From positions 186,001-250,000 of the forward strand of contig NZ_AUBG01000006.1 of NCBI RefSeq assembly GCF_000429125.1: DNA of 64,000 nucleotides, written 5' to 3'. Shown here in pieces: positions 1-64,000 of this stretch; the stretch's first letter is position 1, and every line of letters begins with the position of its first letter. The stretch comes from Aequorivita capsosiphonis DSM 23843. Its GTDB lineage: Bacteria > Bacteroidota > Bacteroidia > Flavobacteriales > Flavobacteriaceae. The notes beneath the pieces were generated by a model that saw only the letters and a list, made by a program, of their open reading frames with translations, had not been told where the DNA came from and made no database searches. The translations under genes and the position numbers were made by a program.

Positions 1-2406
1 GATCTTTTGGTAAATCTCGTTGGGTTGGAGGGACTTACGCAACCTAACCAAAGTGCCCAAGGTATTATCACCTTACGCGATAATGATTTACTTAATAGTC
101 TTGAGGGCTTAGATAATTTATTTGATATTGATTATTTTAATATTGAAAACAATAATTCTTTAACAACTTTTAAAGGTTTAGATGCTTTACAAACGGTGTA
201 TGAGTTAGTAGTTAAAAACAGCCCTAACCTTACTAGTATTTCGGCGCTACGGAATGTTCAAAGTTTTAATCGCCTCGAAATTAATAATACTAATGCCTTA
301 AGTGCAATTGGGTTTGGTGCAGATTCAAACTTTACTATTGGTTATTTATATCTTAAAGGCACTTCGCTAGAAACTTTACAGGGTATGGAAAAACTGGTGG
401 AATTAGAAAACAGTCTTCGTATAGAAAGTAATCCTAATCTTTTAAATCTAAATGGACTTCAAAATGCAACTGGAGTAAATTATCTGGAGCTTAGAGACAA
501 TACAAGTCTAAATGATATAAGCGATTTATCTGGTATTAATCGTGCAAATTCTATAAATATTATTGATAATGATAATCTCGTTTCTCTGGATGGGGTTAAT
601 TTTAACTCAACGGGCTATCTCAACTTGATTATTAAGGACAATGAGATATTAAGTGATATTTCTGTGCTTTCGGGACTTTCAGGAGAATTGGGAGGAGTAG
701 AAATTATTAATAACCCGACGTTAGCAAGTCTGTCCAGTTTAAATAATTTTACGCAGGTGGATCAACAATTTTTCATAGAGGAAAATACAGCATTAATAAG
801 CTTGGACGGTCTGCAAAACATTAGCCAATTTGGTTATGCCATAAAGCTTAACGTTAATAATTCATTAACAGATATCACGAGCTTAGAGAATGCCGATTTG
901 ACATATATTAATACTTTAGAAATTACAAACAATGAAAATTTATCGCAGTGCAGTATTCTTTCTATCTGTAATTTTCTAAATAATGGAACCATTACTCCTA
1001 TAATTGAAAATAACGCTACGGGATGCGCTAGTAAGAATGAAGTTTTGGTTAATTGTGGTATTACAAACAACATTATTGAAGGTACAATCAATTTTGACTT
1101 TGATAATAATGGGTGCGATGGAAATGATTATGCCGTAAACAACATTTTAGTGTCTACAACGGATGGAACTTCCACTTTTACTACTACTACCAGTGAGGTT
1201 GGAACGTATTCTTTTTTTGTTGGTATAGGAACATTTAACACTGAAATTAATCCTGAATCTCTGCCAATAAATTTTCAAGTGCTTCCTAATACTATCGAAA
1301 CCACTTTTACGGATTATGGAAATACTGAAAACGTCAATTTCTGTTTAACGGCCACTTCGGTATTTAATGATTTAAAAATAGTTCTTCTTCCTCTTAATGC
1401 TGCCCGTCCCGGCTTTGATGCCGAATATCAACTTCTGTATGAAAATGTTGGCACAACAGCATTAAGCGGTGAAATCACGCTACAATTTGATGATTCACGA
1501 CAAACATTTTTGAATGCGGTACCCAATGCAATTAATGTAAGTGGAAACACAATTACTTGGAATTACGCAGATCTTTTACCATTTCAGTCCGAAACAATAC
1601 TTATTAATTTTAATACATTACCTCCGCCAACAAACAATTCTGGAGATATTCTCGCTTTTGAAGCTATTATAAATCCTGTGACAGATGACGAAAACCCACA
1701 AAATAACACCTACAATCTGGAACAGATTATTGTAAACTCCTTTGATCCCAATGATAAACAAGTAAATCAAGGGGAAGAGATTTATGAAAGTGAAACAGCT
1801 AATTATCTTGATTATATAGTACGTTTTCAAAACACAGGAACTGCCGATGCTATAAACGTTCGTATTGAAGATTTGCTAAGTGATAAATTAGATTGGAACA
1901 CTATCCGTCCTTTGTCTGCAAGTCACGAGTACAGGGTGGAAATTATAGACGGCAACCATGTTTCCTTCATTTTTGACAATATCAACTTGCCGCCAGAGGC
2001 TTCAGACCCTGAAGGCAGTAACGGTTTTGTGGCTTTTCAAATTAAACCTATTCAAAATATTGCCTTGGGCGATGTGGTTCAAAATACTGCGGATATTTAT
2101 TTCGACTTTAACGCAGCCATCGTTACAAATACCGTCTCAACAACCGTGGTGGAAAATTTGGGTGTCGAGGAATTTGGTTTAGATGGAATGGTTCAATTGT
2201 ACCCAAACCCCGTTTCTTCAAGCCTTCAAATAAAAATTCCCAAAATCATTTCCTTCGAAAAGGCAACAGTTTATTCTCTTTTAGGTGAACAGATTCTTCA
2301 AACTTCAGAAAAGCAATTAAATTTGGATAACCTTTCTGCAGGAATCTATTTTGTGGAAGTAGTAACCGATAAGGGAAATGTTACGAAGAAAATTGTTAAA
2401 GAATAA
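1..2406 (+). CDS. T9SS-sorted leucine-rich/L-domain-like surface protein, 5'-truncated
   Basis: The frame is open to the first base of the window, so the N-terminus and signal peptide lie upstream; a TTG at base 7 is not a credible start. The first ~330 visible residues are an irregular leucine-rich repeat of the type L..L.GL..L....I.NN..L, as in receptor L-domain-like Bacteroidota surface proteins. They are followed by a Cna-B-like segment (~345-450), a DUF11-like beta domain (~450-570) and a region with the SFDPNDKQV motif (~580-700) that often precedes sorting domains. The last ~75 residues (LYPNP near the start, GIYFVEV, a basic KKIVKE end) form a type A T9SS sorting domain. The protein is therefore probably secreted and surface-attached. 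Ligand unknown. Confidence 0.85.
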   Translation, partial: DLLVNLVGLEGLTQPNQSAQGIITLRDNDLLNSLEGLDNLFDIDYFNIENNNSLTTFKGLDALQTVYELVVKNSPNLTSISALRNVQSFNRLEINNTNALSAIGFGADSNFTIGYLYLKGTSLETLQGMEKLVELENSLRIESNPNLLNLNGLQNATGVNYLELRDNTSLNDISDLSGINRANSINIIDNDNLVSLDGVNFNSTGYLNLIIKDNEILSDISVLSGLSGELGGVEIINNPTLASLSSLNNFTQVDQQFFIEENTALISLDGLQNISQFGYAIKLNVNNSLTDITSLENADLTYINTLEITNNENLSQCSILSICNFLNNGTITPIIENNATGCASKNEVLVNCGITNNIIEGTINFDFDNNGCDGNDYAVNNILVSTTDGTSTFTTTTSEVGTYSFFVGIGTFNTEINPESLPINFQVLPNTIETTFTDYGNTENVNFCLTATSVFNDLKIVLLPLNAARPGFDAEYQLLYENVGTTALSGEITLQFDDSRQTFLNAVPNAINVSGNTITWNYADLLPFQSETILINFNTLPPPTNNSGDILAFEAIINPVTDDENPQNNTYNLEQIIVNSFDPNDKQVNQGEEIYESETANYLDYIVRFQNTGTADAINVRIEDLLSDKLDWNTIRPLSASHEYRVEIIDGNHVSFIFDNINLPPEASDPEGSNGFVAFQIKPIQNIALGDVVQNTADIYFDFNAAIVTNTVSTTVVENLGVEEFGLDGMVQLYPNPVSSSLQIKIPKIISFEKATVYSLLGEQILQTSEKQLNLDNLSAGIYFVEVVTDKGNVTKKIVKE

Positions 2407-2460
2407 TCAAGCTCAAAACTAGAAGTATCTTTTTTCCGTATTTTTAATAAAAATTAAGCA

Positions 2461-2982
2461 ATGAAGTTACTCCCAATATTATTACTTTCCATATTTCTAA
2501 CTTCCTGCGGCGCTAGCGTGGCGGTAGATTATGACAAACAAGTAGATTTTTCAAAATACAACACGTATAACTATTTTCCCACTATAGATTCTGGTCTTAG
2601 CGAATTGGACGATGATAGAGTCATTCAAGCAGCTGACAGTTTGTTGCAGGAACGCGGATTTGTAAAAAGTGAAAGTCCCCAACTGTATATCAATTTTTAT
2701 GCACGTGAAAGTCTTTCCAATTCCCGAAACACTATTGGTATTGGTGTAGGTGGCGGGGGTCGTAATGGTGGGATTGGAGTTAGTGGAGGCATTCCTATTG
2801 GTGGAAAAGTTATAAACCAACGCTTAACCATGGACTTTATAGATGTTCAAAAAGACGATCTTGTTTGGCAAGCCATTGCCGATGGTGAAATGAAAGAACG
2901 TGCAACGCCGCAAAAGAAAGAAGCCTACTATTATTCGGTGATTCAGAAAATCTTAAAAAAATATCCTCCAAGAAAGAAGTAG
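2461..2982 (+). CDS. DUF4136 domain lipoprotein
   Basis: 173 residues. The N-terminus is a lipoprotein signal with lipobox LTSC (Cys16). Residues ~20-170 match my memory of DUF4136: a D-F-S-K-Y-x-T-Y-x-Y-F motif near the start, a Gly-rich central loop, and L(T/V)xDFID followed by LVWQAIADG. The function of this family is unknown; members are envelope proteins. The gene stands alone, 54 bp after the T9SS protein, and is followed by repeat-like sequence. Confidence 0.8.
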   Translation: MKLLPILLLSIFLTSCGASVAVDYDKQVDFSKYNTYNYFPTIDSGLSELDDDRVIQAADSLLQERGFVKSESPQLYINFYARESLSNSRNTIGIGVGGGGRNGGIGVSGGIPIGGKVINQRLTMDFIDVQKDDLVWQAIADGEMKERATPQKKEAYYYSVIQKILKKYPPRKK

Positions 2983-3085
2983 GCAGTAGCAGTTGCAGTA
3001 TTCAGTAGGCTCGATATTTATCCCGCGTAGAAGGTTGAAATATTAATTAATCGGTTGACTTCGGAGCAGCAAGTTTTTTAAATTT

Positions 3086-3109
3086 GAACATTGAACATTG
3101 AACATTGAA
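3086..3109 (+). repeat. Period-7 tandem repeat (gaacatt)x3
   Basis: Three exact gaacatt units plus gaa. The TTG start codon of the following TPR gene lies in the third unit. Similar short-period arrays occur at 13011, 22786, 40498 and 46136. Confidence 0.8.
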
Positions 3110-4079
3110 TAATATCACTATCATCAAACGATTAACTCTTTTACTTTATATCCTTCCCTTGTTTATGGTTGCCCAAACCAACTATCAACAAGCAGAAGAA
3201 TACTTTAAACAGGAAAAATTCAGTAAGGCGAGACCTGTTTTTGAAAATTATATAAAGGAACATCCCACCGACAAAAAGACGCAAGAATATTTGGGTGATA
3301 TTGCGGCTTATGGCGAGGAGTGGGATAAGGCGATTTCGTATTATAAAGAATTAGTTGAAGAAGAACCAAGCAACGCCAATTACCACTTTAAGTACGGTGG
3401 AGCACTCGGAATGAAAGCCATGTCCATTAGTCGTTTACGTGCCATAACCTATATTGGCGATATTAAACGCGAATTTGAGACGGCCGCAAAGTTGGATCCA
3501 ACCCACATAGATACCCGTTGGGCATTGATAGAGTTCTATATTCAGGTTCCCGGAATCTTGGGTGGAAGTGAATCCAAAGCACTTGAATATGCCAAAGATC
3601 TTTTGAAAATCTCTCCTGTAGATGGCTATTTGGCCGAAGGTTATATTGCTGAATTATCTAATAGACCGAAGGATGCGGAACGTTATTATAAAAAAGCAAT
3701 TGAAGTAGGAGGTTCCCCGCACACCTATGAAAAACTTTCAAAGCTTTACGAAAACAACAATCAACCGGACAAGGCAATTGCGGTCGCTTCCAAATCCCTG
3801 AAGCTTCATAAACGCAATCAACTTAATTATCAGATAGGGAAGGTTTGTGCTAAATATGATATAGATTCCCAATACGGAATAGAGTGTTTGGGTGAATATA
3901 TCGCGAATTATACAATTACAGATGGAGTGCCGAAAGAATGGGCATATTACCGACTTGCTCAGATTTATAAAAACCTCGGCGAAAAGCAATTGGCGCTTAC
4001 CTGGATAAATAAAGCATTGAAGAGTCCCGATGATTTTAAGGAAGCCAAAAAGGAAAAATCGCTCATTTTAGCGATGTAA
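3105..4079 (+). CDS. Secreted tetratricopeptide repeat protein
   Basis: 324 residues. A hydrophobic N-terminus ending LFMVAQ suggests a signal peptide cleaved after MVA. It is complete only if the TTG at 3105 (inside a tandem repeat) is used; the first ATG, at codon 21, would remove it. Residues ~25-110 and ~190-320 hold TPR units (for example YQQAEEYFKQEKFSKARPVF and YYRLAQIYKNLGEKQLALTW). Likely a periplasmic scaffold. The partner is unknown, and flanking genes give no clue because both sides are repeat-rich spacers. Confidence 0.75.
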   Translation: MNNITIIKRLTLLLYILPLFMVAQTNYQQAEEYFKQEKFSKARPVFENYIKEHPTDKKTQEYLGDIAAYGEEWDKAISYYKELVEEEPSNANYHFKYGGALGMKAMSISRLRAITYIGDIKREFETAAKLDPTHIDTRWALIEFYIQVPGILGGSESKALEYAKDLLKISPVDGYLAEGYIAELSNRPKDAERYYKKAIEVGGSPHTYEKLSKLYENNNQPDKAIAVASKSLKLHKRNQLNYQIGKVCAKYDIDSQYGIECLGEYIANYTITDGVPKEWAYYRLAQIYKNLGEKQLALTWINKALKSPDDFKEAKKEKSLILAM

Positions 4080-4160
4080 GCTTGAATTCCGTTGCGATAG
4101 ATCTTGGGATGAGAATTAGAAAAAAGTATCTTTACACAACAAATATAACCCAAATCATGC

Positions 4161-4187
4161 CGGCACTGAGCGCAGTCAAAGTGTGGA
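4161..4187 (+). repeat. Copy of the CACTGAGCGCAGTC repeat family
   Basis: Intergenic copy of the element also seen in frame inside argS (57181-57218). The core cactgagcgcagtc is shared, in opposite orientation. Confidence 0.6.
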
Positions 4188-4208
4188 AGGGCTAAACCTT
4201 TAAACTAA

Positions 4209-4259
4209 TACCCCAACCCTAAAGGGAGCTATTATTCTCCCCTTTAGGGGGCAGGGGGT
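4209..4259. repeat. Imperfect palindromic repeat (CCCTAAAGGG / CCCCTTTAGGGG)
   Basis: C-rich and G-rich arms around an A/T centre, ending 12 bp before the mpl start. A related sequence is at 41892-41914. Confidence 0.55.
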
Positions 4260-4271
4260 AAAGCAAAACAT

Positions 4272-5633
4272 ATGAGAATCCACTTTATAGCCATTGGCGG
4301 CAGCGCGATGCACAATCTTGCATTGGCATTACATCAAAAAGGAGATACGGTCACCGGTAGCGACGACGAGATTTTTGAACCTTCCAAAAGCAGATTGGAT
4401 AAAAAAGATTTATTACCCGAAAAAGAAGGTTGGTTTCCGGAGAAAATCACTTCAGAAATTGATGCGGTGATCCTGGGGATGCACGCCAAAGTAGATAATC
4501 CAGAACTTCTAAAAGCAAAGGAGCTCGGACTTAAAATCTACAGCTACCCCGAGTTTTTATACGAACAGTCCAAAAACAAAACCCGCGTAGTGATTGGTGG
4601 TTCTCACGGGAAAACTACAATTACCTCCATGATTCTTCATGTGATGAGCTATCACGGAAAAGAGGTTGATTATATGGTAGGTGCACAGTTGGAAGGTTTT
4701 AATACGATGGTGAAAATAACCGAGAATAATGATTTTATGGTCATTGAAGGCGATGAATATCTGTCTTCACCTATAGACCGTAGACCAAAGTTTCATCTAT
4801 ATAAACCAAATATCGCTTTGTTAAGCGGCATTGCTTGGGACCATATCAACGTTTTTCCTACTTATGAAAACTATGTGGAGCAGTTCGAAATTTTTATAAA
4901 GGAAATAACCGATGGTGGCGCGCTAATTTATAACGAAGAAGATACTGAGGTAAAACGAGTTGTTGAAGAAGCTACAAACCCGATTAAAAAATATCCGTAT
5001 CAAACCCCAGAATATTCCGTGGAAGATGGAACTACGCTTTTAGATACGCCAGAAGGCCCGATGCCTGTTGAAATTTTCGGAAAGCATAATCTAAACAATC
5101 TGGAAGGTGCCCGTTGGATCTGCCAATTGATGGGTGTAGATGTCGATGACTTTTATGAAGCTATTTCTACTTTTAAAGGCGCAAGCAAACGTTTGGAGAA
5201 AATTGCTGAAACTAAAAATTCTGTGGCTTATAAAGATTATGCACATTCTCCAAGCAAGGTTAAAGCAACAACCCAAGCAGTAAAAAATCAATACCCCAAT
5301 AGAAAACTCATAGCATGTTTGGAACTACACACCTACAGTAGTTTAAATCCTGAGTTTCTAAAAGAATACAAAGGAACATTGGATGCAGCCGATAGCGCCG
5401 TGGTTTTCTATTCTCCACACGCCGTGCTTATAAAGCAGCTAGAAGAAATAAAAGGCGAGCAAATTGAAGAAGCTTTTGATCGAGATGATTTGGTGGTTTT
5501 TACAAATCCAGCCGATTTTAAAACCTATCTCTATTCCCAGAATTATGACGATACCTGTTTGCTTTTAATGAGCAGTGGAAATTATGGCGGTTTGGATTTT
5601 GAAGAGGTGAAGGAATATGTTGAAAGCGTTTAG
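4272..5633 (+). CDS. mpl: Mur ligase family protein, Mpl type (murein peptide recycling)
   Basis: 453 residues, the usual length for Mpl. It starts with the Rossmann motif HFIAIGGSAMHNLA (residues 4-17). The ATP loop GGSHGKTT is at 109-116. The catalytic Mur domain carries EGDEYLSS and AWDHINVFPTY, and the C-terminal ligase domain runs from ~310 (YKDYAHSPSKVKA). Mpl joins recycled L-Ala-gamma-D-Glu-mDAP tripeptide to UDP-MurNAc in the cytoplasm. The distinction from MurC rests on the GGSAMHNLA start and EGDEY motif, so substrate is an inference. The ATG at 4272 leaves the Rossmann motif at the very N-terminus, as expected. The 3' end is duplicated downstream. Confidence 0.8.
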   Translation: MRIHFIAIGGSAMHNLALALHQKGDTVTGSDDEIFEPSKSRLDKKDLLPEKEGWFPEKITSEIDAVILGMHAKVDNPELLKAKELGLKIYSYPEFLYEQSKNKTRVVIGGSHGKTTITSMILHVMSYHGKEVDYMVGAQLEGFNTMVKITENNDFMVIEGDEYLSSPIDRRPKFHLYKPNIALLSGIAWDHINVFPTYENYVEQFEIFIKEITDGGALIYNEEDTEVKRVVEEATNPIKKYPYQTPEYSVEDGTTLLDTPEGPMPVEIFGKHNLNNLEGARWICQLMGVDVDDFYEAISTFKGASKRLEKIAETKNSVAYKDYAHSPSKVKATTQAVKNQYPNRKLIACLELHTYSSLNPEFLKEYKGTLDAADSAVVFYSPHAVLIKQLEEIKGEQIEEAFDRDDLVVFTNPADFKTYLYSQNYDDTCLLLMSSGNYGGLDFEEVKEYVESV

Positions 5634-6330
5634 GACTATCTTTTTGAGATAGAAACCCTCAGCTTCCTTAGCACCTCTGCGATGAAAAATAATCACAGAG
5701 GCACAGAGGTCACAAAGTTTAATTTGGTGCTTTGTCCTACGTCCTATAGTCCTAGGTCATTTTTTAAGTTTTTCCTCAATAAATCTTGAAGAAAACCTTC
5801 TCCTGATCAGAAATTATGCTAGGCTAGATTTTGAAGAGATCAAAGGATATTTCAATAAGAAAAAGTCAATTATAGGCCATAGCTATATCCCGGAGGGATT
5901 AAATGTTTATAGAAAACCGATACGCTTTATGATACGACCCCGTCGGGGTCGAATTTTGCGTTTTATAATTCGATCTATAAATATATGAATCCTTCGGATT
6001 CTGGGGTTTGATTTTAAATCGTAAAAGGGATATGTTGAAAGCGTTTAGAACATTGTTTTTTGAAATAGAAACCCTCAGCGTCCTCAGCGCCTTTGCGTTT
6101 ATTATTCACCGCAAGGACGCAAAGGACGCAAAGTTCAATTCAGTGTTTTGTCCTACGTCTTATGTCCTATAGTCCTATGTCAATTTTTATAGATTCCTCC
6201 ATAAATATTTAAGAAAACTTTTGTCTGAGTCTAGATGATAATCGATTAAATTTTGGGGTGGTGAATAGAGATTTGAAATAAACCTAGTCTTCGTCACGTT
6301 ATCATAGCACTAACAACTAAAACTGAATCT
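5634..6330. other. Gene-free 697 bp: degenerate duplication of the mpl 3' end plus an inserted palindromic segment
   Basis: No intact gene. The last 40 bp of mpl (5579-5618) recur in degenerate form at 5811-5850. The copy then breaks off and resumes at ~6030 with the same codons and 3' flank as mpl (the gttgaaagcgtttag end, then gaaaccctcagc, the cgcaaag-like and gtcctac-like stretches) up to ~6240. The interrupting segment (5851-6023) contains the palindromes cgaccccgtcggggtcg and gaatccttcggattc. It is bounded by near-identical aaaggatat (5842-5850) and aaagggatat (6024-6033). Confidence 0.7.
5811..6048 (+). pseudogene. Degenerate second copy of the mpl 3' end, interrupted
   Basis: 5811-5850 aligns with codons for the last residues of Mpl (N-Y-G-G-L-D-F-E-E-V-K-E-Y) with several substitutions, and the frame is lost. 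After a ~173 bp insert, 6031-6048 repeats the mpl ending tatgttgaaagcgtttag including the stop. It is too short to encode anything and is best read as a relic of a tandem duplication. Confidence 0.6.
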
Positions 6331-6987
6331 ATGAAATCTTTGCTCTTATCCTGCTTTGTTTTTAGCCTGATCTTTATCTCTTGTAATAAAGATGACAACC
6401 AACCTGAAGAACAGCAACAAACTGAATCGAATTTTTATGCTTTAACTATAGGAAACTCTTGGAGGTACGAATATTTTAAAAGAATTGATAGAACGGACGA
6501 ATTTGAAAGTTTAAATGCTTTCGATGATGTAGCTATTACAGGAACATCTGAAATTAATGGGAACACATATTATACGTTTGAAACCACTACATCGGGAAAT
6601 GATAATACTAGTATTCTTGTACCAGAAAATGGAACAGTGGTTACAAATTTAAGAGATTCCCTTGGTTATTTAATTAATGAAAATGGAGTAAAACAATTTT
6701 CCTATTCCAATCCTGATCAAGAATATTTAATTAGACAGATGACTAATGAACTTAATATATATGGTGTACTAACTGAGAGTGATAGCGCTTTGGAGGTTCC
6801 TGCTGGAAATTTTGAGTGTTTCGTTAATGAACTTTACGTGAGATTCTCAGATGGAAATACTTCCCCAGGTAGAGATTTTTATTTTTATTCTGAGAGAATT
6901 GGAAAGATAAAATCTACTATTTCGTGGGTTTCAGATTCCTTGCATAGTGCTGAAATAAGATTGGTTTCTTACAGTTTTCCTAACTAA
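6331..6987 (+). CDS. Hypothetical lipoprotein
   Basis: 218 residues. Type II signal peptide with lipobox FISC (Cys18), followed by an acidic/Gln-rich tether (NKDDNQPEEQQQTE). The mature part begins FYALTIGNSWRYEY, a pattern shared by many Bacteroidota lipoproteins of unknown role (GNxWxY start, beta-rich body). I do not recognise a family with a known activity. It is monocistronic, with a terminator placed inside the convergent neighbour. Confidence 0.7.
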   Translation: MKSLLLSCFVFSLIFISCNKDDNQPEEQQQTESNFYALTIGNSWRYEYFKRIDRTDEFESLNAFDDVAITGTSEINGNTYYTFETTTSGNDNTSILVPENGTVVTNLRDSLGYLINENGVKQFSYSNPDQEYLIRQMTNELNIYGVLTESDSALEVPAGNFECFVNELYVRFSDGNTSPGRDFYFYSERIGKIKSTISWVSDSLHSAEIRLVSYSFPN

Positions 6988-6991
6988 AAAC

Positions 6992-7609
6992 TTATTTATA
7001 AATAGCTTCAATAAATCCCGAGACATCTTTTCGGGATTTTTTTATTAATTCATTTTTTGCGTTCTCGAAATCTGCTTCGTTTTTATTTTGAGAGAGCTTA
7101 AACTTTCCTTCCCAATTGGTGATTTCAATTTCAAAAGTTTGGATGTAATTGATAAAACGTTCCATTTTTGAATCGTCTTTCTTCAGAATATACCTATCCG
7201 TCATTTTGGTGGGGTTTTGTTCACTTCGTTCTAAAACTTCAGTCATAGCAATCATGGTTTTTTTGACTGTTTCCGCATCATTTAAAAGCTTCAGTTTTCC
7301 TGTGATGTGAACTATTATATAATTCCAAGTTGGCAATTGTGGTGTTTTGTAGATGCTTGGAGAAATATAAGTATCAGGACCTTTAAAAACGATCGTAACT
7401 TCGGTACCATCCTTTAACGTTTCTATTTGCGGATTGATTCGGTCTATGTGCGCGACTAGCTTTTTTGAAGTTTCATTATAGATAAAAGGGATATGCGTTA
7501 TAAATGGTTTCCTATCCTTGGCCGTAACCAACATTCCCAACGGAAAATGCTGGATTACCAAAATCATCTTTTCAATATCGTGGGATTGGTGGTGTGATGG
7601 TGGATACAT
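6992..7609 (-). CDS. FMN-binding negative transcriptional regulator (PaiB family)
   Basis: 205 residues, usual for PaiB. Hallmarks are the N-terminal MYPPSHH, the segment FPLGMLVTA, HIPF, a central KGPDTYISPSIY motif and TWNYIIVHITGKLK. The family has a split-barrel flavin-binding fold related to pyridoxamine-phosphate oxidase. The name comes from Bacillus PaiB, a regulator; whether this protein regulates transcription is unknown. The last codons overlap the terminator of the convergent lipoprotein gene. Confidence 0.8.
   Translation of the reverse strand: MYPPSHHQSHDIEKMILVIQHFPLGMLVTAKDRKPFITHIPFIYNETSKKLVAHIDRINPQIETLKDGTEVTIVFKGPDTYISPSIYKTPQLPTWNYIIVHITGKLKLLNDAETVKKTMIAMTEVLERSEQNPTKMTDRYILKKDDSKMERFINYIQTFEIEITNWEGKFKLSQNKNEADFENAKNELIKKSRKDVSGFIEAIYK
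7013..7043 (+). terminator. Rho-independent terminator inside the 3' end of the paiB-like gene
   Basis: Perfect 9-bp stem AAATCCCGA / TCGGGATTT (7013-7021 with 7031-7039) and a T-run (7037-7043). It ends the plus-strand lipoprotein gene (stop 6987) but lies within the coding sequence of the convergent gene. Confidence 0.8.
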
Positions 7610-7617
7610 ATTGATTT

Positions 7618-7747
7618 TAGATTGCCGATTTACAATGGCTGATTTTCGAGCGAGCTACTTTGTGGTCCTTTGTGTCTACTTTGTGGCTCTCTGTGGTAAA
7701 GCTATTACGCAAAGTTGCACAAAGATTCTCAAAGTTTCACAAAGTTT
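7618..7747. repeat. Low-complexity intergenic repeat tract (ctttgtgg / cacaaag type)
   Basis: Iterated tttgtgg..tttgtg and gcaaagttgcacaaag..caaagtttcacaaag stretches between the PaiB and GT2 genes. They belong to the same degenerate cgcaaag family as at 5690, 6110, 12970 and 57548. No ORF of note. Confidence 0.5.
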
Positions 7748-9238
7748 TTAGGCCTTAGAGGTCAAGGATTTAAAAAACACAAACCCAAACCCTAGAAAGA
7801 GCATCAAATGAAAAGGAAACAGTCCAAAGTCGCCACCGTGATCGCCAACAATAAATGCACTATACATTCCGAAAGCGAAATATAGCATCAACACACCCTC
7901 AATTATCACATTTGGTGAAGTGTTTTTAGTGACGTATTTATTGCCTTTCCAACCATTCTTTAAATCGCCGATATTGAATTTCGGAGTTCGGATAAATTCA
8001 CTTTTCTTTCCGAAATGCCCTTCCAAAACTGCAATGGAATTATGTACAGAGAAACCCATTGCTACCGAAAAGAAAGTAAAAAACATTCCTATATATTTTA
8101 GAAATCGTTTAAATCCGCCACCGTAAATACTTTTAAAAGTAAACCAATAACAAATAAAAAAGATGATTGTGCTTATCACAAAAAAGCTCATTACAAAGAA
8201 GTAAACTTTTAAATGTTCGTATTCGTTTTTAATATAAAGCATCGGAATACTTAATATCGCGACGATAAGAATATTCAAAAACATGGTACTGTTCAGCAGA
8301 TGCAAAAAACTGTGAATTTTAGTTTTTGAGGAAAGATCAGGACTTTTAAAAACGCGCCAAGCCATTTTTTGAAAATTCTCTGCGCCACCTTTGTTCCAAC
8401 GAAATTGTTGCGAACGCGCTGCGCTAATTACCACAGGAAGTTCGGCGGGAGTTTCCACATTTTCCAAATATTTAAATTTCCAGTTTTTCAACTGCGCACG
8501 GTAGCTGAGGTCGAGATCTTCGGTTAGCGTATCGCCTTCCCAATTGCCGGCGTCTAGAATACATTCCTTCCGCCAAACACCCGCAGTTCCATTGAAATTA
8601 ATAAAATGCCCTTTAGAATTTCTTCCTACTTGTTCCAAAGTGAAATGTGCATCCAGAGCAAAGGCTTGTACACGAGTAAGTATGGAATAGTCCCGATTTA
8701 AATGTCCCCAACGGGTTTGAACCACGCCAATTTCTGGATCTTTAAAATAGGGGATTGTATTTTTTAACCAGTCTTTCTTCGGAAGAAAATCCGCGTCAAA
8801 AATAGCTATATATTCACCTTTGGCAGTTTTTAGACCTTCCTTTAATGCGCCTGCTTTAAAGCCTACTCTGTTTTCACGAGAAATATGTTGAATGTCTAAA
8901 CCTGTTTTCTGAAGGGCTTGAATGTGGATAGCCGTTTCTTCAAAAGACTCATCGGTACTATCGTCCAAGACTTGTATTTCTAACTTATTCTTCGGATAAT
9001 CAATTAGTGCAATATTTTCCAGCAATCTATCCATAACGTACAATTCGTTATAAACAGGAAGCTGAATAGTGACAAAAGGAATTTCTTCTTCTTGTGAAAA
9101 ATCGAAAGTAGGAGAATCTTTGTGGTTTTTGCGGGCACTCAGATAGTTAAATAGCAAGTTGAGTTGCGCCAACGCGTACATAAAAATGAGGAGAAGGGCA
9201 ATGGAGTAAACTGCAATGATTATTGATTCAAGAATCAT
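7748..9238 (-). CDS. Processive GT2 glycosyltransferase, cellulose synthase-like membrane protein
   Basis: 496 residues. One N-terminal membrane segment (~5-30), a GT2 catalytic domain (~53-290), then four predicted membrane helices. The processive GT2 motifs are all present: VLDDSTDES, the DxD-type FDADF, TEDLDLSYR, and Q(Q)FRWNKG for QxxRW. Such enzymes polymerise a nucleotide-sugar donor into a beta-glycan and pass the chain across the inner membrane; the sugar cannot be told from sequence. The ATG overlaps the stop of the upstream GT2 gene by 4 bp (ATGA), so the two are translationally coupled. Confidence 0.85.
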   Translation of the reverse strand: MILESIIIAVYSIALLLIFMYALAQLNLLFNYLSARKNHKDSPTFDFSQEEEIPFVTIQLPVYNELYVMDRLLENIALIDYPKNKLEIQVLDDSTDESFEETAIHIQALQKTGLDIQHISRENRVGFKAGALKEGLKTAKGEYIAIFDADFLPKKDWLKNTIPYFKDPEIGVVQTRWGHLNRDYSILTRVQAFALDAHFTLEQVGRNSKGHFINFNGTAGVWRKECILDAGNWEGDTLTEDLDLSYRAQLKNWKFKYLENVETPAELPVVISAARSQQFRWNKGGAENFQKMAWRVFKSPDLSSKTKIHSFLHLLNSTMFLNILIVAILSIPMLYIKNEYEHLKVYFFVMSFFVISTIIFFICYWFTFKSIYGGGFKRFLKYIGMFFTFFSVAMGFSVHNSIAVLEGHFGKKSEFIRTPKFNIGDLKNGWKGNKYVTKNTSPNVIIEGVLMLYFAFGMYSAFIVGDHGGDFGLFPFHLMLFLGFGFVFFKSLTSKA

Positions 9239-9960
9239 TTTTTGAAACTGTATTTAAAAATCCAGGTTAGAATTTTTACGCCTGCAAATATAGCACCTTT
9301 TACTGTACCTGAAACTTTTGAAACACCAATCCGGTTTTTGTATTTCACTGGAATTTCGACATAGGTGAATTTCTTTTTGAGCACCTTCAGTTGCATCTCA
9401 ACCGTCCAACCGTAGGTTTTGTCTTCCATTTCTAAAGCCAGCAACTTTTCATATTTAATGGCGCGAAAAGGTCCTAAATCTGTGAATGTGGAATTAAAGA
9501 AAAGCTTCATCAGTTTGGTTGCTAGTCCGTTGCCAAAACGTTGTGGGAAACTCATGGAGCCTTTCTCGCTGAGTTCTTTCACTCGTGCTCCCACCACAAA
9601 ATCGATATTATCTTCAATAATAGGTGCGACGATTCTTGACAATTCTGTAGGATAATCGCTATAATCGCCATCTAGAAAAACAACAATATCCGGTCGTTGA
9701 GCGGAGCGTTGTGCTGAGCCTGTCGAAGTGTCGAAACGCGAAATGTGTTCCATTCCTTTTAAACACGCATATCCATAACCTGCATTGGGTTCAAAAAGTA
9801 CGGTAGCTCCGGCTGATTTCGCAACTTCCGCAGTATTATCGGAGGAATTGTTGTTCACCACAATTATTTCTGAAACTATATTTGGAATTTCAGCAATCAC
9901 CTTCCCAATCGCTTCTTCCTCATTATATGCGGGGATTATTACTTTTATATTTTGTTTCAT
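9235..9960 (-). CDS. GT2 glycosyltransferase, DPM1/polyprenyl-phosphate type, with repeat-derived insert
   Basis: 241 residues. N-terminal IIPAYNEEEAIG, the VVNNNSSDNT loop, NAGYGYACLKGM, and the DxD-like FLDGDYSDYP. The family transfers a sugar from a nucleotide donor to polyprenyl phosphate or another acceptor in the cytoplasm; no C-terminal membrane helices remain here, so it is soluble or peripheral. Residues ~75-89 (RFDTSTGSAQRSAQR) interrupt the otherwise conserved GM..I...KPDIVVFLDGDYSDYP stretch. They are encoded by a palindrome-bearing intergenic repeat. It overlaps the MORN-like gene upstream by 1 bp and the processive GT2 downstream by 4 bp. Confidence 0.85.
   Translation of the reverse strand: MKQNIKVIIPAYNEEEAIGKVIAEIPNIVSEIIVVNNNSSDNTAEVAKSAGATVLFEPNAGYGYACLKGMEHISRFDTSTGSAQRSAQRPDIVVFLDGDYSDYPTELSRIVAPIIEDNIDFVVGARVKELSEKGSMSFPQRFGNGLATKLMKLFFNSTFTDLGPFRAIKYEKLLALEMEDKTYGWTVEMQLKVLKKKFTYVEIPVKYKNRIGVSKVSGTVKGAIFAGVKILTWIFKYSFKK
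9694..9738 (-). repeat. Intragenic repeat copy (TTCGAC...GGCTCAGCAC...GCTCA) inside the GT2 gene
   Basis: 45 bp, i.e. 15 codons. On the minus strand it reads TTCGACACTTCGACAGGCTC and on, a form of the 'acttcgac..gctcag' repeat also found at 4161, 24090 and 57181. It encodes an insert in a conserved region. Confidence 0.7.
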
Positions 9961-10439
9961 TAAAAACTTGCATCTGGATTATCTTGTTTAAAGGCTGAAA
10001 TGCTAGTCCAAGTACCTGTCTTCAAGTCGTTTTTATATTTTTCGGCTCTTATCAAATTATTATTTTTATAGCATAAGGCATATCCATTTTTCTTATTGCT
10101 TTCGAATTGAATCTTAGATTTATAAGGAGTGCCAATTTCGTAAAAAATCCACCAATTCTCGGCACTTCCATTCACAAAATGTCCCTCTTTTTTAAGGTTA
10201 GCACCTTCGTCAAAGAAATACCAATAACCATTTTTTTTATTGTTTTTAAAAGGACCTTTTGAAGAAAGATTTGCGTTTTGGGTATAAAACTTCCAATATC
10301 CGGATTTATAATTGTTTACGAGCCAACCTTCTGATTTTATGATCCCGTTTTCATAATAGTTTTTTATGTATTGCTTGTTGTCTGAGGGGGCGTATATATT
10401 GGTGAAAATACTTAAAGCGAAAAATAGATAAATAGACAT
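9960..10439 (-). CDS. MORN-like repeat protein (YwqK-type)
   Basis: 159 residues. The N-terminus MSIYLFFALSIFTNIYA looks like a signal peptide. The rest consists of repeats of the form NGxxxxxGxxxNxxKxGxWxFY (for example YENGIIKSEGWLVNNYKSGY), typical of MORN/YwqK proteins. Many such proteins are labelled antitoxin of a toxin-antitoxin system, but no toxin partner is here. The position, first in a three-gene unit with two GT2 enzymes, suggests an envelope role. The stop overlaps the next start (TAATG). Confidence 0.65.
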   Translation of the reverse strand: MSIYLFFALSIFTNIYAPSDNKQYIKNYYENGIIKSEGWLVNNYKSGYWKFYTQNANLSSKGPFKNNKKNGYWYFFDEGANLKKEGHFVNGSAENWWIFYEIGTPYKSKIQFESNKKNGYALCYKNNNLIRAEKYKNDLKTGTWTSISAFKQDNPDASF

Positions 10440-10632
10440 GTATAGTATGCTAATGGTTAAGACGTGAATTTGTTAAATACTGACATTTAATCTGGCTGAA
10501 ATTCCTTCAGACTTTTTCTGCGTCATCTTATCTACGACTAAACTTGGAAGGAGGTTTTATTTACCGCTAATAAAACCACTCCTTTCTTTTCTGCGTAAAT
10601 GATGGTATAATCTTAAATTAAAACACTTAAAA

Positions 10633-11514
10633 ATGAAACTACCATCAAAATTATTAGCAATGCTTTGCTTGTTGACATCCTCGTTACTACTCGCGCAAAG
10701 CCCCGTAAGCGGGTTTATGAAAAAAAACAATGAGGGCTCTGTCGTTATTTCCTATTCTATGGAAAAATATGACAAGGTCTTTTTAGTGCCCCAAGAAGTA
10801 GATGGTGTACCCGTATTTAATGAAGTTACAAATACCAGTATCTCCCTTTATGGTGAATTTGGAATTACAGACAACTTGAACGTTGTATTTAATGTTCCCT
10901 ATATTAAATCTGAAGGAGAGGCTACCGAAGGAACGCTTGAATCTCTTGGATTCGAAAATACAAGAGAAGGAATTCAGGATTTAAGTCTGTATGTTAAGTA
11001 CAATTTTCACACCTTTAACTTAGGTAAGAGTGACTTAAGTTTTATTGGTTCTATAGGTCTCGAGACTCCTCTTAGTGATTATGAAGCCAATGAAGGGCTT
11101 CAGTCAATTATCGCGATTGGTAACCACGCCAGTAGTTTTAATGCTCTTGGGATCGCGATGTTTAAAACCGATTCTGGGTTTTTTACAACAGGACAAGTAG
11201 GATATAGCTTTAAAGACAGTGGCGCTCCCCATGCTTTCTTGAGTCAATTGAAGGTGGGATATGCCGCATCAAAATTTTATGTTGATGGCTACATTGCAAA
11301 CCAACTTTCTGAAAAAGATGGAGTAGATATTCTAGGCGAAGGTTTTACAGGTTATTTTCCTGCAACTCGTGTAAACTATACCCGTGTGGGTCTTAATGCG
11401 TTTGCACCCATTTTTGATGGCATAGGCATTTCAGCAGGTGCAAATACTTATATCGCTGGACGTAATCTTGGTAAATCCACTGGATTTTACGGCGGATTGG
11501 TCTATTCTTTCTAA
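10633..11514 (+). CDS. Outer-membrane beta-barrel protein (putative transporter/porin type)
   Basis: 293 residues. Signal peptide cleaved after LLLAQ. Alternating aromatic/hydrophobic strands throughout (SISLYGEFGI, NLNVVFNVPYIK, LYVKYNFHTF) and a C-terminal Phe (GGLVYSF) as in outer-membrane barrels. It resembles the family annotated as MetA-pathway-of-phenol-degradation-like transporters, but this is from pattern only. It lies 30 bp before a FAS1 lipoprotein on the same strand and probably shares its transcript. Confidence 0.65.
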   Translation: MKLPSKLLAMLCLLTSSLLLAQSPVSGFMKKNNEGSVVISYSMEKYDKVFLVPQEVDGVPVFNEVTNTSISLYGEFGITDNLNVVFNVPYIKSEGEATEGTLESLGFENTREGIQDLSLYVKYNFHTFNLGKSDLSFIGSIGLETPLSDYEANEGLQSIIAIGNHASSFNALGIAMFKTDSGFFTTGQVGYSFKDSGAPHAFLSQLKVGYAASKFYVDGYIANQLSEKDGVDILGEGFTGYFPATRVNYTRVGLNAFAPIFDGIGISAGANTYIAGRNLGKSTGFYGGLVYSF

Positions 11515-11544
11515 AAAAACATTAATATCCTAAAAAACACTAAT

Positions 11545-12540
11545 ATGAAAAATTTATATATAAAATCAGTAATGGCATTAGCCTTAATTTTCACATTTGG
11601 CGCTTGTGAAACCGAATCAAACTTCGAAGATTCAGCACCTTCAATATCATACATTGCAGTATCAAACCCAGCTTTCAGTGCATTAGAAGCGGCAGCTGTT
11701 TATGGTGGAGTAGCTGGAGTTTTGAGTAATAGCAATCCAAACGATCCTGATGGAAACTACACCGTTTTTGCTCCAAATAATGATGCTTTCGCCCGTTTGG
11801 GTCTAAATGAAGACAATCTTGGGGTTCTTCAACAGTCTTTTTTAACCAATACCTTGTTATATCACGTTTCCAATGGAAACTCTTTTGGTAGTTCTTTTGT
11901 AAACGGTTCTACTTCAACGTCTGCACTTAGTTTGGACAGAAGGTTTATAACTAGAGGAGGAGATACTTATATAAATGGGTCAAAAATATTGGCAACAGAT
12001 ATCAACGCTAGTAATGGTACAGTTCACGTTATTGATAAAGTAATGATAGCCACTGGAGGCGATATAGTACAATCTGCAATAGCACTACAAAGTGCACAGG
12101 TTTTTAAAGCACCAGAGTTGACTTTTCTCGTTGAAGCTGTTGTATATGCCGATTTGGTTGGTGCTTTAACTGCTTCAGAAGGAAGTCCTTCTTTTACTGT
12201 ATTTGCCCCAACGGATCAAGCTTTTAAAGATCTTGGAACCGCGCTTGGCTTGACTTTTACGCAACCAACAGATATTAGACAATTGCCAAAGGAGGTTGTT
12301 GCAACCGTATTATTGAATCATGTAATAGCCAATGGCGGTAAATTTACATCAGAACTTGATGCGGGTATACTAAGCCCATTGGGTGGAGATCCCTTAACAC
12401 TTGGAGCATATACTAACGGAACCTTAACCGTTACTGGAGTTGGAAACGGGAGTGCGGTAGCAAATATGGCGATTCCAGATGTACAGGCCACGAACGGCGT
12501 TATTCACGTTATTGATAGAGTTTTATTGCCCAATCTATAG
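11545..12540 (+). CDS. Lipoprotein with two fasciclin (FAS1) domains
   Basis: 331 residues. Lipobox FGAC (Cys21). Two FAS1 domains, roughly 35-170 and 180-330. Each has the YTVFAPNNDAF / FTVFAPTDQAF block and the closing (A)SNGTVHVIDKVM / TNGVIHVIDRVLLP block. FAS1 domains mediate adhesion or polysaccharide/protein binding at the surface. It is the likely second gene of a unit with the preceding barrel protein, and has the same architecture as the FAS1 protein at 57780. Confidence 0.9.
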   Translation: MKNLYIKSVMALALIFTFGACETESNFEDSAPSISYIAVSNPAFSALEAAAVYGGVAGVLSNSNPNDPDGNYTVFAPNNDAFARLGLNEDNLGVLQQSFLTNTLLYHVSNGNSFGSSFVNGSTSTSALSLDRRFITRGGDTYINGSKILATDINASNGTVHVIDKVMIATGGDIVQSAIALQSAQVFKAPELTFLVEAVVYADLVGALTASEGSPSFTVFAPTDQAFKDLGTALGLTFTQPTDIRQLPKEVVATVLLNHVIANGGKFTSELDAGILSPLGGDPLTLGAYTNGTLTVTGVGNGSAVANMAIPDVQATNGVIHVIDRVLLPNL

Positions 12541-12570
12541 TTGTTTCTTTTTTTGTTAATTGTTAGTTTA

Positions 12571-12611
12571 AACAGCACCTTGAGCCCCGCTCAACGGTGC
12601 TGTTTTATTTT
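12571..12611 (+). terminator. Rho-independent terminator after the FAS1 gene
   Basis: Long stem AACAGCACC-TTGAG / CTCAA-C-GGTGCTGTT with a CCCCG loop, followed by TTTTATTTTT. Located 30 bp after the stop codon. Confidence 0.9.
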
Positions 12612-13047
12612 TATATGTATTTCGTTTTGTTTGAAGAGAATCTTCAGTTCTAAAAATATTGTAACCTTCATCTCTTTAGAAAGCTAAAGTGTTATAAAAA
12701 TCATTTAGCCTACAATTTGGAACTTATTTTCAACTCAACCCCCACGACTTCTTTTACCTTAAAGTGAAGCTATCAAGAAATTTCATAATAGTGAAGGTTT
12801 TATGAATAGATAAGTTGAATAGTTTGAGTGGTAAGCTTGGAAACAGGAATCCGTGTACATTTGCGCATCAAATATTTTTCTAAAATGAAGAATGATTGAA
12901 GAGACCTTCTTGAAGAAAAGAGGATCTAGATTTGAGTGTCAATTTACTGTAAATCAGTGGTTTTATCTCTCGCAAAGTCGCAAAGCCGCAAAGTTATTTT
13001 TTATTTTTGACTACTGCTACTGCTACTGCTACTGCTACTGCTACTGG
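12612..13047. other. Gene-free stretch before the polyferredoxin gene
   Basis: No ORF of coding character. There is a promoter-like TTGG (12837) and TACATTTG (12856-12863) followed only by a 4-codon ATG..TGA, perhaps an orphan promoter of a lost gene. A (cgcaaag)-type tract lies at 12970-12993 and a ctactg array at 13011-13053. Confidence 0.5.
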
Positions 13048-13053
13048 CTACTG
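13011..13053. repeat. Period-6 tandem repeat (ctactg) running into the stop codon of the polyferredoxin gene
   Basis: About six ctactg units plus ggctactg. The stop (TAG, 13048-13050) and the last Gln codon of the minus-strand gene lie inside the array. Confidence 0.85.
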
Positions 13054-14634
13054 ATTCACATAATCCATTAAATTCAGATCATTCCCTAAAAGAATTTCGT
13101 TAGAGCTAATTCGGTTTTCAAGAGGTCCATTTTCAAGTTTTAAAACCCCACGCGGACAAACAGCGGCACAAATTCCGCAGCCCACACAACTAGAGCGGAC
13201 AATATTCTCACCTTTTTGGGCGTAGGCGCGAACGTCGATCCCCATTTCGCAATAGGTGGAACAATTCCCACAACTGATGCACTGACCGCCATTAACGGTA
13301 ATTCTAAATTTTGAAAATAATCTTTGTTGGAAACCTAATATTGCAGCCATCGGACATCCAAAACGACACCAAACCCGGTTACCTAAAAGCGGATAAAATC
13401 CAACTCCGATTACACCGCTAAAAACAGCACCAATCAGAAATCCATAAGAAGATCGCAAGGTTTCAGGGTCAAAAAGGAATAGTGTTTTTCCTGTTGTAAA
13501 ATGTAAAGCTATCAAAGCGATTATAATCACAAAATAGGCAATAGAACCAATACGTGCATCTTTTTGCAATTCTTCCCTTTTAAAGATCCAAACACCTGCA
13601 AATACTATGGTTAGAAAAACTGCGACACCTATTAGAAAAGTATCTTTTGTAAGCCAATATTTTGAGCTGTCATCTCCTAAATAGGAATGTACGACTGCCG
13701 TAGTCATTAAAATCACAAAAACCAAAACGCTGTGAATCACCCATCGCTCAACTTTCCAAGCCACTTGAGTTTTATCACTTAGATGTCTAAAAGGATCACC
13801 GGCAGTTTCTGCAAGTCCGCCACAGCCACAAACCCAGGAGCAGTACCAACGTTTCCCGTATTTATAGGTTAAAATAGGTGTGATTATAAAGATAGATACA
13901 ACGCCAAAAATCAACAAGCCTACACCAACATCACCAGCGGAAATAAAATCGTCTACGCGATATTGTTCGAAATTATAATAGTTAAGCGGCCAGATATTTT
14001 TTAGATCGTAATATGGAAGTGAAAAAGTTTCACTGTTTAATCGTTGCATTAGTTCAGGGATCAAAAAGGCAAAGCCAAGTTGAAAAAACATAACAGAAAA
14101 GGTTCGGAGTTTCTCGTATTTGTTATGGCGATATTTCATTATAAATTTTACGCCAAAAGCCACTATCGCCAAAGTATAAAGTGTTCCATAAACGAACCAT
14201 TGACTGGCCGGGCCGCCATTGAGCAATTTGCTAAAAGGATCAAAGAGTGCAACCAATCCCTTGTTATCGCCATCCTGAACCAAACCTAGATATTGTGGAA
14301 ACCAATACAGCAAGATATAAAATAAGGTAAGGGAAATCCCCATAATCCACGCCCAAAACCCTTTTGATGTTAACGACTTAAATTGCACACCATCGTTTTT
14401 TATTCCAGCATGCTTTTGGGAATAAGCCGCAATGGAAAACCAGATGGTTCCACCTCCAATGGCCGTTAAAGCAGCGGTAAGCCACAGACTTTTATTTGGA
14501 AAATTAACGTTAAAGATTGCCAATACCAATACCATTAATCCTAGCAACCCGATAAAAGACGCTATTTTCTGTTGTGTATTTATCGTTTTTGGTGGCTCCC
14601 CAGTTAGGGACATATTTCTTTGCACTGTGCTCAT
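13048..14634 (-). CDS. 4Fe-4S polyferredoxin membrane protein (NapH/NosR/CcoG-like)
   Basis: 528 residues with about nine hydrophobic helices. Two membrane-adjacent Cys motifs, WYCSWVCGCGG (central) and VWCRFGCPMA (C-terminal half), are followed by two ferredoxin motifs CISCGNCSTYC and CVGCGICAAVCPRG at ~455-505. This is the layout of NapH/NosR-type quinol-linked polyferredoxins. It probably passes electrons between the quinone pool and a soluble or membrane partner. The FAD oxidoreductase encoded 65 bp upstream on the same strand is the obvious candidate. The terminal acceptor is unknown. Confidence 0.8.
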   Translation of the reverse strand: MSTVQRNMSLTGEPPKTINTQQKIASFIGLLGLMVLVLAIFNVNFPNKSLWLTAALTAIGGGTIWFSIAAYSQKHAGIKNDGVQFKSLTSKGFWAWIMGISLTLFYILLYWFPQYLGLVQDGDNKGLVALFDPFSKLLNGGPASQWFVYGTLYTLAIVAFGVKFIMKYRHNKYEKLRTFSVMFFQLGFAFLIPELMQRLNSETFSLPYYDLKNIWPLNYYNFEQYRVDDFISAGDVGVGLLIFGVVSIFIITPILTYKYGKRWYCSWVCGCGGLAETAGDPFRHLSDKTQVAWKVERWVIHSVLVFVILMTTAVVHSYLGDDSSKYWLTKDTFLIGVAVFLTIVFAGVWIFKREELQKDARIGSIAYFVIIIALIALHFTTGKTLFLFDPETLRSSYGFLIGAVFSGVIGVGFYPLLGNRVWCRFGCPMAAILGFQQRLFSKFRITVNGGQCISCGNCSTYCEMGIDVRAYAQKGENIVRSSCVGCGICAAVCPRGVLKLENGPLENRISSNEILLGNDLNLMDYVNQ

Positions 14635-14659
14635 ATTTTTTATTGTTTAAGCCTAACAG

Positions 14660-14686
14660 ACGTCATTGCGAGGAACGAAGCAATCT
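14660..14686 (+). repeat. Widespread gtcattgcgaggaacgaag repeat
   Basis: The sequence gtcattgcgaggaacgaag followed by caatct sits between the two redox genes. I know this motif as an intergenic repeat in many unrelated bacteria. A single copy is in this window. Confidence 0.75.
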
Positions 14687-14699
14687 GAACTGTTATGTT

Positions 14700-16007
14700 T
14701 TAAAGTGTTGCCGTTTCGTTTAAAGCTTGATATTTCTTTAAAATCTCTTTTTCATATCTCCTAAAAAACTCAGGATCAAAATTAGCTTTCCTTAAATTCG
14801 CGATTACATAATCCACGCTACGTTTTTCGTTTAACCAGTTATCAAAAACTTCTTGTTTCATCCGAATTCCGAAAGTATTTATTCCTAAAAATTGTCCGGT
14901 ATCTTTATGATGTGAAATTGTTATACAGCGTAAATTACTCTTGCATTTCCAATGAAATTGCGCTTCATAGTCTTTTCTTCGTTCTTCCGAAAAAACCCAG
15001 CCATAGGTTTGATATTCAATATCGAAAAACTTGGCGCTGTTAAACCAATTGCCGGGATTGTAATTGAATGGATTTCCACAAATGGTTTGGGCCAATGCTT
15101 CGCCCATCATTCGGCCCGTGTACCAAACGGCTTCTACTGGCGGTCTCAGACCAACCGGAATCCGTTGTTGGGCGCAATCGCCAATTGCAAATACATTTTC
15201 TATATTGGTTTGTAAATTTCGTTTTACTAGAATTCCTCTGTCAGTTTCTATTTTTGAATCTTTTAGAAACGAAATATTCGGCTTTACCCCAGTTGCTATT
15301 CCAACAACAGTGCAAGGAATCTCTTCTCCATCTTTTGTAAGCACCGCTTTTACGTTTCCATCAGCATCACCAATAATTTTATCGAGTTCTGAGTTATTTC
15401 GAAGATCTACACCGTGCGAAATAATATGTTTCGATATCATTTCTGCATCAGAGGTTGGTAGCGCACTTGCCCAAAACTCGTCCTCGCGGATAAGCATGCT
15501 AACTTCAATGTTTCTGGTGCGCAACATTTCGGCCATTTCAATTCCAATCAATCCGCCGCCGATAATTACAGCGCGAGGACATTCTTTATTGTTTGGAGCA
15601 TTCTTCTCTAGGTTTTCTAAATCCTGTTTGGTAACCAAACCTTGAACACCGTTTAATTCCAAACCTTCCCAACCAAACGTATTGGTGACGGAGCCCGTTG
15701 CAATTATTAGTTTATCGTAGGTAATGGAACCACCTTCTTTAAAATGAAGGCTTTTGTTATCGGTGTCAACCCGCTCAACGTAGGCTTTTTTCAGTTCTAG
15801 GCGGTTCTTTTTCCAAAACCAACTTTCATAAGGTTCTATGTCGCGCCATCGCATATGCCCCATATACACGTACATTAATGCGGTGCGAGAGAAAAAATGA
15901 TCGGCTTCTGCAGAAATTATGGAAATCTTTTTGTCGGAAAGTTTTCGGATATGTCTTGCTGCGGTTATGCCCGCAATGCCGTTTCCGATAATGACAATAT
16001 GTTCCAT
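14700..16007 (-). CDS. FAD/NAD(P)-dependent oxidoreductase (NirB N-terminal/ferredoxin reductase-like)
   Basis: 435 residues. N-terminal FAD-binding IIGNGIAGITAARHIR (~5-20). The second dinucleotide motif VIIGGGLIGIEMAEML is at ~146-161, and the FAD-contacting FAIGDCAQQ near 283. The C-terminus is longer than in rubredoxin reductases and Trp/Cys-rich (FHWKCKSNLRC). The order FAD reductase then polyferredoxin suggests a two-gene electron transfer module: NAD(P)H oxidation feeding Fe-S clusters, or the reverse. Substrate unknown. Confidence 0.8.
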   Translation of the reverse strand: MEHIVIIGNGIAGITAARHIRKLSDKKISIISAEADHFFSRTALMYVYMGHMRWRDIEPYESWFWKKNRLELKKAYVERVDTDNKSLHFKEGGSITYDKLIIATGSVTNTFGWEGLELNGVQGLVTKQDLENLEKNAPNNKECPRAVIIGGGLIGIEMAEMLRTRNIEVSMLIREDEFWASALPTSDAEMISKHIISHGVDLRNNSELDKIIGDADGNVKAVLTKDGEEIPCTVVGIATGVKPNISFLKDSKIETDRGILVKRNLQTNIENVFAIGDCAQQRIPVGLRPPVEAVWYTGRMMGEALAQTICGNPFNYNPGNWFNSAKFFDIEYQTYGWVFSEERRKDYEAQFHWKCKSNLRCITISHHKDTGQFLGINTFGIRMKQEVFDNWLNEKRSVDYVIANLRKANFDPEFFRRYEKEILKKYQALNETATL

Positions 16008-16135
16008 AATTTTGATGCGGTTTTACTTTGGTTTATAAATTTACGCAATTAGAGATGGGATGGATTGAAAAGAGCTCTTAAAGTTTTCAATTAAGTCTCA
16101 AATAAACATTACTTTCATATTTAGCTATTTTATAT

Positions 16136-17206
16136 ATGTCCATAGTACTGCGTTACAGTTTTTGTGTTTGTCTCTTTTTACTCTTTTCAAGTTGTTTTGA
16201 AAAGCGTGACTCTTTACAACTTTCTTCAATGAAAGATGAAGAAACGCTGGTTAGTAACAAGAATATTTCAAAAATAAATGGCGTGAGCTTTGTTGCCTCC
16301 CGTGATTCCCTTAAACAGAAAAATATTGAATCTATATTAAGGATCCATGCGAACTATGCCGCAATAATGCCTTTCGGATTTATAAAAAGTCTAGATCATC
16401 CCGAAGTTGTTTACAATCAAGATCGGCAATGGTATGGCGAAACTAAAAAAGGTGCGAAGCAATATGTCAATTTGCTTCATAATAACAATATAAAGGTAAT
16501 GATGAAACCTCAGATTTGGGTCTGGCGTGGAGAATTTACGGGTTTGCTAAAAATGGCTTCGGAAGCAGACTGGCTGCAGCTTGAAGCTTCCTATAAAAGC
16601 TTTATAATTGATTATGCAAAGTTGGCTGAAACGGAAGGAATCGAAATTTTTTGTATTGGCACAGAACTGGAAACATTTATAGAACATAGACCGGAATATT
16701 GGCGAGAATTAATTTCTGAGGTTAAAACGGTTTACAAAGGAAAACTAACCTACGCCGCCAATTGGGACGAATATAAACGCGTCTCTTTTTGGGATCTATT
16801 GGATTATATCGGTGTAGATGCTTATTTTCCTGTTTCGGAAAGTAAAACTCCAAGTCTTGGAGAAGCAAAAGAAGGTTGGGAGCGATGGAAAAATGAATTG
16901 AAAGCATTTTCAGAAAAGGAAAATAAGAAAATCCTTTTTACTGAATACGGCTACCGAAGTGTTAACTTCAGCGGAAAGAAACCTTGGAAAAGCGATAGAG
17001 AGATGAATTCTGTAAACTTGGAGGCCCAAGCTAATTTGTTGAAAGGATTGTATCAATCTGTTTGGGAAGAAGATTGGTTTGCGGGTGGTTTTCTTTGGAA
17101 ATGGTTTATTGCCCACGAAAGCGTGGGAGGATCTGAAGACAACCAATTTTCGCCTCAAAACAAACCTGCGGAAGTGATAGTTGACAACTGCTATTCTGAA
17201 AATTAA
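16136..17206 (+). CDS. GH113-like glycosidase lipoprotein (beta-mannanase-type TIM barrel)
   Basis: 356 residues. Lipobox FSSC with Cys20. The TIM-barrel signals are VMMKPQIWVWRGEF (~121-134), FCIGTELE (172-179; Glu177 as putative acid/base), YAANWDEY (207-213), YIGVDAYFP (224-232) and ILFTEYGYRS (266-275; Glu270 as putative nucleophile). This matches glycoside hydrolase family 113 (endo-beta-mannanases and relatives). It would act outside the inner membrane on a beta-linked glycan. The processive GT2 gene at 7748 is ~7 kb away and not obviously linked. Substrate is inferred. Confidence 0.75.
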   Translation: MSIVLRYSFCVCLFLLFSSCFEKRDSLQLSSMKDEETLVSNKNISKINGVSFVASRDSLKQKNIESILRIHANYAAIMPFGFIKSLDHPEVVYNQDRQWYGETKKGAKQYVNLLHNNNIKVMMKPQIWVWRGEFTGLLKMASEADWLQLEASYKSFIIDYAKLAETEGIEIFCIGTELETFIEHRPEYWRELISEVKTVYKGKLTYAANWDEYKRVSFWDLLDYIGVDAYFPVSESKTPSLGEAKEGWERWKNELKAFSEKENKKILFTEYGYRSVNFSGKKPWKSDREMNSVNLEAQANLLKGLYQSVWEEDWFAGGFLWKWFIAHESVGGSEDNQFSPQNKPAEVIVDNCYSEN

Positions 17207-17302
17207 TAGAGATACAGGCTTGTTATTTATTCTTTAATAATTGTGAATTTAACCGCGGCACAGAAATTGACTTCTTAAATCCGAATCAAAATAAAACCTC
17301 TT

Positions 17303-18907
17303 ATGAAAACCTTTTCACATTCATCTTCGTCGTTAATAGCTTTTCTGTTTATAATAGCTAGCGTGCAATTTACATTTGCACAAACTGTATTAGAAACCAA
17401 CGCCTCTTTATTGGATGCAACTATTTTTGGTCGCGGTGCCAGTTTGCATCATACGTCTAAAGAATTGTCTGTGCCAAGCGGAAACTCTGAATTGGTGATT
17501 AATCAAATAGCTCAGCATGTGGATCCACAGAGCATTCGTGTTACCAGTGAAAGTAGCCAAATAACAATACTTTCCGTTTCCTTTGAACGAGATTATTTAG
17601 TAAAAGGTGAAAATCAAAGCGCACAATTTTTAGAGTTAAAGACAAAATATGAAGCGGCGAAAGCAGTTTTAGACGATTTGATAAACGCCAGAAAGGGAGA
17701 GGAAAGCACTTTGGCATTGCTGGAGGAAAACAGGAAGTTTGGAGGACAAAATGGAGTATCACCAACGAGTATGGCGAATATGATAAAATATTATCGGGAA
17801 GAATATAAGTTGTTAGCGTCGAATATTATAAAGTTGAAGAGTAAAGAACAAGAACAACAGAAAAGAGTTGATAAACTAAAAAACCAAATGCAGGAAGCTG
17901 GTGGAAGTGGTCAAAATGCAGGACAATTAGTGGTTCGTATGAATTCCAGTCAGGCGGTGAAGACGAATTTTGATATTAATTATTTTACGAATAATGTTTC
18001 GTGGTCTCCTTTTTATGAAATCAGGGTTGATAATTTAAATGAACCTGTTCAATTAGTATATAAAGCGAATGTTTCCCAAAGCACAGGAATTGATTGGAAA
18101 CAGGTTAAATTGGCTTTTTCCAGTGGAAATCCCAAACGAAACAATAATGCGCCGCAGTTAAATCCTTGGTGGGTAGGTTTTCAGCAGCCATTCGTACGTA
18201 ACCAAAGAAAGGAAAACAAGATGGCGGGGGTACAGATGGAAAGTGCAGGTATGGATGAAGTTGTCATAACCACCGATATGGCGGTGGTTCAAGAAAACCA
18301 GTTAACTACTTCCTTTGTGGTCAATACGCCTTATGATGTGTATTCCAATCAAAAGCCACAGGCTGTACAACTGAAACAATATCAGCTTCCTGCTAAATAT
18401 TCCTATTTCACTGCGCCGCGATTGGATGATGCCGCTTTCTTGGTCGCGAAGGTTTCAGATTGGAGCAAATACAATCTTTTGCCAGGAGATGCCAATTTGA
18501 TAATTGACAATAATTTTGCTGGAAGTTCCTATATTAACCCGAATTCCACAGAGGATACCTTAACAATTAGCTTAGGAAGAGACGAACGTATTATCACCAA
18601 GCGCGAAAGAATTGACGAGGAGGGAAGCACGTCCTTTTTTGGAAGTTCTCAAAAACGTGTTTATACTTATGAAATCTCTGTTAGGAATTCACGAAAAGAA
18701 GCGATTGATATAGATGTGAAGGAGCAATTTCCTTTATCGACAGAAAAAGATATTGAAATCAAACTTTTGGAAACTTCCCATGCGAAAGTGGATGATAAGA
18801 AAGGTGAGTTAAGTTGGAATTTAAATTTAAAAGCAGGAGAAACCAAGAAGCTACGGTTTTCTTATTCTGTGAAATTACCCAAGGATAAGGTGATTTCGGG
18901 GATGTGA
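17303..18907 (+). CDS. DUF4139 (MuiA-like) secreted protein
   Basis: 534 residues. Signal peptide ending FTFAQ. N-terminal DUF4140-type domain (~25-130: ATIFGRGASLHH, then VPSGNSELVI), a coiled-coil central part (~105-200), then the DUF4139 beta domain to the end (VSWSPFYEIRVDN, FSYSVKLPKD). A loop GMDEVVITTDMA resembles the inserted loop common in Bacteroidota homologues. Family members are called mucoidy inhibitor A; molecular function is unknown. Its stop is followed by a palindrome shared with the convergent glycosyltransferase gene. Confidence 0.8.
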   Translation: MKTFSHSSSSLIAFLFIIASVQFTFAQTVLETNASLLDATIFGRGASLHHTSKELSVPSGNSELVINQIAQHVDPQSIRVTSESSQITILSVSFERDYLVKGENQSAQFLELKTKYEAAKAVLDDLINARKGEESTLALLEENRKFGGQNGVSPTSMANMIKYYREEYKLLASNIIKLKSKEQEQQKRVDKLKNQMQEAGGSGQNAGQLVVRMNSSQAVKTNFDINYFTNNVSWSPFYEIRVDNLNEPVQLVYKANVSQSTGIDWKQVKLAFSSGNPKRNNNAPQLNPWWVGFQQPFVRNQRKENKMAGVQMESAGMDEVVITTDMAVVQENQLTTSFVVNTPYDVYSNQKPQAVQLKQYQLPAKYSYFTAPRLDDAAFLVAKVSDWSKYNLLPGDANLIIDNNFAGSSYINPNSTEDTLTISLGRDERIITKRERIDEEGSTSFFGSSQKRVYTYEISVRNSRKEAIDIDVKEQFPLSTEKDIEIKLLETSHAKVDDKKGELSWNLNLKAGETKKLRFSYSVKLPKDKVISGM

Positions 18908-18916
18908 TAATCAGAC

Positions 18917-18949
18917 AGACCTAACAGGTCTCAGAGACCTGTTAGGTCT
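18917..18949. repeat. Palindrome with 16-bp arms between convergent genes, containing the GT stop codon
   Basis: AGACCTAACAGGTCTC / GAGACCTGTTAGGTCT with a 1-base loop. The stop codon of the minus-strand TIGR04283-type gene (18942-18944) is inside it, so the last residues of that protein derive from the repeat. Related palindromes are at 19518 and 43190. Confidence 0.85.
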
Positions 18950-19721
18950 TTAAGACCTTTGGTGTTTTATTTCCAATGTATGTTTTATAATAAACGTACA
19001 ACTCCTCCGCATCCGCACCAAAAAATTTCTTTAAGTGAATCATCCAGAAATGATATTGTAATCTCCAAATTCCTAGTTCCCGATAGCGTCTTGCCGATGT
19101 AGTAAGCGAATGTGGAATTACAACGAATTTTTTTCGTTTATAAAGTTCACTGATCAAAATATTATCTTCGTAAATAACATAACTTTCATCAAAACCCCCA
19201 ACTTCTTCAAAAAGAGATTTCGTGATAAACTGGCTTTGATCGCCACCACGACAGCCTTGCCATTTAAATTTAGTTAGCCAACCTGCAAGTTGCAACCACC
19301 AATGATTACTGTCAAATTTCATTCGAAAACATCCGGCTGGATTTCCTTTTTCAACTTCGGAAACAATATAGCTGTCAAAATTTTTAGGAGGAAAAGAATC
19401 GGCGTGCAAAAAGTAGAGTATTTCTCCAGCCTGCCCGCCGTGGTACGAAGCTAATTTTGCACCAGCATTCATCTGTTTTGCACGTCCTTTGTTTGAAGCG
19501 ATAACTTGAATGTTAAAAGACCTGTCAGGTTTTTGAAACCTGACAGGTCTGGAAAACCTCTCGACGAAATTTTTAATCACTTCTTTTGTTTCATCAGTAC
19601 TTCCGCCATCTACAAGAATAACTTCTATATCATTATCTCCAGCACTGTTTTCTGAAAGATGGATTAATAGTTTTTCAATAGTTTCGGCTTCATTTAATAC
19701 CGGAATGATGATGGAAAGCAT
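18942..19721 (-). CDS. TIGR04283-type arsenosugar-cluster glycosyltransferase, with repeat-derived inserts
   Basis: 259 residues. GT2 start SIIIPVLNEAETI, VDGGSTDET (38-46), KGRAKQMN (78-85), LHADSFPP (DxD region), GGDQSQFI and the YEDNIL block are diagnostic of the TIGR04283 family. That family is tied to arsenosugar biosynthesis, though the acceptor is not proven. Two stretches look foreign: residues ~54-69 (palindrome coding RPVRFQKPDRS) before the conserved KGRAKQMN, and SYHGGQA (92-98) within A-x-GEILYFLHAD. The stop codon lies in a third repeat. All are in frame, so the gene is open. It is the last gene of the minus-strand cluster. Confidence 0.85.
   Translation of the reverse strand: MLSIIIPVLNEAETIEKLLIHLSENSAGDNDIEVILVDGGSTDETKEVIKNFVERFSRPVRFQKPDRSFNIQVIASNKGRAKQMNAGAKLASYHGGQAGEILYFLHADSFPPKNFDSYIVSEVEKGNPAGCFRMKFDSNHWWLQLAGWLTKFKWQGCRGGDQSQFITKSLFEEVGGFDESYVIYEDNILISELYKRKKFVVIPHSLTTSARRYRELGIWRLQYHFWMIHLKKFFGADAEELYVYYKTYIGNKTPKVLKT
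19426..19449 (-). repeat. Short in-frame repeat copy (CCTGCCCGCCG type) in the TIGR04283-type gene
   Basis: Encodes SYHGGQA between a conserved Ala and GEILYFLHAD. Similar G/C-rich cctgcc..ggcagg sequences occur at 29324, 39891, 44482 and 46108. Confidence 0.55.
19518..19550. repeat. Perfect 15-bp-arm palindrome inside the TIGR04283-type gene
   Basis: AGACCTGTCAGGTTT, ttg, AAACCTGACAGGTCT; 33 bp, i.e. 11 codons. The same palindrome family is intergenic at 43190-43221 and 18917-18949. Confidence 0.9.
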
Positions 19722-19867
19722 TTTGAGGTTTCTAGTTTATGGTTTCAAGTTCAGGTAAAATAGATAATTAAGTGATTTTAAATTTATGAATTTGATAATA
19801 ACTTTATTCTAACGAAAATGTAGAAACGTATTGAATTTTTAATTTTCGAACCTTGAACCTTGAACCT

Positions 19868-20671
19868 TTATTTCTGTTCGTTCAAATTCCAGTTATAATC
19901 CTTGTACATCAAAGTAGCACCAGGATTTATCTTGATTTTTGAATATTGATTGATAAAACCAATTACATCTTGCTTCCCGTTTATTCTATAGTCTTTTTGA
20001 TACCAGTCAAAAATAGAGGAAACTTTAGGATTTGAAGCTGAAATATCGTTTTTGTCACTATTGATAAACTCACTTACGGCGCGATCTAATTGTTCATTGA
20101 TCTTAGCTGCTGTATAAGCATCCCGCATTAATTTTGGGCAAGAAATAGAAGCACAATTTATGGCGAAGTGAATTCTTGGCTCATTCATTTTCCGAAGGAT
20201 TCCATTTTCAATTCCACCTAGTGAAAGTTCTTTCTTACCGACAGCAATTCGTCCTTTAGTCCAATTACCATCAATATCCTTGATGCTTTTTACTGGATAA
20301 TTTTCCACGATCAATTGTACCGTTCCTGCGTTGTAAAGGTTAATATAATAGGCCAATAATTCCTGAACGCTCCAATCATTAGAGGGGTCCTTTTCTGAAA
20401 GCATTTTTAGATATTCATCCAGTTTAGCGCTATCATTTTTAAATCCTTTGTAATCTACCATTCCTTCGCTGTTCACGTATTTCTTCAGCAATTTGTCCCA
20501 AGCGGAATGGTCAACGTTTACTGCGGAATTTGCAGTGGTAGATGTCAATGTAGATGTAACTTCTTTAGTGGGCTGCCCTTGGCTACTAACGCCTGCTGCA
20601 GAAAGTAAATTGCAACTCTGCATAAGGAGTGCGGCCAAAATTAATGTAGTAAAACTGTGTAAAACTCTCAT
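19868..20671 (-). CDS. DUF547 lipoprotein of the arsenosugar-type cluster
   Basis: 267 residues. Lipobox MQSC, Cys20. DUF547 spans ~60-250: AYYINLYNAGTVQLIVENYP, then IHFAINCASISCPKL. The family is extracytoplasmic, of unknown activity, and often found in arsenosugar clusters. It precedes the TIGR04283 gene by 146 bp on the same strand. The spacer holds a small period-7 gaacctt array (~19850-19867). Confidence 0.8.
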   Translation of the reverse strand: MRVLHSFTTLILAALLMQSCNLLSAAGVSSQGQPTKEVTSTLTSTTANSAVNVDHSAWDKLLKKYVNSEGMVDYKGFKNDSAKLDEYLKMLSEKDPSNDWSVQELLAYYINLYNAGTVQLIVENYPVKSIKDIDGNWTKGRIAVGKKELSLGGIENGILRKMNEPRIHFAINCASISCPKLMRDAYTAAKINEQLDRAVSEFINSDKNDISASNPKVSSIFDWYQKDYRINGKQDVIGFINQYSKIKINPGATLMYKDYNWNLNEQK

Positions 20672-20711
20672 TTTTGTTATTTTTCTTGTTCAATATTATG
20701 TACGAAAGAAA

Positions 20712-21596
20712 TCACTTTTTGGATTTTATGGGATACATCATTTGGGGAAGAAATTTTGGTGGAAATTTTTCATCGCCATCAAAGCCTAGCTCAATGTCTC
20801 TGCCATCATAAGGAATGTGATCTGTTCTAAAAAGGTAATCCCATAAACTCAAACTTATCCCAAAATTAACACCAGCTTGTGCCTCTTTTGGCAAAACTTT
20901 GGCGTGGTGCCAAATATGCATTTTCGGATTGTTAAAGATATACTTTAGGAATCCGTAATCCCAGCCTAGGTTGGCATGGTTTAAATGGCCAATGGCAAGG
21001 GTTGAAAAATGGACTATCGCCACCGCTTCAATGTCAAAACCTCCAATAAAAGCAAGCGGGATATAAAGCAAAGACTTATAAACTATCGGCTCCATCCAGT
21101 GATAGCGTAAATGCGCCGCAAAGCCCATTTCCTTTACGGAATGATGCAATTTATGGAAGTTCCAGAGAAGAGGGGAGCGGTGTAAAAGTCGGTGGGTGTT
21201 CCATTGCACAAAATCCGTAACTAAAAAGAAAATCAAAAGACCCAGTCCATAAGGAAGCGTATTCAGTTCTAAAAGTTGAAAGTCTGAAATTTTTAATCCT
21301 ATTATGTTCAAGAAATCATTAAATAACTCGGCAGTAGCATTGGAAAGGAAAATAAGCACGATTAAATTCAACAGAAAAAAGTTGAAGAACATATAAAATG
21401 TGTCCAACCAAAAATCTTTTCTAAAAACCTTCTGATTCTTTCTCCAGGGAAATAGTAACTCTAGTGCCCAAACTAATATGGAAACCAAAATAAGTCCATA
21501 GAAATAATTTTCCCAGTGGAAGTTTGTGATCTCCGACCATAGATAGTTAAAGTATCCGTGATATGAGTTTTTAAAGATTTCTATGTATTTCTCCAT
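20712..21596 (-). CDS. Sterol desaturase/fatty acid hydroxylase superfamily membrane protein
   Basis: 294 residues from the ATG at 21596. The frame opens upstream to 21698, but those 34 codons are encoded by the cgcagattt palindromic repeat, so I reject them. Four to five membrane helices. The di-iron histidine motifs are HRLLH, HKLHH, HLNH and HIWHH. The family hydroxylates or desaturates lipids or sterols using O2 and a non-haem di-iron site. The location between DUF547 and a nucleoside phosphorylase in the arsenosugar-type cluster suggests, but does not show, a lipid tailoring role. Confidence 0.8.
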   Translation of the reverse strand: MEKYIEIFKNSYHGYFNYLWSEITNFHWENYFYGLILVSILVWALELLFPWRKNQKVFRKDFWLDTFYMFFNFFLLNLIVLIFLSNATAELFNDFLNIIGLKISDFQLLELNTLPYGLGLLIFFLVTDFVQWNTHRLLHRSPLLWNFHKLHHSVKEMGFAAHLRYHWMEPIVYKSLLYIPLAFIGGFDIEAVAIVHFSTLAIGHLNHANLGWDYGFLKYIFNNPKMHIWHHAKVLPKEAQAGVNFGISLSLWDYLFRTDHIPYDGRDIELGFDGDEKFPPKFLPQMMYPIKSKK

Positions 21597-21617
21597 TGTT
21601 ATATTTGGGTCAAATTT

Positions 21618-21710
21618 TCTCCCGCAGATTTCGCAGACTACATGAATAGATTTTCTGCGAAAATCTGCGCCCCGAGCGATAGCGAACTGGCGAAGCAAAT
21701 CTGCGGGAAA
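21618..21710. repeat. Composite palindromic repeat (CCCGCAGATTT ... AAATCTGCGGG)
   Basis: Outer arms 21621-21631 and 21697-21707. An inner ttttctgcgaaaatctgcg palindrome starts at about 21650. It ends 3 bp from the stop of the nucleoside phosphorylase gene and supplies the spurious upstream codons of the hydroxylase frame. Confidence 0.75.
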
Positions 21711-21712
21711 CT

Positions 21713-22531
21713 TTACAACTGCTTAATCAATTCGGTAAACAAAGTTATCATATTGGGTTCTGCTTTTTCTGCGGAAGCAATTATGTCTGCGATGTCTACA
21801 GCCTTTAAATTATCTGGGTCGCATTCATCTGTTAAAACAGAAACAGCAATCACCGGGATCTTTAAATGGTTGGCTACAATAACTTCGGGTACGGTACTCA
21901 TTCCAACAGCATCTGCACCTATTATTTTTAAATATCGATATTCAGCGCGTGTTTCAAGTTGTGGGCCAACAACGCTAGCATAAACTCCTTTGTGGAGGGT
22001 TATATTTTCTTCGGAAGCAATCTGTTGTAGTTTTTTATTCATTTCAGCGTCATAAGGCGCGCTCATATCTACAAAACGTTCGCCCATTTTTTCAACACCG
22101 CGGAATGCTAGGGGAGAGTCTCCTTGCAAGTTGATATGATCGTCGATTAGCATGATTTCTCCTTTTTTGAAATTCAAGTTAATAGCGCCGGAAGCATTGC
22201 TCACCAATAGTTTTTTGATTCCCAACAAGTGCATCACCCGTACCGGAAATGTAACGTCCCGCAATGAATAGCCTTCATAAATATGAAATCTTCCCTGCAT
22301 AACGACCACTTTTTTTCCTTCTAAAGAACCGTAAAGCAGTTTGCCTTTATGAAATTCTACCGTTGCAGTTGGAAAGTTGGGAATGTGATTATAGCTTACT
22401 TCAGCCTCAATTTCTACGTGGTCGATAATTTTTCCTAGACCCGTTCCCAGGATGATTCCTACTTCAGGTTGCTCAAAACCACGTTGTTTTAAATAATCTG
22501 CGGCTTCTTCAATATATTTAGTAATACTCAT
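21713..22531 (-). CDS. punA: Purine-nucleoside phosphorylase (trimeric class I)
   Basis: 272 residues, standard length. Motifs: GIILGTGLGKI (phosphate-binding Ser replaced by Thr, common), GRFHIYEGY, LLVSNASGAIN, GVYASVVGPQLETRAEYRYL (purine Glu), GADAVGMSTVPEVI, and VLTDEC. It cleaves purine nucleosides with phosphate. Inside an arsenosugar-type cluster a plausible job is removing adenine from 5'-deoxy-5'-dimethylarsinoyl-adenosine, or salvaging the products. That link is inference. Start ATG at 22531 is well supported by the conserved N-terminus. Confidence 0.9.
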   Translation of the reverse strand: MSITKYIEEAADYLKQRGFEQPEVGIILGTGLGKIIDHVEIEAEVSYNHIPNFPTATVEFHKGKLLYGSLEGKKVVVMQGRFHIYEGYSLRDVTFPVRVMHLLGIKKLLVSNASGAINLNFKKGEIMLIDDHINLQGDSPLAFRGVEKMGERFVDMSAPYDAEMNKKLQQIASEENITLHKGVYASVVGPQLETRAEYRYLKIIGADAVGMSTVPEVIVANHLKIPVIAVSVLTDECDPDNLKAVDIADIIASAEKAEPNMITLFTELIKQL

Positions 22532-22866
22532 AATTTGTTTAGTTTTTTATTTTAATTATTACGTAGTCCAAAGAAAAGTAAGTCTCTCACTCGGGGCCGT
22601 GAAAGTTCACGAACTATATCTAACTTAAGTATTCTAACCTCCTCTTTATTAAAATGCCTTTTCTCTTTGCGTTCTCTGCGACTCAGCGGTGACTTTTTAC
22701 TGCAGAGACGCAGAGGCCGCAGAGCTTAAGAATTTTGAATTTAGTTAGATGATAGACTAAATCAATTTAAATTCTGAATATTTTTGTCCTACGTCCTACG
22801 TCCTACGTCCTACGTCCTACGTCCTACGTCCTACGTCTTACCGTCCTAAGTCATTTTTTCAACTAT
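22532..22866. other. Gene-free 335 bp with repeats
   Basis: No ORF. Contains a ctctgcgactcagcggtgac / gcagagacgcagaggccgca tract (22671-22727) and the gtcctac array. No clear promoter for punA was found. Confidence 0.6.
22786..22834. repeat. Period-7 tandem repeat (gtcctac)x7
   Basis: Seven exact units, then degenerate gtctta and gtcctaag. Degenerate single or double copies recur at 5733-5756 and 6149-6178. Confidence 0.95.
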
Positions 22867-23559
22867 TTATAAAAAATCATTATCTAAATAAGGAGGTAAA
22901 AATTGCTGAAAAGCAGCTTCGTCCCTAATGTCCTGATAATAATCTATATCGTTTCGCTCTTCGAGTAAAACGTATTTTTCATTTCTTAAATCTAATAAAG
23001 TGGCTTTTAAAACGGTGTCTGTACCCCAGTTTTTATTCTGAAATACGTCAGAATTCAATTCTTTCATTCCCAATAAATAATAGCCGCCATCGGTTGCTGG
23101 ACCCAAAACAAATTGATTGGTCTGTAATGCTTCATAAGCATTATTCAAATCATTTTTGTCCATATCGAACATATCGCTTCCAATAATAATCGCTTTTTCA
23201 TAACCCATACCGAGGATTTCTGAAAAAGCATTTTTCATCCGTTCTCCCAAATCATCGCCAGTCTGCAATTTTTTTCTGAAAATAGTTGCATCCCAAATAT
23301 CGTTGCGATGGATATCTTCTGAATAAAAAACATATTTATCTACGTTTAGATCCTTGGTTATTTCTACGGTATGATCTAATAGGAATTTATAAATTTTCAA
23401 GGCACTTTCGTCTCCGATTGACTTTGCCAAACGCGTTTTTACCTTCCCCAATTCTGGGTTTCGGGTAAAAATAAGCAGTGCTTTTTTTGAGGTGGGAAAA
23501 TAGAAATCTGAAGCCATTTCATTGTCGCTGTCTGTTTCTTTTGAAGAAAGTAAGCCCAT
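22867..23559 (-). CDS. TIGR04282-type arsenosugar-cluster glycosyltransferase (DUF2064)
   Basis: 230 residues. After an unconserved 25-residue N-terminus comes ALLIFTRNPELGKVKTRLA, the DUF2064 signature, then GDDLGERM, IIIGSDMFDM and GPATDGGYYLLG. This is a nucleotidyl/glycosyltransferase-like GT-A fold. TIGR04282 proteins co-occur with ArsS and TIGR04283; the exact step is unproven. Translation might instead start at the Met at codon 15. It is separated from the rhodanese gene by 11 bp, so they form an operon. Confidence 0.8.
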   Translation of the reverse strand: MGLLSSKETDSDNEMASDFYFPTSKKALLIFTRNPELGKVKTRLAKSIGDESALKIYKFLLDHTVEITKDLNVDKYVFYSEDIHRNDIWDATIFRKKLQTGDDLGERMKNAFSEILGMGYEKAIIIGSDMFDMDKNDLNNAYEALQTNQFVLGPATDGGYYLLGMKELNSDVFQNKNWGTDTVLKATLLDLRNEKYVLLEERNDIDYYQDIRDEAAFQQFLPPYLDNDFL

Positions 23560-23570
23560 TTTTTAGTGTT

Positions 23571-24071
23571 TTAATAAACTGGATTTCCAGCCTGTAAATA
23601 CCTACTCCACATCTTCGAAAAAGTGTGGACGTTTTCTGTTTCTACTCCTGTAGAATCAATCACGGGGTAATCCTTGTTTTTCCATTCAAAGATACCACCG
23701 TAAAGGTTTTTTACATTGGTAAACCCTGCTTTTTTTAATTTTTCGCCAATTTGCTCAGAGCGGATTCCCACGGAACAATATACAATTATTGGAGTGTTTT
23801 TTTTTATTTTCTGGAGTTGTCCCTCTTCGGAAGAAAAAGTATTGAAACCAATATTCTTAGCTGAAGGAATGTGACTTACATTAAATTCGGCAGGCTCACG
23901 CGCATCGAGAATTTCTACCGTATCATTTATTTGCAACATTCGTAAGCCTTCAACGGAAATGTATGGAATGCTTCGAGTGTTATAGGTTTGCAACAACGCG
24001 TCCAACTTACTTTGAGCAAAGCCATTTACTGCGATTAAAAATAGAAGAATGAAGATTGTTTTCGTTTTCAT
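23571..24071 (-). CDS. Secreted rhodanese-like protein
   Basis: 166 residues. Signal peptide ending NGFAQ. A single rhodanese domain (~35-135) with active-site loop YCSVGIRS (Cys99) and NLYGGIFEW near the end. A short C-terminal tail follows. Periplasmic sulfurtransferase or a thiol/arsenic-handling protein. The cluster position suggests sulfur or arsenic chemistry, but no substrate is evident. Confidence 0.8.
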   Translation of the reverse strand: MKTKTIFILLFLIAVNGFAQSKLDALLQTYNTRSIPYISVEGLRMLQINDTVEILDAREPAEFNVSHIPSAKNIGFNTFSSEEGQLQKIKKNTPIIVYCSVGIRSEQIGEKLKKAGFTNVKNLYGGIFEWKNKDYPVIDSTGVETENVHTFSKMWSRYLQAGNPVY

Positions 24072-24089
24072 AAACTTAAGATTCTCGCC

Positions 24090-24118
24090 AGAGTTTATCC
24101 TGAGCGGAGTGGAAGGAC
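24090..24118 (+). repeat. Intergenic repeat (tttatcctgagcggagtgga)
   Basis: Belongs to the 'cctgagc..gtcgaag' family seen at 4161, 9694 and 57181. It lies between the rhodanese and metallophosphoesterase-like genes. Confidence 0.55.
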
Positions 24119-24125
24119 AGGAATT

Positions 24126-24953
24126 TTATAAGGGAATGCGAAAACCTTGCCAACCACTTTCAAGGCTTGGAAGGATTTCAGTATTATCCCAAATCCCAGT
24201 TAATATTGTTTTTGCGTATTCCTGCGGAAGTAACGCGTTTTGCATTAATTTGCTTGTGAGTGTAAAGTTGTAATCTAGTCTGCGATGCGTAAAACTGAGT
24301 TTTTCTTTTTCATCATTTAAAACCATATACCAAACTTGTGGTGTACCATCATTTGCAGGCATCCCAATAACACCGGGATTGAGCCACATTTTGTTTTCTT
24401 CCATGTGATGAAATGGTAAGCCGCAATGACCGGCGATTATTACGTCACTTTTAGTTTCTTTAAAATTTTTAAGTTTGGTTTCCCAGGGAGTTGATTTAAA
24501 AATAAATTCCGAAACATTAGAATACGAGCCGTGTACAACGGTAACTCTTTTTCCGGTATATTCAAAATGTAAACTTTCTGATAGCGTTTTTATAAATTCC
24601 AACGAACTTTTTGAAAGCTTGCTTTGGGCATAGGGATACCAAAGTTGCGAGAAACCGTCACATCTACTGCCAGCCTTAAAATCGCAACCACAATTTTCAG
24701 CTCCATCTCGGAGTTGGAGTTCCACATTTCCAGCAATACTTTTTGCACCCCAAAGCTTAAAAAGTTGAACGGTTTCTTCCGGTTGGGCACAATAGCCAAC
24801 AATATCGCCTGTGCAAATGCAGTTTTCTGGGGAAATATTTTCTGCTTCAGCAATACGCTTTAGCTCTTCAAGCGCTTGAAGATTGCTGTAAACACCTCCA
24901 AAAAGAAGTACTTTCTCTTTTAAGTTTTCTATATGTTCTGTTTTTTTATCCAA
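24126..24953 (-). CDS. Metallophosphoesterase-like protein lacking key metal ligands
   Basis: 275 residues from a TTG at 24953 (the frame is open to 25007, but that would overlap the symporter gene by 79 bp). The YfcE/diadenosine-tetraphosphatase-like fold is recognisable: LLFGGVYSNLQALEEL, CTGDIVGYCAQPEE, AGNVELQL, VVHGSYSN, IIAGHCGLPF and WLNPGVIGMP. Active members have D-x-H-(S/G)-N at the first motif and GNHD at the third. Here these read G-V-Y-S-N and GNVE, so the first Asp and His and the GNHD His/Asp are missing. GD and the later His residues remain. A Cys-rich insert (NCGCDF..SRCDGF) follows. Probably altered chemistry or a pseudoenzyme. Confidence 0.65.
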   Translation of the reverse strand: MDKKTEHIENLKEKVLLFGGVYSNLQALEELKRIAEAENISPENCICTGDIVGYCAQPEETVQLFKLWGAKSIAGNVELQLRDGAENCGCDFKAGSRCDGFSQLWYPYAQSKLSKSSLEFIKTLSESLHFEYTGKRVTVVHGSYSNVSEFIFKSTPWETKLKNFKETKSDVIIAGHCGLPFHHMEENKMWLNPGVIGMPANDGTPQVWYMVLNDEKEKLSFTHRRLDYNFTLTSKLMQNALLPQEYAKTILTGIWDNTEILPSLESGWQGFRIPL

Positions 24954-26272
24954 GTTGGTAATAAATATAAAAGAATACAACTGCCAATGCCCCAAACGTT
25001 CACCCAAAGCAAGTCCGCATATTTTCCTTCAGTAAAGATAAGTTGCTTCGGAAATATTTCAAAAATTAGAATAAAGCCGAAGGCAATCCCTGTAAAGATA
25101 CTTACGTAAAAACTCACTTTTGGGACTTTCATTTTCCAAAATAAAAATACTGGTGTCAATCCAATCACCATAGTTCCAGAAATGGTTGTGGCCGAAAGGA
25201 TTTCGGCATTCAAAAATACTGGAATGGTTCCCAATAGTGCAATAATTATCATGGATAATCTTCCGAAGGAAAGACTTTTGCCCCATTTTAAATCTATTGC
25301 CAGTAATTTTGAAAAAGATGAAAATGTGGAATCCAATGTGGAAGCGGCTGAGGTTATCATTATAAAGTTGATTACCAAAAGGAAAATCAGCCCGAAGGCT
25401 TTTCCCACTTCCACAGCAGCTTGGCCTTCCATTCCTTGCGTCTGTGCATAAATACCGATTACGCTGAAAAGTACGATACTTAATCCACCCAATAACGTTG
25501 CCCATAAGAAACTTCGCAAGGTAGTTTTTGGGGAACTCAAAAAAGCGCGATCCGTCAAAACGGGATCGTGAAACGGATAACTAAATGATTGAATGATTGC
25601 CGCAAAAAACAAATTAAGTCCCAAACTAAAACTCCAGGTTCCTGAAGTAGCAACTTCCGAAACCGTAAAATCTTGTATTGAAAATACCTTCCAAAGAATA
25701 ATACAAAGCAAAATAGCGAAAAGCCCCATTTGGATTATATCCGTAAAAATGGAACTGCTTAAACCACCTTTCAATGTGTAAACTAGCGTTAAGATTGTAA
25801 AGACTATAATGGACCAATAAAAGGCCTTACTGCCTTGTTCGCCAAAATAGGTTCCTATCACCATGGTGTTGCTCCAAACCTCGTTAAAAAGCCGAATGGC
25901 AATCAATACTGAAAAAACACGCATGGCGCCTTTTCCAAATTTACTTGTTAAGAAATGGTGGATGCTTTTGAAACCGCCGTTTTTTCTGAGGAAATAGATA
26001 ATTATACCAGCGACGGCAAAGGACAAGTAGTAGCCCGCGTAGGCAATACCGCCTACAATTCCAAATTCCAATCCTAAATTTGCAGCATTGGTAATACTCT
26101 TGGCAAAAATCCAAGAGATAATCAAGCTTCCCGTAAGTATAAATGTATTTGGAGGTTTTTTACGTTTGCTGGCCTTAAAAAATTCTTCCGTAGTTTTTGC
26201 TAATGGCGAAAGAAAGAAAAGTATTAAGCTTGAGGTAATAATCAGACCCCATTGCCAAAGTTTTACGTCCAT
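24929..26272 (-). CDS. Sodium:solute symporter (SSS family)
   Basis: 447 residues with about 12-13 membrane helices. SSS signatures include the loop GGFKSIHHFLTSKFG, the TLKGGLSSSIFTDIIQ segment and the late ITSAASTLDSTFSSFSKLLAIDL. Takes up a small solute with Na+. The 3' end overlaps the start of the metallophosphoesterase-like gene by 25 bp, which ties it to the arsenosugar-type cluster. The solute is unknown. Confidence 0.8.
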   Translation of the reverse strand: MDVKLWQWGLIITSSLILFFLSPLAKTTEEFFKASKRKKPPNTFILTGSLIISWIFAKSITNAANLGLEFGIVGGIAYAGYYLSFAVAGIIIYFLRKNGGFKSIHHFLTSKFGKGAMRVFSVLIAIRLFNEVWSNTMVIGTYFGEQGSKAFYWSIIVFTILTLVYTLKGGLSSSIFTDIIQMGLFAILLCIILWKVFSIQDFTVSEVATSGTWSFSLGLNLFFAAIIQSFSYPFHDPVLTDRAFLSSPKTTLRSFLWATLLGGLSIVLFSVIGIYAQTQGMEGQAAVEVGKAFGLIFLLVINFIMITSAASTLDSTFSSFSKLLAIDLKWGKSLSFGRLSMIIIALLGTIPVFLNAEILSATTISGTMVIGLTPVFLFWKMKVPKVSFYVSIFTGIAFGFILIFEIFPKQLIFTEGKYADLLWVNVWGIGSCILLYLLPTWIKKQNI

Positions 26273-26518
26273 AAAAGGTTTAGAGATTATTCGCTATATA
26301 GAAATGTAATGCTTTTTGATTGATCCAGTAATACATTAGATTTGATTTTCGACATCCATAATTTCATCGCTTAAATCTCGTCTCTCCAAATATTATATCA
26401 GGATCCCGGAAGAAATTATTTCTGATTATTCGGAATAGAGATTGTTTCATTTCAATATTGGCGAAAAAATATTCTGAAGATTTTTCCGCCTGATAAAAAT
26501 GTAGAAATAACGATCTAA

Positions 26519-27595
26519 TTATTCCGTTACGGAACCTTGGCAACTGCTGCCAGCTCCGGCGGTACAGCCGTAACAGTGTTGTGAAATTATTATATTTCTA
26601 TCATTTAAAATGTCTTCATTATATTCTGAAATGTGCTGTATTTTACTGGCAACTTTCAATTCAAGCATTTGGTTGAAATCGCAGTCGTATAGATAACCGT
26701 CCCAGCTTATTGAAATAGTATTTCTACACATTACATTCTTAACCGCAGCCGGATTGTATGCTTCCACTAACTGATACATATAATCCTCGTAGTTTTCCGA
26801 AGCAATTAAATAATCTAAAAATCGCGCCACAGGGAGGTTTGTAATAGCAAAAAGATTGTGGAAACGGATTCCGAAATCCTCGAGCAATGCTTTTTTGAAA
26901 TCCTTTTCCATGCTGGCCTGATCGCCCGGTAAATAGGCACCACTTGGATTATAAACCAAATCGAGGCGCAAATCGCTGTCTGGCATTCCATAACCAACGG
27001 CGTTCAACTCCTGCAAGGCTCTTATGGAAAGATCAAAAACACCCTCACCTCTTTGTTTATCTGTTTTTCCACGAGTCCAGTGCGGCATGCTGCTAACAAC
27101 ATGAACGTTGTGACTTTTGAAAAAATCGGGTAAATCGTAATATTTTTTATTGGCGCGAATGATTGTTAGGTTGCTTCTAACAATAAAATCCTTGATTCCG
27201 GCTTTACTGGCTTCATCGACAAACCAACGAAAATCTGGATTCATTTCTGGGGCACCGCCTGTGAGATCCAGGGTATGCGCGCCTGTGTTTCGGATTACAT
27301 CCAAACACTGCATCATGGTTTTACGCGTCATTATTTCCTTTCGGTCTGGTCCCGCATCTACGTGACAGTGCTCGCAGACTTGGTTGCACATATAGCCAAC
27401 GTTAATTTGAAGTATTTCCAGTTTATTAGGGCGAAGCGGAAATTGTCCAGTTTCCTTTATTTTTTCAGAAAACGTTGGAAGTTCGCCGCTAGCAAAAATT
27501 CCGTTGGAAAGTTTTTCGAGTTGTTTATTTGCAACAGCATATTCGCTATCACGCTTATGTAGGGATTGTTGTTTTTTCTTTTTCTCTTTTAGCAT
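26519..27595 (-). CDS. arsS: Arsenosugar biosynthesis radical SAM protein ArsS
   Basis: 358 residues. The radical SAM cluster motif is CNQVCEHC (Cys70, Cys74, Cys77; a CX3CX2C form). DLTGGAPEMNP is the conserved Gly-rich segment. The C-terminus CYGCTAGAGSSCQGSVTE (341-358) is diagnostic of ArsS. Some homologues carry selenocysteine in this tail; here all positions are Cys codons. ArsS is known to add the adenosyl moiety of SAM to a dimethylated arsenical, giving 5'-deoxy-5'-dimethylarsinoyl-adenosine. Upstream on the same strand is the CMD-like partner. Confidence 0.9.
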   Translation of the reverse strand: MLKEKKKKQQSLHKRDSEYAVANKQLEKLSNGIFASGELPTFSEKIKETGQFPLRPNKLEILQINVGYMCNQVCEHCHVDAGPDRKEIMTRKTMMQCLDVIRNTGAHTLDLTGGAPEMNPDFRWFVDEASKAGIKDFIVRSNLTIIRANKKYYDLPDFFKSHNVHVVSSMPHWTRGKTDKQRGEGVFDLSIRALQELNAVGYGMPDSDLRLDLVYNPSGAYLPGDQASMEKDFKKALLEDFGIRFHNLFAITNLPVARFLDYLIASENYEDYMYQLVEAYNPAAVKNVMCRNTISISWDGYLYDCDFNQMLELKVASKIQHISEYNEDILNDRNIIISQHCYGCTAGAGSSCQGSVTE

Positions 27596-27703
27596 AAATT
27601 TTTTCTGAAATCAATTTTTAGAATTATTCAAAGGATCCCAACAAACAGATTCGGGATGAGTGACCTCCATATTTTTCTTAAATATAGAAAACATAGAAGT
27701 TGC

Positions 27704-28042
27704 TCACATTTCCAATTTGTTGACCTTATTCATCATCATTACTCCGTGAGCCAAGGTCGCACCGCTTTTAATTGCAGCACCTACGTGGATGGCCTCCATC
27801 ATTTCTTCCTTAGTCACGCCACGTTGTAGGCTATCTTTTGTGTAGGCATCAATGCAATAGGGGCATTGTTCCGTATGTGCAACAGCAAGAGCGATTAGCG
27901 CTTTTTCGCGGGCCGTAAGCGCACCTTCTTCAAAAACCTTTCCGTAGTAATCGAAAAATTTTTCTCCCAGCTCTTTGCTCCATTCAGTTATATTTCCAAA
28001 TTTTCTAAGATCGGCGGGATCGTAATAATTGTTAGCAGCCAT
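27704..28042 (-). CDS. Arsenosugar-associated peroxidase-like protein (CMD/AhpD family)
   Basis: 112 residues. Carboxymuconolactone decarboxylase/AhpD fold with the redox motif CPYC (Cys60, Cys63) and the AVAHTEQCPYCIDAYTKD helix, then GATLAHGVMMMNKV. This small protein regularly neighbours arsS. It may act as a thiol reductant or peroxidase. It is the first gene of the minus-strand cluster here, 108 bp before arsS. Confidence 0.85.
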   Translation of the reverse strand: MAANNYYDPADLRKFGNITEWSKELGEKFFDYYGKVFEEGALTAREKALIALAVAHTEQCPYCIDAYTKDSLQRGVTKEEMMEAIHVGAAIKSGATLAHGVMMMNKVNKLEM

Positions 28043-28148
28043 AATATGGTTTTATATAGTTACGAAAAAAAAACATGTTTGGTTTTTAAATGTAAATATA
28101 GAAAAGTAGTCCCTTAAAAGATGAAATGCTTACTAAAGTTTTAACTTT

Positions 28149-28901
28149 TTAATCGAAAGCATAAACAATTCCGCTGGTAAGTTCATATTGTGAATTTGGA
28201 ATTCCAATAGCGGGTGATTCATCGAATGTGAAGGTGTAAGTGGTTTTAAGGGAAAAATTTCTATAAAGCTTTATTGCTAGGGAAGTTTCAGACGCTATTC
28301 TGAAATCGCTAAAATCCTTAAGTCTGGGTTGATAGTAGGTAGTACTTGAGATACTTAGGGTTTCGGTAGGAAAGAGACTAAACGAAAAATAGGCTGAGCC
28401 GCGGTAAATTCGCTCTATTGGTGTTACATCGTCGCTCAGTTCTTGATGTTCATACATGACTAAGGTGCCTAGATATAATTTATAATTCTCAAGCTTTGTG
28501 AGTTTAAATCTTGGTCCCGTTCCCACGAGTCCTCGAAAATTTATTTTGGACACCTTGTTGTATTGGGCTTGTGCAAAGACTTCCCAAGCTATTTGTGGAT
28601 ATATTTTATAGTTGTAGCGTAAATGTTGTACTCCTTTATTTTCGAAATTACTACTTTCTATTTTTTGGAATTCAATTTCATTTTTCAGCAATACTAAATG
28701 TCGGTTCATTTTATATTGCACGTTGATGTTTGTTTTGATCGAAAACTTATCGTTTACATCTCTTTTCAAAGAAAATTCCAACCCAGCTGAACCTGAAAAT
28801 CCAGAAGTATCCGTTACTTTTCGTAAAGATTCCGCATTGATAACTTGAGAGAAAGCATTAGCGGATACTATAAAAAAAATAGCGAATAGTAATTGTTTCA
28901 T
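28149..28901 (-). CDS. DUF481 outer-membrane beta-barrel protein
   Basis: 250 residues. Signal peptide ending ANAFSQ. Repeated amphipathic strands typical of DUF481/YdiY: GSAGLEFSLKRD, SIKTNINVQYK and LRYNYKIYPQIAWEVFAQAQYN. It has an aromatic-rich C-terminus. Likely outer membrane; no known activity. Confidence 0.7.
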   Translation of the reverse strand: MKQLLFAIFFIVSANAFSQVINAESLRKVTDTSGFSGSAGLEFSLKRDVNDKFSIKTNINVQYKMNRHLVLLKNEIEFQKIESSNFENKGVQHLRYNYKIYPQIAWEVFAQAQYNKVSKINFRGLVGTGPRFKLTKLENYKLYLGTLVMYEHQELSDDVTPIERIYRGSAYFSFSLFPTETLSISSTTYYQPRLKDFSDFRIASETSLAIKLYRNFSLKTTYTFTFDESPAIGIPNSQYELTSGIVYAFD

Positions 28902-28938
28902 TGTTTTGATAAAAAACCAATTGTACTTGAAAGCCTAA

Positions 28939-29283
28939 TTATTTTAAAAGGAATGTTTTTAGCACTACAGCTTGATTATACTCTTCATTTTTGGCACCAT
29001 AAAGCAGGGTAAGACGTTTCTTTTCGGCTTTGTCTTGAAGTTCTTTTACTAATTCAGGCTTGTCCTTCAGCTCCGTCTCATATTTTTTTGAAAATTCCTT
29101 AAAACGCTCTTCTTTGTGATCGAACCATTTACGTAGTTCAGAAGATGGAGCAATCTCCTTCATCCACTCATCCAGATGTGCGTCTTCTTTACTTACCCCA
29201 CGCGGCCAGATTCTGTCTACCAAAATACGTGTGCCGTCATTTTTGGTGGCATCTTCATAAATACGTTTTATTTGAATATCCAT
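28939..29283 (-). CDS. DUF488 family protein
   Basis: 114 residues from the ATG at 29283. A further upstream start in frame (29310) only adds MIFGIFFNS, which is atypical. Motifs IKRIYEDATKNDGTRILVDRIWPRGVSKE and LTLLYGAKNEEYNQAVVL cover nearly the whole DUF488 domain. Cytoplasmic, function unknown. Confidence 0.85.
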   Translation of the reverse strand: MDIQIKRIYEDATKNDGTRILVDRIWPRGVSKEDAHLDEWMKEIAPSSELRKWFDHKEERFKEFSKKYETELKDKPELVKELQDKAEKKRLTLLYGAKNEEYNQAVVLKTFLLK

Positions 29284-29323
29284 AGAGTTAAAAAAAATTC
29301 CAAATATCAAACTCCAAATTCCA

Positions 29324-29366
29324 AACCTGCCTGCCCTCCTCAGGCTGGTGAATCAGCAGGCAGGTT
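29324..29366. repeat. Inverted repeat AACCTGCCTGC / GCAGGCAGGTT in an AT-rich spacer
   Basis: 11-bp arms at 29324-29334 and 29356-29366, flanked by degenerate ccaaa/ccaaat iterations from 29299 to 29412. Confidence 0.75.
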
Positions 29367-29439
29367 CCAAAATCCAAAAGCCAAACAACAAAAATCAAAG
29401 TTCAAAAAACCAAATTGATGGACATTGACAACTTCGCTT

Positions 29440-30342
29440 TTATGAGCCCCAGTTTTCTATTTCGGCTTGAGACCAAAGTTCTGGGAAGAATTTGCGTTGT
29501 TGATATTTGGGGTGTAAATATTTTTTCCATTCCGAACCTCCGGTAGCTGCTTTGGTTTCACCTTTTCGGTCTAAATAGTGTTGTGCGGTGTCCAAATGTA
29601 CCAAGGGCCAAGCCACGTTATAAAAATGGTCGAACTGTTTCAGTTTGTCTTTTAGTTCTTCGGAAGGATTGTCCATCTGAGCAATTCGCTCTTCAAGAGT
29701 TTTTCCTTTTACTTGTTCCGCCAAAGTTTTAAAACCAGCCTCATATTTTTCTACGAAAAGTCTAAGCGTAAGGGACGATTCTTTCGTTTTACGGTTTAAT
29801 CCTGCATCTTTCCAATAAATATGACTAAAATAGTCATCGGTGGTTGGGTTTTCGGGCAGACGTTCTTTTCCTTGTTTATTAAGTAGGTTTTCAAGACGCG
29901 TACTGTATAATTCTAAGTAGCGGAAGGAAGCGCATTGAAAGCCACTAGCGGGTGTTAATGCGGCTCGAAAGATGTTGTAATCGTCATAACTCATTCCGTC
30001 TTTCATAATATCAAAAGAAGTGATGAGCATTCTTGTGTATCTTTTTAGTCGATCCAATTTTGTTATCCAAACTTCTTCAGATAGATTTTCACCTTCGGAT
30101 AGCTGTTTTATTTCGTGGATCATCATTTTTAAGGTGAGTTCTGTAACCTGATGATAGATTACAAAAATTTCTTCATCCTTAAAATCGGTTCTCGTTTTTT
30201 GAAGGGAAAGAAGAGTGTCCACCTGAATATAATCCCAATATGTTATGGGTTTTGTCTGAAGTAAGCCGTTCAAATAGGTTTCAGGGTTTTCTCCAAGGTT
30301 GGTATATTTTTCTTCAATTGATTTTATGAGGTCGTTGTTCAT
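29440..30342 (-). CDS. kynA: Tryptophan 2,3-dioxygenase
   Basis: 300 residues. Motifs typical of the TDO family: ITYWDYIQVDTLLSLQ (residues 33-48), EEIFVIYHQVTELTLKMMIHEI (haem pocket and Phe/Arg region) and ASGFQCASFRYLELY, plus the late VAWPLVHLDTAQHYL. Haem enzyme that opens the indole ring of tryptophan to N-formylkynurenine. No other kynurenine gene is adjacent. It is interesting next to a complete trp operon 13 kb away, as catabolism and synthesis share the window. Some bacterial homologues differ in substrate. Confidence 0.85.
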   Translation of the reverse strand: MNNDLIKSIEEKYTNLGENPETYLNGLLQTKPITYWDYIQVDTLLSLQKTRTDFKDEEIFVIYHQVTELTLKMMIHEIKQLSEGENLSEEVWITKLDRLKRYTRMLITSFDIMKDGMSYDDYNIFRAALTPASGFQCASFRYLELYSTRLENLLNKQGKERLPENPTTDDYFSHIYWKDAGLNRKTKESSLTLRLFVEKYEAGFKTLAEQVKGKTLEERIAQMDNPSEELKDKLKQFDHFYNVAWPLVHLDTAQHYLDRKGETKAATGGSEWKKYLHPKYQQRKFFPELWSQAEIENWGS

Positions 30343-30452
30343 TGGTCTGTTTTTTATGGAATGACATTCGAGTAAAAATGCCGTTCAAGAAATTCTTTAT
30401 AAAAATAATAGAATATTTCGAGTTTATCTCGGATAAATTGGACTTATAAAGA

Positions 30453-30486
30453 AAAAGCCTTATTACGAATTTGTAATAAGGCTTTT
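30453..30486 (-). terminator. Rho-independent terminator after ppiD
   Basis: 14-bp arms AAAAGCCTTATTAC / GTAATAAGGCTTTT with a 6-base loop. On the minus strand it is followed by TTTTTC, 23 bp after the ppiD stop. It is nearly symmetrical. Confidence 0.9.
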
Positions 30487-30508
30487 CAGTTATTTATTGT
30501 TGTATTTC

Positions 30509-32623
30509 TTAATAGAAGTTTGCACGATTATCTTCTATTTCGGCTTTCTCTTTAAGTGCGTTGAAAACTGCGTTTTGAGCAGCTGGAGCTGTTTTGCTTG
30601 TCATCTGGTTTGCATAATTAACGTACGATTCCATTTTTGGAGATGGATTGAATGCTGTCACTTTAATTTTATAAACTCCTGCTTTACCATCAATCAACTG
30701 TGTAGTTTCCGCTGGTTTTGTTCCGAAGGCAATTCCAACAACTTTTGGTTCTCTATTGGAGCCAATCATTGGGTTTGCCATGGTTACACCTGTAGCATTC
30801 TGAACAGATACACCTTGTTCTTTTGCGATTTCTTGAAGCGTACTTCCTTTAATAGATTCGCGTATTTTTTGTGCTTTTTTCTCGTTGCGTAAAATTGGAG
30901 TTACTTTAGCTGAAGCATCTGCCGCTTGCATTAAACCTTTTGGATTCTTACGTGTAAGCTGTGCAATAACATATCCATCAGTTACATTAAAACGCTTGGA
31001 GTCGCCAACATTGGTGTCTTCATTAAAAGCCCAGTTAACGATGGGGCGGCTAGAGCCTAATCCTGGAATATTATCGTCCATATTCCCCAATTTATTTACA
31101 GGTTTCACTTCTAAACTTTGGTTTTTAGCTAATTCGGTAAAGTCACCTTTTTTAACGGCTACTTCAAACCTTGTGGCATCAGCAAATACCTCGTTGATAG
31201 TTTTATCTGAAGATTCGATGTTCTTTATAACGGTTGCAAGTTTAATAGCTTTTTTAGGGCTAGATTGTTTTTCAATTTCCACCACGTGATAACCGAAATC
31301 TGTTTCAACAAGACCAATAGTACCTGCTGGGTTGCTAAAGATAAATTCATCAAAAGGAGGCACCATTCTCCCAGGACTTGAATTTCCAAGATCACCGCCG
31401 TTCTGAGCTGAACCATCATCAGAGAATTCCTTTGCTAGTTCCACAAATTTTGATCTGTCTTTTTTTACAACATTTAAAATACTGTCAGCTAATTTTTCAG
31501 CTTCTTCTTTCGTTTTAGTAACTGTTTCAGGCGCACGCATAGTACCAACGTAACGAATCAAGATGTGTCTTGATTCAGCAGAATCTGGCATTTTTTTAGT
31601 GTCTAACACTTTAACTAGATTAACAGTGTTGTCCATTGAAAAAGGACCGTAAATGTCACCTTTGTTCAATTTGATTAGTGTGTCTGCAACTCTTGGTGGC
31701 AAGTTTTCCTTAAACAACCACTGCTCGAAATATGGAACATCTGAATTGGCATTTACATACTCTTCGTAGTTTTTTGTATTTCTAAAGCCAGCAATGGTGT
31801 CATTGGCTTTAGTGTCTTTATTGAATTCAATTTTATCGTTAAGCATAGCAGTAGTTTCTGTTCTTGCTGCCTCTATATCTTCCTCAGATGGTTTTTCTGA
31901 AAAAAGTACATATTGAATATCTGCTTGGGCATCCACTTGGTAATCGTTAGGATGTGCCGAAACGTATTTTTTAATTTCGTCGTCAGAAACCTTAATGTCT
32001 TCATCAGCAATTTTGCTGTAAGGCATCACTACATATTGAAAGTTTAGGTTGTCGTTTTGAAAATGATATTCTTGTTCACCCTCTGCAATTGTGGTACGCA
32101 AACCACCTTTTATCATGTTGTTATAAGTGGATTGAAGTACATTGTCTGAAATATTTTCTTCAAATGTTAACCATTGTCTATACATTTCTGGAGAGGAAGC
32201 TTGAATACTGGCAATATATTCTTGAATCTTGCCGTCATCAACTTGTCCAGCTTCGTTTAGAAAGGTTGGGTTGTTGGCCAATGCAGATTTTAAAGCATTG
32301 TCTATTTGTGCCTTCTCTACGGTAAGCCCAGCTTTTTCAATTTGCTCTTCCATGATAACGCGACGAAGTTCTCTATCCCAAACGCTGTTCATTGCTTGAG
32401 AAGCATTTCCGTTTGGTCCCATATTTCGTTGGGTAACTTCAACTTCTTCCATAAACGACTGTCTGGAAATGTCAGTACCATTTATGGTAGCAATGTTAGT
32501 TTGGCCTTTAGGACCGCCGCTACTCTTGGTTAAAACATCGCTTAAAATAAAGGCAAAAAGTGCCAATGCAATAATAAGGATAAGAAATATCCCTCTTTTT
32601 CTAATACTGTTTAAGATTGCCAT
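30509..32623 (-). CDS. ppiD: PpiD-like peptidyl-prolyl isomerase (SurA_N/parvulin)
   Basis: 704 residues. One N-terminal membrane anchor (RGIFLILIIALALFAFILSD, ~11-31), a SurA-N-like helical domain (~45-230), then a parvulin PpiC domain (~345-450: ESRHILIR, FVELAKEFSDDGSA, NGGDLG and FGYHVVEI), then a C-terminal domain typical of Bacteroidota PpiD. Periplasmic folding helper for outer-membrane proteins. A promoter-like element lies just before the ATG. Confidence 0.9.
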   Translation of the reverse strand: MAILNSIRKRGIFLILIIALALFAFILSDVLTKSSGGPKGQTNIATINGTDISRQSFMEEVEVTQRNMGPNGNASQAMNSVWDRELRRVIMEEQIEKAGLTVEKAQIDNALKSALANNPTFLNEAGQVDDGKIQEYIASIQASSPEMYRQWLTFEENISDNVLQSTYNNMIKGGLRTTIAEGEQEYHFQNDNLNFQYVVMPYSKIADEDIKVSDDEIKKYVSAHPNDYQVDAQADIQYVLFSEKPSEEDIEAARTETTAMLNDKIEFNKDTKANDTIAGFRNTKNYEEYVNANSDVPYFEQWLFKENLPPRVADTLIKLNKGDIYGPFSMDNTVNLVKVLDTKKMPDSAESRHILIRYVGTMRAPETVTKTKEEAEKLADSILNVVKKDRSKFVELAKEFSDDGSAQNGGDLGNSSPGRMVPPFDEFIFSNPAGTIGLVETDFGYHVVEIEKQSSPKKAIKLATVIKNIESSDKTINEVFADATRFEVAVKKGDFTELAKNQSLEVKPVNKLGNMDDNIPGLGSSRPIVNWAFNEDTNVGDSKRFNVTDGYVIAQLTRKNPKGLMQAADASAKVTPILRNEKKAQKIRESIKGSTLQEIAKEQGVSVQNATGVTMANPMIGSNREPKVVGIAFGTKPAETTQLIDGKAGVYKIKVTAFNPSPKMESYVNYANQMTSKTAPAAQNAVFNALKEKAEIEDNRANFY

Positions 32624-32631
32624 TTATTGTT

Positions 32632-32639
32632 CAAATTTA
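32632..32639 (-). promoter_or_regulatory. Putative -7 element TAAATTTG for ppiD, almost at the start codon
   Basis: TAAATTTG on the minus strand lies 8 bases before the ATG. If used, the transcript would have a 1-3 nt leader. A ggagg lies just upstream of it. No clear -33 TTTG was seen. Confidence 0.35.
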
Positions 32640-32816
32640 TCCTCCTTACATCCGATTATTCCGAATAGAAGGCTTTGTTTGTCATTCCTTTTAGGCCCTC
32701 ATGCTAATTAAAGGGTTTTAAGGCTTTGTTTTTTAGGTGATTTTAGGTGGCGAAAATAACATTTTCCGCTCAGTAATAAAAAACTAAAGTGAAAAAAGTT
32801 ATGATTTAGTTAAAAA

Positions 32817-34070
32817 CTAATCTTCCGAGATATTTTTTAATTCAACCATTTCTATCTTCGTGCTGGAAACTTCTAGAATAGTAAATAGATAGTTGTCTAT
32901 TTCTACAGTTTCTCCTCTGGCTGGAATTTCTTCGGTGTGATTAACAATCAGACCGCCTAAGGTTTCATAGTTTTCGCTTTCTTCCAGATCCAATTTGTAA
33001 GTTTCATTTAGATAATCTACTTCAAAACGTGCTGAGAATTTATAATGCCTTTCGCCCAATTCTTCCTCTATTAATTCAACGCTGTCGTGTTCGTCTTCAA
33101 TTTCACCAAAGAGTTCCTCTATGATGTCTTCTACGGTAATAATACCACTCGTGCCGCCATATTCGTCAATTACTACTGCAATACTCTTTCTTTTTTTGCT
33201 AAGAATTCCCAGTACATCTTTGATAAGCATTGTTTCTGGAACAAAAACCACGGGCATTAAAACTTTTTTAATGGTAGCTGGTTTTTTAAAGAGTTCAAAT
33301 GAATGCACGTAACCCAAAATATCATCTATATTCTCTTTGAAAATCAGTATTTTGGATAGGCCAGTTTCTGTGAAAAGCTTGGCGAGTTCTTTAGGGGAAG
33401 TATCAATATCTACAGCCACAACTTCAGTACGTGGTAACATAGCCTCGCGTGACTTTACTTCGGAAAAGTCTAGTGCATTTTGAAATATCTGTATTTCCGA
33501 ATCCATTTCCTCCTTGGTTTCTGCTATATCCATTTGTTCTGAAATATAATTGCCAAGTTCAAGTTTGCTAAAAGTGAGTTGCACGGTGTCGCCTTCAGAC
33601 TTAAAAACTAATTTCAAGACTAAGTCTGAAATCCAGATAACGAATTCAGAAATGAAGGAGAAAAGAACATAGAAGAAGTATGCTGGAATGGCGAATACCT
33701 TTATTAGATTGTTCGCGTAGATTTGAAAGAATACTTTGGGGAGGAATTCCGCGGTCAGCAGTATTACTAGTGTAGAGATAATAGTTTGAACTAGTAATCC
33801 CGTAAAACCCGCGAGCGGAATGTATTCCATTAGCAAATCGCCCATAAAGAATCCGTAGATAACTAAGGCGATATTGTTACCCACTAACATAGTGGCAATA
33901 AATTTTGAAGGGCGTTTGGTTATTTTCTTCAAAATTCCAGCTAAAAAGTTGTTTTGCTTCTTCTCAATTTCAATATGGATTTTATTGGAAGAAACGTAAG
34001 CAATCTCCATCCCCGAGAAAAAAGCGGAGAAAACAAGCATTGAGAGTATGATTATTATACTGTAATCCAT
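32817..34070 (-). CDS. CNNM/CorC (HlyC-type) membrane protein with CBS domains
   Basis: 417 residues. CNNM transmembrane domain (~1-190, four helices, with FFSGMEIAYVSS), two CBS motifs (~205-320: REAMLPRTEVVAVDID, VVIDEYGGTSGIITVEDIIEELFGEI), and a C-terminal CorC/HlyC domain (~335-415). The family mediates or regulates divalent cation (Mg/Co) transport. In Flavobacteriia it sits beside lptC and coaX in a conserved order, as here. Confidence 0.85.
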   Translation of the reverse strand: MDYSIIIILSMLVFSAFFSGMEIAYVSSNKIHIEIEKKQNNFLAGILKKITKRPSKFIATMLVGNNIALVIYGFFMGDLLMEYIPLAGFTGLLVQTIISTLVILLTAEFLPKVFFQIYANNLIKVFAIPAYFFYVLFSFISEFVIWISDLVLKLVFKSEGDTVQLTFSKLELGNYISEQMDIAETKEEMDSEIQIFQNALDFSEVKSREAMLPRTEVVAVDIDTSPKELAKLFTETGLSKILIFKENIDDILGYVHSFELFKKPATIKKVLMPVVFVPETMLIKDVLGILSKKRKSIAVVIDEYGGTSGIITVEDIIEELFGEIEDEHDSVELIEEELGERHYKFSARFEVDYLNETYKLDLEESENYETLGGLIVNHTEEIPARGETVEIDNYLFTILEVSSTKIEMVELKNISED

Positions 34071-34141
34071 CTAGAAATTTAGGGTTCAAGATTCAAGGTT
34101 GCAATTTTGATAACTTTGAATCTGAAATTTTGAATATTGAA

Positions 34142-34336
34142 TCATTTATTCCGTTCATCCATTTTTTTTCTGAAATTTCTTTTAAAGAAAAACATAAAAA
34201 TAGAGACCACAACAAAAAAGAGGAACAAATAGGCTTTGTTTGGTTGTTCGTTCCAGTTATTTATGGCTTCATAAGCAAAAAATACGGCCATGATAAGATA
34301 AGCGTATTCAAAGAAGCGAAAAATTTTATTTAGCAT
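34142..34336 (-). CDS. Small membrane protein downstream of lptC
   Basis: 64 residues from the ATG at 34336. The frame is open upstream but that ATG (codon 8 of the longer frame) overlaps the lptC stop (gATGCTAAATAA), as expected for coupled genes. Two hydrophobic helices (YAYLIMAVFFAYEAI, AYLFLFFVVVSIFMFFF) and a basic C-terminus (KRNFRKKMDERNK). A small conserved protein of this layout follows lptC in many Flavobacteriia; function unknown. Confidence 0.7.
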   Translation of the reverse strand: MLNKIFRFFEYAYLIMAVFFAYEAINNWNEQPNKAYLFLFFVVVSIFMFFFKRNFRKKMDERNK

Positions 34337-34904
34337 CGTCAATTTTATTTTTGTCAACTAATTGTACTCCTTGATTTTTTCTGGAAAGAAAGGTAGTGAA
34401 ATCTTCACTGCTGTCAAATCCCACAGCGCCATCATTGTAAGAGCCGTCCTTAAATTTTATTTGGTAGGGTTTGTCTGTAAACACCCATTTATTTTTTTGG
34501 TCCCAGTAAAGCTGATCTGCTTTAAGCACAACGCTATCTGCTGTAACCAACACTACATTTTTCCGAAGATCAACCAATCCTGTTTCGTCAAACTGAATGG
34601 CATAATCTGAAGTTACGGTACTTTTTTCACCTTTGTCGTTCCAATAAAGTACTTTAATTCCGTTTGGAAATTCTTTGTAAGGAAAATCTAAATTTGAATA
34701 ATCGAGTAATTTTTCAGCTATAAGATTGGTGACCAATTTTCCCGAATCCGTGTATTTAAAGTTTATGTTTTTTCCTTCGGCAATGGGCGCACCGTCTGAT
34801 AGACTTAAATTCTTTACGTTTTGATAATTACTTTCACATGCAAAAAGCGTGATGGTCAATACCAAGACCATCACGCTTTTAAACATATTTATTGAGGTGT
34901 GCAT
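34326..34904 (-). CDS. lptC: LPS export ABC transporter periplasmic protein LptC
   Basis: 192 residues. Lipobox FACES (Cys23). LptC beta-jellyroll features: LSDGAPIAEGKNINFKYTDSGKLV, PYKEFPNGIKVLYWNDKGEKSTVTSDYAI, then ETGLVDLRKNVVLV. It accepts LPS from LptBFG in the inner membrane and passes it to the periplasmic bridge. It is preceded by a TPR gene (2-bp gap) and overlaps the small membrane protein. Confidence 0.85.
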   Translation of the reverse strand: MHTSINMFKSVMVLVLTITLFACESNYQNVKNLSLSDGAPIAEGKNINFKYTDSGKLVTNLIAEKLLDYSNLDFPYKEFPNGIKVLYWNDKGEKSTVTSDYAIQFDETGLVDLRKNVVLVTADSVVLKADQLYWDQKNKWVFTDKPYQIKFKDGSYNDGAVGFDSSEDFTTFLSRKNQGVQLVDKNKIDDAK

Positions 34905-34906
34905 CC

Positions 34907-36271
34907 TTATAAGTTAGGAACTCTTACGCTTCCACCAACCCAACAATTGAATTTAATGGTTTTGCCAGCCATACCTTCACTAAAGATATCACTTTTTTGA
35001 GGGGCGCGTTGTCTATATGAGTTTGCAGCGGCTTTTGCGTTTCCAGCAACAGTCCCGTCAACACGGGCAGCTTTTTCCATCATATCTGCAGCTAACCAGT
35101 ACATGGCTCTCTTTTCAAAAACTGTGGTTCCACAGTTGTTTGCGCTATCTGCGTACATCGAACCTATTTTATAATAAGCAATACCTGCAGATGGTTTTAC
35201 ATCTAGCATTTTATTGTAGTAGCTTCTTGCTGTGCTAAGACTTCCTTTCTTACGGTAGTTTTCAGCAATACTATAATATATTCTTGCTTTTTTAGCATTA
35301 TCATTTTCAAGATCTGCAGCTTGGTTAAAGTATTCTAGAGCTTTAGAAGCTTTACCATTAGCCTCAGCTTGTTTACCCAATAGATATGCAGATGTAGAGC
35401 TCGGCTCCAATTCGTGAAGGCGTACTGCCAATTTATTTGAGAGTGGGCTATCACAATCTTTAGCATCAAGTCTATTACTTGCAGATTTAATCCAATCTAC
35501 ATCGTTCTTTTTCTGCTCGTAGTCCTTTTCATAAAGTGGAATTAGGTTCGGGCAATCTGCCAATTGACCTAATTTTCCGCTTACACTTCCTTCAACAGTA
35601 GCATAAACACCAAGATTGTTTTCGTACACATCTTTAGCGCGTTTTTCTTTATCTGTAAGAGCTGTTCCAGCTTCTTCCTTGTCCATTAAAGGGGTTAGTT
35701 TTGCAGCAAGACTGTTTTTCTGCTCGTCTATTTTTGCTGATACTACATCGTAAAGGTTAAAAATTTCTTGAAGATCTTTTTCACCAGAATTCTGTAAATC
35801 TACAGCCAATGAAAAATAGGCGTAGAGACTTTTACCGCTGGTGAAGTTTTCAGGATCTTTCTTAAATGCTTCGTCAAAAGCATTAAACTGTTCTTCCTTA
35901 GAACCTATATTGTTATCAAACTTTATTTGAGCGATCGTTGAAAGTACATCGCCTTCTTTGGTTTTCGCTGGAAAGTTTTGAAGTCTCAATTCCCAAGCCT
36001 TTATAAGGTCTTTTACTTTGCTTTTATCACCTTTCTCATCAATAAAATATTCAAACATTTTTACCGCATACTGATAAATGGCGAGATTGTAATCTGGACA
36101 TTCCTTTATCAATTTTTCATAATAAGGAAGTGCAGCATCATAATTTTTTACTTTAGCAGGTTCAGTAAAATAAGACAATGAAATTGCGCAATCATCTGGT
36201 GCTTGGGCAAATGTTATTCCTGAAATGGAAACGAGTAAAACTGTAAATAATAATGTTAATTTTGTTTTCAT
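34907..36271 (-). CDS. Secreted tetratricopeptide repeat protein
   Basis: 454 residues. Signal peptide ending TFAQ. TPR units at ~35-75 (DAALPYYEKLIKECPDYNLA) and ~290-400 (SKALEYFNQAADLENDNA, STARSYYNKMLDVKPSAG), with helical spacer between. Fixed member of the coaX-to-ppiD block in flavobacteria. No enzymatic motif. Likely a periplasmic scaffold. Confidence 0.8.
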   Translation of the reverse strand: MKTKLTLLFTVLLVSISGITFAQAPDDCAISLSYFTEPAKVKNYDAALPYYEKLIKECPDYNLAIYQYAVKMFEYFIDEKGDKSKVKDLIKAWELRLQNFPAKTKEGDVLSTIAQIKFDNNIGSKEEQFNAFDEAFKKDPENFTSGKSLYAYFSLAVDLQNSGEKDLQEIFNLYDVVSAKIDEQKNSLAAKLTPLMDKEEAGTALTDKEKRAKDVYENNLGVYATVEGSVSGKLGQLADCPNLIPLYEKDYEQKKNDVDWIKSASNRLDAKDCDSPLSNKLAVRLHELEPSSTSAYLLGKQAEANGKASKALEYFNQAADLENDNAKKARIYYSIAENYRKKGSLSTARSYYNKMLDVKPSAGIAYYKIGSMYADSANNCGTTVFEKRAMYWLAADMMEKAARVDGTVAGNAKAAANSYRQRAPQKSDIFSEGMAGKTIKFNCWVGGSVRVPNL

Positions 36272-36290
36272 GGTATTGCTGTTATTGGTA

Positions 36291-37535
36291 TTAATCGTAT
36301 AATCTTTTTTCGAACCAACGGTCGTTTAATGAGAAGCTTAAAAATGTATTGACAAAGTTTTCTTGTATCAAACCAAAGTCCGTAGTTCCGCGTTTTCCGA
36401 CTTCTACCCCAATGTTCACATTAGAGAATAATCGTCCTACAGGTAGTCCAGCTCCAAAAGATATGCCAAACTCGTTTATGTCGTGACCATCCACGGCTAA
36501 ACCTGTTTGGTCAAATCGCACTCCAGCTCTGTAAACCACTCGTTTAAAGTATTTTCCAAACGAATTATAATTTGGAATATAAAATCCACCTATATTAAAT
36601 TTAGATGCATTTTTATAGGTTACTCTTTCAATTGCTAATGAACGGTTTGTAAAATTACTACTTTTTTGGTTGGTATATTCAACGCCAACACCCCAAAATT
36701 TTGGTTTGCTTATTCCTGCGCCAATTGTGAACTCTGAAGGAAAGGTAAATTCGGTATCATCAATCGCTACATCTCTATCATCAATAGCAAATATTCCATT
36801 TGGAAGTATTGTAACACTTGCGGTATTTCTGAAGTTTTCTGAAGTGAAATTAGTTCCAGGGCTAAAGGTTACCGACCCAGTAAGTTCTAGGTTTTCGGTG
36901 ATCATTCTCTTGTAAAGTGCTCCAAAATTAAAACTGAAACCTGAAAGATTGGATTTATTAATAACCCGTGTTCCGTATTGCATTTCTGGTCTTTGGGTAA
37001 CAGCGGTATTTTCGATTTTTCCGAAATTGTAATTGGCATCTACACCAAGACTAAGTTCTGGAGTAACTTGATAACCCAATGAAAGAAATGCCTTGTTAAG
37101 GCCGCCATTTCCATCGAATTTTGTAACGCCGCCCTCAGGAAACTCTGTGTAAAAATCATAACCAACCGAGGTGTAAGGAATCAATCCAAAACCCATCCCG
37201 AGTTTACCCATAGGAATTCCCATGGTCAAATAATCTAAAGTGGTAGCGGAAGTATTTTGGCTATCCGATTCGTTTTTTTGATTTACAGCTTTGTTGCTTG
37301 CACCAACATTAAAATTAATCAGGCGCAATCCAGCATATCCCGCTGGGTTCTGTAGGTTTACGTGAATGCTGTCAGAGAAAACACCAAGGCCTCCCATAGA
37401 TTTATTTTCCACGGTACCACGAAATTCTGTTAATCCAATGCCATAATATGAATATGGAGACTTGGTTCCATGTTGGGCTATGGCAGAACTCGCAACAACT
37501 AAAAATAAACCAATTACTATTTTTCTAAACATCAA
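36291..37535 (-). CDS. Outer-membrane beta-barrel protein (FadL/porV-like family)
   Basis: 414 residues. Signal peptide ending SAIAQ. Begins with KSPYSYYGIGLTEFRGTVENKSMGGLGV, N-terminal lumenal plug-like, then alternating strands through ERVTYKNASKFNIGGFYIP and FGISFGAGLPVG. Barrel of the FadL/PorV type found next to coaX in Flavobacteriia. The cargo is unknown. It overlaps coaX by 4 bp. Confidence 0.75.
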   Translation of the reverse strand: MMFRKIVIGLFLVVASSAIAQHGTKSPYSYYGIGLTEFRGTVENKSMGGLGVFSDSIHVNLQNPAGYAGLRLINFNVGASNKAVNQKNESDSQNTSATTLDYLTMGIPMGKLGMGFGLIPYTSVGYDFYTEFPEGGVTKFDGNGGLNKAFLSLGYQVTPELSLGVDANYNFGKIENTAVTQRPEMQYGTRVINKSNLSGFSFNFGALYKRMITENLELTGSVTFSPGTNFTSENFRNTASVTILPNGIFAIDDRDVAIDDTEFTFPSEFTIGAGISKPKFWGVGVEYTNQKSSNFTNRSLAIERVTYKNASKFNIGGFYIPNYNSFGKYFKRVVYRAGVRFDQTGLAVDGHDINEFGISFGAGLPVGRLFSNVNIGVEVGKRGTTDFGLIQENFVNTFLSFSLNDRWFEKRLYD

Positions 37536-38260
37536 TGTTTGTTATATTCTAAAATATGGTTCAATCCCTCCAATAAAAAATTTGAGTTGGCAAAGATGTC
37601 ATTTTTTAAACTATCTCGCAAAAAATGTACGTCTCCTCCTGTTAAAATAACTGTTAAATTGTTCCATTTCTTTTTGGAATCTTCTATAAACCCATCTATT
37701 TCGTATAAAACCCCATTTACAATTCCTGAATGAATTGCGGTATTCGTGGTGTTTCCAATTACTTTCTGAGGGTTGTTTGCTTCCAATAACGGCAATTTTT
37801 CGGTGAACGTGTGTAAAGATTTATACCGAAGTGAAAGTCCCGGCGAAATCGCACCGCCTAAATATTTATTCTCGGAGGTCAAAAAATCGTATGTAATACA
37901 AGTGCCAGCGTCAATAATCAGCACGTTTTTTTTAGGAAATTGTGCAGCGGCCGCACTAACTAATGCAATACGATCTATACCCAAGGTATGGGGAGTGGCG
38001 TATTCGTTATTAAAAGGAAGTTTTGTTTCATGGGTAAGATTCAAAACAGGAAACCACTGCTTTAACTCGAATAAATGTTGTTCCGTGATATTACTTACAG
38101 AAGAGACAATTGAATTCTCTATACCCGGAAAGGTCTCGGAAATAGTATTAAGCGTGTGCAGAAAATCTTTCTTTACGCAGGTTGTTCTGTGTTTAAGATG
38201 CTCTTTGTCAAACACTCCAAGTTTTATCAAAGTGTTCCCAACGTCAATTACAAGATTCAT
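37532..38260 (-). CDS. coaX: Type III pantothenate kinase
   Basis: 242 residues, normal for CoaX. IDVGNTLIKLGVF (N-terminal phosphate loop), PHTLGIDRIALVSAA, VLIIDAGTCITYDFL, GGAISPGLSLR and VILTGGD. Phosphorylates pantothenate in the first step of CoA synthesis. It is the first gene of a unit with the following OM protein (ATGA overlap). Confidence 0.9.
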   Translation of the reverse strand: MNLVIDVGNTLIKLGVFDKEHLKHRTTCVKKDFLHTLNTISETFPGIENSIVSSVSNITEQHLFELKQWFPVLNLTHETKLPFNNEYATPHTLGIDRIALVSAAAAQFPKKNVLIIDAGTCITYDFLTSENKYLGGAISPGLSLRYKSLHTFTEKLPLLEANNPQKVIGNTTNTAIHSGIVNGVLYEIDGFIEDSKKKWNNLTVILTGGDVHFLRDSLKNDIFANSNFLLEGLNHILEYNKH

Positions 38261-38360
38261 TTTTTTCTTTAAGACCGTAAAAATACGATTACAAATAGCA
38301 GGAAATTGTTAATGGGTTATTAAATTGGGAAAATATATTTTCATTTTTTTTGATTAAAGT

Positions 38361-38390
38361 TTTGCGAAAACGAAAATAGCTTTATATTTG
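38361..38390 (+). promoter_or_regulatory. Bacteroidota promoter of tRNA-Phe
   Basis: TTTG (38361-38364), 18-bp spacer, TATATTTG (38383-38390). This matches the -33/-7 consensus TTTG / TAnnTTTG. It ends 14 bp before the tRNA. Confidence 0.75.
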
Positions 38391-38403
38391 CCGTCTCAAT
38401 AAT

Positions 38404-38476
38404 GGTGCCTTAGCTCAGTTGGTAGAGCAATGGACTGAAAATCCATGTGTCCCTAGTTCGATTCTTGGAGGCACCA
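38404..38476 (+). tRNA. tRNA-Phe (GAA)
   Basis: 73 nt without encoded CCA. The acceptor arms GGTGCCT / AGGCACC pair fully. D-arm with GCTC..GAGC, anticodon arm ATGGACTGAAAATCCAT with GAA, and T-arm CCTAG TTCGATT CTTGG containing one U-U mismatch. It is followed by an intrinsic terminator. Confidence 0.95.
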
Positions 38477-38480
38477 CTTA

Positions 38481-38510
38481 AAAACCCGAAACGCAAGTTT
38501 CGGGTTTTTT
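38481..38510 (+). terminator. Rho-independent terminator of tRNA-Phe
   Basis: AAAACCCGAAAC / GTTTCGGGTTTT (12-bp arms, 4-base loop), then T-run. Confidence 0.9.
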
Positions 38511-38618
38511 GTTTTTGGGATAAGGGTGTTCCTAGTGGATCGAGGGATCAAGTCAAAAATTGTTGTGTTTATGCAAAAATTGAGGTTAATCTATAAGAGG
38601 ATGAGTCTTTAGGTTATT

Positions 38619-39095
38619 TTAAAATACATACTTGAAAGCATAATATACCGCTACAAACTCTTCAATTGAAACAAGACCATTCATGCTAAAAAGAACGTCG
38701 CCACTGTAATTTGAATTGCCGTCATACACCTTTCCATCACTAATGGTCATTAAGATATCACCTGAATAGCTTGAATTTTTATTATACACCTTTCCATCCT
38801 TAATGTTCATTATGATGTCTCCCGAGTAATTGGAATTACCTTTATAAACCTTTCCTTTTGATATTGAAAATAGAATATCTCCGGAATAGTTTGAATTTTT
38901 TTTGTAGATTTTATTACCGGATATGCTACAAAGGATGTCTCCTGAATAATTTGAATTTTCCTTGTAAACTTTGCTATCCTTGATATTACAGATAATATCA
39001 CCGCTATAATTTGATGTTCCAGAAAATACTTTTACTTGAGATACGGATGCTTCAATACAGAAGAAAGTCAATGCAAATAGGAGGAGGAATTTCAT
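38619..39095 (-). CDS. Secreted protein of six ~20-residue NYSGD repeats
   Basis: 158 residues. Signal peptide (MKFLLLFALTFFCIEASVSQ), then about six tandem copies of a 20-residue unit (N-S-N-Y-S-G-D-I, then I, then K-V-Y-x-x). The C-terminus VSIEEFVAVYYAFKYVF is different. The units look like short beta hairpins, so a beta-solenoid or adhesin-like fold is likely. I know no named family. It overlaps the upstream GHMP kinase gene by 4 bp, though a shared role is not obvious. Confidence 0.75.
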   Translation of the reverse strand: MKFLLLFALTFFCIEASVSQVKVFSGTSNYSGDIICNIKDSKVYKENSNYSGDILCSISGNKIYKKNSNYSGDILFSISKGKVYKGNSNYSGDIIMNIKDGKVYNKNSSYSGDILMTISDGKVYDGNSNYSGDVLFSMNGLVSIEEFVAVYYAFKYVF

Positions 39096-40027
39096 TTTTT
39101 ATGAGTTTTAATCATTTCTTCAAATGAAATAATCGTTCCAAAGCCTTTTTTTCTGAAATATTCCTGGTCTCTTTCATTTCCCGTTGCCAAAATAAAATCG
39201 CCACCCCAAGCGCCCAAACTCTTTATGGTTCTTGGATAAACGCTAAAAAGTTGTTCTTTGATTGTGGGAAGACTTATAGTTTCTGAAATAATTGATTCGT
39301 GTAAATTCATCAACTTTTCAAACTCTGAAAGTGAATTACACGTCAAGAGATTATTGCTGATGTCTGAAATTCGTTGAATGGATTTTGCCTCTACCGAAGC
39401 ATTTCTGTACCTCGAAATCCCTTCTTTGCTATCCTGTTTTTGGTTTAAATGAACAAAAAATAAATGATCTGTAAAATCCCAGGGCAGAGCTACTTCTTTG
39501 AACGTGGATTTTTCATCTTTCAACTCATATAAAATAGGAGAATCATTTTGTGCAGCCGCAATATCGTAACCACTCCCGCCAAAACTCTTGATGAGTAATT
39601 TAAATGGATCTACTGCTGCCCATTGTGCAATATTGTTAATTAAGGTTGAAGAAGTACCTAAGCCCCAATTTCGAGGGAAATCTAGTTTTGTGATTACACT
39701 GATACCTTTTTCCTTGGAAAGAAAATCTGGATTCAGTTTTTTTGCTTCACGAATAATTTTTGAAAGCGTTTTTGAGATTGTATTTTCAGTATTTAGACTT
39801 TTTAAATTTTCTTGACAAAAAGTATCTTCAAACCAAACAACATCTTCTTCATCCAAACTTTTCCAGTGAATTTGTTTCTTTTCTGAATTTGTGCCTGCCG
39901 ACAGATAGGTGTTAACCTCCAAGGATTGTCCATATTTTGTGGGAATTGCAAGAGCTTCAGCTCCGTCAAGAACTACATATTCACCGGTAAGCAATAATTT
40001 CCCGTTGCTGTGGAATGTTTTTTTCAA
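39092..40027 (-). CDS. GYDIA-family GHMP kinase
   Basis: 311 residues from a TTG start (40025-40027); it precedes the conserved KLLLTGEYVVLDGA with a normal MKKTFHSNG N-terminus, and there is no in-frame ATG. WGLGTSSTLINNIA is the phosphate loop and GGSGYDIA the name-giving motif. GHMP fold kinases include mevalonate-pathway kinases; since HMG-CoA reductase is 500 bp away, an isoprenoid role is inferred. Residues around YLSAGT coincide with a small repeat (39891-39913). Confidence 0.8.
   Translation of the reverse strand: MKKTFHSNGKLLLTGEYVVLDGAEALAIPTKYGQSLEVNTYLSAGTNSEKKQIHWKSLDEEDVVWFEDTFCQENLKSLNTENTISKTLSKIIREAKKLNPDFLSKEKGISVITKLDFPRNWGLGTSSTLINNIAQWAAVDPFKLLIKSFGGSGYDIAAAQNDSPILYELKDEKSTFKEVALPWDFTDHLFFVHLNQKQDSKEGISRYRNASVEAKSIQRISDISNNLLTCNSLSEFEKLMNLHESIISETISLPTIKEQLFSVYPRTIKSLGAWGGDFILATGNERDQEYFRKKGFGTIISFEEMIKTHKK
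39891..39913 (-). repeat. Possible in-frame repeat copy (cctgccgacag) in the GHMP kinase gene
   Basis: gtgcctgccgacagataggt encodes YLSAGT in a variable loop near residue 43. It resembles the cctgcc..ggcagg family. This is weaker evidence than at 9694 or 19518. Confidence 0.4.
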
Positions 40028-40038
40028 AAGTTTAATTG

Positions 40039-40186
40039 CTATGTTTTTTTATTAGGATTTTGACGTGTGCTAAAAAAATAGGTGGTATCTGTCTCAGTAT
40101 CTCCGAAGTAAAATAAAGTGATAAATTTATAGATTACCGCTTTTCTGACAGATTTCTTCTGCGTTTTTGGTCCAGATTAAATTCAT
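40039..40186 (-). pseudogene. Decayed RelE/ParE-like toxin, partner of the antitoxin-like gene
   Basis: It starts ATGA-overlapped with the antitoxin stop and reads MNLIWTKNAEEICQKSG, then a stop (TAA). One base off this frame, the sequence continues YKFITLFYFG ... TYFFSTRQNPNKKT and stops. The two pieces match the start (IWTKNAE) and end (FFDTRQNPxK type) of Bacteroidota ParE/RelE toxins, while the middle ~50 residues are missing. So a deletion has removed the core. Confidence 0.65.
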
Positions 40187-40428
40187 TTTAAAAAGGGAAA
40201 TTTGTTGTTTACTCGCTGACGAACCTCTTCCGAAGAAAAGATTTTACCTTCCCTATAATCTTGTCTGCCCTTTTCGATTGATGCTTTTGCTGCATCGGGG
40301 AGTTCATCATACCAATCTCCAGCCGTACTTTCTTTAAGTTGGTAGATTTTTTCAATAGTTGCCTCATCTTTAAGGTGTAACAACCACTGAATCAAATCCA
40401 GTTTTTTTGACTTTACATCCATGTTCAT
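40183..40428 (-). CDS. Antitoxin-like small protein (orphaned)
   Basis: 81 residues. LDLIQWLLHLKDEATIEKIYQLKE, then WYDELPDAAKASIEKGRQDYREGKIFSSEEVRQRV: this is the C-terminal helix pattern of addiction-module antitoxins in Bacteroidota (DWW/WYDEL...S(I/E)...GL.....G...S.EE). The partner toxin downstream is truncated. Confidence 0.7.
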   Translation of the reverse strand: MNMDVKSKKLDLIQWLLHLKDEATIEKIYQLKESTAGDWYDELPDAAKASIEKGRQDYREGKIFSSEEVRQRVNNKFPFLK

Positions 40429-40497
40429 AAAATTACAACAATTTTTAATATCTTCTCTTTGCTGCTTCCCAACTTATAGTAAAGAATCTTTCATTTT

Positions 40498-40537
40498 TTC
40501 TAAATTTCTAAATTTCTAAATTTCTAAACTTCTAAAC
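40498..40537. repeat. Period-8 tandem repeat (tttctaaa)x4
   Basis: Array of tttctaaa units with a degenerate cttctaaactc end, stopping 3 bp before the stop codon of the HMG-CoA reductase gene. Confidence 0.8.
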
Positions 40538-40540
40538 TCT

Positions 40541-41854
40541 TCAACTTCTCATCATCTCCAAAAAATCATTCACTGTACCATGCGAGACTGCATTGTCCTT
40601 GAAATATTCCAAGGCCTCATTTTTTTCTTCTTTTGAAGCATTAAATTGATTCAATATATTCATCAAGTGCATTTTCATATGTCCTTTTTGAATTCCAACG
40701 GTAACCAGAGAGCGAATGGCAGCAAAATTTTGGGCCAAACCGGCAACTGCCATAATTTTCATCAATTGCTTGGCATCTGGTTTTTGAAGAATTTCAAAAG
40801 CCAGTTTTGTCAAGGGGTGAAGGGAGGTCAACCCGCCAACGGTTCCAACAGCCAATGGCAGTTCAATCCAAAAAGTAAAAACACCATCTTCGATTGTTGC
40901 GTGAGTAAGACTGCCGTAGTACGAGTTTCTTGCAGCATACGCATGAACTCCTGCTTCCACGGCACGGAAATCATTTCCAGTAGCCAAAACTAATGCGTCC
41001 ACACCGTTCATGATGCCCTTGTTGTGGGTTACGGCACGGCGAGATTCGGTTTTTGCGATTTCAATGGCACGGATAAATTTTTCAGCAAATTGCAGTCCGT
41101 CCTGATGTTTTGTCGTTAGTTTTTCTACTTTACAACTCACTTCGGCCCGCACCAAACATTCTGGAACATAATTGGAAAGAATGCTCATCACTACTTCTGG
41201 ATAAACTTCTTTTTTCTGAAATGGTTCGTAGTTTTTTGCTTCATCTTCAAAAGTATGTGCCATTTGTTCCAGACAGCTATTGATGAAGTTGGCACCCATG
41301 GCATCCAAGGTTTCAAAACTTGCGTGAATGTAAAAATATCCGTCCAAAATATGTGATTTATCCACCAACGAAAGCTCTAGAAGTCCACCGCCACGGGCTT
41401 TCATGTTTTTCTCAATAGATTGGATACTCTCTCGGAGTTTTGGTTTAACCTCTTCAAAGAAATTTTCAATATCTTTTTCACTTCCGAAGAAATCAAAATG
41501 TATTTGTCCGTTCTTTTCCGTCGAAATCACTTCGGCTTTAAATCCGCCGCGCTCCAACCAGAATTTGGCAGCATTGCTCGCCGCAGCCACAACCGAACTT
41601 TCTTCGGTAACCATTGGCAGGGCATGTAGGTCTCCATTGATTAGAAAATTTGGTGCAATTCCGAAGGGCAAGTAATAATTGGAAAGTGTGTTTTCTATAA
41701 AATCGTCATGAAGCTGCTGTAAGGAAGCATCTTCATTCCAGTAATTCTTTAAAATTCGAATTGAATCTGAGTTGTTTTGCAGGTAATTTTCTGCAAGCCA
41801 TTCAATTTTTTCAGCTTTGGTTTTCTTTGAAAATCCAGAAACGGGTTGGTTCAT
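40541..41854 (-). CDS. mvaA: Hydroxymethylglutaryl-CoA reductase, class II
   Basis: 437 residues, class II length. ENTLSNYYLPFGIAPNFLINGD (catalytic Glu region), EESSVVAAASNAAKF, DAMGANFINSCLEQM (NAD(P)/CoA region), GTVGGLTSLHPLTK and the late GHMKMHLMNI. In Flavobacteriia with the mevalonate pathway this reductase makes mevalonate from HMG-CoA. The neighbouring GHMP kinase fits that pathway. Confidence 0.9.
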   Translation of the reverse strand: MNQPVSGFSKKTKAEKIEWLAENYLQNNSDSIRILKNYWNEDASLQQLHDDFIENTLSNYYLPFGIAPNFLINGDLHALPMVTEESSVVAAASNAAKFWLERGGFKAEVISTEKNGQIHFDFFGSEKDIENFFEEVKPKLRESIQSIEKNMKARGGGLLELSLVDKSHILDGYFYIHASFETLDAMGANFINSCLEQMAHTFEDEAKNYEPFQKKEVYPEVVMSILSNYVPECLVRAEVSCKVEKLTTKHQDGLQFAEKFIRAIEIAKTESRRAVTHNKGIMNGVDALVLATGNDFRAVEAGVHAYAARNSYYGSLTHATIEDGVFTFWIELPLAVGTVGGLTSLHPLTKLAFEILQKPDAKQLMKIMAVAGLAQNFAAIRSLVTVGIQKGHMKMHLMNILNQFNASKEEKNEALEYFKDNAVSHGTVNDFLEMMRS

Positions 41855-41876
41855 TTAGATAAATATGAGTTCCTTG

Positions 41877-41884
41877 CAAATATA
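41877..41884 (-). promoter_or_regulatory. Putative -7 element TATATTTG of mvaA
   Basis: Exact TAnnTTTG on the minus strand, 22 bases before the mvaA ATG. Confidence 0.55.
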
Positions 41885-41950
41885 GTGAAGCCCCTAACCC
41901 CCAAGGGGAAATTTCTAAAAAAAAGCAATTAAAGACAAATACTCAAATCG

Positions 41951-41994
41951 AAAAAGGTATTCTAGAACAATAATCTGTTCTAAAATACCTTTTT
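41951..41994. terminator. Rho-independent terminator after bTHX
   Basis: AAAAAGGTATTCTAGAACA / TGTTCTAAAATACCTTTTT, a long stem with one mismatch, U-rich on both strands. It lies 25 bp past the bTHX stop and can also stop readthrough from the other side. Confidence 0.85.
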
Positions 41995-42018
41995 CAGTTA
42001 ACTTAAAACAAAATGTTA

Positions 42019-42150
42019 TTAAGCTTCTTTTTCTTGTGCATCCTTAACTGGTGCTGGACGTACGTTAAATTTTTTACGTTTCGGCCTTAATTTTCCATAA
42101 GAGCCAATATTTATCTTTCCGCGCTTCGTTTTCTTATCTCCTTTTCCCAT
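42019..42150 (-). CDS. 30S ribosomal protein bTHX
   Basis: 43 residues: MGKGDKKTKRGKI, then GSYGKLRPKRKK. This matches the Bacteroidota THX protein, a short basic peptide in the 30S head. It is too short for usual gene finders at high cutoffs. A terminator follows. Confidence 0.9.
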   Translation of the reverse strand: MGKGDKKTKRGKINIGSYGKLRPKRKKFNVRPAPVKDAQEKEA

Positions 42151-42203
42151 AATTAATTTTTTGTTTTTTAATTCCGTTGCAGACAGGCAGTGACGGAAGT
42201 CGA

Positions 42204-42332
42204 TTATTTTTTATTTTGTTGTTTCTTTATAGTCTTTTCATTGATATCAAACTCATTGGTTTTTTGATTTGTATTACCAGTTGGGTTCGTAGGGTTCTTT
42301 TGCTCTGTTTTTCTTTCAAATTTCTTTTCCAT
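42204..42332 (-). CDS. Small hypothetical protein
   Basis: 42 residues, Lys/Asn/Thr-rich (MEKKFERKTEQKNPTNPTGN, ending KKQQNKK). There is no membrane segment or known motif. It is the only ORF in the 182 bp between bTHX and its upstream neighbour. Coding status is uncertain; composition looks like a small disordered flavobacterial protein. Confidence 0.45.
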   Translation of the reverse strand: MEKKFERKTEQKNPTNPTGNTNQKTNEFDINEKTIKKQQNKK

Positions 42333-42408
42333 GATCTTGATTTTTTAGTGTAGGCCTAATTTACAGAAATCTAAACACAATTTGTATTAAACCCTTGCTA
42401 AATAATGG

Positions 42409-43176
42409 TTAAACCTTTCGAATGGAGCTGACAAACTCTGAAATTCCATATAGCCCCTTTTCTAAAATCATTTTTATAAATGCACTGCCAATAATTGCGC
42501 CATTGGTATGGGAAGTGGCTTGTGTATAAGTTTTCGAATCCTGAATCCCAAATCCTACGATTAATGTATTGGTAAGTTCCATAGAAGAAATACGTTGAAA
42601 ATATTTTTCCTGTTCTTCTCCAAAACCTTCTGAACTGCCAGTAACACTCGCGCTACTTACCATATAAATAAAGCCTTCGGAAGTAGCATCAATTTGGCGA
42701 ATTCTTTCTTCTGAAGTTTGCGGAGTAATTAGAAATATATTGATTAAACCGTATTTCTTGAAAGTTTCAGCATAATGTTCTTGATATTCAGCCAATGGAA
42801 GATCTGGTATGATTAAGCCATCAATACCAACTTCCGCACATTTCTTGCAGAAATTCTCAACCCCATATTGAAGCATAGGATTAAAATACCCCATAATTAT
42901 TAAAGGTATTGAAACCGTTTTCCGAACATCTTTTAGCTGTTCAAAAAGATGATTTGTTGTCATTCCGTTTTTTAAAGCGACTTGAGAACTGGCTTGAATA
43001 GTAGGGCCATCAGCCAATGGATCGCTAAAAGGCAAACCAATTTCGACCATATCTACTCCGCTTTTTTCAAGTTGTTCAAGTATTTCAACGGTATCCTCTA
43101 GTTTTGGATATCCTGCGGTGAAGTAGATGGAGAGGAGTTTTTTGTTCTGCTTTAATTTCTCTTTAATTCGACTCAT
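42409..43176 (-). CDS. trpA: Tryptophan synthase alpha chain
   Basis: 255 residues. VEIGLPFSDPLADGPTIQ (catalytic Glu), GLIIPDLPLAEY (catalytic Asp), IYMVSSASVTGSS and GFGIQDSKTY. Cleaves indole-3-glycerol phosphate to indole for TrpB. It is the last gene of trpEGDCFBA. The 53-bp trpB-trpA spacer holds a perfect palindrome. Confidence 0.95.
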   Translation of the reverse strand: MSRIKEKLKQNKKLLSIYFTAGYPKLEDTVEILEQLEKSGVDMVEIGLPFSDPLADGPTIQASSQVALKNGMTTNHLFEQLKDVRKTVSIPLIIMGYFNPMLQYGVENFCKKCAEVGIDGLIIPDLPLAEYQEHYAETFKKYGLINIFLITPQTSEERIRQIDATSEGFIYMVSSASVTGSSEGFGEEQEKYFQRISSMELTNTLIVGFGIQDSKTYTQATSHTNGAIIGSAFIKMILEKGLYGISEFVSSIRKV

Positions 43177-43189
43177 AATATAGAAGATT

Positions 43190-43221
43190 AAACCTGACAG
43201 GTTTTAAAACCTGTCAGGTTT
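43190..43221. repeat. Perfect 32-bp palindrome in the trpB-trpA spacer
   Basis: AAACCTGACAGGTTTT followed by its exact reverse complement. Same family as 19518-19550 (inside a gene) and 18917-18949. Confidence 0.95.
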
Positions 43222-43229
43222 GGATTTGT

Positions 43230-44411
43230 TTATAAATTAAAATATTTGATATAAGTGTCAAGATCCTTATCTCCTCTACCACTTAAATTCACAACCACGA
43301 CATCCTCCTCTTTGAATTTCCTGTTTTCAAAAATTGCGAGTGCATGACTGCTTTCGATAGCGGGAATAATTCCTTCCAGTTTGCAAAGTTCGAGACCAGC
43401 TTGCATAGCTTTATCATCGGTAATTGAAATGAATTCGCCTCTCCCGCTTCTAAAAAGATTGGCGTGCATAGGACCAACGCCTGGATAATCCAAGCCTGCG
43501 GAAATAGAGTAGGGTTCTGTGATTTGTCCGTCGTTAGTTTGCATTAACAGTGTTTTACTTCCGTGGATAATCCCCACTTTTCCTAAGGCTGAAGTCGCGG
43601 CACTTTCGCCTGAATCAATTCCTTTTCCGGCCGCTTCTACAGCTATAATTCCAACTTCGGGAATATCGAGATAATGATAAAATGCGCCAGCTGCATTACT
43701 GCCGCCGCCAACACAGGCAACAACAAAGTTTGGGTTTTCTTTGCCTTCTTTTTCTTTGAGTTGCACTTTTATTTCTTCGGAAATCACACTTTGAAACCGT
43801 GCCACCATATCGGGGTATGGATGTGGGCCAACCACACTACCTATTATATAATGTGTGTCCACAGGGTTATTGATCCAATCGCGAATCGCTTCGTTAGTAG
43901 CATCTTTTAAGGTTTTACTACCGCTAATAGCTGGAACCACTTTTGCACCGAGCATTTTCATTCTGGCTACGTTTGGCGCTTGGCGTTCAATGTCTATTTC
44001 TCCCATAAAAACAATGCACTTTAAACCCATCAGCGCACAAACTGTTGCCGTTGCAACGCCGTGTTGACCTGCCCCAGTTTCGGCAATAATTCGAGTTTTG
44101 CCCAAACGCTTCGCCATCAATATTTGTCCGATGGTGTTGTTTACTTTATGTGCGCCTGTATGACAGAGATCCTCGCGCTTTAAATAAATTTTGGTGTTGT
44201 ATTTTTCTGAAAGCCGTTTTGCAAAATATAGCGGCGTTGGCCTACCCACATAATCCTTTAGCAATGCTCGGAATTCCTTTTGAAAAGATTCCTCAGCCAT
44301 TATTTTCAAATAATTTTGACGCAGTTCTTCCACATTTGGATAGAGCATTTCTGGAATGTATGCTCCACCAAATTCTCCGTAATAGCCTTTTTCGTTTACA
44401 TTATAATTCAT
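43230..44411 (-). CDS. trpB: Tryptophan synthase beta chain
   Basis: 393 residues. [36 protein letters not shown] (PLP Lys), [23 protein letters not shown] and the LSGRGDKD end. Joins indole with serine using PLP, in a complex with TrpA. Confidence 0.97.
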
Positions 44412-44472
44412 AATTCAAGATTCAAAGTTTCAGGTTCAATGTGTAGTTGTGATTTATTATAGTCTAGTCCTA

Positions 44473-45126
44473 TTAAAAACCTTGTCCATCCGGCAGGCTG
44501 GCTTGCAGAATGTTCTGAAATTCCTTCAATACGGAAACATCCTTCAGACCCGGTTCAATTTCAAACTTGCTATTTACATCTATCGCATGAATTGGGAGTT
44601 CTGTTTTCAGCAATTCTTTTAACGAATCAACTTCTTCCATACCTATGCCACCGCTTAAGATGAATGGTTTTTTTAAGGTGTACTTTTTCAGAATCTCCCA
44701 GTTAAAGGTGAAACCATTTCCTCCTTTTTCTTTTCCTTTGGTGTCAAAGAGGAATTTGTCGACCTTATTTTCAAAAATTGATAGCTGATTAAAATCGAAA
44801 TAATCATCAAGGTTAAAAGCTTTCCATACCAATGTTTTTGAAAACACCAAATACCATTGTAAATCCAGTACATATTCCTTGCTTTCGTTGCCGTGAAGTT
44901 GGATAAAATCTAACGAATGCTTTTTAGTCAGCTCAATAACCCTTGAGATTTTTTCATCTACAAAAACGCCAACTTTTTTAACTCCGGGTGGAAGCGGCGG
45001 AATTTCTTCAGCATCAAAATATCTCGGACTTTTAGCATAAAAGATGAAGCCTAAATATTCTGGCTGAAGTTCGGCAACTTCGGCAATGTTGTGTTTCATT
45101 CCGCAGATTTTCAGTTTTATATCCAT
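44473..45126 (-). CDS. trpF: Phosphoribosylanthranilate isomerase, repeat-derived C-terminal tail
   Basis: 217 residues from the ATG at 45126 (an upstream in-frame start adds an atypical MPKTGWLITYYKIRK). LKICGMKHNIAEVAEL, YLGFIFYAKSPRYF, KVGVFVDE, LDFIQLHGNES, FLFDTKGKEKGGNGFTFNW, and PFILSGGIGMEE. The last residues, QASLPDGQGF, are encoded by ccggcaggctggct-type repeat DNA, so the end of the protein is repeat-derived. Confidence 0.9.
   Translation of the reverse strand: MDIKLKICGMKHNIAEVAELQPEYLGFIFYAKSPRYFDAEEIPPLPPGVKKVGVFVDEKISRVIELTKKHSLDFIQLHGNESKEYVLDLQWYLVFSKTLVWKAFNLDDYFDFNQLSIFENKVDKFLFDTKGKEKGGNGFTFNWEILKKYTLKKPFILSGGIGMEEVDSLKELLKTELPIHAIDVNSKFEIEPGLKDVSVLKEFQNILQASLPDGQGF
44482..44503 (-). 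repeat. Repeat forming the 3' end of trpF
   Basis: ttgtccatccggcaggctgg in the last ten codons, up to 7 bp from the stop codon. A relative is in the spacer at 46108. Confidence 0.6.
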
Positions 45127-45232
45127 TTTTCGAATTTTATAATAAGTAATTAACCACCCCGTCTTCGGCACCCTTTTGCATTCCTCTCACTCTTTCATCA
45201 TTCGTCGGATGCAATGAAAAAAGGAGGGAATA

Positions 45233-46015
45233 CTAAAATAAACCATTTATAAATTGTTTAGCAGCTTCTCCAGGATTTTCGGCTTTCATAAAATTCTCCC
45301 CAATTAAAAATCCTTCAAAACCATAAGTTTTTAAATCTTTAATAGTTTCAATATCGCTGATTCCACTTTCAGAAATTTTCACAAACTCTTTGGGGATTTC
45401 TACCGAAAGCTTCTTGCTGATGTCAATATTAACTTTGAAATTCTTTAGGTTTCTGTTGTTTATGCCTATTATATCAACATTCGGTAACAATGATTTTTCA
45501 AGCTCTTCGCGATTGTGAACTTCTAACAAAACATCTAATTTTAAACTTTTTGCCAAATGTGAAAACTGCTTTAGCTCTTCCGCAGAAAGACAGGCGGCAA
45601 TCAATAAAATTGCATCTGTACCATGAGCTTTAGCTTCGTAAATTTGATACGGATCTACAATAAACTCTTTCCGAATAATGGGAACGGAAACCGTTTTTCT
45701 AGCTAATAATAAATCATCCAACGAGCCACCAAAGAAATTAGAATCCGTTAAAACTGAAATCCCCGTAGCTCCAGCTTTTTCGTAACCTGAAACTACTTCG
45801 TGCAATAAAACCTTGTCATTAATAACCGATTTACTAGGAGAACGGCGTTTGTGTTCTGCGATGATTCCTGTGGTTGAAATTCGCAAAGCTTCCGCCAATG
45901 ATTTGGTTTCTTTGGAAAACAACGGAAATTTCTCCAACAAACGAGTTGGAATAGTTTCCTTTTTTGCTTCTACTTCCTTTTGTTTATAAGCTGTTATTTT
46001 ATCTAAAATGGTCAT
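45233..46015 (-). CDS. trpC: Indole-3-glycerol phosphate synthase
   Basis: 260 residues. IIAEHKRRSPSKS, ISVLTDSNFFGGSLDDLL, VPIIRKEFIVDPYQIYEA, GTDAILLIAACLS, IGINNRNLKNF, and SESGISDIE. Converts carboxyphenylaminodeoxyribulose phosphate to indoleglycerol phosphate. The 106-bp gap to trpF contains a degenerate ccccgtcttcggcaccc repeat. Confidence 0.95.
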   Translation of the reverse strand: MTILDKITAYKQKEVEAKKETIPTRLLEKFPLFSKETKSLAEALRISTTGIIAEHKRRSPSKSVINDKVLLHEVVSGYEKAGATGISVLTDSNFFGGSLDDLLLARKTVSVPIIRKEFIVDPYQIYEAKAHGTDAILLIAACLSAEELKQFSHLAKSLKLDVLLEVHNREELEKSLLPNVDIIGINNRNLKNFKVNIDISKKLSVEIPKEFVKISESGISDIETIKDLKTYGFEGFLIGENFMKAENPGEAAKQFINGLF

Positions 46016-46107
46016 TTTTTTATCTTTAGATTACGCCGATGGTGATAGGTTTGTTAATTCGGGAATTGGGATGAGCTACTTTGCCTATTATTCACCTCGA
46101 ACCCGCG

Positions 46108-46161
46108 TGCCGGACGGGCAGGTACACGAATTATTATTTACTGTTACTGTTACTGTTACTG
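46108..46161. repeat. trpD-trpC spacer: ccggacgggcagg copy plus (actgtt)n array
   Basis: gtgccggacgggcaggtac (46108-46126), and the period-6 array actgtt/tactg (~46136-46161), ending 9 bp before the trpD stop. Confidence 0.75.
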
Positions 46162-46169
46162 AATACTTA

Positions 46170-47168
46170 TTAAACGATTCCTGATAAGTCCTGCAATTTC
46201 GTCAATGAATTTAAAGCTTTTTTTGAATTTAGAGACTCTTGAGCTTTTTCAAAGCCTTCTTTAATTGTGCAACCGTTCACAACTGAAATCGCCATTGCTG
46301 CATTTGCGCAGACCACATTGTTCTGGGCTTCAGTTCCATTTCCGTTTAAAACACTCATAAAGATTTCTGCGGAAGCTTTTACTGTTTTACCGCCAAATAT
46401 TTCAGATTCTACTATTTGCTTTACTCCAAAATCTTCAGCGTTCAGAATATTTTCTGAATCTTTCGAAATCACTTTGGCTGCGCCAGTTAAGGAAATTTCA
46501 TCATAACCGTCCATTGCGTGGAGAATCTTGTAGTTTTTCTCGCTTTTTTGATAGAGATAACCGTACATCCGCGCTAATTCTAAATCGAAAACTCCTACTA
46601 ATTGGTTTTTGGGAAACGCAGGATTCACCATAGGTCCCAGCATATTGAAAAAGGTTTTTACACCTAATTCTCTGCGGATTGGTCCCACGTTTTTCATTGC
46701 GGGATGGAATAGGGGAGCGTGCAAAACACAGATTCCCGCTTCGTCTAAACCACGTTTTAAAAAATCTTTTTTATTGCTGAATTTTATCCCCAAAGCTTCC
46801 ATAACATTACTGCTTCCGCTGACAGAGGAAACGCCGTAGTTACCGTGTTTTGTGACTTTTACTCCAGCGCCAGCCGTAACGAAAGATGCCAATGTTGAAA
46901 TATTAAAAGTGTTTTTTCCGTCGCCGCCCGTTCCACATAAATCTACGGTATTGTAGTCGCTGAAATCTACCGCCAAACACAAATCCAGCAAAGCATCACG
47001 AAAACCTTCCAGTTCCTCTAGAGTTACATTTCGCATCATAAATACCGTCAAAAAAGCCGCAATCTGGCTTTGATTGTATTTGTCTTCGGAAATGTTTACC
47101 AATACGGATCGCGCTTCTTCTTTTGAAAGTTGCTCGTGGTTTATTAATCTGTTAAGTATCTGTTTCAT
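46170..47168 (-). CDS. trpD: Anthranilate phosphoribosyltransferase
   Basis: 332 residues from the ATG at 47168 (MKQILNRLINHEQLS); a 10-codon upstream extension is atypical. VDLCGTGGDGKNTFNIST (PRPP/anthranilate site), KHGNYGVSSVSGSSNVMEALG, HPAMKNVGPIRRELGVKTFFN and HAMDGYDEISLTG. Second step of the pathway. Confidence 0.95.
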   Translation of the reverse strand: MKQILNRLINHEQLSKEEARSVLVNISEDKYNQSQIAAFLTVFMMRNVTLEELEGFRDALLDLCLAVDFSDYNTVDLCGTGGDGKNTFNISTLASFVTAGAGVKVTKHGNYGVSSVSGSSNVMEALGIKFSNKKDFLKRGLDEAGICVLHAPLFHPAMKNVGPIRRELGVKTFFNMLGPMVNPAFPKNQLVGVFDLELARMYGYLYQKSEKNYKILHAMDGYDEISLTGAAKVISKDSENILNAEDFGVKQIVESEIFGGKTVKASAEIFMSVLNGNGTEAQNNVVCANAAMAISVVNGCTIKEGFEKAQESLNSKKALNSLTKLQDLSGIV

Positions 47169-47218
47169 TTTTTCTCTCGGGTTTCGGTACAATTTCATTT
47201 CAACGCTGTTGAAATGAT

Positions 47219-47306
47219 ATCACTCAACCACCTTGTTTTAGGTTATTTTTTAATTTACTTTTTTTACTATTAAAATTAAATTTCAAGTTTTAAGGTGGGT
47301 GAGTGA
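47219..47306. repeat. Long inverted repeat in the trpG-trpD spacer
   Basis: ATCACTCAACCACCTT (47219-47234) pairs with AAGGTGGGTGAGTGAT (47291-47306) with one mismatch; the centre is AT-rich and partly self-complementary. No U-tract typical of a terminator follows in the operon's sense. Confidence 0.8.
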
Positions 47307-47350
47307 TTTTTTAGTTGATTGAAAATCAAATAAAAAATAGTATCGAACCC

Positions 47351-47917
47351 CTAGCTTTCCACCCAATTTCTAATAATCTGTTTCCCCATTGGAGTCAGCA
47401 CACTTTCAGGGTGAAATTGTACGCCGCAGATATCGTAAAACTTGTGCCGGAGCGACATTACCTGTCCGTTTTCATCTACGGAAGTGATTTCCAAAACTTT
47501 CGGAAACCCTTCCTTTGATACCACCCAACTGTGATAACGGCCAATTTCTATTTCTTTTTCCAGTCCTTTAAAAAGTGGTTCATTTTCTGAAATGATCATT
47601 GCTTTTGTTGCAACTCCGTGAAAAACTTTGCTCAAATTCTCCAGCTTTCCTCCAAAAACTTCGCCGATGGCTTGTTGCCCCAAACACACGCCTAAAATTG
47701 GTTTTGAGGTTGCGTATTTCTGAATTATTGCTTTCAGTAAACCTGCTTCATCTGGAATCCCTGGACCCGGAGAAAGTAGGATTTTGTCGTAGTTTTCCGC
47801 TTCTTCTAAGTGAAACTTATCGTTTCTTCTTACAGTTACTTCGCAATCCAACTCCTCTAAATAGTGGACTAGATTGTACACAAAACTGTCGTAATTGTCG
47901 ATGACTAATATTTTCAT
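47351..47917 (-). CDS. trpG: Anthranilate synthase glutamine amidotransferase
   Basis: 188 residues. IDNYDSFVYNLVHYL, LLSPGPGIPDEAGLL, LGVCLGQQAIGE (nucleophile Cys), GRYHSWVV and VQFHPESVLTP (His-Glu). Supplies ammonia to TrpE. Confidence 0.95.
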   Translation of the reverse strand: MKILVIDNYDSFVYNLVHYLEELDCEVTVRRNDKFHLEEAENYDKILLSPGPGIPDEAGLLKAIIQKYATSKPILGVCLGQQAIGEVFGGKLENLSKVFHGVATKAMIISENEPLFKGLEKEIEIGRYHSWVVSKEGFPKVLEITSVDENGQVMSLRHKFYDICGVQFHPESVLTPMGKQIIRNWVES

Positions 47918-47953
47918 AGTAAACTTGATCTATTCATTAAAATAATTTCTTTA

Positions 47954-48012
47954 GACCTATAAGGAGGTTTTCTTTTTCGCTTTCGCAAAAAGAAAACAAC
48001 ACCTTACAGGTC
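47954..48012. repeat. Inverted repeat in the trpE-trpG spacer, overlapping the trpE stop
   Basis: GACCTATAAGG (47954-47964) and CCTTACAGGTC (48002-48012) flank an inner tttctttttcgc / gcaaaaagaaa stem. The trpE stop codon begins at 48011 within the right arm. Confidence 0.8.
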
Positions 48013-49450
48013 AAATGGATTCCGCTAATTCCAGCGCTTTCGTTAGTGCGCCCAATTTATTATAAACTTCCTGCAATTCATTTTCTTCATTGCTTTCTGA
48101 AACCACACCAGCACCCGCTTGATAATGCAACGTATGGTTTTTGCTCACAAAGGATCGGATGATAATTGCGTGATTGAAATTGCCGTTGAAATCCATAAAA
48201 CCAATGGCGCCACCGTAAAATTCGCGACTTCTATTTTCATATTTTTCAAGTAATTGTAAAGCTTTATGTTTTGGTGCACCGCTTAAAGTTCCCGCAGGAA
48301 AGGTGTCTGCCACAATTTGCATCGTTGATATTTTTGGGTTCTTGATGGCGGTTACCTTACTTACTAAATGGATTACGTGCGAAAAAAATTGGATCTCCTT
48401 ATACGTTTCTACTGTTACGTTCGTCCCGTTTCGGCTTAGGTCATTTCGAGCTAAGTCTACTAACATCACGTGTTCACTGTTTTCTTTTACATCTTCGGCA
48501 AGTTTTTTAGCAAGCTCAGCATCTTCCTCGTCATTTCCCGTTCGCTTAAATGTTCCTGCAATGGGATGGATTTCTGCAAGCTCTCCTTTTACAACAAGTT
48601 GTGCTTCTGGAGAACTTCCGAAGATTTTAAAATTTCCATAATCAAAGTAGAAAAGATAAGGTGAAGGATTTACACTTCGTAAAGCTCTGTAAACATTGAA
48701 TTCATCGCCTTTAAACTTTTGAGAAAATCGTTTGCTGGGTACAATCTGAAAAACATCCCCACGCTGACAATGTTCTTTACATTTCCGAACTAAATCCTTA
48801 AAATCTTTGTCATTAAGATTGGTGGTTCGTTCGCCATCTCTTTTAAAAGGAAACTCAGCAAAGCTTTTCGATTTTAAAATTTGCTCAATTTGAGGAATGT
48901 TGTTTTCGGCGTCGTAACAATGTGCAAAAATGTAGGCCTCATTATTAAAATGATTTATCGCGATGATGTTTTGATAAACCGCATAATACAAATCGGGCAT
49001 TTCAAGGTTTTTCTCTTTTTTTGAGATTTCTATGTCTTCAAAATAACGCACGGCATCATAAGCCATATAACCGAAAAGGCCATTAATCCCCCCTTGGTCC
49101 CCCTTGGTCCCCTGCGGGGGGGAAGGACTTACTGGTTCAGAAGAAAATGAAGCTGCAAATTCACTCAAAAGATTCGGAACATTTGTGTCTGATTCAATTT
49201 CGATAACTGAACTCTTTCCATCAGGAAAGGTTTGTGTTATGATTTCATCTTGAACCTTTATAGATGCGATTGGGTTAAAGCAGATGTAACTAAAACTATT
49301 GTTGTTTGCGTGATAGTCGCTGCTTTCTAATAAAAGACTGTTCGGGAATTTATCGCGAAGCCGCAAATAGACTGACACAGGAGTGAGTGTGTCGGCTAAT
49401 AGCTTTTTTGAGTTCGTTTTTAGCGAATATTTTTTATTATTTATTTTCAT
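48011..49450 (-). CDS. trpE: Anthranilate synthase component I, with repeat-derived insert
   Basis: 479 residues. NGLFGYMAYDAVRYFE, FQIVPSKRFSQKF, YLFYFDYGNFKIFGSSPEAQLV, HPIAGTFKRTG (chorismate site), HVMLVDLARNDLSR and AGTLSGAPKHKAL. Residues ~107-122 (VSPSPPQGTKGDQGGI) replace what should be a short linker before NGLFGYMAYDA. They are read from a ccccttggtcc repeat in frame. The N-terminal LLESSDYHANNNSFSYICF contains the Trp feedback-type region. First structural gene of the operon. Confidence 0.93.
   Translation of the reverse strand: MKINNKKYSLKTNSKKLLADTLTPVSVYLRLRDKFPNSLLLESSDYHANNNSFSYICFNPIASIKVQDEIITQTFPDGKSSVIEIESDTNVPNLLSEFAASFSSEPVSPSPPQGTKGDQGGINGLFGYMAYDAVRYFEDIEISKKEKNLEMPDLYYAVYQNIIAINHFNNEAYIFAHCYDAENNIPQIEQILKSKSFAEFPFKRDGERTTNLNDKDFKDLVRKCKEHCQRGDVFQIVPSKRFSQKFKGDEFNVYRALRSVNPSPYLFYFDYGNFKIFGSSPEAQLVVKGELAEIHPIAGTFKRTGNDEEDAELAKKLAEDVKENSEHVMLVDLARNDLSRNGTNVTVETYKEIQFFSHVIHLVSKVTAIKNPKISTMQIVADTFPAGTLSGAPKHKALQLLEKYENRSREFYGGAIGFMDFNGNFNHAIIIRSFVSKNHTLHYQAGAGVVSESNEENELQEVYNKLGALTKALELAESI
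49086..49128 (-). repeat. In-frame ccccttggt repeat copy in trpE
   Basis: Two exact tccccccttgg-like units plus cctgcgggggggaa. The related ccccttt/agggg form is intergenic at 4209 and 41892. Confidence 0.8.
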
Positions 49451-49499
49451 TTTTCACTAACTTATTGAATTGATCTCTAATTTCGATAGGGCACAAAAA

Positions 49500-49529
49500 A
49501 AAAGGCTTGTCGTGAATGACAAGCCTTTT
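49500..49529 (-). terminator. Attenuator terminator upstream of trpE
   Basis: Minus strand stem AAAAGGCTTGTC / GACAAGCCTTTT with a 6-base loop, followed by nine T. It sits 30 bp after the leader-peptide stop and 50 bp before trpE. Confidence 0.9.
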
Positions 49530-49559
49530 CGTATATAATTTATACCATAGGTGTTCAGC

Positions 49560-49616
49560 TCACGATGTTTGCCGTAAGTTTCTCCACCACCAAGTATTTG
49601 TTGTAATTGTGTTCAT
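49560..49616 (-). CDS. trp operon leader peptide with three Trp codons
   Basis: 18 residues, MNTITTNTWWWRNLRQTS, with TGG TGG TGG at 49584-49592. Followed by stop TGA, then an intrinsic terminator. This is the layout of a trp attenuation leader. No Shine-Dalgarno is seen. The promoter element TATCTTTG (49628-49635) would start RNA close to the ATG. Confidence 0.85.
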   Translation of the reverse strand: MNTITTNTWWWRNLRQTS

Positions 49617-49627
49617 TGTTTGAACTT

Positions 49628-49635
49628 CAAAGATA
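49628..49635 (-). promoter_or_regulatory. Putative -7 element TATCTTTG of the trp operon
   Basis: Exact TAnnTTTG on the minus strand, 11 bases before the leader ATG. A -33 box is not clear in the AT-rich sequence upstream. Confidence 0.6.
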
Positions 49636-49728
49636 GAAAGGTTTTTTAAAAAATAACGATAGTCTGATATTTTTTTTGAAATTTACATACACTTTGTTGA
49701 TATTGATTAGTTTTACAAAAAAAACAAA

Positions 49729-50040
49729 ATGGCAGACTTGACCCAAGAACAGTGGAGTGAACAACTGGAAAATGATAACAACGCTGTAATAGTAGATGTT
49801 CGTACCGACGCAGAATTTGAGGAGGGTTATATTCCCGGTGCAATCCAAATTGATATTTATAACGGAGCTGAATTTCTTAACCAGGCAAAACAGTTAGATC
49901 CAAAAAAAAACTATTATGTGTATTGCCGTTCTGGAGGTAGAAGTGCTCAAGCTTGTATGCTGCTTAATTCTGTTGGTGTGAAAAATGCCTACAATTTAAA
50001 AGGCGGGATTACAGAATGGAAAGGAGAAACAACAAATTAA
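49729..50040 (+). CDS. Rhodanese-like domain protein
   Basis: 103 residues, one cytoplasmic rhodanese domain: VIVDVRTDAEFEEGYIPGAI (13-35 approx.), YVYCRSGGRSAQA (active Cys) and NLKGGITEWKGE. A sulfur carrier or transferase of unknown specificity. It is divergent from trpE (leader on the other strand) and followed 13 bp later by a second rhodanese gene, so the two probably share a transcript. Confidence 0.85.
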   Translation: MADLTQEQWSEQLENDNNAVIVDVRTDAEFEEGYIPGAIQIDIYNGAEFLNQAKQLDPKKNYYVYCRSGGRSAQACMLLNSVGVKNAYNLKGGITEWKGETTN

Positions 50041-50053
50041 AAACAAATCAACA

Positions 50054-50449
50054 ATGAAAAAATTAGTTATACTTTTCACGTTTTCAATGCTCTTGCTGTT
50101 TACATCTTGTAAAGGCCAAGACTCTTCTAATGTGATTGAGGTAATGCCAGCGCAGGAATTTCACGATGCAACTGCGGGAAATGATGTTCAACTGCTGGAT
50201 GTTCGTACTTCTAAAGAATATAAGGAAGGCCACGTGGCACAGGCTTTGAATATTGACGTTTTAGAAGATGATTTTAGTGAAAAAGCTAAAAGTTTAGATA
50301 AGGATCAGCCAGTTTACCTATACTGCCGAAGTGGAAATAGAAGTAAAAAAGCGTCAGCTATTTTAAAGGATATGGGTTTTAAGGAAATTTATGATATGGA
50401 AGGTGGTTTCCTTAAATGGGAAGACGAAGGCCTTGAATCTGAAAAATAA
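50054..50449 (+). CDS. Rhodanese-like lipoprotein
   Basis: 131 residues. Lipobox FTSC with Cys19, then a rhodanese domain: LLDVRTSKEYKEGHVAQALNID, VYLYCRSGNRSKKA (active Cys), DMEGGFLKWEDEG. Anchored outside the cytoplasm. The pair of cytoplasmic and envelope rhodaneses in tandem suggests linked sulfur handling, without direct evidence of substrate. Confidence 0.85.
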   Translation: MKKLVILFTFSMLLLFTSCKGQDSSNVIEVMPAQEFHDATAGNDVQLLDVRTSKEYKEGHVAQALNIDVLEDDFSEKAKSLDKDQPVYLYCRSGNRSKKASAILKDMGFKEIYDMEGGFLKWEDEGLESEK

Positions 50450-50577
50450 TTATTTCCTCTTAATTTTTTAACTTAATAAATTTCTCGCCGTTAAATTCGC
50501 GCCAAAGTACGCTGTAAACAAATCTTTCCCTAGAAATCCTTCGTAACTTCATTATAATGTAACAATACTATTTTATA

Positions 50578-50955
50578 ATGGACAGCGGAGAAGAAAAAGT
50601 ACAAAAAGAAATAAGAGCGCTTATTGATGTCAGTTGTCGTTTTAATAAACGGCCAAATGAACAGTTCTGCGCATTTCATAAAGCATATCTAAAATTTTGC
50701 TTTAACGCGGTTGATGTGGAGATTAATTATGAGAATCAACAAATTTACTCATCAAACTCTAAACCTTTGACTACAAATCCTGTTCGGCTTTTTGATATGA
50801 ATAAAGCCGTTGCAGATCAACTCTCTTATTCCGATTTGAAGGAAACGCTCACGGGTTGTCTTAATGATAGTCATCTCCATTATTTATTTTATAGGAAAAT
50901 GCTACTGGAATACGGCGATTTTTCTAAAGATGAGCTGGATAATCTATGCGCTTAA
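50578..50955 (+). CDS. Hypothetical protein
   Basis: 125 residues, no signal peptide or membrane segment. Three short Cys-bearing sites (SCRFNK, FCAFHK, KFCFNAV) and a C-terminal LHYLFYRKMLLEYGDFSKDE helix. I recognise no family. ATG at 50578 follows a TA-rich spacer. Confidence 0.55.
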   Translation: MDSGEEKVQKEIRALIDVSCRFNKRPNEQFCAFHKAYLKFCFNAVDVEINYENQQIYSSNSKPLTTNPVRLFDMNKAVADQLSYSDLKETLTGCLNDSHLHYLFYRKMLLEYGDFSKDELDNLCA

Positions 50956-51017
50956 AAAATAACTTACGGTTGTTGCAAAGGGAATTTTTCATCAAATTTT
51001 AAGCTATTAACCTTAGT

Positions 51018-51509
51018 CTATTTTGAATCATCAGCAGAAGGGCCGTAACTTCCGGGAACAGGAATATCCAACAACCTGTAGTAAACCCCCAACTGGGCTC
51101 GGTGGTGTGTAATCTGGTTGAGGCCATGGCGGATGGCTCCGTATTTTGTCCACTCCATTAATTTTTCACCGTTCATCTGGATGCTCCAATTTGGATTTAG
51201 ATCTTCTTCTTTCGCTTGCTCCAATGCTTTTAAACCTGCGTTGTACTGTTTGTTCAAGTAAGCCTGTAAATCTTTCTTGTCGTTCATTTTCTCAGGTTTA
51301 TAATCAGCGGAAAGATCCAAATAATCTGTGTTTAAAATTAATTGTGGCCAACCAAAAATATCGACAATATGATTTGCCAAATTCATTAGCTGCATGCTTT
51401 TTTTATGAGGCGCATAATCGTTTTTATTCGCGGGAAAATTGTTGAGAAACTTCTTTGTTGTGTGGTATTCTTCAGAAAGTTCGTTCTTTAAGTTTTTTAA
51501 TGTATCCAT
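51018..51509 (-). CDS. DinB-family protein
   Basis: 163 residues. DinB-like four-helix bundle: MQLMNLANHIVDIFGW (first metal His region), GAIRHGLNQITHHRAQLGVYYRLLDIPVPGSYGPS. The metal-binding histidines His46 and the HH pair in ITHHR are present. The family covers thiol transferases and putative DNA-damage proteins; the substrate here is unknown. Confidence 0.85.
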   Translation of the reverse strand: MDTLKNLKNELSEEYHTTKKFLNNFPANKNDYAPHKKSMQLMNLANHIVDIFGWPQLILNTDYLDLSADYKPEKMNDKKDLQAYLNKQYNAGLKALEQAKEEDLNPNWSIQMNGEKLMEWTKYGAIRHGLNQITHHRAQLGVYYRLLDIPVPGSYGPSADDSK

Positions 51510-51658
51510 GATTTTTGAAGGTTGTGTTAGAACTTAAAACTTACAATTCCGTCATCTTGAAATCTTTTATAGAAAATTAAAAATTCAATTTTTTAGGAAT
51601 TGTGTTTTCTAAAACTAATTTACCCATTTAAAAGTATTTTTCTCCCATAAAATTCCTT

Positions 51659-51666
51659 TAAATTTG
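51659..51666 (+). promoter_or_regulatory. Putative -7 element TAAATTTG of ctlX
   Basis: Exact TAnnTTTG 19 bases before the TTG start of ctlX. No clear -33 box. Confidence 0.5.
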
Positions 51667-51685
51667 CAGCCTAAAATTTTCTACA

Positions 51686-52618
51686 TTGGCAAAACAAATC
51701 ACAAATACTATCTTAATGATCCGCCCAGTTGCGTTTAGAATGAACGAACAAACGGCAGTCAACAATTTTTTTCAGGAAGAAATAGCGCTTAAAAATGCTG
51801 AAGTAAATAGCCAGGCGCAGGCAGAATTTGATGCTTTTGTGGAAAAGCTGCGTGCTGTTGGGGTAAACGTGATTGTGGAGAATGACGATGTAAAGATGGA
51901 TACGCCAGATTCTATTTTTCCGAACAACTGGATTAGTTTTCACGCAAATGGCGATATTGGTTTATACCCTATGTTTGCTGAAAATCGCCGTCGAGAAAGA
52001 CGGGAAGATATTTTAATCCGCTTGGAAAAAGAAGGATTTATAATTAGAAATGTCTACGACTATACATCTGCCGAAGATGAAGGTATTTTCTTGGAAGGTA
52101 CGGGTAATTTATTGTTGGACCGTGTAAACAAAAAGGCATATTGCGCACTTTCACCCAGAGCACACGAAGAGCTGTTAATTGAGTTTTGTGAAGATTTTGA
52201 CTACATGCCGGTAATCTTTACTGCGAACCAAACAGTAGACAGCAAACGCGTGCCAATCTATCATACTAATGTAATGATGTGCCTTGCGGAAGAATTCTGC
52301 GTTATTTGTTTAGACACCATAGACGATGCCGCCGAAAAGAAAAACCTTGTCAAGCACCTAAAAGAAGATAAAAAACAGATCATTAAAATAACTGAAGCGC
52401 AGATGCATCATTTTGCGGGCAATATGCTTCAGGTTCAAGGGAAGGATAAAAAATATTTAGTGATGAGTACCGCTGCACACAAAAGTTTGGATCAAAATCA
52501 GATTTCAGAAATTGAAAAACACTGCGAAATAATGAGTAGCGATCTTACAACCATTGAAACCTGTGGTGGTGGAAGTGCACGCTGTATGATGGCCGAAGTA
52601 TTTCTTCCCAAGGAATAG
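51686..52618 (+). CDS. ctlX: Citrulline utilization hydrolase CtlX-like
   Basis: 310 residues from a TTG start (MAKQITNTILMIRPVAF). Arginine-deiminase fold: SIFPNNWISFHANGDIGLYPM, EGIFLEGTGNLLLDR, VPIYHTNVMMCL and CGGGSARCMMAEVFLP (nucleophile Cys). CtlX is a guanidine/ureido hydrolase. The substrate (citrulline, arginine or other) cannot be told. Confidence 0.8.
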   Translation: MAKQITNTILMIRPVAFRMNEQTAVNNFFQEEIALKNAEVNSQAQAEFDAFVEKLRAVGVNVIVENDDVKMDTPDSIFPNNWISFHANGDIGLYPMFAENRRRERREDILIRLEKEGFIIRNVYDYTSAEDEGIFLEGTGNLLLDRVNKKAYCALSPRAHEELLIEFCEDFDYMPVIFTANQTVDSKRVPIYHTNVMMCLAEEFCVICLDTIDDAAEKKNLVKHLKEDKKQIIKITEAQMHHFAGNMLQVQGKDKKYLVMSTAAHKSLDQNQISEIEKHCEIMSSDLTTIETCGGGSARCMMAEVFLPKE

Positions 52619-52621
52619 TTT

Positions 52622-54055
52622 TTAAGAAACCTCTTCAATTTTACTGATATTTCGAATCATTCCACCAAAAATAAAATAGTGGAAGGGGAGCATGGTGTAC
52701 CAATATAAACGCCCCCATATTCCTTTGGGTCTAAAGGTTGCTGTTTGTATAAGTTCATTTTTCTCATTGATACAGAATTCTAGCCAAGCTTCGCCAGGAA
52801 GTTTCATTTCAGCAAAGAGTAATAGTCTTTTATTTTCTTTATCGGCGTAAAGTACGCGCCAAAAATCTAAAGCATCGCCAGTATAAATCTGATTGGGATT
52901 TGTACGTCCGCGTCGCAAACCAACTCCGCCAACAATCTTATCCATAAATCCACGTAATTTCCAAAGTGTATTTCCATAATACCAGCCTTTTTTGCCTCCA
53001 ATAGCCCAGATATTGTCCAAGACTTTTTCAGGGTTTTCCACCTTTAAAATCTTTCTATCTTTTAAGCATCCGTATTTTGGCACTTGGATGTATTCTTTTA
53101 AATTAGTTATTCTACCAGCGACCAGGGAGTCTTTCCAACTTGAAACCACCAGATTTTGTTCAATTTTTACAAAGGCTTTTCTGATGGCTTCTTCGTAGGT
53201 AATTGGTTGGATGCCCAATATTTTCTGAAGTTTATTGTCCTTTGCCACAACTTCCATTTTCATGCTGTCCACTAAATTTACAGCTAGTTTATATGAAGTT
53301 GAGGTTACAAAATACAACCAATAGGATGAAAGTCTTGGTGACATAACAGGAACCGAGATGATCCAAAGTTTTAATCCGCGAATTTTAGAGTATTGCTGCA
53401 ACATTTCTTTATAGGTCAAAACGCAGGGGCCGCCGATATCAAAAGATTGGTCAAAACATTTTTCATTGTTTAATACTCCATATAAAAAGGAGATAACATC
53501 GCGAATGGCGATGGGTTGTATTCTAGTTTTTAACCAAGATGGTGCTACCATTAAAGGCAATTTTTCACAAAGATCTCTGATTATTTCAAAGGATGAACTT
53601 CCGCTACCCACAACAATTCCGGCTCTAAGAACTGTAACTTTATAATTACCTTGGTATAAAATTTCTTCTACTTTTTTTCGGGAAGAAAGGTGTTTTGATA
53701 GTTGTTCCTGATTTACAATTCCACTTAAATAAATAACCTGCTTTACGGAAGTTGTTGCCATATATTTATTGAAATTTTCTGCGGCACGTGCTTCTATTTC
53801 ATCAAAATCGGTAGTAGAACCGCTCATAGAATGGATCAGATAATAAGCGGCATCAATATCTTTAGGAAATGATTCCGTATTTACTTCCTTTGCGAAATCT
53901 ACTTCCACAACAGAAACTTTTGAAGTTGTTTCGGGATCTAATGGCAGTCTATTTTTATCGCGGACGGCACAAATAACGTGATGCCCGTTTTCTAGAAGTT
54001 CGGGTAACAATCTCATGCCAATGTATCCGTTGGCGCCTGTAAGTAAAATTTTCAA
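52622..54055 (-). CDS. SDR-type epimerase with C-terminal DUF2867
   Basis: 477 residues. Rossmann TGANGYIGMRLLPEL (7-21), then VIYLSGIVNQ, KVTVLRAGIVVGSGSSSFE and IGGPCVLTYKEML. A C-terminal half with DFWRVLYADKENKRLLLFAEMKLPGEAWLEF matches DUF2867. Likely NAD(P)-dependent reductase/epimerase acting on a sugar or isoprenoid-like substrate; function not certain. Confidence 0.8.
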   Translation of the reverse strand: MKILLTGANGYIGMRLLPELLENGHHVICAVRDKNRLPLDPETTSKVSVVEVDFAKEVNTESFPKDIDAAYYLIHSMSGSTTDFDEIEARAAENFNKYMATTSVKQVIYLSGIVNQEQLSKHLSSRKKVEEILYQGNYKVTVLRAGIVVGSGSSSFEIIRDLCEKLPLMVAPSWLKTRIQPIAIRDVISFLYGVLNNEKCFDQSFDIGGPCVLTYKEMLQQYSKIRGLKLWIISVPVMSPRLSSYWLYFVTSTSYKLAVNLVDSMKMEVVAKDNKLQKILGIQPITYEEAIRKAFVKIEQNLVVSSWKDSLVAGRITNLKEYIQVPKYGCLKDRKILKVENPEKVLDNIWAIGGKKGWYYGNTLWKLRGFMDKIVGGVGLRRGRTNPNQIYTGDALDFWRVLYADKENKRLLLFAEMKLPGEAWLEFCINEKNELIQTATFRPKGIWGRLYWYTMLPFHYFIFGGMIRNISKIEEVS

Positions 54056-54180
54056 TGGAGTTTATTTTGTTTAAAGATAGGTGATAATAGTTGAACAGAA
54101 GTTAAAAAGCCGTTAACTTCCTACGCGCAGTAATTAGTAAAGACCTATCTTTAAGAATTCAACCAAATAAATCGATTTCT

Positions 54181-54387
54181 ATGAAAATTTTAAAAATAGT
54201 ACTCCTTATCGCTGGGGTAGTTTTAATAATTTTTGGACTCTATAATGCCTTTGTTCCACAGACAGTTGTTGACATTGGGCCTTTAGAAGTCAATGCAAAA
54301 GAAGGCTTAAACAATCAAACCTTAGGAATGATTGGGATTGGTATTTTGGCACTTCTTGGCGGCGCTCTTCTTAAAAATAGGCGCTAA
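54181..54387 (+). CDS. Small two-helix membrane protein
   Basis: 68 residues. TM1 ILKIVLLIAGVVLIIFGLYN, a periplasmic loop, TM2 MIGIGILALLGGALL and a basic end. No known family. It ends 4 bp before the convergent marC-like gene. Confidence 0.65.
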   Translation: MKILKIVLLIAGVVLIIFGLYNAFVPQTVVDIGPLEVNAKEGLNNQTLGMIGIGILALLGGALLKNRR

Positions 54388-54390
54388 ATT

Positions 54391-55023
54391 TTAAGCATTT
54401 ATCGTTTTAAGAATAGAAATCACGGCGGCACTTATATACTCCACGCCTATAGATATCACGATAAACCCAACAATTCGAGAAATAGCATTAATGCCAGAAG
54501 CACCTAAAAATTTGCTGATGTAATGAGAGCTTCTCAATATAATAAACGTAGCCAGACCTACTGCCAAAACGGCTAAGATTACCGTCAACATATCATTCCA
54601 TTTTTGATATTCTTGATTAAAGCTTATCAATAATGAAATTGAACCAGGTCCGGCAAGCATTGGAATGGCTAGTGGTGTGAGTGAAAATCTTTCCCGCTTG
54701 TCCAAATCTTTTTGAACCCGTTTGTTCTTCATTCCTTTGTGTTTTGAAAAAGTTCCTGTGAGCAAAGCAAAGCCCGAAGTAACGATTATCATTCCGCCTG
54801 CAATCCGTAGCGCGTTTAAACTTATACCGAAGAAGGCCAACAAATACGTGCCGGCAAAGAAGGAAATAATTAGAATGACGACCACGTTTATCGTGGTGAA
54901 AAGTGAAGTTTTGTTGCGCTCCTTTACACTTTCTTCACTGGTAAGGCCTACAAATACGGGTACAGTTCCCAAAGGATTTATAACTGAAAATAGTGCCGCA
55001 AAAACATATAAAAAAATATCCAT
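54391..55023 (-). CDS. MarC family membrane protein
   Basis: 210 residues, six predicted helices. FSVINPLGTVPVFVGLT, LRIAGGMIIVTSGFALL, LTPLAIPMLAGPGSISLLISF and ISRIVGFIVISIGVEYI match MarC. Family function is uncertain (once linked to antibiotic resistance). Confidence 0.9.
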   Translation of the reverse strand: MDIFLYVFAALFSVINPLGTVPVFVGLTSEESVKERNKTSLFTTINVVVILIISFFAGTYLLAFFGISLNALRIAGGMIIVTSGFALLTGTFSKHKGMKNKRVQKDLDKRERFSLTPLAIPMLAGPGSISLLISFNQEYQKWNDMLTVILAVLAVGLATFIILRSSHYISKFLGASGINAISRIVGFIVISIGVEYISAAVISILKTINA

Positions 55024-55102
55024 CGTTTTTTTGGCAAAGAACGTATGGTTTTTCTATTTGAAGTTTACTGAATTGTTATGATAAGATTAAAGTTGCGGTA
55101 AG

Positions 55103-55534
55103 TTATTGGTCTTCCCAACGATCAGGTGTGGCGTGGTTTTTCGCGGCCACTAATTTTTTCATAAAAGCGTGAACACTTTTATCTGATGGATGCACTTTTA
55201 TCTTAAAGAAATAATTGTCCTTATATATAGCATATTCCTCTGTCTTCCCCTTGTATAGCACTAATTTATAATAGGGGATAATTAATGCGTATGAGTTTAA
55301 TTTACTTCGGAAACCAACAATAATGCCTTTAGGTCGCATTTCGATATTGCAGACGTTTCGATTATTGTCCAAATTCATTAGGTTACTTATTTGAAGACTC
55401 GTCTCACTTAAAATGAGTTTTGGCGAACCTATTCCGCCCATTTTAAATCTTTCCATTAGTGGAAAAGATTTGCCAAGTTCATTATCTATTTTGCGAGTTA
55501 CTTCGCTGTCCTTGTAGGAAACATTTAAAAGCAT
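55103..55534 (-). CDS. Hypothetical protein
   Basis: 143 residues, cytoplasmic. Contains ISNLMNLDNNRNVCNIEMRP and YALIIPYYKLVLYKGKTEEY. It may be a flavobacterial conserved protein near argS. No named domain that I recognise. Confidence 0.7.
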   Translation of the reverse strand: MLLNVSYKDSEVTRKIDNELGKSFPLMERFKMGGIGSPKLILSETSLQISNLMNLDNNRNVCNIEMRPKGIIVGFRSKLNSYALIIPYYKLVLYKGKTEEYAIYKDNYFFKIKVHPSDKSVHAFMKKLVAAKNHATPDRWEDQ

Positions 55535-55586
55535 TTTTTTACTTTAAAGATAGTGGTTTCTGAAATACTTAAAATTTAAAAACGTG

Positions 55587-55594
55587 TATCTTTG
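55587..55594 (+). promoter_or_regulatory. Putative -7 element TATCTTTG of argS
   Basis: Exact TAnnTTTG, implying a ~95-nt untranslated leader before argS. The leader contains a weak AACTCC / GGAGTT stem (55602-55627) and a degenerate tatct iteration (55657-55692). Confidence 0.55.
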
Positions 55595-55697
55595 TCCCCA
55601 AACTCCGAAGCCTCAGCAAAGGAGTTCATTTATTAAAAGAATTTATTGAGAGGATTTCTAATATCTCAAGTCTCATATCTAATATCTATTTAAAAAG

Positions 55698-57509
55698 ATG
55701 AATTTTCAGCAAAAAATAGAATCCGAAATTAAGAAAGCAGTTTCAGCCATTTACATTGCTACTTTGGAAACGGTCGAACTACAACCAACCCGCAAGGATT
55801 TTGAAGGTGATATTACCGCCGTTGTTTTTCCTATGTTGCGCGTGGTGAAAGGGAATCCGGTGCAAATTGGTGAAGCTATTGGAAACTATTTGGTTGAAAA
55901 TGTTGAGGAGATTGAAAAATTCAACGTGGTTCAAGGTTTTTTGAATATGGTGTTGAGTGATTCGTATTATTTAAACTTTTTTAATTCGGTAGAAGATTTT
56001 TCTTCCTTCGGAAAAGTGCCGCAGGGAAAAGAAGCTTTAATGGTTGAATACTCTTCGCCAAACACAAACAAACCTTTGCATTTAGGGCACGTTCGAAATG
56101 TTTTACTGGGCTATTCGGTTGCTGAAATTGAAAAGGCCGCGGGTAAAAAAGTGTATAAAACGCAAATTATAAACGACCGGGGAATTCATATTTGTAAAAG
56201 TATGCTGGCTTGGGAAAAATTTGGAAATGGCGAAACTCCCGATACCGCAAATTTAAAAGGCGATAAGCTGGTTGGGAATTATTACGTAAGATTTGACCAA
56301 GAATACAAAAAGGAAATTGAGACTTTAAAAGCTGAAGGTAAAACCGAAGAAGAAGCAAAAGCGCAAGCAGCATTAATTTTGGAAGCACAGGAAATGCTTC
56401 GAAAATGGGAAGCTGGTGATGAAGAAACCGTTGCGCTTTGGAAGAGAATGAATACTTGGGTTTACAAAGGTTTTGAGGAAACATATAAATCCATTGGCGT
56501 AGATTTCGACTTTTATTATTACGAAAGCGATACCTATCTTTTAGGAAAAGATATTATTGAAGAAGGCATAAAAAACGATGTTTTCTTTATGAAAGACGAT
56601 GGCTCGGTTTGGTGCGATTTAACCGAAGATGGCCTCGACGAAAAACTTGTTTTGCGAAGCGACGGAACTGCGGTTTATATGACGCAGGATCTTGGAACCG
56701 CAGTACAGCGTGTAAAAGATCATCCCGACGTTGGCGGAATGATTTACACCGTTGGAAACGAACAAGATTATCACTTTAAAGTCTTGTTTTTAATTCTGAA
56801 AAAACTAGGCTATACTTGGGCTGAAAACCTATTTCACTTAAGTTATGGAATGGTAGATCTCCCTTCTGGAAAAATGAAAAGCCGTGAAGGAACCGTTGTA
56901 GATGCAGATGATTTAATAGCACAAATGACGGCGACTGCGCGCGATATTTCCGAAGAACTTGGAAAGATTGACGATTTTTCAGATGAAGAAAAAGACGAAC
57001 TCTATAAAATTATTGGGTTAGGTGCGTTGAAATATTATATCCTAAAAGTAGACCCTAAAAAACGAATTCTTTTCAACCCCGAAGAAAGTGTAGATTTTCA
57101 AGGAAACACGGGTCCTTTTATTCAATATACATATGCACGGATTCAATCTATTTTAAGAAAAGTCGCTGATGTCAGGTTAAGCACTTCGACTGCGCTCAGT
57201 ACAAGCTCCGTCGAAACCTCATTCAACGACGAAATCGAAATGCATCCAAAAGAAAAAGAACTGATTAAAATTATCCAGCAATACCCTGAAATTATTCAGT
57301 TGGCAGCGGCTAATTACAGTCCAGCATTGGTTGCAAATTATACGTATGATTTGGTAAAAGAATTCAATAGCTTCTATCAAAACGTACCAATTCTTGCTAC
57401 AGATAATGAAACCGAAAAAGCATTCCGTGTAAAACTTTCTGGCGCGGTGGCTTCAATTATTAAAAGTGCTTTTGCCTTGTTGGGGATTGAAGTTCCGGAA
57501 CGAATGTAG
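55698..57509 (+). CDS. argS: Arginyl-tRNA synthetase, with repeat-derived insert
   Basis: 603 residues. YSSPNTNKPLHLGHVRN (HIGH-type), TQIINDRGIHICKSML, GMVDLPSGKMKSREGTVVDADDL (KMSK-type), FQGNTGPFIQYTYARIQSILRK, and the C-terminal FNSFYQNVPIL and SGAVASIIKSAFALLGIEVPERM. Residues ~494-507 (LSTSTALSTSSVET) break the run IQSILRKVADVR...MHPKEKELI and are encoded by the acttcgactgcgctcagtac repeat. The insert is in frame. Confidence 0.97.
   Translation: MNFQQKIESEIKKAVSAIYIATLETVELQPTRKDFEGDITAVVFPMLRVVKGNPVQIGEAIGNYLVENVEEIEKFNVVQGFLNMVLSDSYYLNFFNSVEDFSSFGKVPQGKEALMVEYSSPNTNKPLHLGHVRNVLLGYSVAEIEKAAGKKVYKTQIINDRGIHICKSMLAWEKFGNGETPDTANLKGDKLVGNYYVRFDQEYKKEIETLKAEGKTEEEAKAQAALILEAQEMLRKWEAGDEETVALWKRMNTWVYKGFEETYKSIGVDFDFYYYESDTYLLGKDIIEEGIKNDVFFMKDDGSVWCDLTEDGLDEKLVLRSDGTAVYMTQDLGTAVQRVKDHPDVGGMIYTVGNEQDYHFKVLFLILKKLGYTWAENLFHLSYGMVDLPSGKMKSREGTVVDADDLIAQMTATARDISEELGKIDDFSDEEKDELYKIIGLGALKYYILKVDPKKRILFNPEESVDFQGNTGPFIQYTYARIQSILRKVADVRLSTSTALSTSSVETSFNDEIEMHPKEKELIKIIQQYPEIIQLAAANYSPALVANYTYDLVKEFNSFYQNVPILATDNETEKAFRVKLSGAVASIIKSAFALLGIEVPERM
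57181..57218 (+). repeat. In-frame copy of the acttcgactgcgctcag repeat in argS
   Basis: gcacttcgactgcgctcagt (57181-57200) and the arm ccgtcgaaac (57208-57217). Encodes a Ser/Thr-rich insert. Opposite orientation to 4161 and 9694. Confidence 0.85.
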
Positions 57510-57723
57510 ATTTTACTCAGCGTCTTGACGCCTTTGCGTGCAACTACCTCTCGCAAAGTCGCTAAGACGCAAAGCTGATACTCCTTATAATATCATTCCC
57601 AGTGCAGTTTTGTTTAGATTAAGTTGCTAATAATGATTCTGATTGTTCTAATATTTTGAAAACCAGTCATTAGTTATTTTGTTCAACCTTTAACTTAAAA
57701 GCATAAACATAAGTTAAATACTA

Positions 57724-57753
57724 TTGCTTTCACTTCTTCAGTAAATAGATTTG
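57724..57753 (+). promoter_or_regulatory. Putative promoter of the second FAS1 gene
   Basis: TTG (57724-57726), 19-bp spacer, TAGATTTG (57746-57753). 27 bp before the ATG. Confidence 0.6.
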
Positions 57754-57779
57754 TTTTTATAAATTAAACTTTAAAAACA

Positions 57780-58739
57780 ATGAAAAATTTACTGAAATTA
57801 ACTCTGATTGCTTTTATCACCATGGGAGTTGTCTCCTGTAGTGATGATGACGATAATGTTATCACTAATCCTCCAACAGACAGTATTGCTGATTATGTAG
57901 CGTCTCAAGAAAACTATTCTTCTTTAAAAGCAGCTTTAGACAAAGCAGGACTTACTGAAACACTAAATGGTGAAGGAAGTTTTACGGTTTTTGCTCCAGA
58001 TAATGAGGCATTCGCTAACTTTTTGAATGCCAATGGATTTGCCAATTTGGACGAGATGCCTATCCCATTTCTTAAAAATGTTTTATTAAATCATGTTTTG
58101 GGTACTAAGGTTTTATCTGATGATATAACTAATGGTTATACTAATACTTTAGCTACTGAAGCTTATTCTGGCGCCAATTTAAGTTTGTATATGAACGTAT
58201 CTTCTGGAGTGAAATTAAATGGGGTTTCAACAGTTACTGCTGCAGATATTATGACTTCCAACGGCGTTATACATGCAGTTGATAATGTAATACCTATGCC
58301 CACAGTAGTTACATTTGCCACCGCCGATCCTAATTTTTCCATTTTAGTTGCTGCCTTAACACGTGAAGATCAACCTGATTTTGTGAGTATTTTATCTACT
58401 CCAGAAGGAGCTGATCCAGCACCTTTTACCGTTTTTGCACCTACAAATGATGCTTTTGGAGCGCTATTCACTGAATTAGAAGTAGGAGGTCTTGAGGATA
58501 TTGACGGCCCCACACTTACTGCTACCCTTAATACACACGTTATAGCCGGAGCGAATGTTCGGTCTGAAGATTTGGTTAATGGTCCGGTAAGTACTTTGGG
58601 AGCAGATGTAATTGTAGATGCAGACAACGCAACTTTAACAGATCCTAATGGCAGAGTAAGTAATATTGTAGTAGTAAATGTGCAAGCTACAAACGGCGTT
58701 GTACACGCTATTGATAAAGTACTTCTTCCCCAATTATAA
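57780..58739 (+). CDS. Lipoprotein with two FAS1 domains
   Basis: 319 residues. Lipobox VVSC with Cys20 and an Asp-rich tether (SDDDDNV). Two FAS1 domains (~35-175, ~180-318), each with FTVFAPDNEAF / FTVFAPTNDAF and a closing SNGVIHAVDNVIPM / TNGVVHAIDKVLLPQL. Paralogue of the FAS1 protein at 11545; they differ in sequence but share architecture. Likely a surface adhesin. Confidence 0.9.
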   Translation: MKNLLKLTLIAFITMGVVSCSDDDDNVITNPPTDSIADYVASQENYSSLKAALDKAGLTETLNGEGSFTVFAPDNEAFANFLNANGFANLDEMPIPFLKNVLLNHVLGTKVLSDDITNGYTNTLATEAYSGANLSLYMNVSSGVKLNGVSTVTAADIMTSNGVIHAVDNVIPMPTVVTFATADPNFSILVAALTREDQPDFVSILSTPEGADPAPFTVFAPTNDAFGALFTELEVGGLEDIDGPTLTATLNTHVIAGANVRSEDLVNGPVSTLGADVIVDADNATLTDPNGRVSNIVVVNVQATNGVVHAIDKVLLPQL

Positions 58740-58758
58740 AAATAGGTACTTTATCAAA

Positions 58759-58792
58759 AAAAAGCCGCTTTCTTTATGAGAGCGGCTTTTTC
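58759..58792. terminator. Shared terminator between FAS1 and carbonic anhydrase genes
   Basis: AAAAAGCCGCT / AGCGGCTTTTT with a 11-base loop, U-rich on both strands, between convergent stops. It just touches the carbonic anhydrase stop. Confidence 0.85.
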
Positions 58793-59439
58793 TATTTTGA
58801 TTCAATTTCATCTTTATCCAAATGATAGATTTCCATAATCCCTTCCAATACTTTTTCGAAATCGATTTTTAAATCTATTAATTTTCCGGTGGCCATATCC
58901 ATCACCCATCCGTGAACTGCAAGGCGGCCTTGCCTTACGGCGATTTGAACGTCAGCAGTTTTTATCACGTTCACGCATTGTTCTTGAACGTTGAGTTCTA
59001 CCAACCTTCTGTACTTTTCTTCTTCGTTTTCAATATCTTTTAGTTCATCGCGGTGTAAACGATACACATCCCGAATATTTCGCAACCACGGATTCAAAAT
59101 TCCTAAATCTTTAGATTGCATAGCCGCCTTAACGCCACCGCAACCGTAATGGCCACATATAACAATGTTTTTTACCTTGAGCACACTTACTGCATAATCT
59201 ATAACGCTCATGGCGCTGAGGTCCAGATTAGAAACCATATTTGAAATATTCCGCATCACAAAGACGTCGCCCGGTTTAACGCCCATAACCTCTTCTGCGG
59301 TAACGCGGCTGTCGCTACAACCTATATATAGAATATCGGGGTTTTGGCCACTAGCTAGATTTTTGAAATAGTCGGAATCGACTCCCAATTTATCGTTTAC
59401 CCAGACTTCGTTGTTTTTAAAAATTTGTTCTATGTTCAT
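58792..59439 (-). CDS. can: Beta-class carbonic anhydrase
   Basis: 215 residues. CSDSR (Cys41, Asp43, Arg45) and HYGCGG (His97, Cys100) are the zinc and catalytic residues. FVMRNISNMV also matches. Converts CO2 to bicarbonate in the cytoplasm. An upstream TACCTTTA element is plausible. Confidence 0.95.
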   Translation of the reverse strand: MNIEQIFKNNEVWVNDKLGVDSDYFKNLASGQNPDILYIGCSDSRVTAEEVMGVKPGDVFVMRNISNMVSNLDLSAMSVIDYAVSVLKVKNIVICGHYGCGGVKAAMQSKDLGILNPWLRNIRDVYRLHRDELKDIENEEEKYRRLVELNVQEQCVNVIKTADVQIAVRQGRLAVHGWVMDMATGKLIDLKIDFEKVLEGIMEIYHLDKDEIESK

Positions 59440-59465
59440 TTTTTGTGAAGATTTTTTTCAGGCTA

Positions 59466-59473
59466 TAAAGGTA
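59466..59473 (-). promoter_or_regulatory. Putative -7 element TACCTTTA of the carbonic anhydrase gene
   Basis: One mismatch to TAnnTTTG, with a TTG about 22 bp further upstream (59494-59496). Confidence 0.45.
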
Positions 59474-59542
59474 CAGAAAAAGCAGTTTTTCTTGCAATAT
59501 GAGATTTAAAAAATAAATCTCCTGGTAAATTTTTATGAAGTC

Positions 59543-61063
59543 TTATAATACTTGTGTAGTTTTTTCCATTCCTTTTAAAACAAGCAATCTGCTTGGTCCA
59601 TTTTTTAGAGCAAGTTTATACTGTAATGCAGCTTCTTCCTTTCTATTTTGAGTGAGTAACCAATCTCCATAAAGTTCGTGAGTAGGTTTTTGAATGACCG
59701 GTGGGCCATAGCTGTAGCTTATACTATTTTCAATACTTATGGACTTCTTTAAATGTTCTTCTGCCAGTTTCGAATCATTATCTAATTGTGCGCGAAGTGC
59801 TGATAATTGGTTTTGTCTAATTTCGGCTTCCTTTAAATCCATTTCGGAAGCTTCATCACGGGTAACTGCTGAACAGAGTTTAGCACTTCCTTTTGAAACA
59901 ACAAACGATTCTCTATTATGGTCTTGATCCATAATACGTATTACGCTGTCTAGTTTCTGAATGTCACCTTTTTTATAAGCTTTCATTCCTTGCAAAAAGT
60001 GATGTCGAGAGCGCACCGACACATTCAAATCGGTTATTTCTACTGGAATATTTGCGATTTCACCTTCCCATTCATCAGTTTCATTTAAATATGTTCCTTT
60101 TAAAAATACTAAATGAGTCCGTGCTTTTTTTGAGGGTTTTTCAGTAGCGTATTTTTGCATATTGAGCACCATCTTTTTTGCTTCTTCGTAATCTCCTTTT
60201 TGAAGATAGCCGTATTCCAACCAGTGAAAAGCGTGATATCCATGCGCATCGTTGTCTAATTCCTTTTTCTCCATTCTGTTAATGCTTGCTTGGTATGAAT
60301 CCATATTTGAGGATATAACATCATCCCACATTCCCATTGCAACAAAAATATGTGAAGGCATATGCAAGGCGTGCCCAGCATCTGGCGCTACTTTTGAATA
60401 TGAATTGGCGGCATCTAATGCAAGGATGGCGTGTTCGGGATCGTCGTAGGAATGGATTAGATAATGCAGCGCTCCTGGATGATTTGGGTTTTCCTTTAAA
60501 ATCCCTTGAGCTATTTTCGCTCCCTTTCCATACAGCGCATCGTCCCTTCCTTCGGGCACGGAACCCAGTAGTGACAGTGCATAAAAGGCGGCTACTTCTT
60601 GGTTGGCGGGATATTTTTTGTACAAACCTTCCATAAATTCAGCATAGGCAATATCGCGCTGTGTTTTTTCAGTTTTTGGTTGGTAGAGTATTTGAGTGGC
60701 TTTAATTAAATCTTGTTCTAGCTCAGTTGTTTTTTGAACTAAATCAATCTCGTCAAGCTTTGCCAAAGCAGTGGTTGCAGCTTCATAATCTTGGTTTTGC
60801 CACAAGCTGTGATTATAAGTCATTGCTTCGCCCCAATAGGCCATCGCCATTTCTGGATCTTCCTTTTGTGCTTTTTGAAAAGCTTCACGCGCATCTTCAT
60901 ATTCAAAAGAATGTAAAAGTAGAAGTCCTTTTTCAAAGTGTGGCTGGGCACTTTTTTTTCCGCTAACGGATATGTCAACAACACCTAGAAAACTGTTTTC
61001 TGTTTTTTGTTGTTTACAGGAAACTATAAGAAGCAATATAAAGAAATAGGTTACAAGTCTCAT
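59543..61063 (-). CDS. Tetratricopeptide repeat lipoprotein
   Basis: 506 residues. Lipobox VSCK with Cys16. Multiple TPR units including GLLLLHSFEYEDAREAFQKA, KENPNHPGALHYLIHSYDDPEHA, DAGHALHMPSHIFVAMGMWD and the end SYSYGPPVIQKPTHELYGDWLL. The last half resembles the HALHMPSHIF-containing family of Bacteroidota TPR lipoproteins. Function unknown. Confidence 0.85.
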   Translation of the reverse strand: MRLVTYFFILLLIVSCKQQKTENSFLGVVDISVSGKKSAQPHFEKGLLLLHSFEYEDAREAFQKAQKEDPEMAMAYWGEAMTYNHSLWQNQDYEAATTALAKLDEIDLVQKTTELEQDLIKATQILYQPKTEKTQRDIAYAEFMEGLYKKYPANQEVAAFYALSLLGSVPEGRDDALYGKGAKIAQGILKENPNHPGALHYLIHSYDDPEHAILALDAANSYSKVAPDAGHALHMPSHIFVAMGMWDDVISSNMDSYQASINRMEKKELDNDAHGYHAFHWLEYGYLQKGDYEEAKKMVLNMQKYATEKPSKKARTHLVFLKGTYLNETDEWEGEIANIPVEITDLNVSVRSRHHFLQGMKAYKKGDIQKLDSVIRIMDQDHNRESFVVSKGSAKLCSAVTRDEASEMDLKEAEIRQNQLSALRAQLDNDSKLAEEHLKKSISIENSISYSYGPPVIQKPTHELYGDWLLTQNRKEEAALQYKLALKNGPSRLLVLKGMEKTTQVL

Positions 61064-61158
61064 AATTAATTATTTAGATTAATTTTTAAAGATAGCCATT
61101 TTTGTATCGATAATCATTTTTTGGCCAAATGCTCAAACACGTTTTCTAAAGAACTTTA

Positions 61159-62460
61159 TCATTCCACTTTCTTTTTTAGAAATTTAATAGCGAAAAATAT
61201 AAGCGTTAGTACACCTATAAATATTCCTGTACCAATCATTTCATTTGCCGAAAGACTTGATAAAAAGTATAGAATTATAGCAATTGCTAAAATGGGAACC
61301 GCCCAACCTCCTGGAATTTTAAATCCGCCATCGTATTCTTTTTTAGATTTACGCAGCTTCATTACAGATAGTGCTACACCTAAATAAAGAATTAGCATAG
61401 AACTACTAGCTATGACTGCTAATTGCTCAAAACTGCCAGAAACAGCCAGTATAATACCAATGGTTGCATAAATAATAATGGCTATGTATGGCGTAGCAAA
61501 CGATTTGTGAATTCTGGAAAGTGCCTTTATTGGGATTACCTTGTCTCTGGCAAGTGCGTAAACTATTCTTGGACTATTAAGTATAGTACCACTCATATAT
61601 CCAAACATAGAGATAACGGCACCTACAATTAAAAGCGTAAACCCAAGAGGTCCAAAAACTACTTTAGCAGTTTCAGCAAGAGGAGCCGCTGTAAAATTTG
61701 GTAAAGCATCACCTAAAACACCTTGGGAAACGGTTTGGATTAAGATATAAACAACCGCAACTGTTGTAATACTTATTAAAATAGCTCTAGGAACTGTACG
61801 TTTTGGGTTAACAACTTCTCCACCAACAATAATTCCCGTTTCAGAACCTTGAAAAGCAAAAAATAAAATAAGCGATGCTTCACCTAATGTTTTAAGACTT
61901 GGCATTTCTTGAAAATACAAATTGCTTACCGAAACATCTTTAAAGCCAAAAACGATTAGTAAAAGCAATGGTATTAGCTTAACAATGGTATTGAACTTTA
62001 CTAAGCCTATGCCTTGTTTTAAGCCAATAACATTGATGTAAACCAAGCCGTAAAAAAGAATAAATAAAAACAAAAAGCGAGGCCATCCGGTTTCAAATAC
62101 TGGGTATGCCGAAGCAATAACATTTACCAATGCGTTAGAAACTGCGGCATCTGCAAACAAGTTGCTTCCAACAGCAAAAAAGCCTGCTACAAAGCCAGCA
62201 TAATCTCCAAAAGCTGTTTCAATATAAGTATACGGTCCGCCAGTGTTTGTTACTTTACTTCCAGCTTCGGCAAAGCAAAGCATTACCATTGCCATTAACA
62301 GTCCGCAAAACAGATAAGCAATGATGCTGGACGCTCCCATATAACTAGCCACAATTGCAGGCAATACAAAAATACCAGACCCGATGATAATGTTGACGAT
62401 ATTAGCCGATAAGCCAAATACACCAACTCTTCTTTTTAATCCTTCGTCTTTTTGAATCAT
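61159..62460 (-). CDS. APC family permease (amino acid/polyamine type)
   Basis: 433 residues, 12 predicted helices. GSGIFVLPAIVASYMGASS (27-45) and NTGGPYTYIETAFGDYAGFVAGF are the APC signatures. FAFQGSETG and GYMSGTILNSPRIVYALARDKVIP are further along. Its substrate cannot be told. It is 8 bp upstream of nothing on its strand but directly downstream of the hydrolase gene (8-bp gap), so the two may be cotranscribed. Confidence 0.85.
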   Translation of the reverse strand: MIQKDEGLKRRVGVFGLSANIVNIIIGSGIFVLPAIVASYMGASSIIAYLFCGLLMAMVMLCFAEAGSKVTNTGGPYTYIETAFGDYAGFVAGFFAVGSNLFADAAVSNALVNVIASAYPVFETGWPRFLFLFILFYGLVYINVIGLKQGIGLVKFNTIVKLIPLLLLIVFGFKDVSVSNLYFQEMPSLKTLGEASLILFFAFQGSETGIIVGGEVVNPKRTVPRAILISITTVAVVYILIQTVSQGVLGDALPNFTAAPLAETAKVVFGPLGFTLLIVGAVISMFGYMSGTILNSPRIVYALARDKVIPIKALSRIHKSFATPYIAIIIYATIGIILAVSGSFEQLAVIASSSMLILYLGVALSVMKLRKSKKEYDGGFKIPGGWAVPILAIAIILYFLSSLSANEMIGTGIFIGVLTLIFFAIKFLKKKVE

Positions 62461-62468
62461 AATTTTAT

Positions 62469-63521
62469 CTATTTGAATTCTCCATGATCCACATCTTTTA
62501 TAAATTTTATCAATCCTGTGAAATAATTTTCTGGATCGTCATATTGAGAAATGTGTCCAGAATTTACAGTGAGACTTCTTCCATTTTGAACTTCGGTACT
62601 CATCCATTCCATATATTTTGGATCCATCGTGTCGTATTTGCCACCAATCATCAAGGTTGGTGTTTTTATTTCTTTCAGTCTATCGGAAACATCCCAGTTT
62701 TTTAAAGTTGCGTTGCCCGTCATTCCAAATTCACTGTGACCTTGCATATAGATATAAATAGCTGGGTTGAGGTGCGAAAAAGCGCGGTTTATAAATTCTG
62801 GCCATTCGGCCACAGGTTTTCTCAAGATGTGTTCTGTGTAATAATGATTCATAACCAACTCTGTATATCTTGGATTTTCAAAATCTTCGTTGGCTTCCAT
62901 TTCCTTGATTTCTTTGTAAATTTCTGGTGGTAATTGTGGGCCTAAAACTTCATCGGCATATTTTTGATATTCTGCCGCGCTCGCCATCATATTCGAAATA
63001 ATCAAACCTTTTAAATTATCTTGATATTTTAGCGCGTATTCCATCGCCAGAATCCCGCCCCATGATTGGCCGAGCAAGTAAAAGTTGTCTTTGTCAAGAT
63101 TTAATGCTTTGCGAACTTGTTCTACTTCTTCCACAAAATGTTTGGTGGTCCAAAGGGTGGAATCGTTTGGTTTATCGCTGTAATAGCTATCGAGTTGGTC
63201 GTAATAGATGTATTCAATTTCTTCATTTGGAAGATAGCCGTCAAAGTTTTCAAAAAACTCATGCGTACCTCCAGGACCTCCGTGAAGTAATAAAACTTTC
63301 ATTTTTGGATTATTGCCCACGCGTTTTGTCCAGACATTAAAGGTGCCTTTTGGCGTTGTGATTGGAATCATTTTGATGCCGCCGGTATTTTGGTCATCGC
63401 TATTAGAATAATCGAAATAGGTAGATTTGCAATCGGTTTCGGTTTTTGCGATTTCTTGTTTTTCGGTACAGCTTAAAAGAAGTGTTGCTGAAATAATCAG
63501 AAAGTAAATTGTGTTTTTCAT
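62469..63521 (-). CDS. Proline iminopeptidase-like alpha/beta hydrolase lipoprotein
   Basis: 350 residues from the ATG at 63521; the upstream ATG at 63557 would bury the lipobox. Lipobox LLSC (Cys18). LLHGGPGGTHEFFE oxyanion segment, LLGQSWGGILA (nucleophile Ser), GGKYDTMDP (Asp) and NSGHISQYDDPENY (His). S33-family aminopeptidase fold. Together with the APC permease it suggests peptide release and amino acid uptake. Confidence 0.85.
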   Translation of the reverse strand: MKNTIYFLIISATLLLSCTEKQEIAKTETDCKSTYFDYSNSDDQNTGGIKMIPITTPKGTFNVWTKRVGNNPKMKVLLLHGGPGGTHEFFENFDGYLPNEEIEYIYYDQLDSYYSDKPNDSTLWTTKHFVEEVEQVRKALNLDKDNFYLLGQSWGGILAMEYALKYQDNLKGLIISNMMASAAEYQKYADEVLGPQLPPEIYKEIKEMEANEDFENPRYTELVMNHYYTEHILRKPVAEWPEFINRAFSHLNPAIYIYMQGHSEFGMTGNATLKNWDVSDRLKEIKTPTLMIGGKYDTMDPKYMEWMSTEVQNGRSLTVNSGHISQYDDPENYFTGLIKFIKDVDHGEFK

Positions 63522-63550
63522 AATGGTTGGTTTTAGTTGATTTACTTTAT

Positions 63551-63649
63551 CCTGCAAGGTGTTCCCCGCTTTTTCAGCGGGGCTCCTTGTAGGTATTTAT
63601 CAGGAGTTTGTTGTTAAACCTACAAGGTCTGAAAAAGACCTTGCAGGTT
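63551..63649. repeat. Two palindromic repeats between hydrolase and dipeptidase genes
   Basis: CCTGCAAGG / CCTTGTAGG (63551-63593) with an inner CCCCGCT / AGCGGGG, then AACCTACAAGGTCT / AGACCTTGCAGGTT (63616-63649). Related to the acctgcaagg and aacctg families elsewhere. Confidence 0.8.
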
Positions 63650-63670
63650 AGACCTTGCAAAAATTATTTC

Positions 63671-64000
63671 CTATTCATTCGCCTTCAATACCCGCAGCAG
63701 ATTTCCGCCAAGGATTTTATCAATAGCTGTTTCGCTATAGCCTTTTTCAAATAAAGCTTTTGTAATCAATGGGTAATCGGTAACGTCATCCAATTGTTTT
63801 GGTGGCAGAAAAATGCCATCAAAATCGGAACCGATACCTACGTAATCCACACCCACCAAATTGATGACGTATTCTATATGTTGAATTACCATTTCAAAAG
63901 GTGCACGAAGCTGTTGGGATTCATCTGCATATTTTACGTAGATACTTTCTTGTGCGATAAATGGATGCAACCCAGCTTGTGCTAGTGAATCTATTTCAGA
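63671..64000 (-). CDS. Membrane (M19) dipeptidase, 5'-truncated
   Basis: The last 109 codons are visible and the frame is open to the window edge. HIEYVINLVGVDYVGIGSDFDGI (metal and substrate region of M19), then TDYPLITKALFEKGYSETAIDKILGGNLLRVL. The N-terminal metal site is outside the window. Zn-dependent dipeptidase, likely in the envelope; the N-terminus is not seen. Confidence 0.9.
   Translation of the reverse strand, partial: SEIDSLAQAGLHPFIAQESIYVKYADESQQLRAPFEMVIQHIEYVINLVGVDYVGIGSDFDGIFLPPKQLDDVTDYPLITKALFEKGYSETAIDKILGGNLLRVLKANE

What the first reader, a model, noticed from the sequence alone, without database searches (positions are those of the whole stretch)
9694..57218. Intergenic repeat families inserted in frame inside conserved genes (RPE-like behaviour in a flavobacterium)
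Seen: palindromic or low-complexity DNA that elsewhere in the window lies between genes is found inside open, conserved genes as short inserts: GT2 (9694-9738, 15 codons), TIGR04283-type GT (19426-19449 and 19518-19550, the latter an 11-codon perfect palindrome), trpE (49086-49128), argS (57181-57218), possibly the GHMP kinase (39891-39913), and the trpF C-terminus (44482-44503). In each clear case the insert sits in a spot where homologues, as I know them, have a shorter or uninterrupted loop. Copies of different families (CTTCGAC..GCTCAG; AACCTGTCAGGTT; ccccttggt; cctgcc..ggcagg) do the same, so this is a property of the genome, not of one element. Established analogy: Rickettsia palindromic elements code inserts in many genes. 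I know of no such description for this phylum, but I cannot check.
Basis: partly seen in the sequence, partly recalled or inferred. Interest (0 to 1): 0.78.

Follow-up and report, generated by a model that had tools for sequence, protein, structure and literature searches.

The report
REP-like palindromes inside conserved genes
Tiny repeated DNA palindromes that mostly sit between genes in the marine bacterium Aequorivita are also found in frame inside conserved enzyme genes, with different palindromes at the same protein loops in different species; such in-gene repeats are known from other bacteria, so this is a variant of a known kind.

Summary
The window is Aequorivita (Flavobacteriaceae). 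Six of the seven reported places hold short in-frame inserts absent from all or nearly all relatives compared: GT2, two in the TIGR04283 glycosyltransferase, trpE, argS and (family assignment weak) the GHMP kinase. The trpF place is a C-terminal tail, not an insert. The best-studied family (A) is a hairpin of about 25 nt with compensated stem changes and TGTC at its foot in 27 of 29 distinct copies of one subfamily. Its core is in 28 of 28 Aequorivita genomes. In the window's genome 5 of 16 exact copies lie clearly inside genes; other copies lie in mfd, pdhC and, in relatives, metG, hutU and trpF. Different families or opposite orientations occupy the same loop in different species; in GT2 and argS a 24-nt copy appears nested in an older one. 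Intragenic REPs (including Rickettsia RPE-4/6) and CGTC REPs in the flavobacterium Gramella forsetii are already described (PMC3733652). The mover is unknown: Y1 transposase number does not track copy number. Against a strong claim: copies are depleted in genes, exact GC-rich hairpins are not enriched in genes, and 11 of 20 insert sites show no repeat or folding signal.

The parts
9694..9738 (-). composite family-A insert in the GT2 gene (9235-9960)
9706..9729 (-). 24-nt family-A copy lying between two halves of what looks like an older family-A remnant (9694-9705 and 9730-9738); boundaries inferred by comparison with G019
   Evidence: G019 locus L064 lacks the 24 nt
19426..19449 (-). GC-rich insert (peptide YHGGQA) in the TIGR04283 glycosyltransferase, shared with G015 only
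19518..19550 (-). 33-nt family-B palindrome in the TIGR04283 gene, at a loop that holds other elements in other species
39891..39913 (-). 7-codon insert in the GYDIA-family GHMP kinase; family-D-like, repeat membership weak
44482..44503 (-). family-D-like sequence forming the TrpF C-terminal tail (not an internal insert)
49086..49128 (-). family-C insert in the N-terminal domain of trpE
57170..57219 (+). composite family-A insert in argS: halves of an older A(+) remnant, with TGTC at 57170-57173
57183..57206 (+). 24-nt family-A copy in the opposite orientation between those halves; boundaries inferred by comparison with G015
18917..18949 (.). palindrome of the B2 type between genes, overlapping the 3' end of the TIGR04283 gene
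43190..43221 (.). intergenic family-B palindrome
24100..24115 (+). intergenic family-A copy (1 mismatch to the core)
4166..4181 (+). intergenic family-A copy (1 mismatch to the core)

Best explanation
Aequorivita genomes carry several families of short REP-like palindromes. Family A is a hairpin of about 25 nt: TGTC tag, outer stem of 4-5 bp, a conserved GA on each side of the stem, short loop. Copies arrive in the genome; most that fall in genes are lost. Those that keep the frame, bring no stop codon and fall in disordered or surface loops persist as part of the protein and later decay or receive another copy. Shown: the inserts, their family relationships, the tag, the stem compensation, different elements at the same loops, and depletion in genes. 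Inferred: that the copies arrived by mobilisation, that retention reflects tolerance, and the nested order in GT2 and argS. The mobilising enzyme is not identified; a trans-acting HUH-type (Y1) enzyme that reads the hairpin foot is my first guess for it (about 0.35).
For: Inserts absent in relatives. 8 against 0, 0, 0 in shuffled controls. Structural family-A scan: 19 hits in 1.85 Mb coding against 1, 5, 3, 7 and 9 codon-shuffled; 34 in 0.32 Mb intergenic against 0-1. Two outer stem pairs Watson-Crick in 20 of 23 copies each against means of 9.0 and 9.8 when shuffled. In a 20-nt subfamily with 188 matches, 147 of the 150 listed places are compensated at the one pair the pattern leaves free. 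TGTC in 27 of 29 distinct contexts (25 of 27 rows, one copy counted twice there). ArgS residues 494-507, which hold the insert, have pLDDT below 50 between two helices; three other segments of the model are also below 50. A solved Mfd (6x26) lacks 17 residues that include the copy in Aequorivita Mfd. Core in 28 of 28 genomes of the genus, reversed control 0.
Against: No enzyme is linked: Y1_Tnp number and family-A number are uncorrelated over 28 genomes (rho 0.10, p 0.60), the 9 genomes without Y1 hits still carry copies, and a family-A or near-A copy was near 2 of the 12 Y1 loci looked at. Two species pairs gave 6 indels, one with a family-A copy, and no clear target duplication. Exact GC-rich hairpins are not enriched in genes. 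11 of 20 insert sites show neither signal. The own genome has 0 exact matches to the 20-nt subfamily.
Confidence: 0.78

Rival explanations
1. The palindromes are made on the spot by replication or repair errors (template switching at quasi-palindromes) and are not mobile.
For: Families B, C and E are perfect or near-perfect palindromes; no 12-mer reached high copy in 864 kb; no transposase is linked; hairpins in genes are at the shuffled level.
Against: One 20-nt family-A sequence type recurs 188 times in 26 of 28 genomes with a fixed TGTC tag, which local errors would not give. This does not exclude the rival for families B-E.
Confidence: 0.15
2. The loops were colonised once, long ago; the differences between species come from in-place inversion, decay and allele exchange rather than repeated arrivals.
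For: argS of G011 against G015 and G008, and trpF of G007 against G018 and G011, carry the same family-A sequence in opposite orientation at the same loop. The argS loop of G023 matches that of G018, G020 and G021 against the tree.
Against: These subfamilies are common (188 matches), so two arrivals are plausible; the TIGR04283 loop holds families A, B/B2 and an E-like hairpin in different species.
Confidence: 0.25
3. In-gene copies are kept because the mRNA hairpin or the peptide is useful.
For: The argS copy keeps the core in four species.
Against: Copies sit in unrelated genes, in several frames and both orientations, and are missing from most relatives.
Confidence: 0.08

Closest known systems
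CGTC-tagged REPs (Di Nocera et al. 2013, PMC3733652; named sections read)
   Same: short hairpin with CGTC or TGTC at its foot, mostly intergenic, also inside genes, reported in Bacteroidetes and named for G. forsetii, not flanking tyrosine transposase genes
   Different: family A has GA on each side of the stem and lacks the AT pairs in first and second position described as almost invariable; different REPs at about the same site are noted there for recB of two Xanthomonas species
Rickettsia palindromic elements (RPE)
   Same: in-frame coding palindromes in unrelated housekeeping genes; RPE-4/6 are counted as intragenic REPs in PMC3733652
   Different: RPE-1 is longer (recalled, about 100-150 nt); the inserts here are about 18-45 nt; no RPE sequence was compared
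GTAG REPs with RAYT/TnpAREP transposases (PMC6006769, passages seen)
   Same: tetranucleotide just 5' of the hairpin foot, similar size
   Different: tag is TGTC; family A was not found beside most Y1 loci looked at (2 of 12)
Small dispersed repeats of cyanobacteria (recalled, not looked up)
   Same: very small repeats, some said to lie inside genes
   Different: not compared here

Membership tests
CGTC REP superfamily | CGTC tag (often TGTC or CCTC) at one end of the hairpin | tested here: met
   TGTC at the same position in 27 of 29 distinct subfamily contexts
[quoted passage not shown]
   first base A in 15 of 29, second pair G-C by the pattern searched; GA on each side of the stem
CGTC REP superfamily | loop of 4-5 nt and a CCA-like tail | tested here: inconclusive
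   loop length depends on how the GA bases are counted; tails mostly TTT, TCT, TAT
CGTC REP superfamily | not associated with tyrosine transposase genes | tested here: met
   A or near-A copy near 2 of 12 Y1 loci; rho 0.10
CGTC REP superfamily | head-to-head dimers predominant, clusters rare | not tested
   same-strand clusters are visible in the listings but were not analysed
GTAG REP / RAYT system | GTAG tag and flanking of a RAYT gene | tested here: not met
   tag TGTC
Intragenic REPs (behaviour) | member of a mostly intergenic repeat family in frame inside a conserved gene | tested here: met
   5 of 16 exact copies in genes, 1 at an uncertain N-terminus, 10 outside; gene identities
Rickettsia RPE | sequence membership in an RPE family | not testable with these tools
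   no RPE consensus was at hand; the figures of PMC3733652 are not held

The most novel reading that the evidence does not exclude
Certain loops of conserved enzymes in Bacteroidota are continuing landing sites: a resident hairpin attracts further copies into its own loop (the 24-nt nested copies in GT2 and argS) or flips in place, so that REPs without a transposase drive rapid turnover of linkers in housekeeping proteins.
Probability: 0.15. Interest if true: 0.75.

Novelty: new variant of a known kind. Interest (0 to 1): 0.5.

Why it matters
How REPs without a dedicated transposase move is open. Conserved genes give aligned flanks, so in-gene copies in a genus with 28 genomes at hand offer filled and empty sites, orientations and nestings that intergenic copies do not. 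It also points to a source of lineage-specific loops in enzymes such as ArgS, MetG, Mfd, TrpE and TrpF, and warns that such peptides may be repeat-derived rather than adaptive.

Tried and rejected
Exact 12-mer over-representation in 864 kb found no high-copy identical family. Exact-hairpin enrichment in genes: none. A coding-against-intergenic BLAST timed out; the next was swamped by AT-rich chance and gene-fragment matches and its printout was cut, so one search used GC-rich matches. Two species pairs gave 6 indels and no clear target duplication. Y1/RAYT as the mover: no correlation, flanking in 2 of 12 loci. Rfam found a tRNA and a trp leader in the window. A 25-nt family-A sequence had 0 exact matches in viral contigs.

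Rows left out or special: a 108-residue difference in G005 was listed in the first and cut by the length limit in the second; a 7-residue indel shared by seven species was counted as one of the 20 sites and has no signal; one search took one representative per site (20 of 38 rows). Of the 20 loci made, one search counted 16 (3 in genes); one search looked at the other four, so 4 of 20 pass the in-gene score, two of them orthologous (L308, L315); L318 lies in a long frame but under the score. The score is conservative: it called outside a copy known to lie in the TIGR04283 gene of G011. The TIGR04283 families were assigned by eye, 3 of 28 loci had no anchor; 11 of 80 argS loci had no anchor.

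Searches for earlier descriptions; six exact element strings were in 0 papers, which says little because figures and supplements are not searched. Seen of papers: PMC3733652 abstract, section 4 part 1, sections 15 and 16, section 17 part 1 and passages; PMC6006769 and PMC12306157 passages; all others listings only.

Full report
What was checked. Each named gene was compared with orthologues in up to 27 other genomes of the genus.

Inserts. GT2 has a loop of 23 residues against 13-20 in 26 relatives. ArgS has 29 against 17-28 in 26 relatives. TrpE has an insert near residue 113, absent as such from 16 aligned relatives; G001, G008 and G023 have other inserts close to the same place, and G003, G006, G008 and G023 have inserts about 30 residues earlier, three of them the same family-C sequence type. 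The TIGR04283 enzyme has two inserts, one shared with G015 only. The GHMP kinase has seven residues missing from 13 of 13 others. The trpF place is a C-terminal tail; but an internal TrpF loop carries family A in G007, G011, G018, G020 and G021 and a decayed form in G001, 6 of 17 genomes aligned.

What the elements are. Family A reads TGTC, one base, outer stem, GAG...CGA, outer stem. Among 23 distinct exact copies in 2.31 Mb the two outer pairs are Watson-Crick in 20 of 23 each, against means of 9.0 and 9.8 when shuffled; these rows include orthologous argS copies of related species. A 20-nt subfamily has 188 exact matches in 26 of 28 genomes, none in the window's own; 147 of the 150 places listed are compensated at the pair left free. 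TGTC stands at the foot in 27 of 29 distinct contexts. The exact core occurs 4 to 58 times in each of 28 genomes with a reversed control of 0. In the phylum 155 of 296 genomes have at least one match, but many have only one or two, no better than the reversed control, which reaches 4; the highest count is 214. Families B to E are other palindromes for which no tag was tested.

Genes and intergenic DNA. All 16 exact family-A copies of the own genome were placed: 5 inside genes (GT2, argS, an LD-carboxypeptidase, and two that appear to lie in one GH92 gene), 1 at an uncertain N-terminus, 10 outside. Coding DNA is about 83% of the sample, so copies are depleted in genes. Further matches supported by several intergenic loci lie in mfd and in a pyruvate dehydrogenase E2 gene. 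An ATTGCGAG-type match lies in a gene resembling the methylmalonyl-CoA mutase small subunit, supported by two intergenic loci only; a solved homologue shows no net insertion there. In relatives, metG (G006, and the same peptide in G014) and hutU (G008) carry family A; a solved urocanase (6uek) is five residues shorter at that place, and a solved Mfd (6x26) 17 residues shorter at the Mfd copy. Of 20 subfamily loci, one per genome, 4 pass the in-gene score.

Different elements at the same loop. The TIGR04283 loop holds family B in G000 and G022, a B2 form in G002, G010, G023 and G026, family A in one orientation in G011 and G017 and in the other in G007, an A-like sequence in G004, an E-like hairpin in G015, and none in several others (by eye). 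The ArgS loop also carries family A in a Winogradskyella (L164) and, with one mismatch, in another Flavobacteriaceae record (L217). The simplest reason is tolerance: ArgS residues 494-507 have pLDDT below 50 between two helices. For argS and trpF, two arrivals and in-place inversion cannot be told apart. In GT2 and argS the relatives suggest a 24-nt copy inside an older one; boundaries and order are inferred.

Mechanism. In PMC3733652 (section 16) CGTC REPs are not associated with transposase genes. Here 19 of 28 genomes have Y1_Tnp matches, but their number does not track family A (rho 0.10, p 0.60) and 2 of 12 Y1 loci have a family-A or near-A copy. The position of the tag resembles the guide tetranucleotide 5' of the hairpin foot described for TnpAREP (PMC6006769, passages); that is the reason for guessing a HUH enzyme in trans, with low confidence.

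Results against. Exact hairpins in genes equal the shuffled count. 11 of 20 insert sites have no signal on either test. Several of the 19 structural hits in coding DNA must be chance, since shuffled sets give 1 to 9. No clean empty/filled pair was found.

Known or new. Intragenic REPs and CGTC REPs of Bacteroidetes are in print (PMC3733652). What is added here is a genus-wide comparison in which different palindromes occupy the same loops of conserved enzymes. I file it as a new variant of a known kind and do not place family A in the four published CGTC families, because the stem feature was tested and not met.

Noticed in passing
window 49518-49636 (-): Bacteroid-trp leader RNA (RF01692) upstream of trpE
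   Followed up: no
window 22786-22852: 7-nt GTCCTAC tandem array, with related pieces near 5735 and 6151
   Followed up: no
window 38711-38979: 60-nt tandem repeats inside the gene 38619-39095
   Followed up: no
G008:C1:116037-118199: three Y1_Tnp matches in a row with the same score
   Followed up: no
argS of G023 and of G018, G020, G021: nearly the same loop sequence although G023 groups elsewhere on the tree, suggesting exchange of argS
   Followed up: partly
trpF across the genus: two trpF types: the type with VDFC or ADFC carries family A, intact or decayed, in 6 of 6 members seen, the other type in 0 of 11
   Followed up: no
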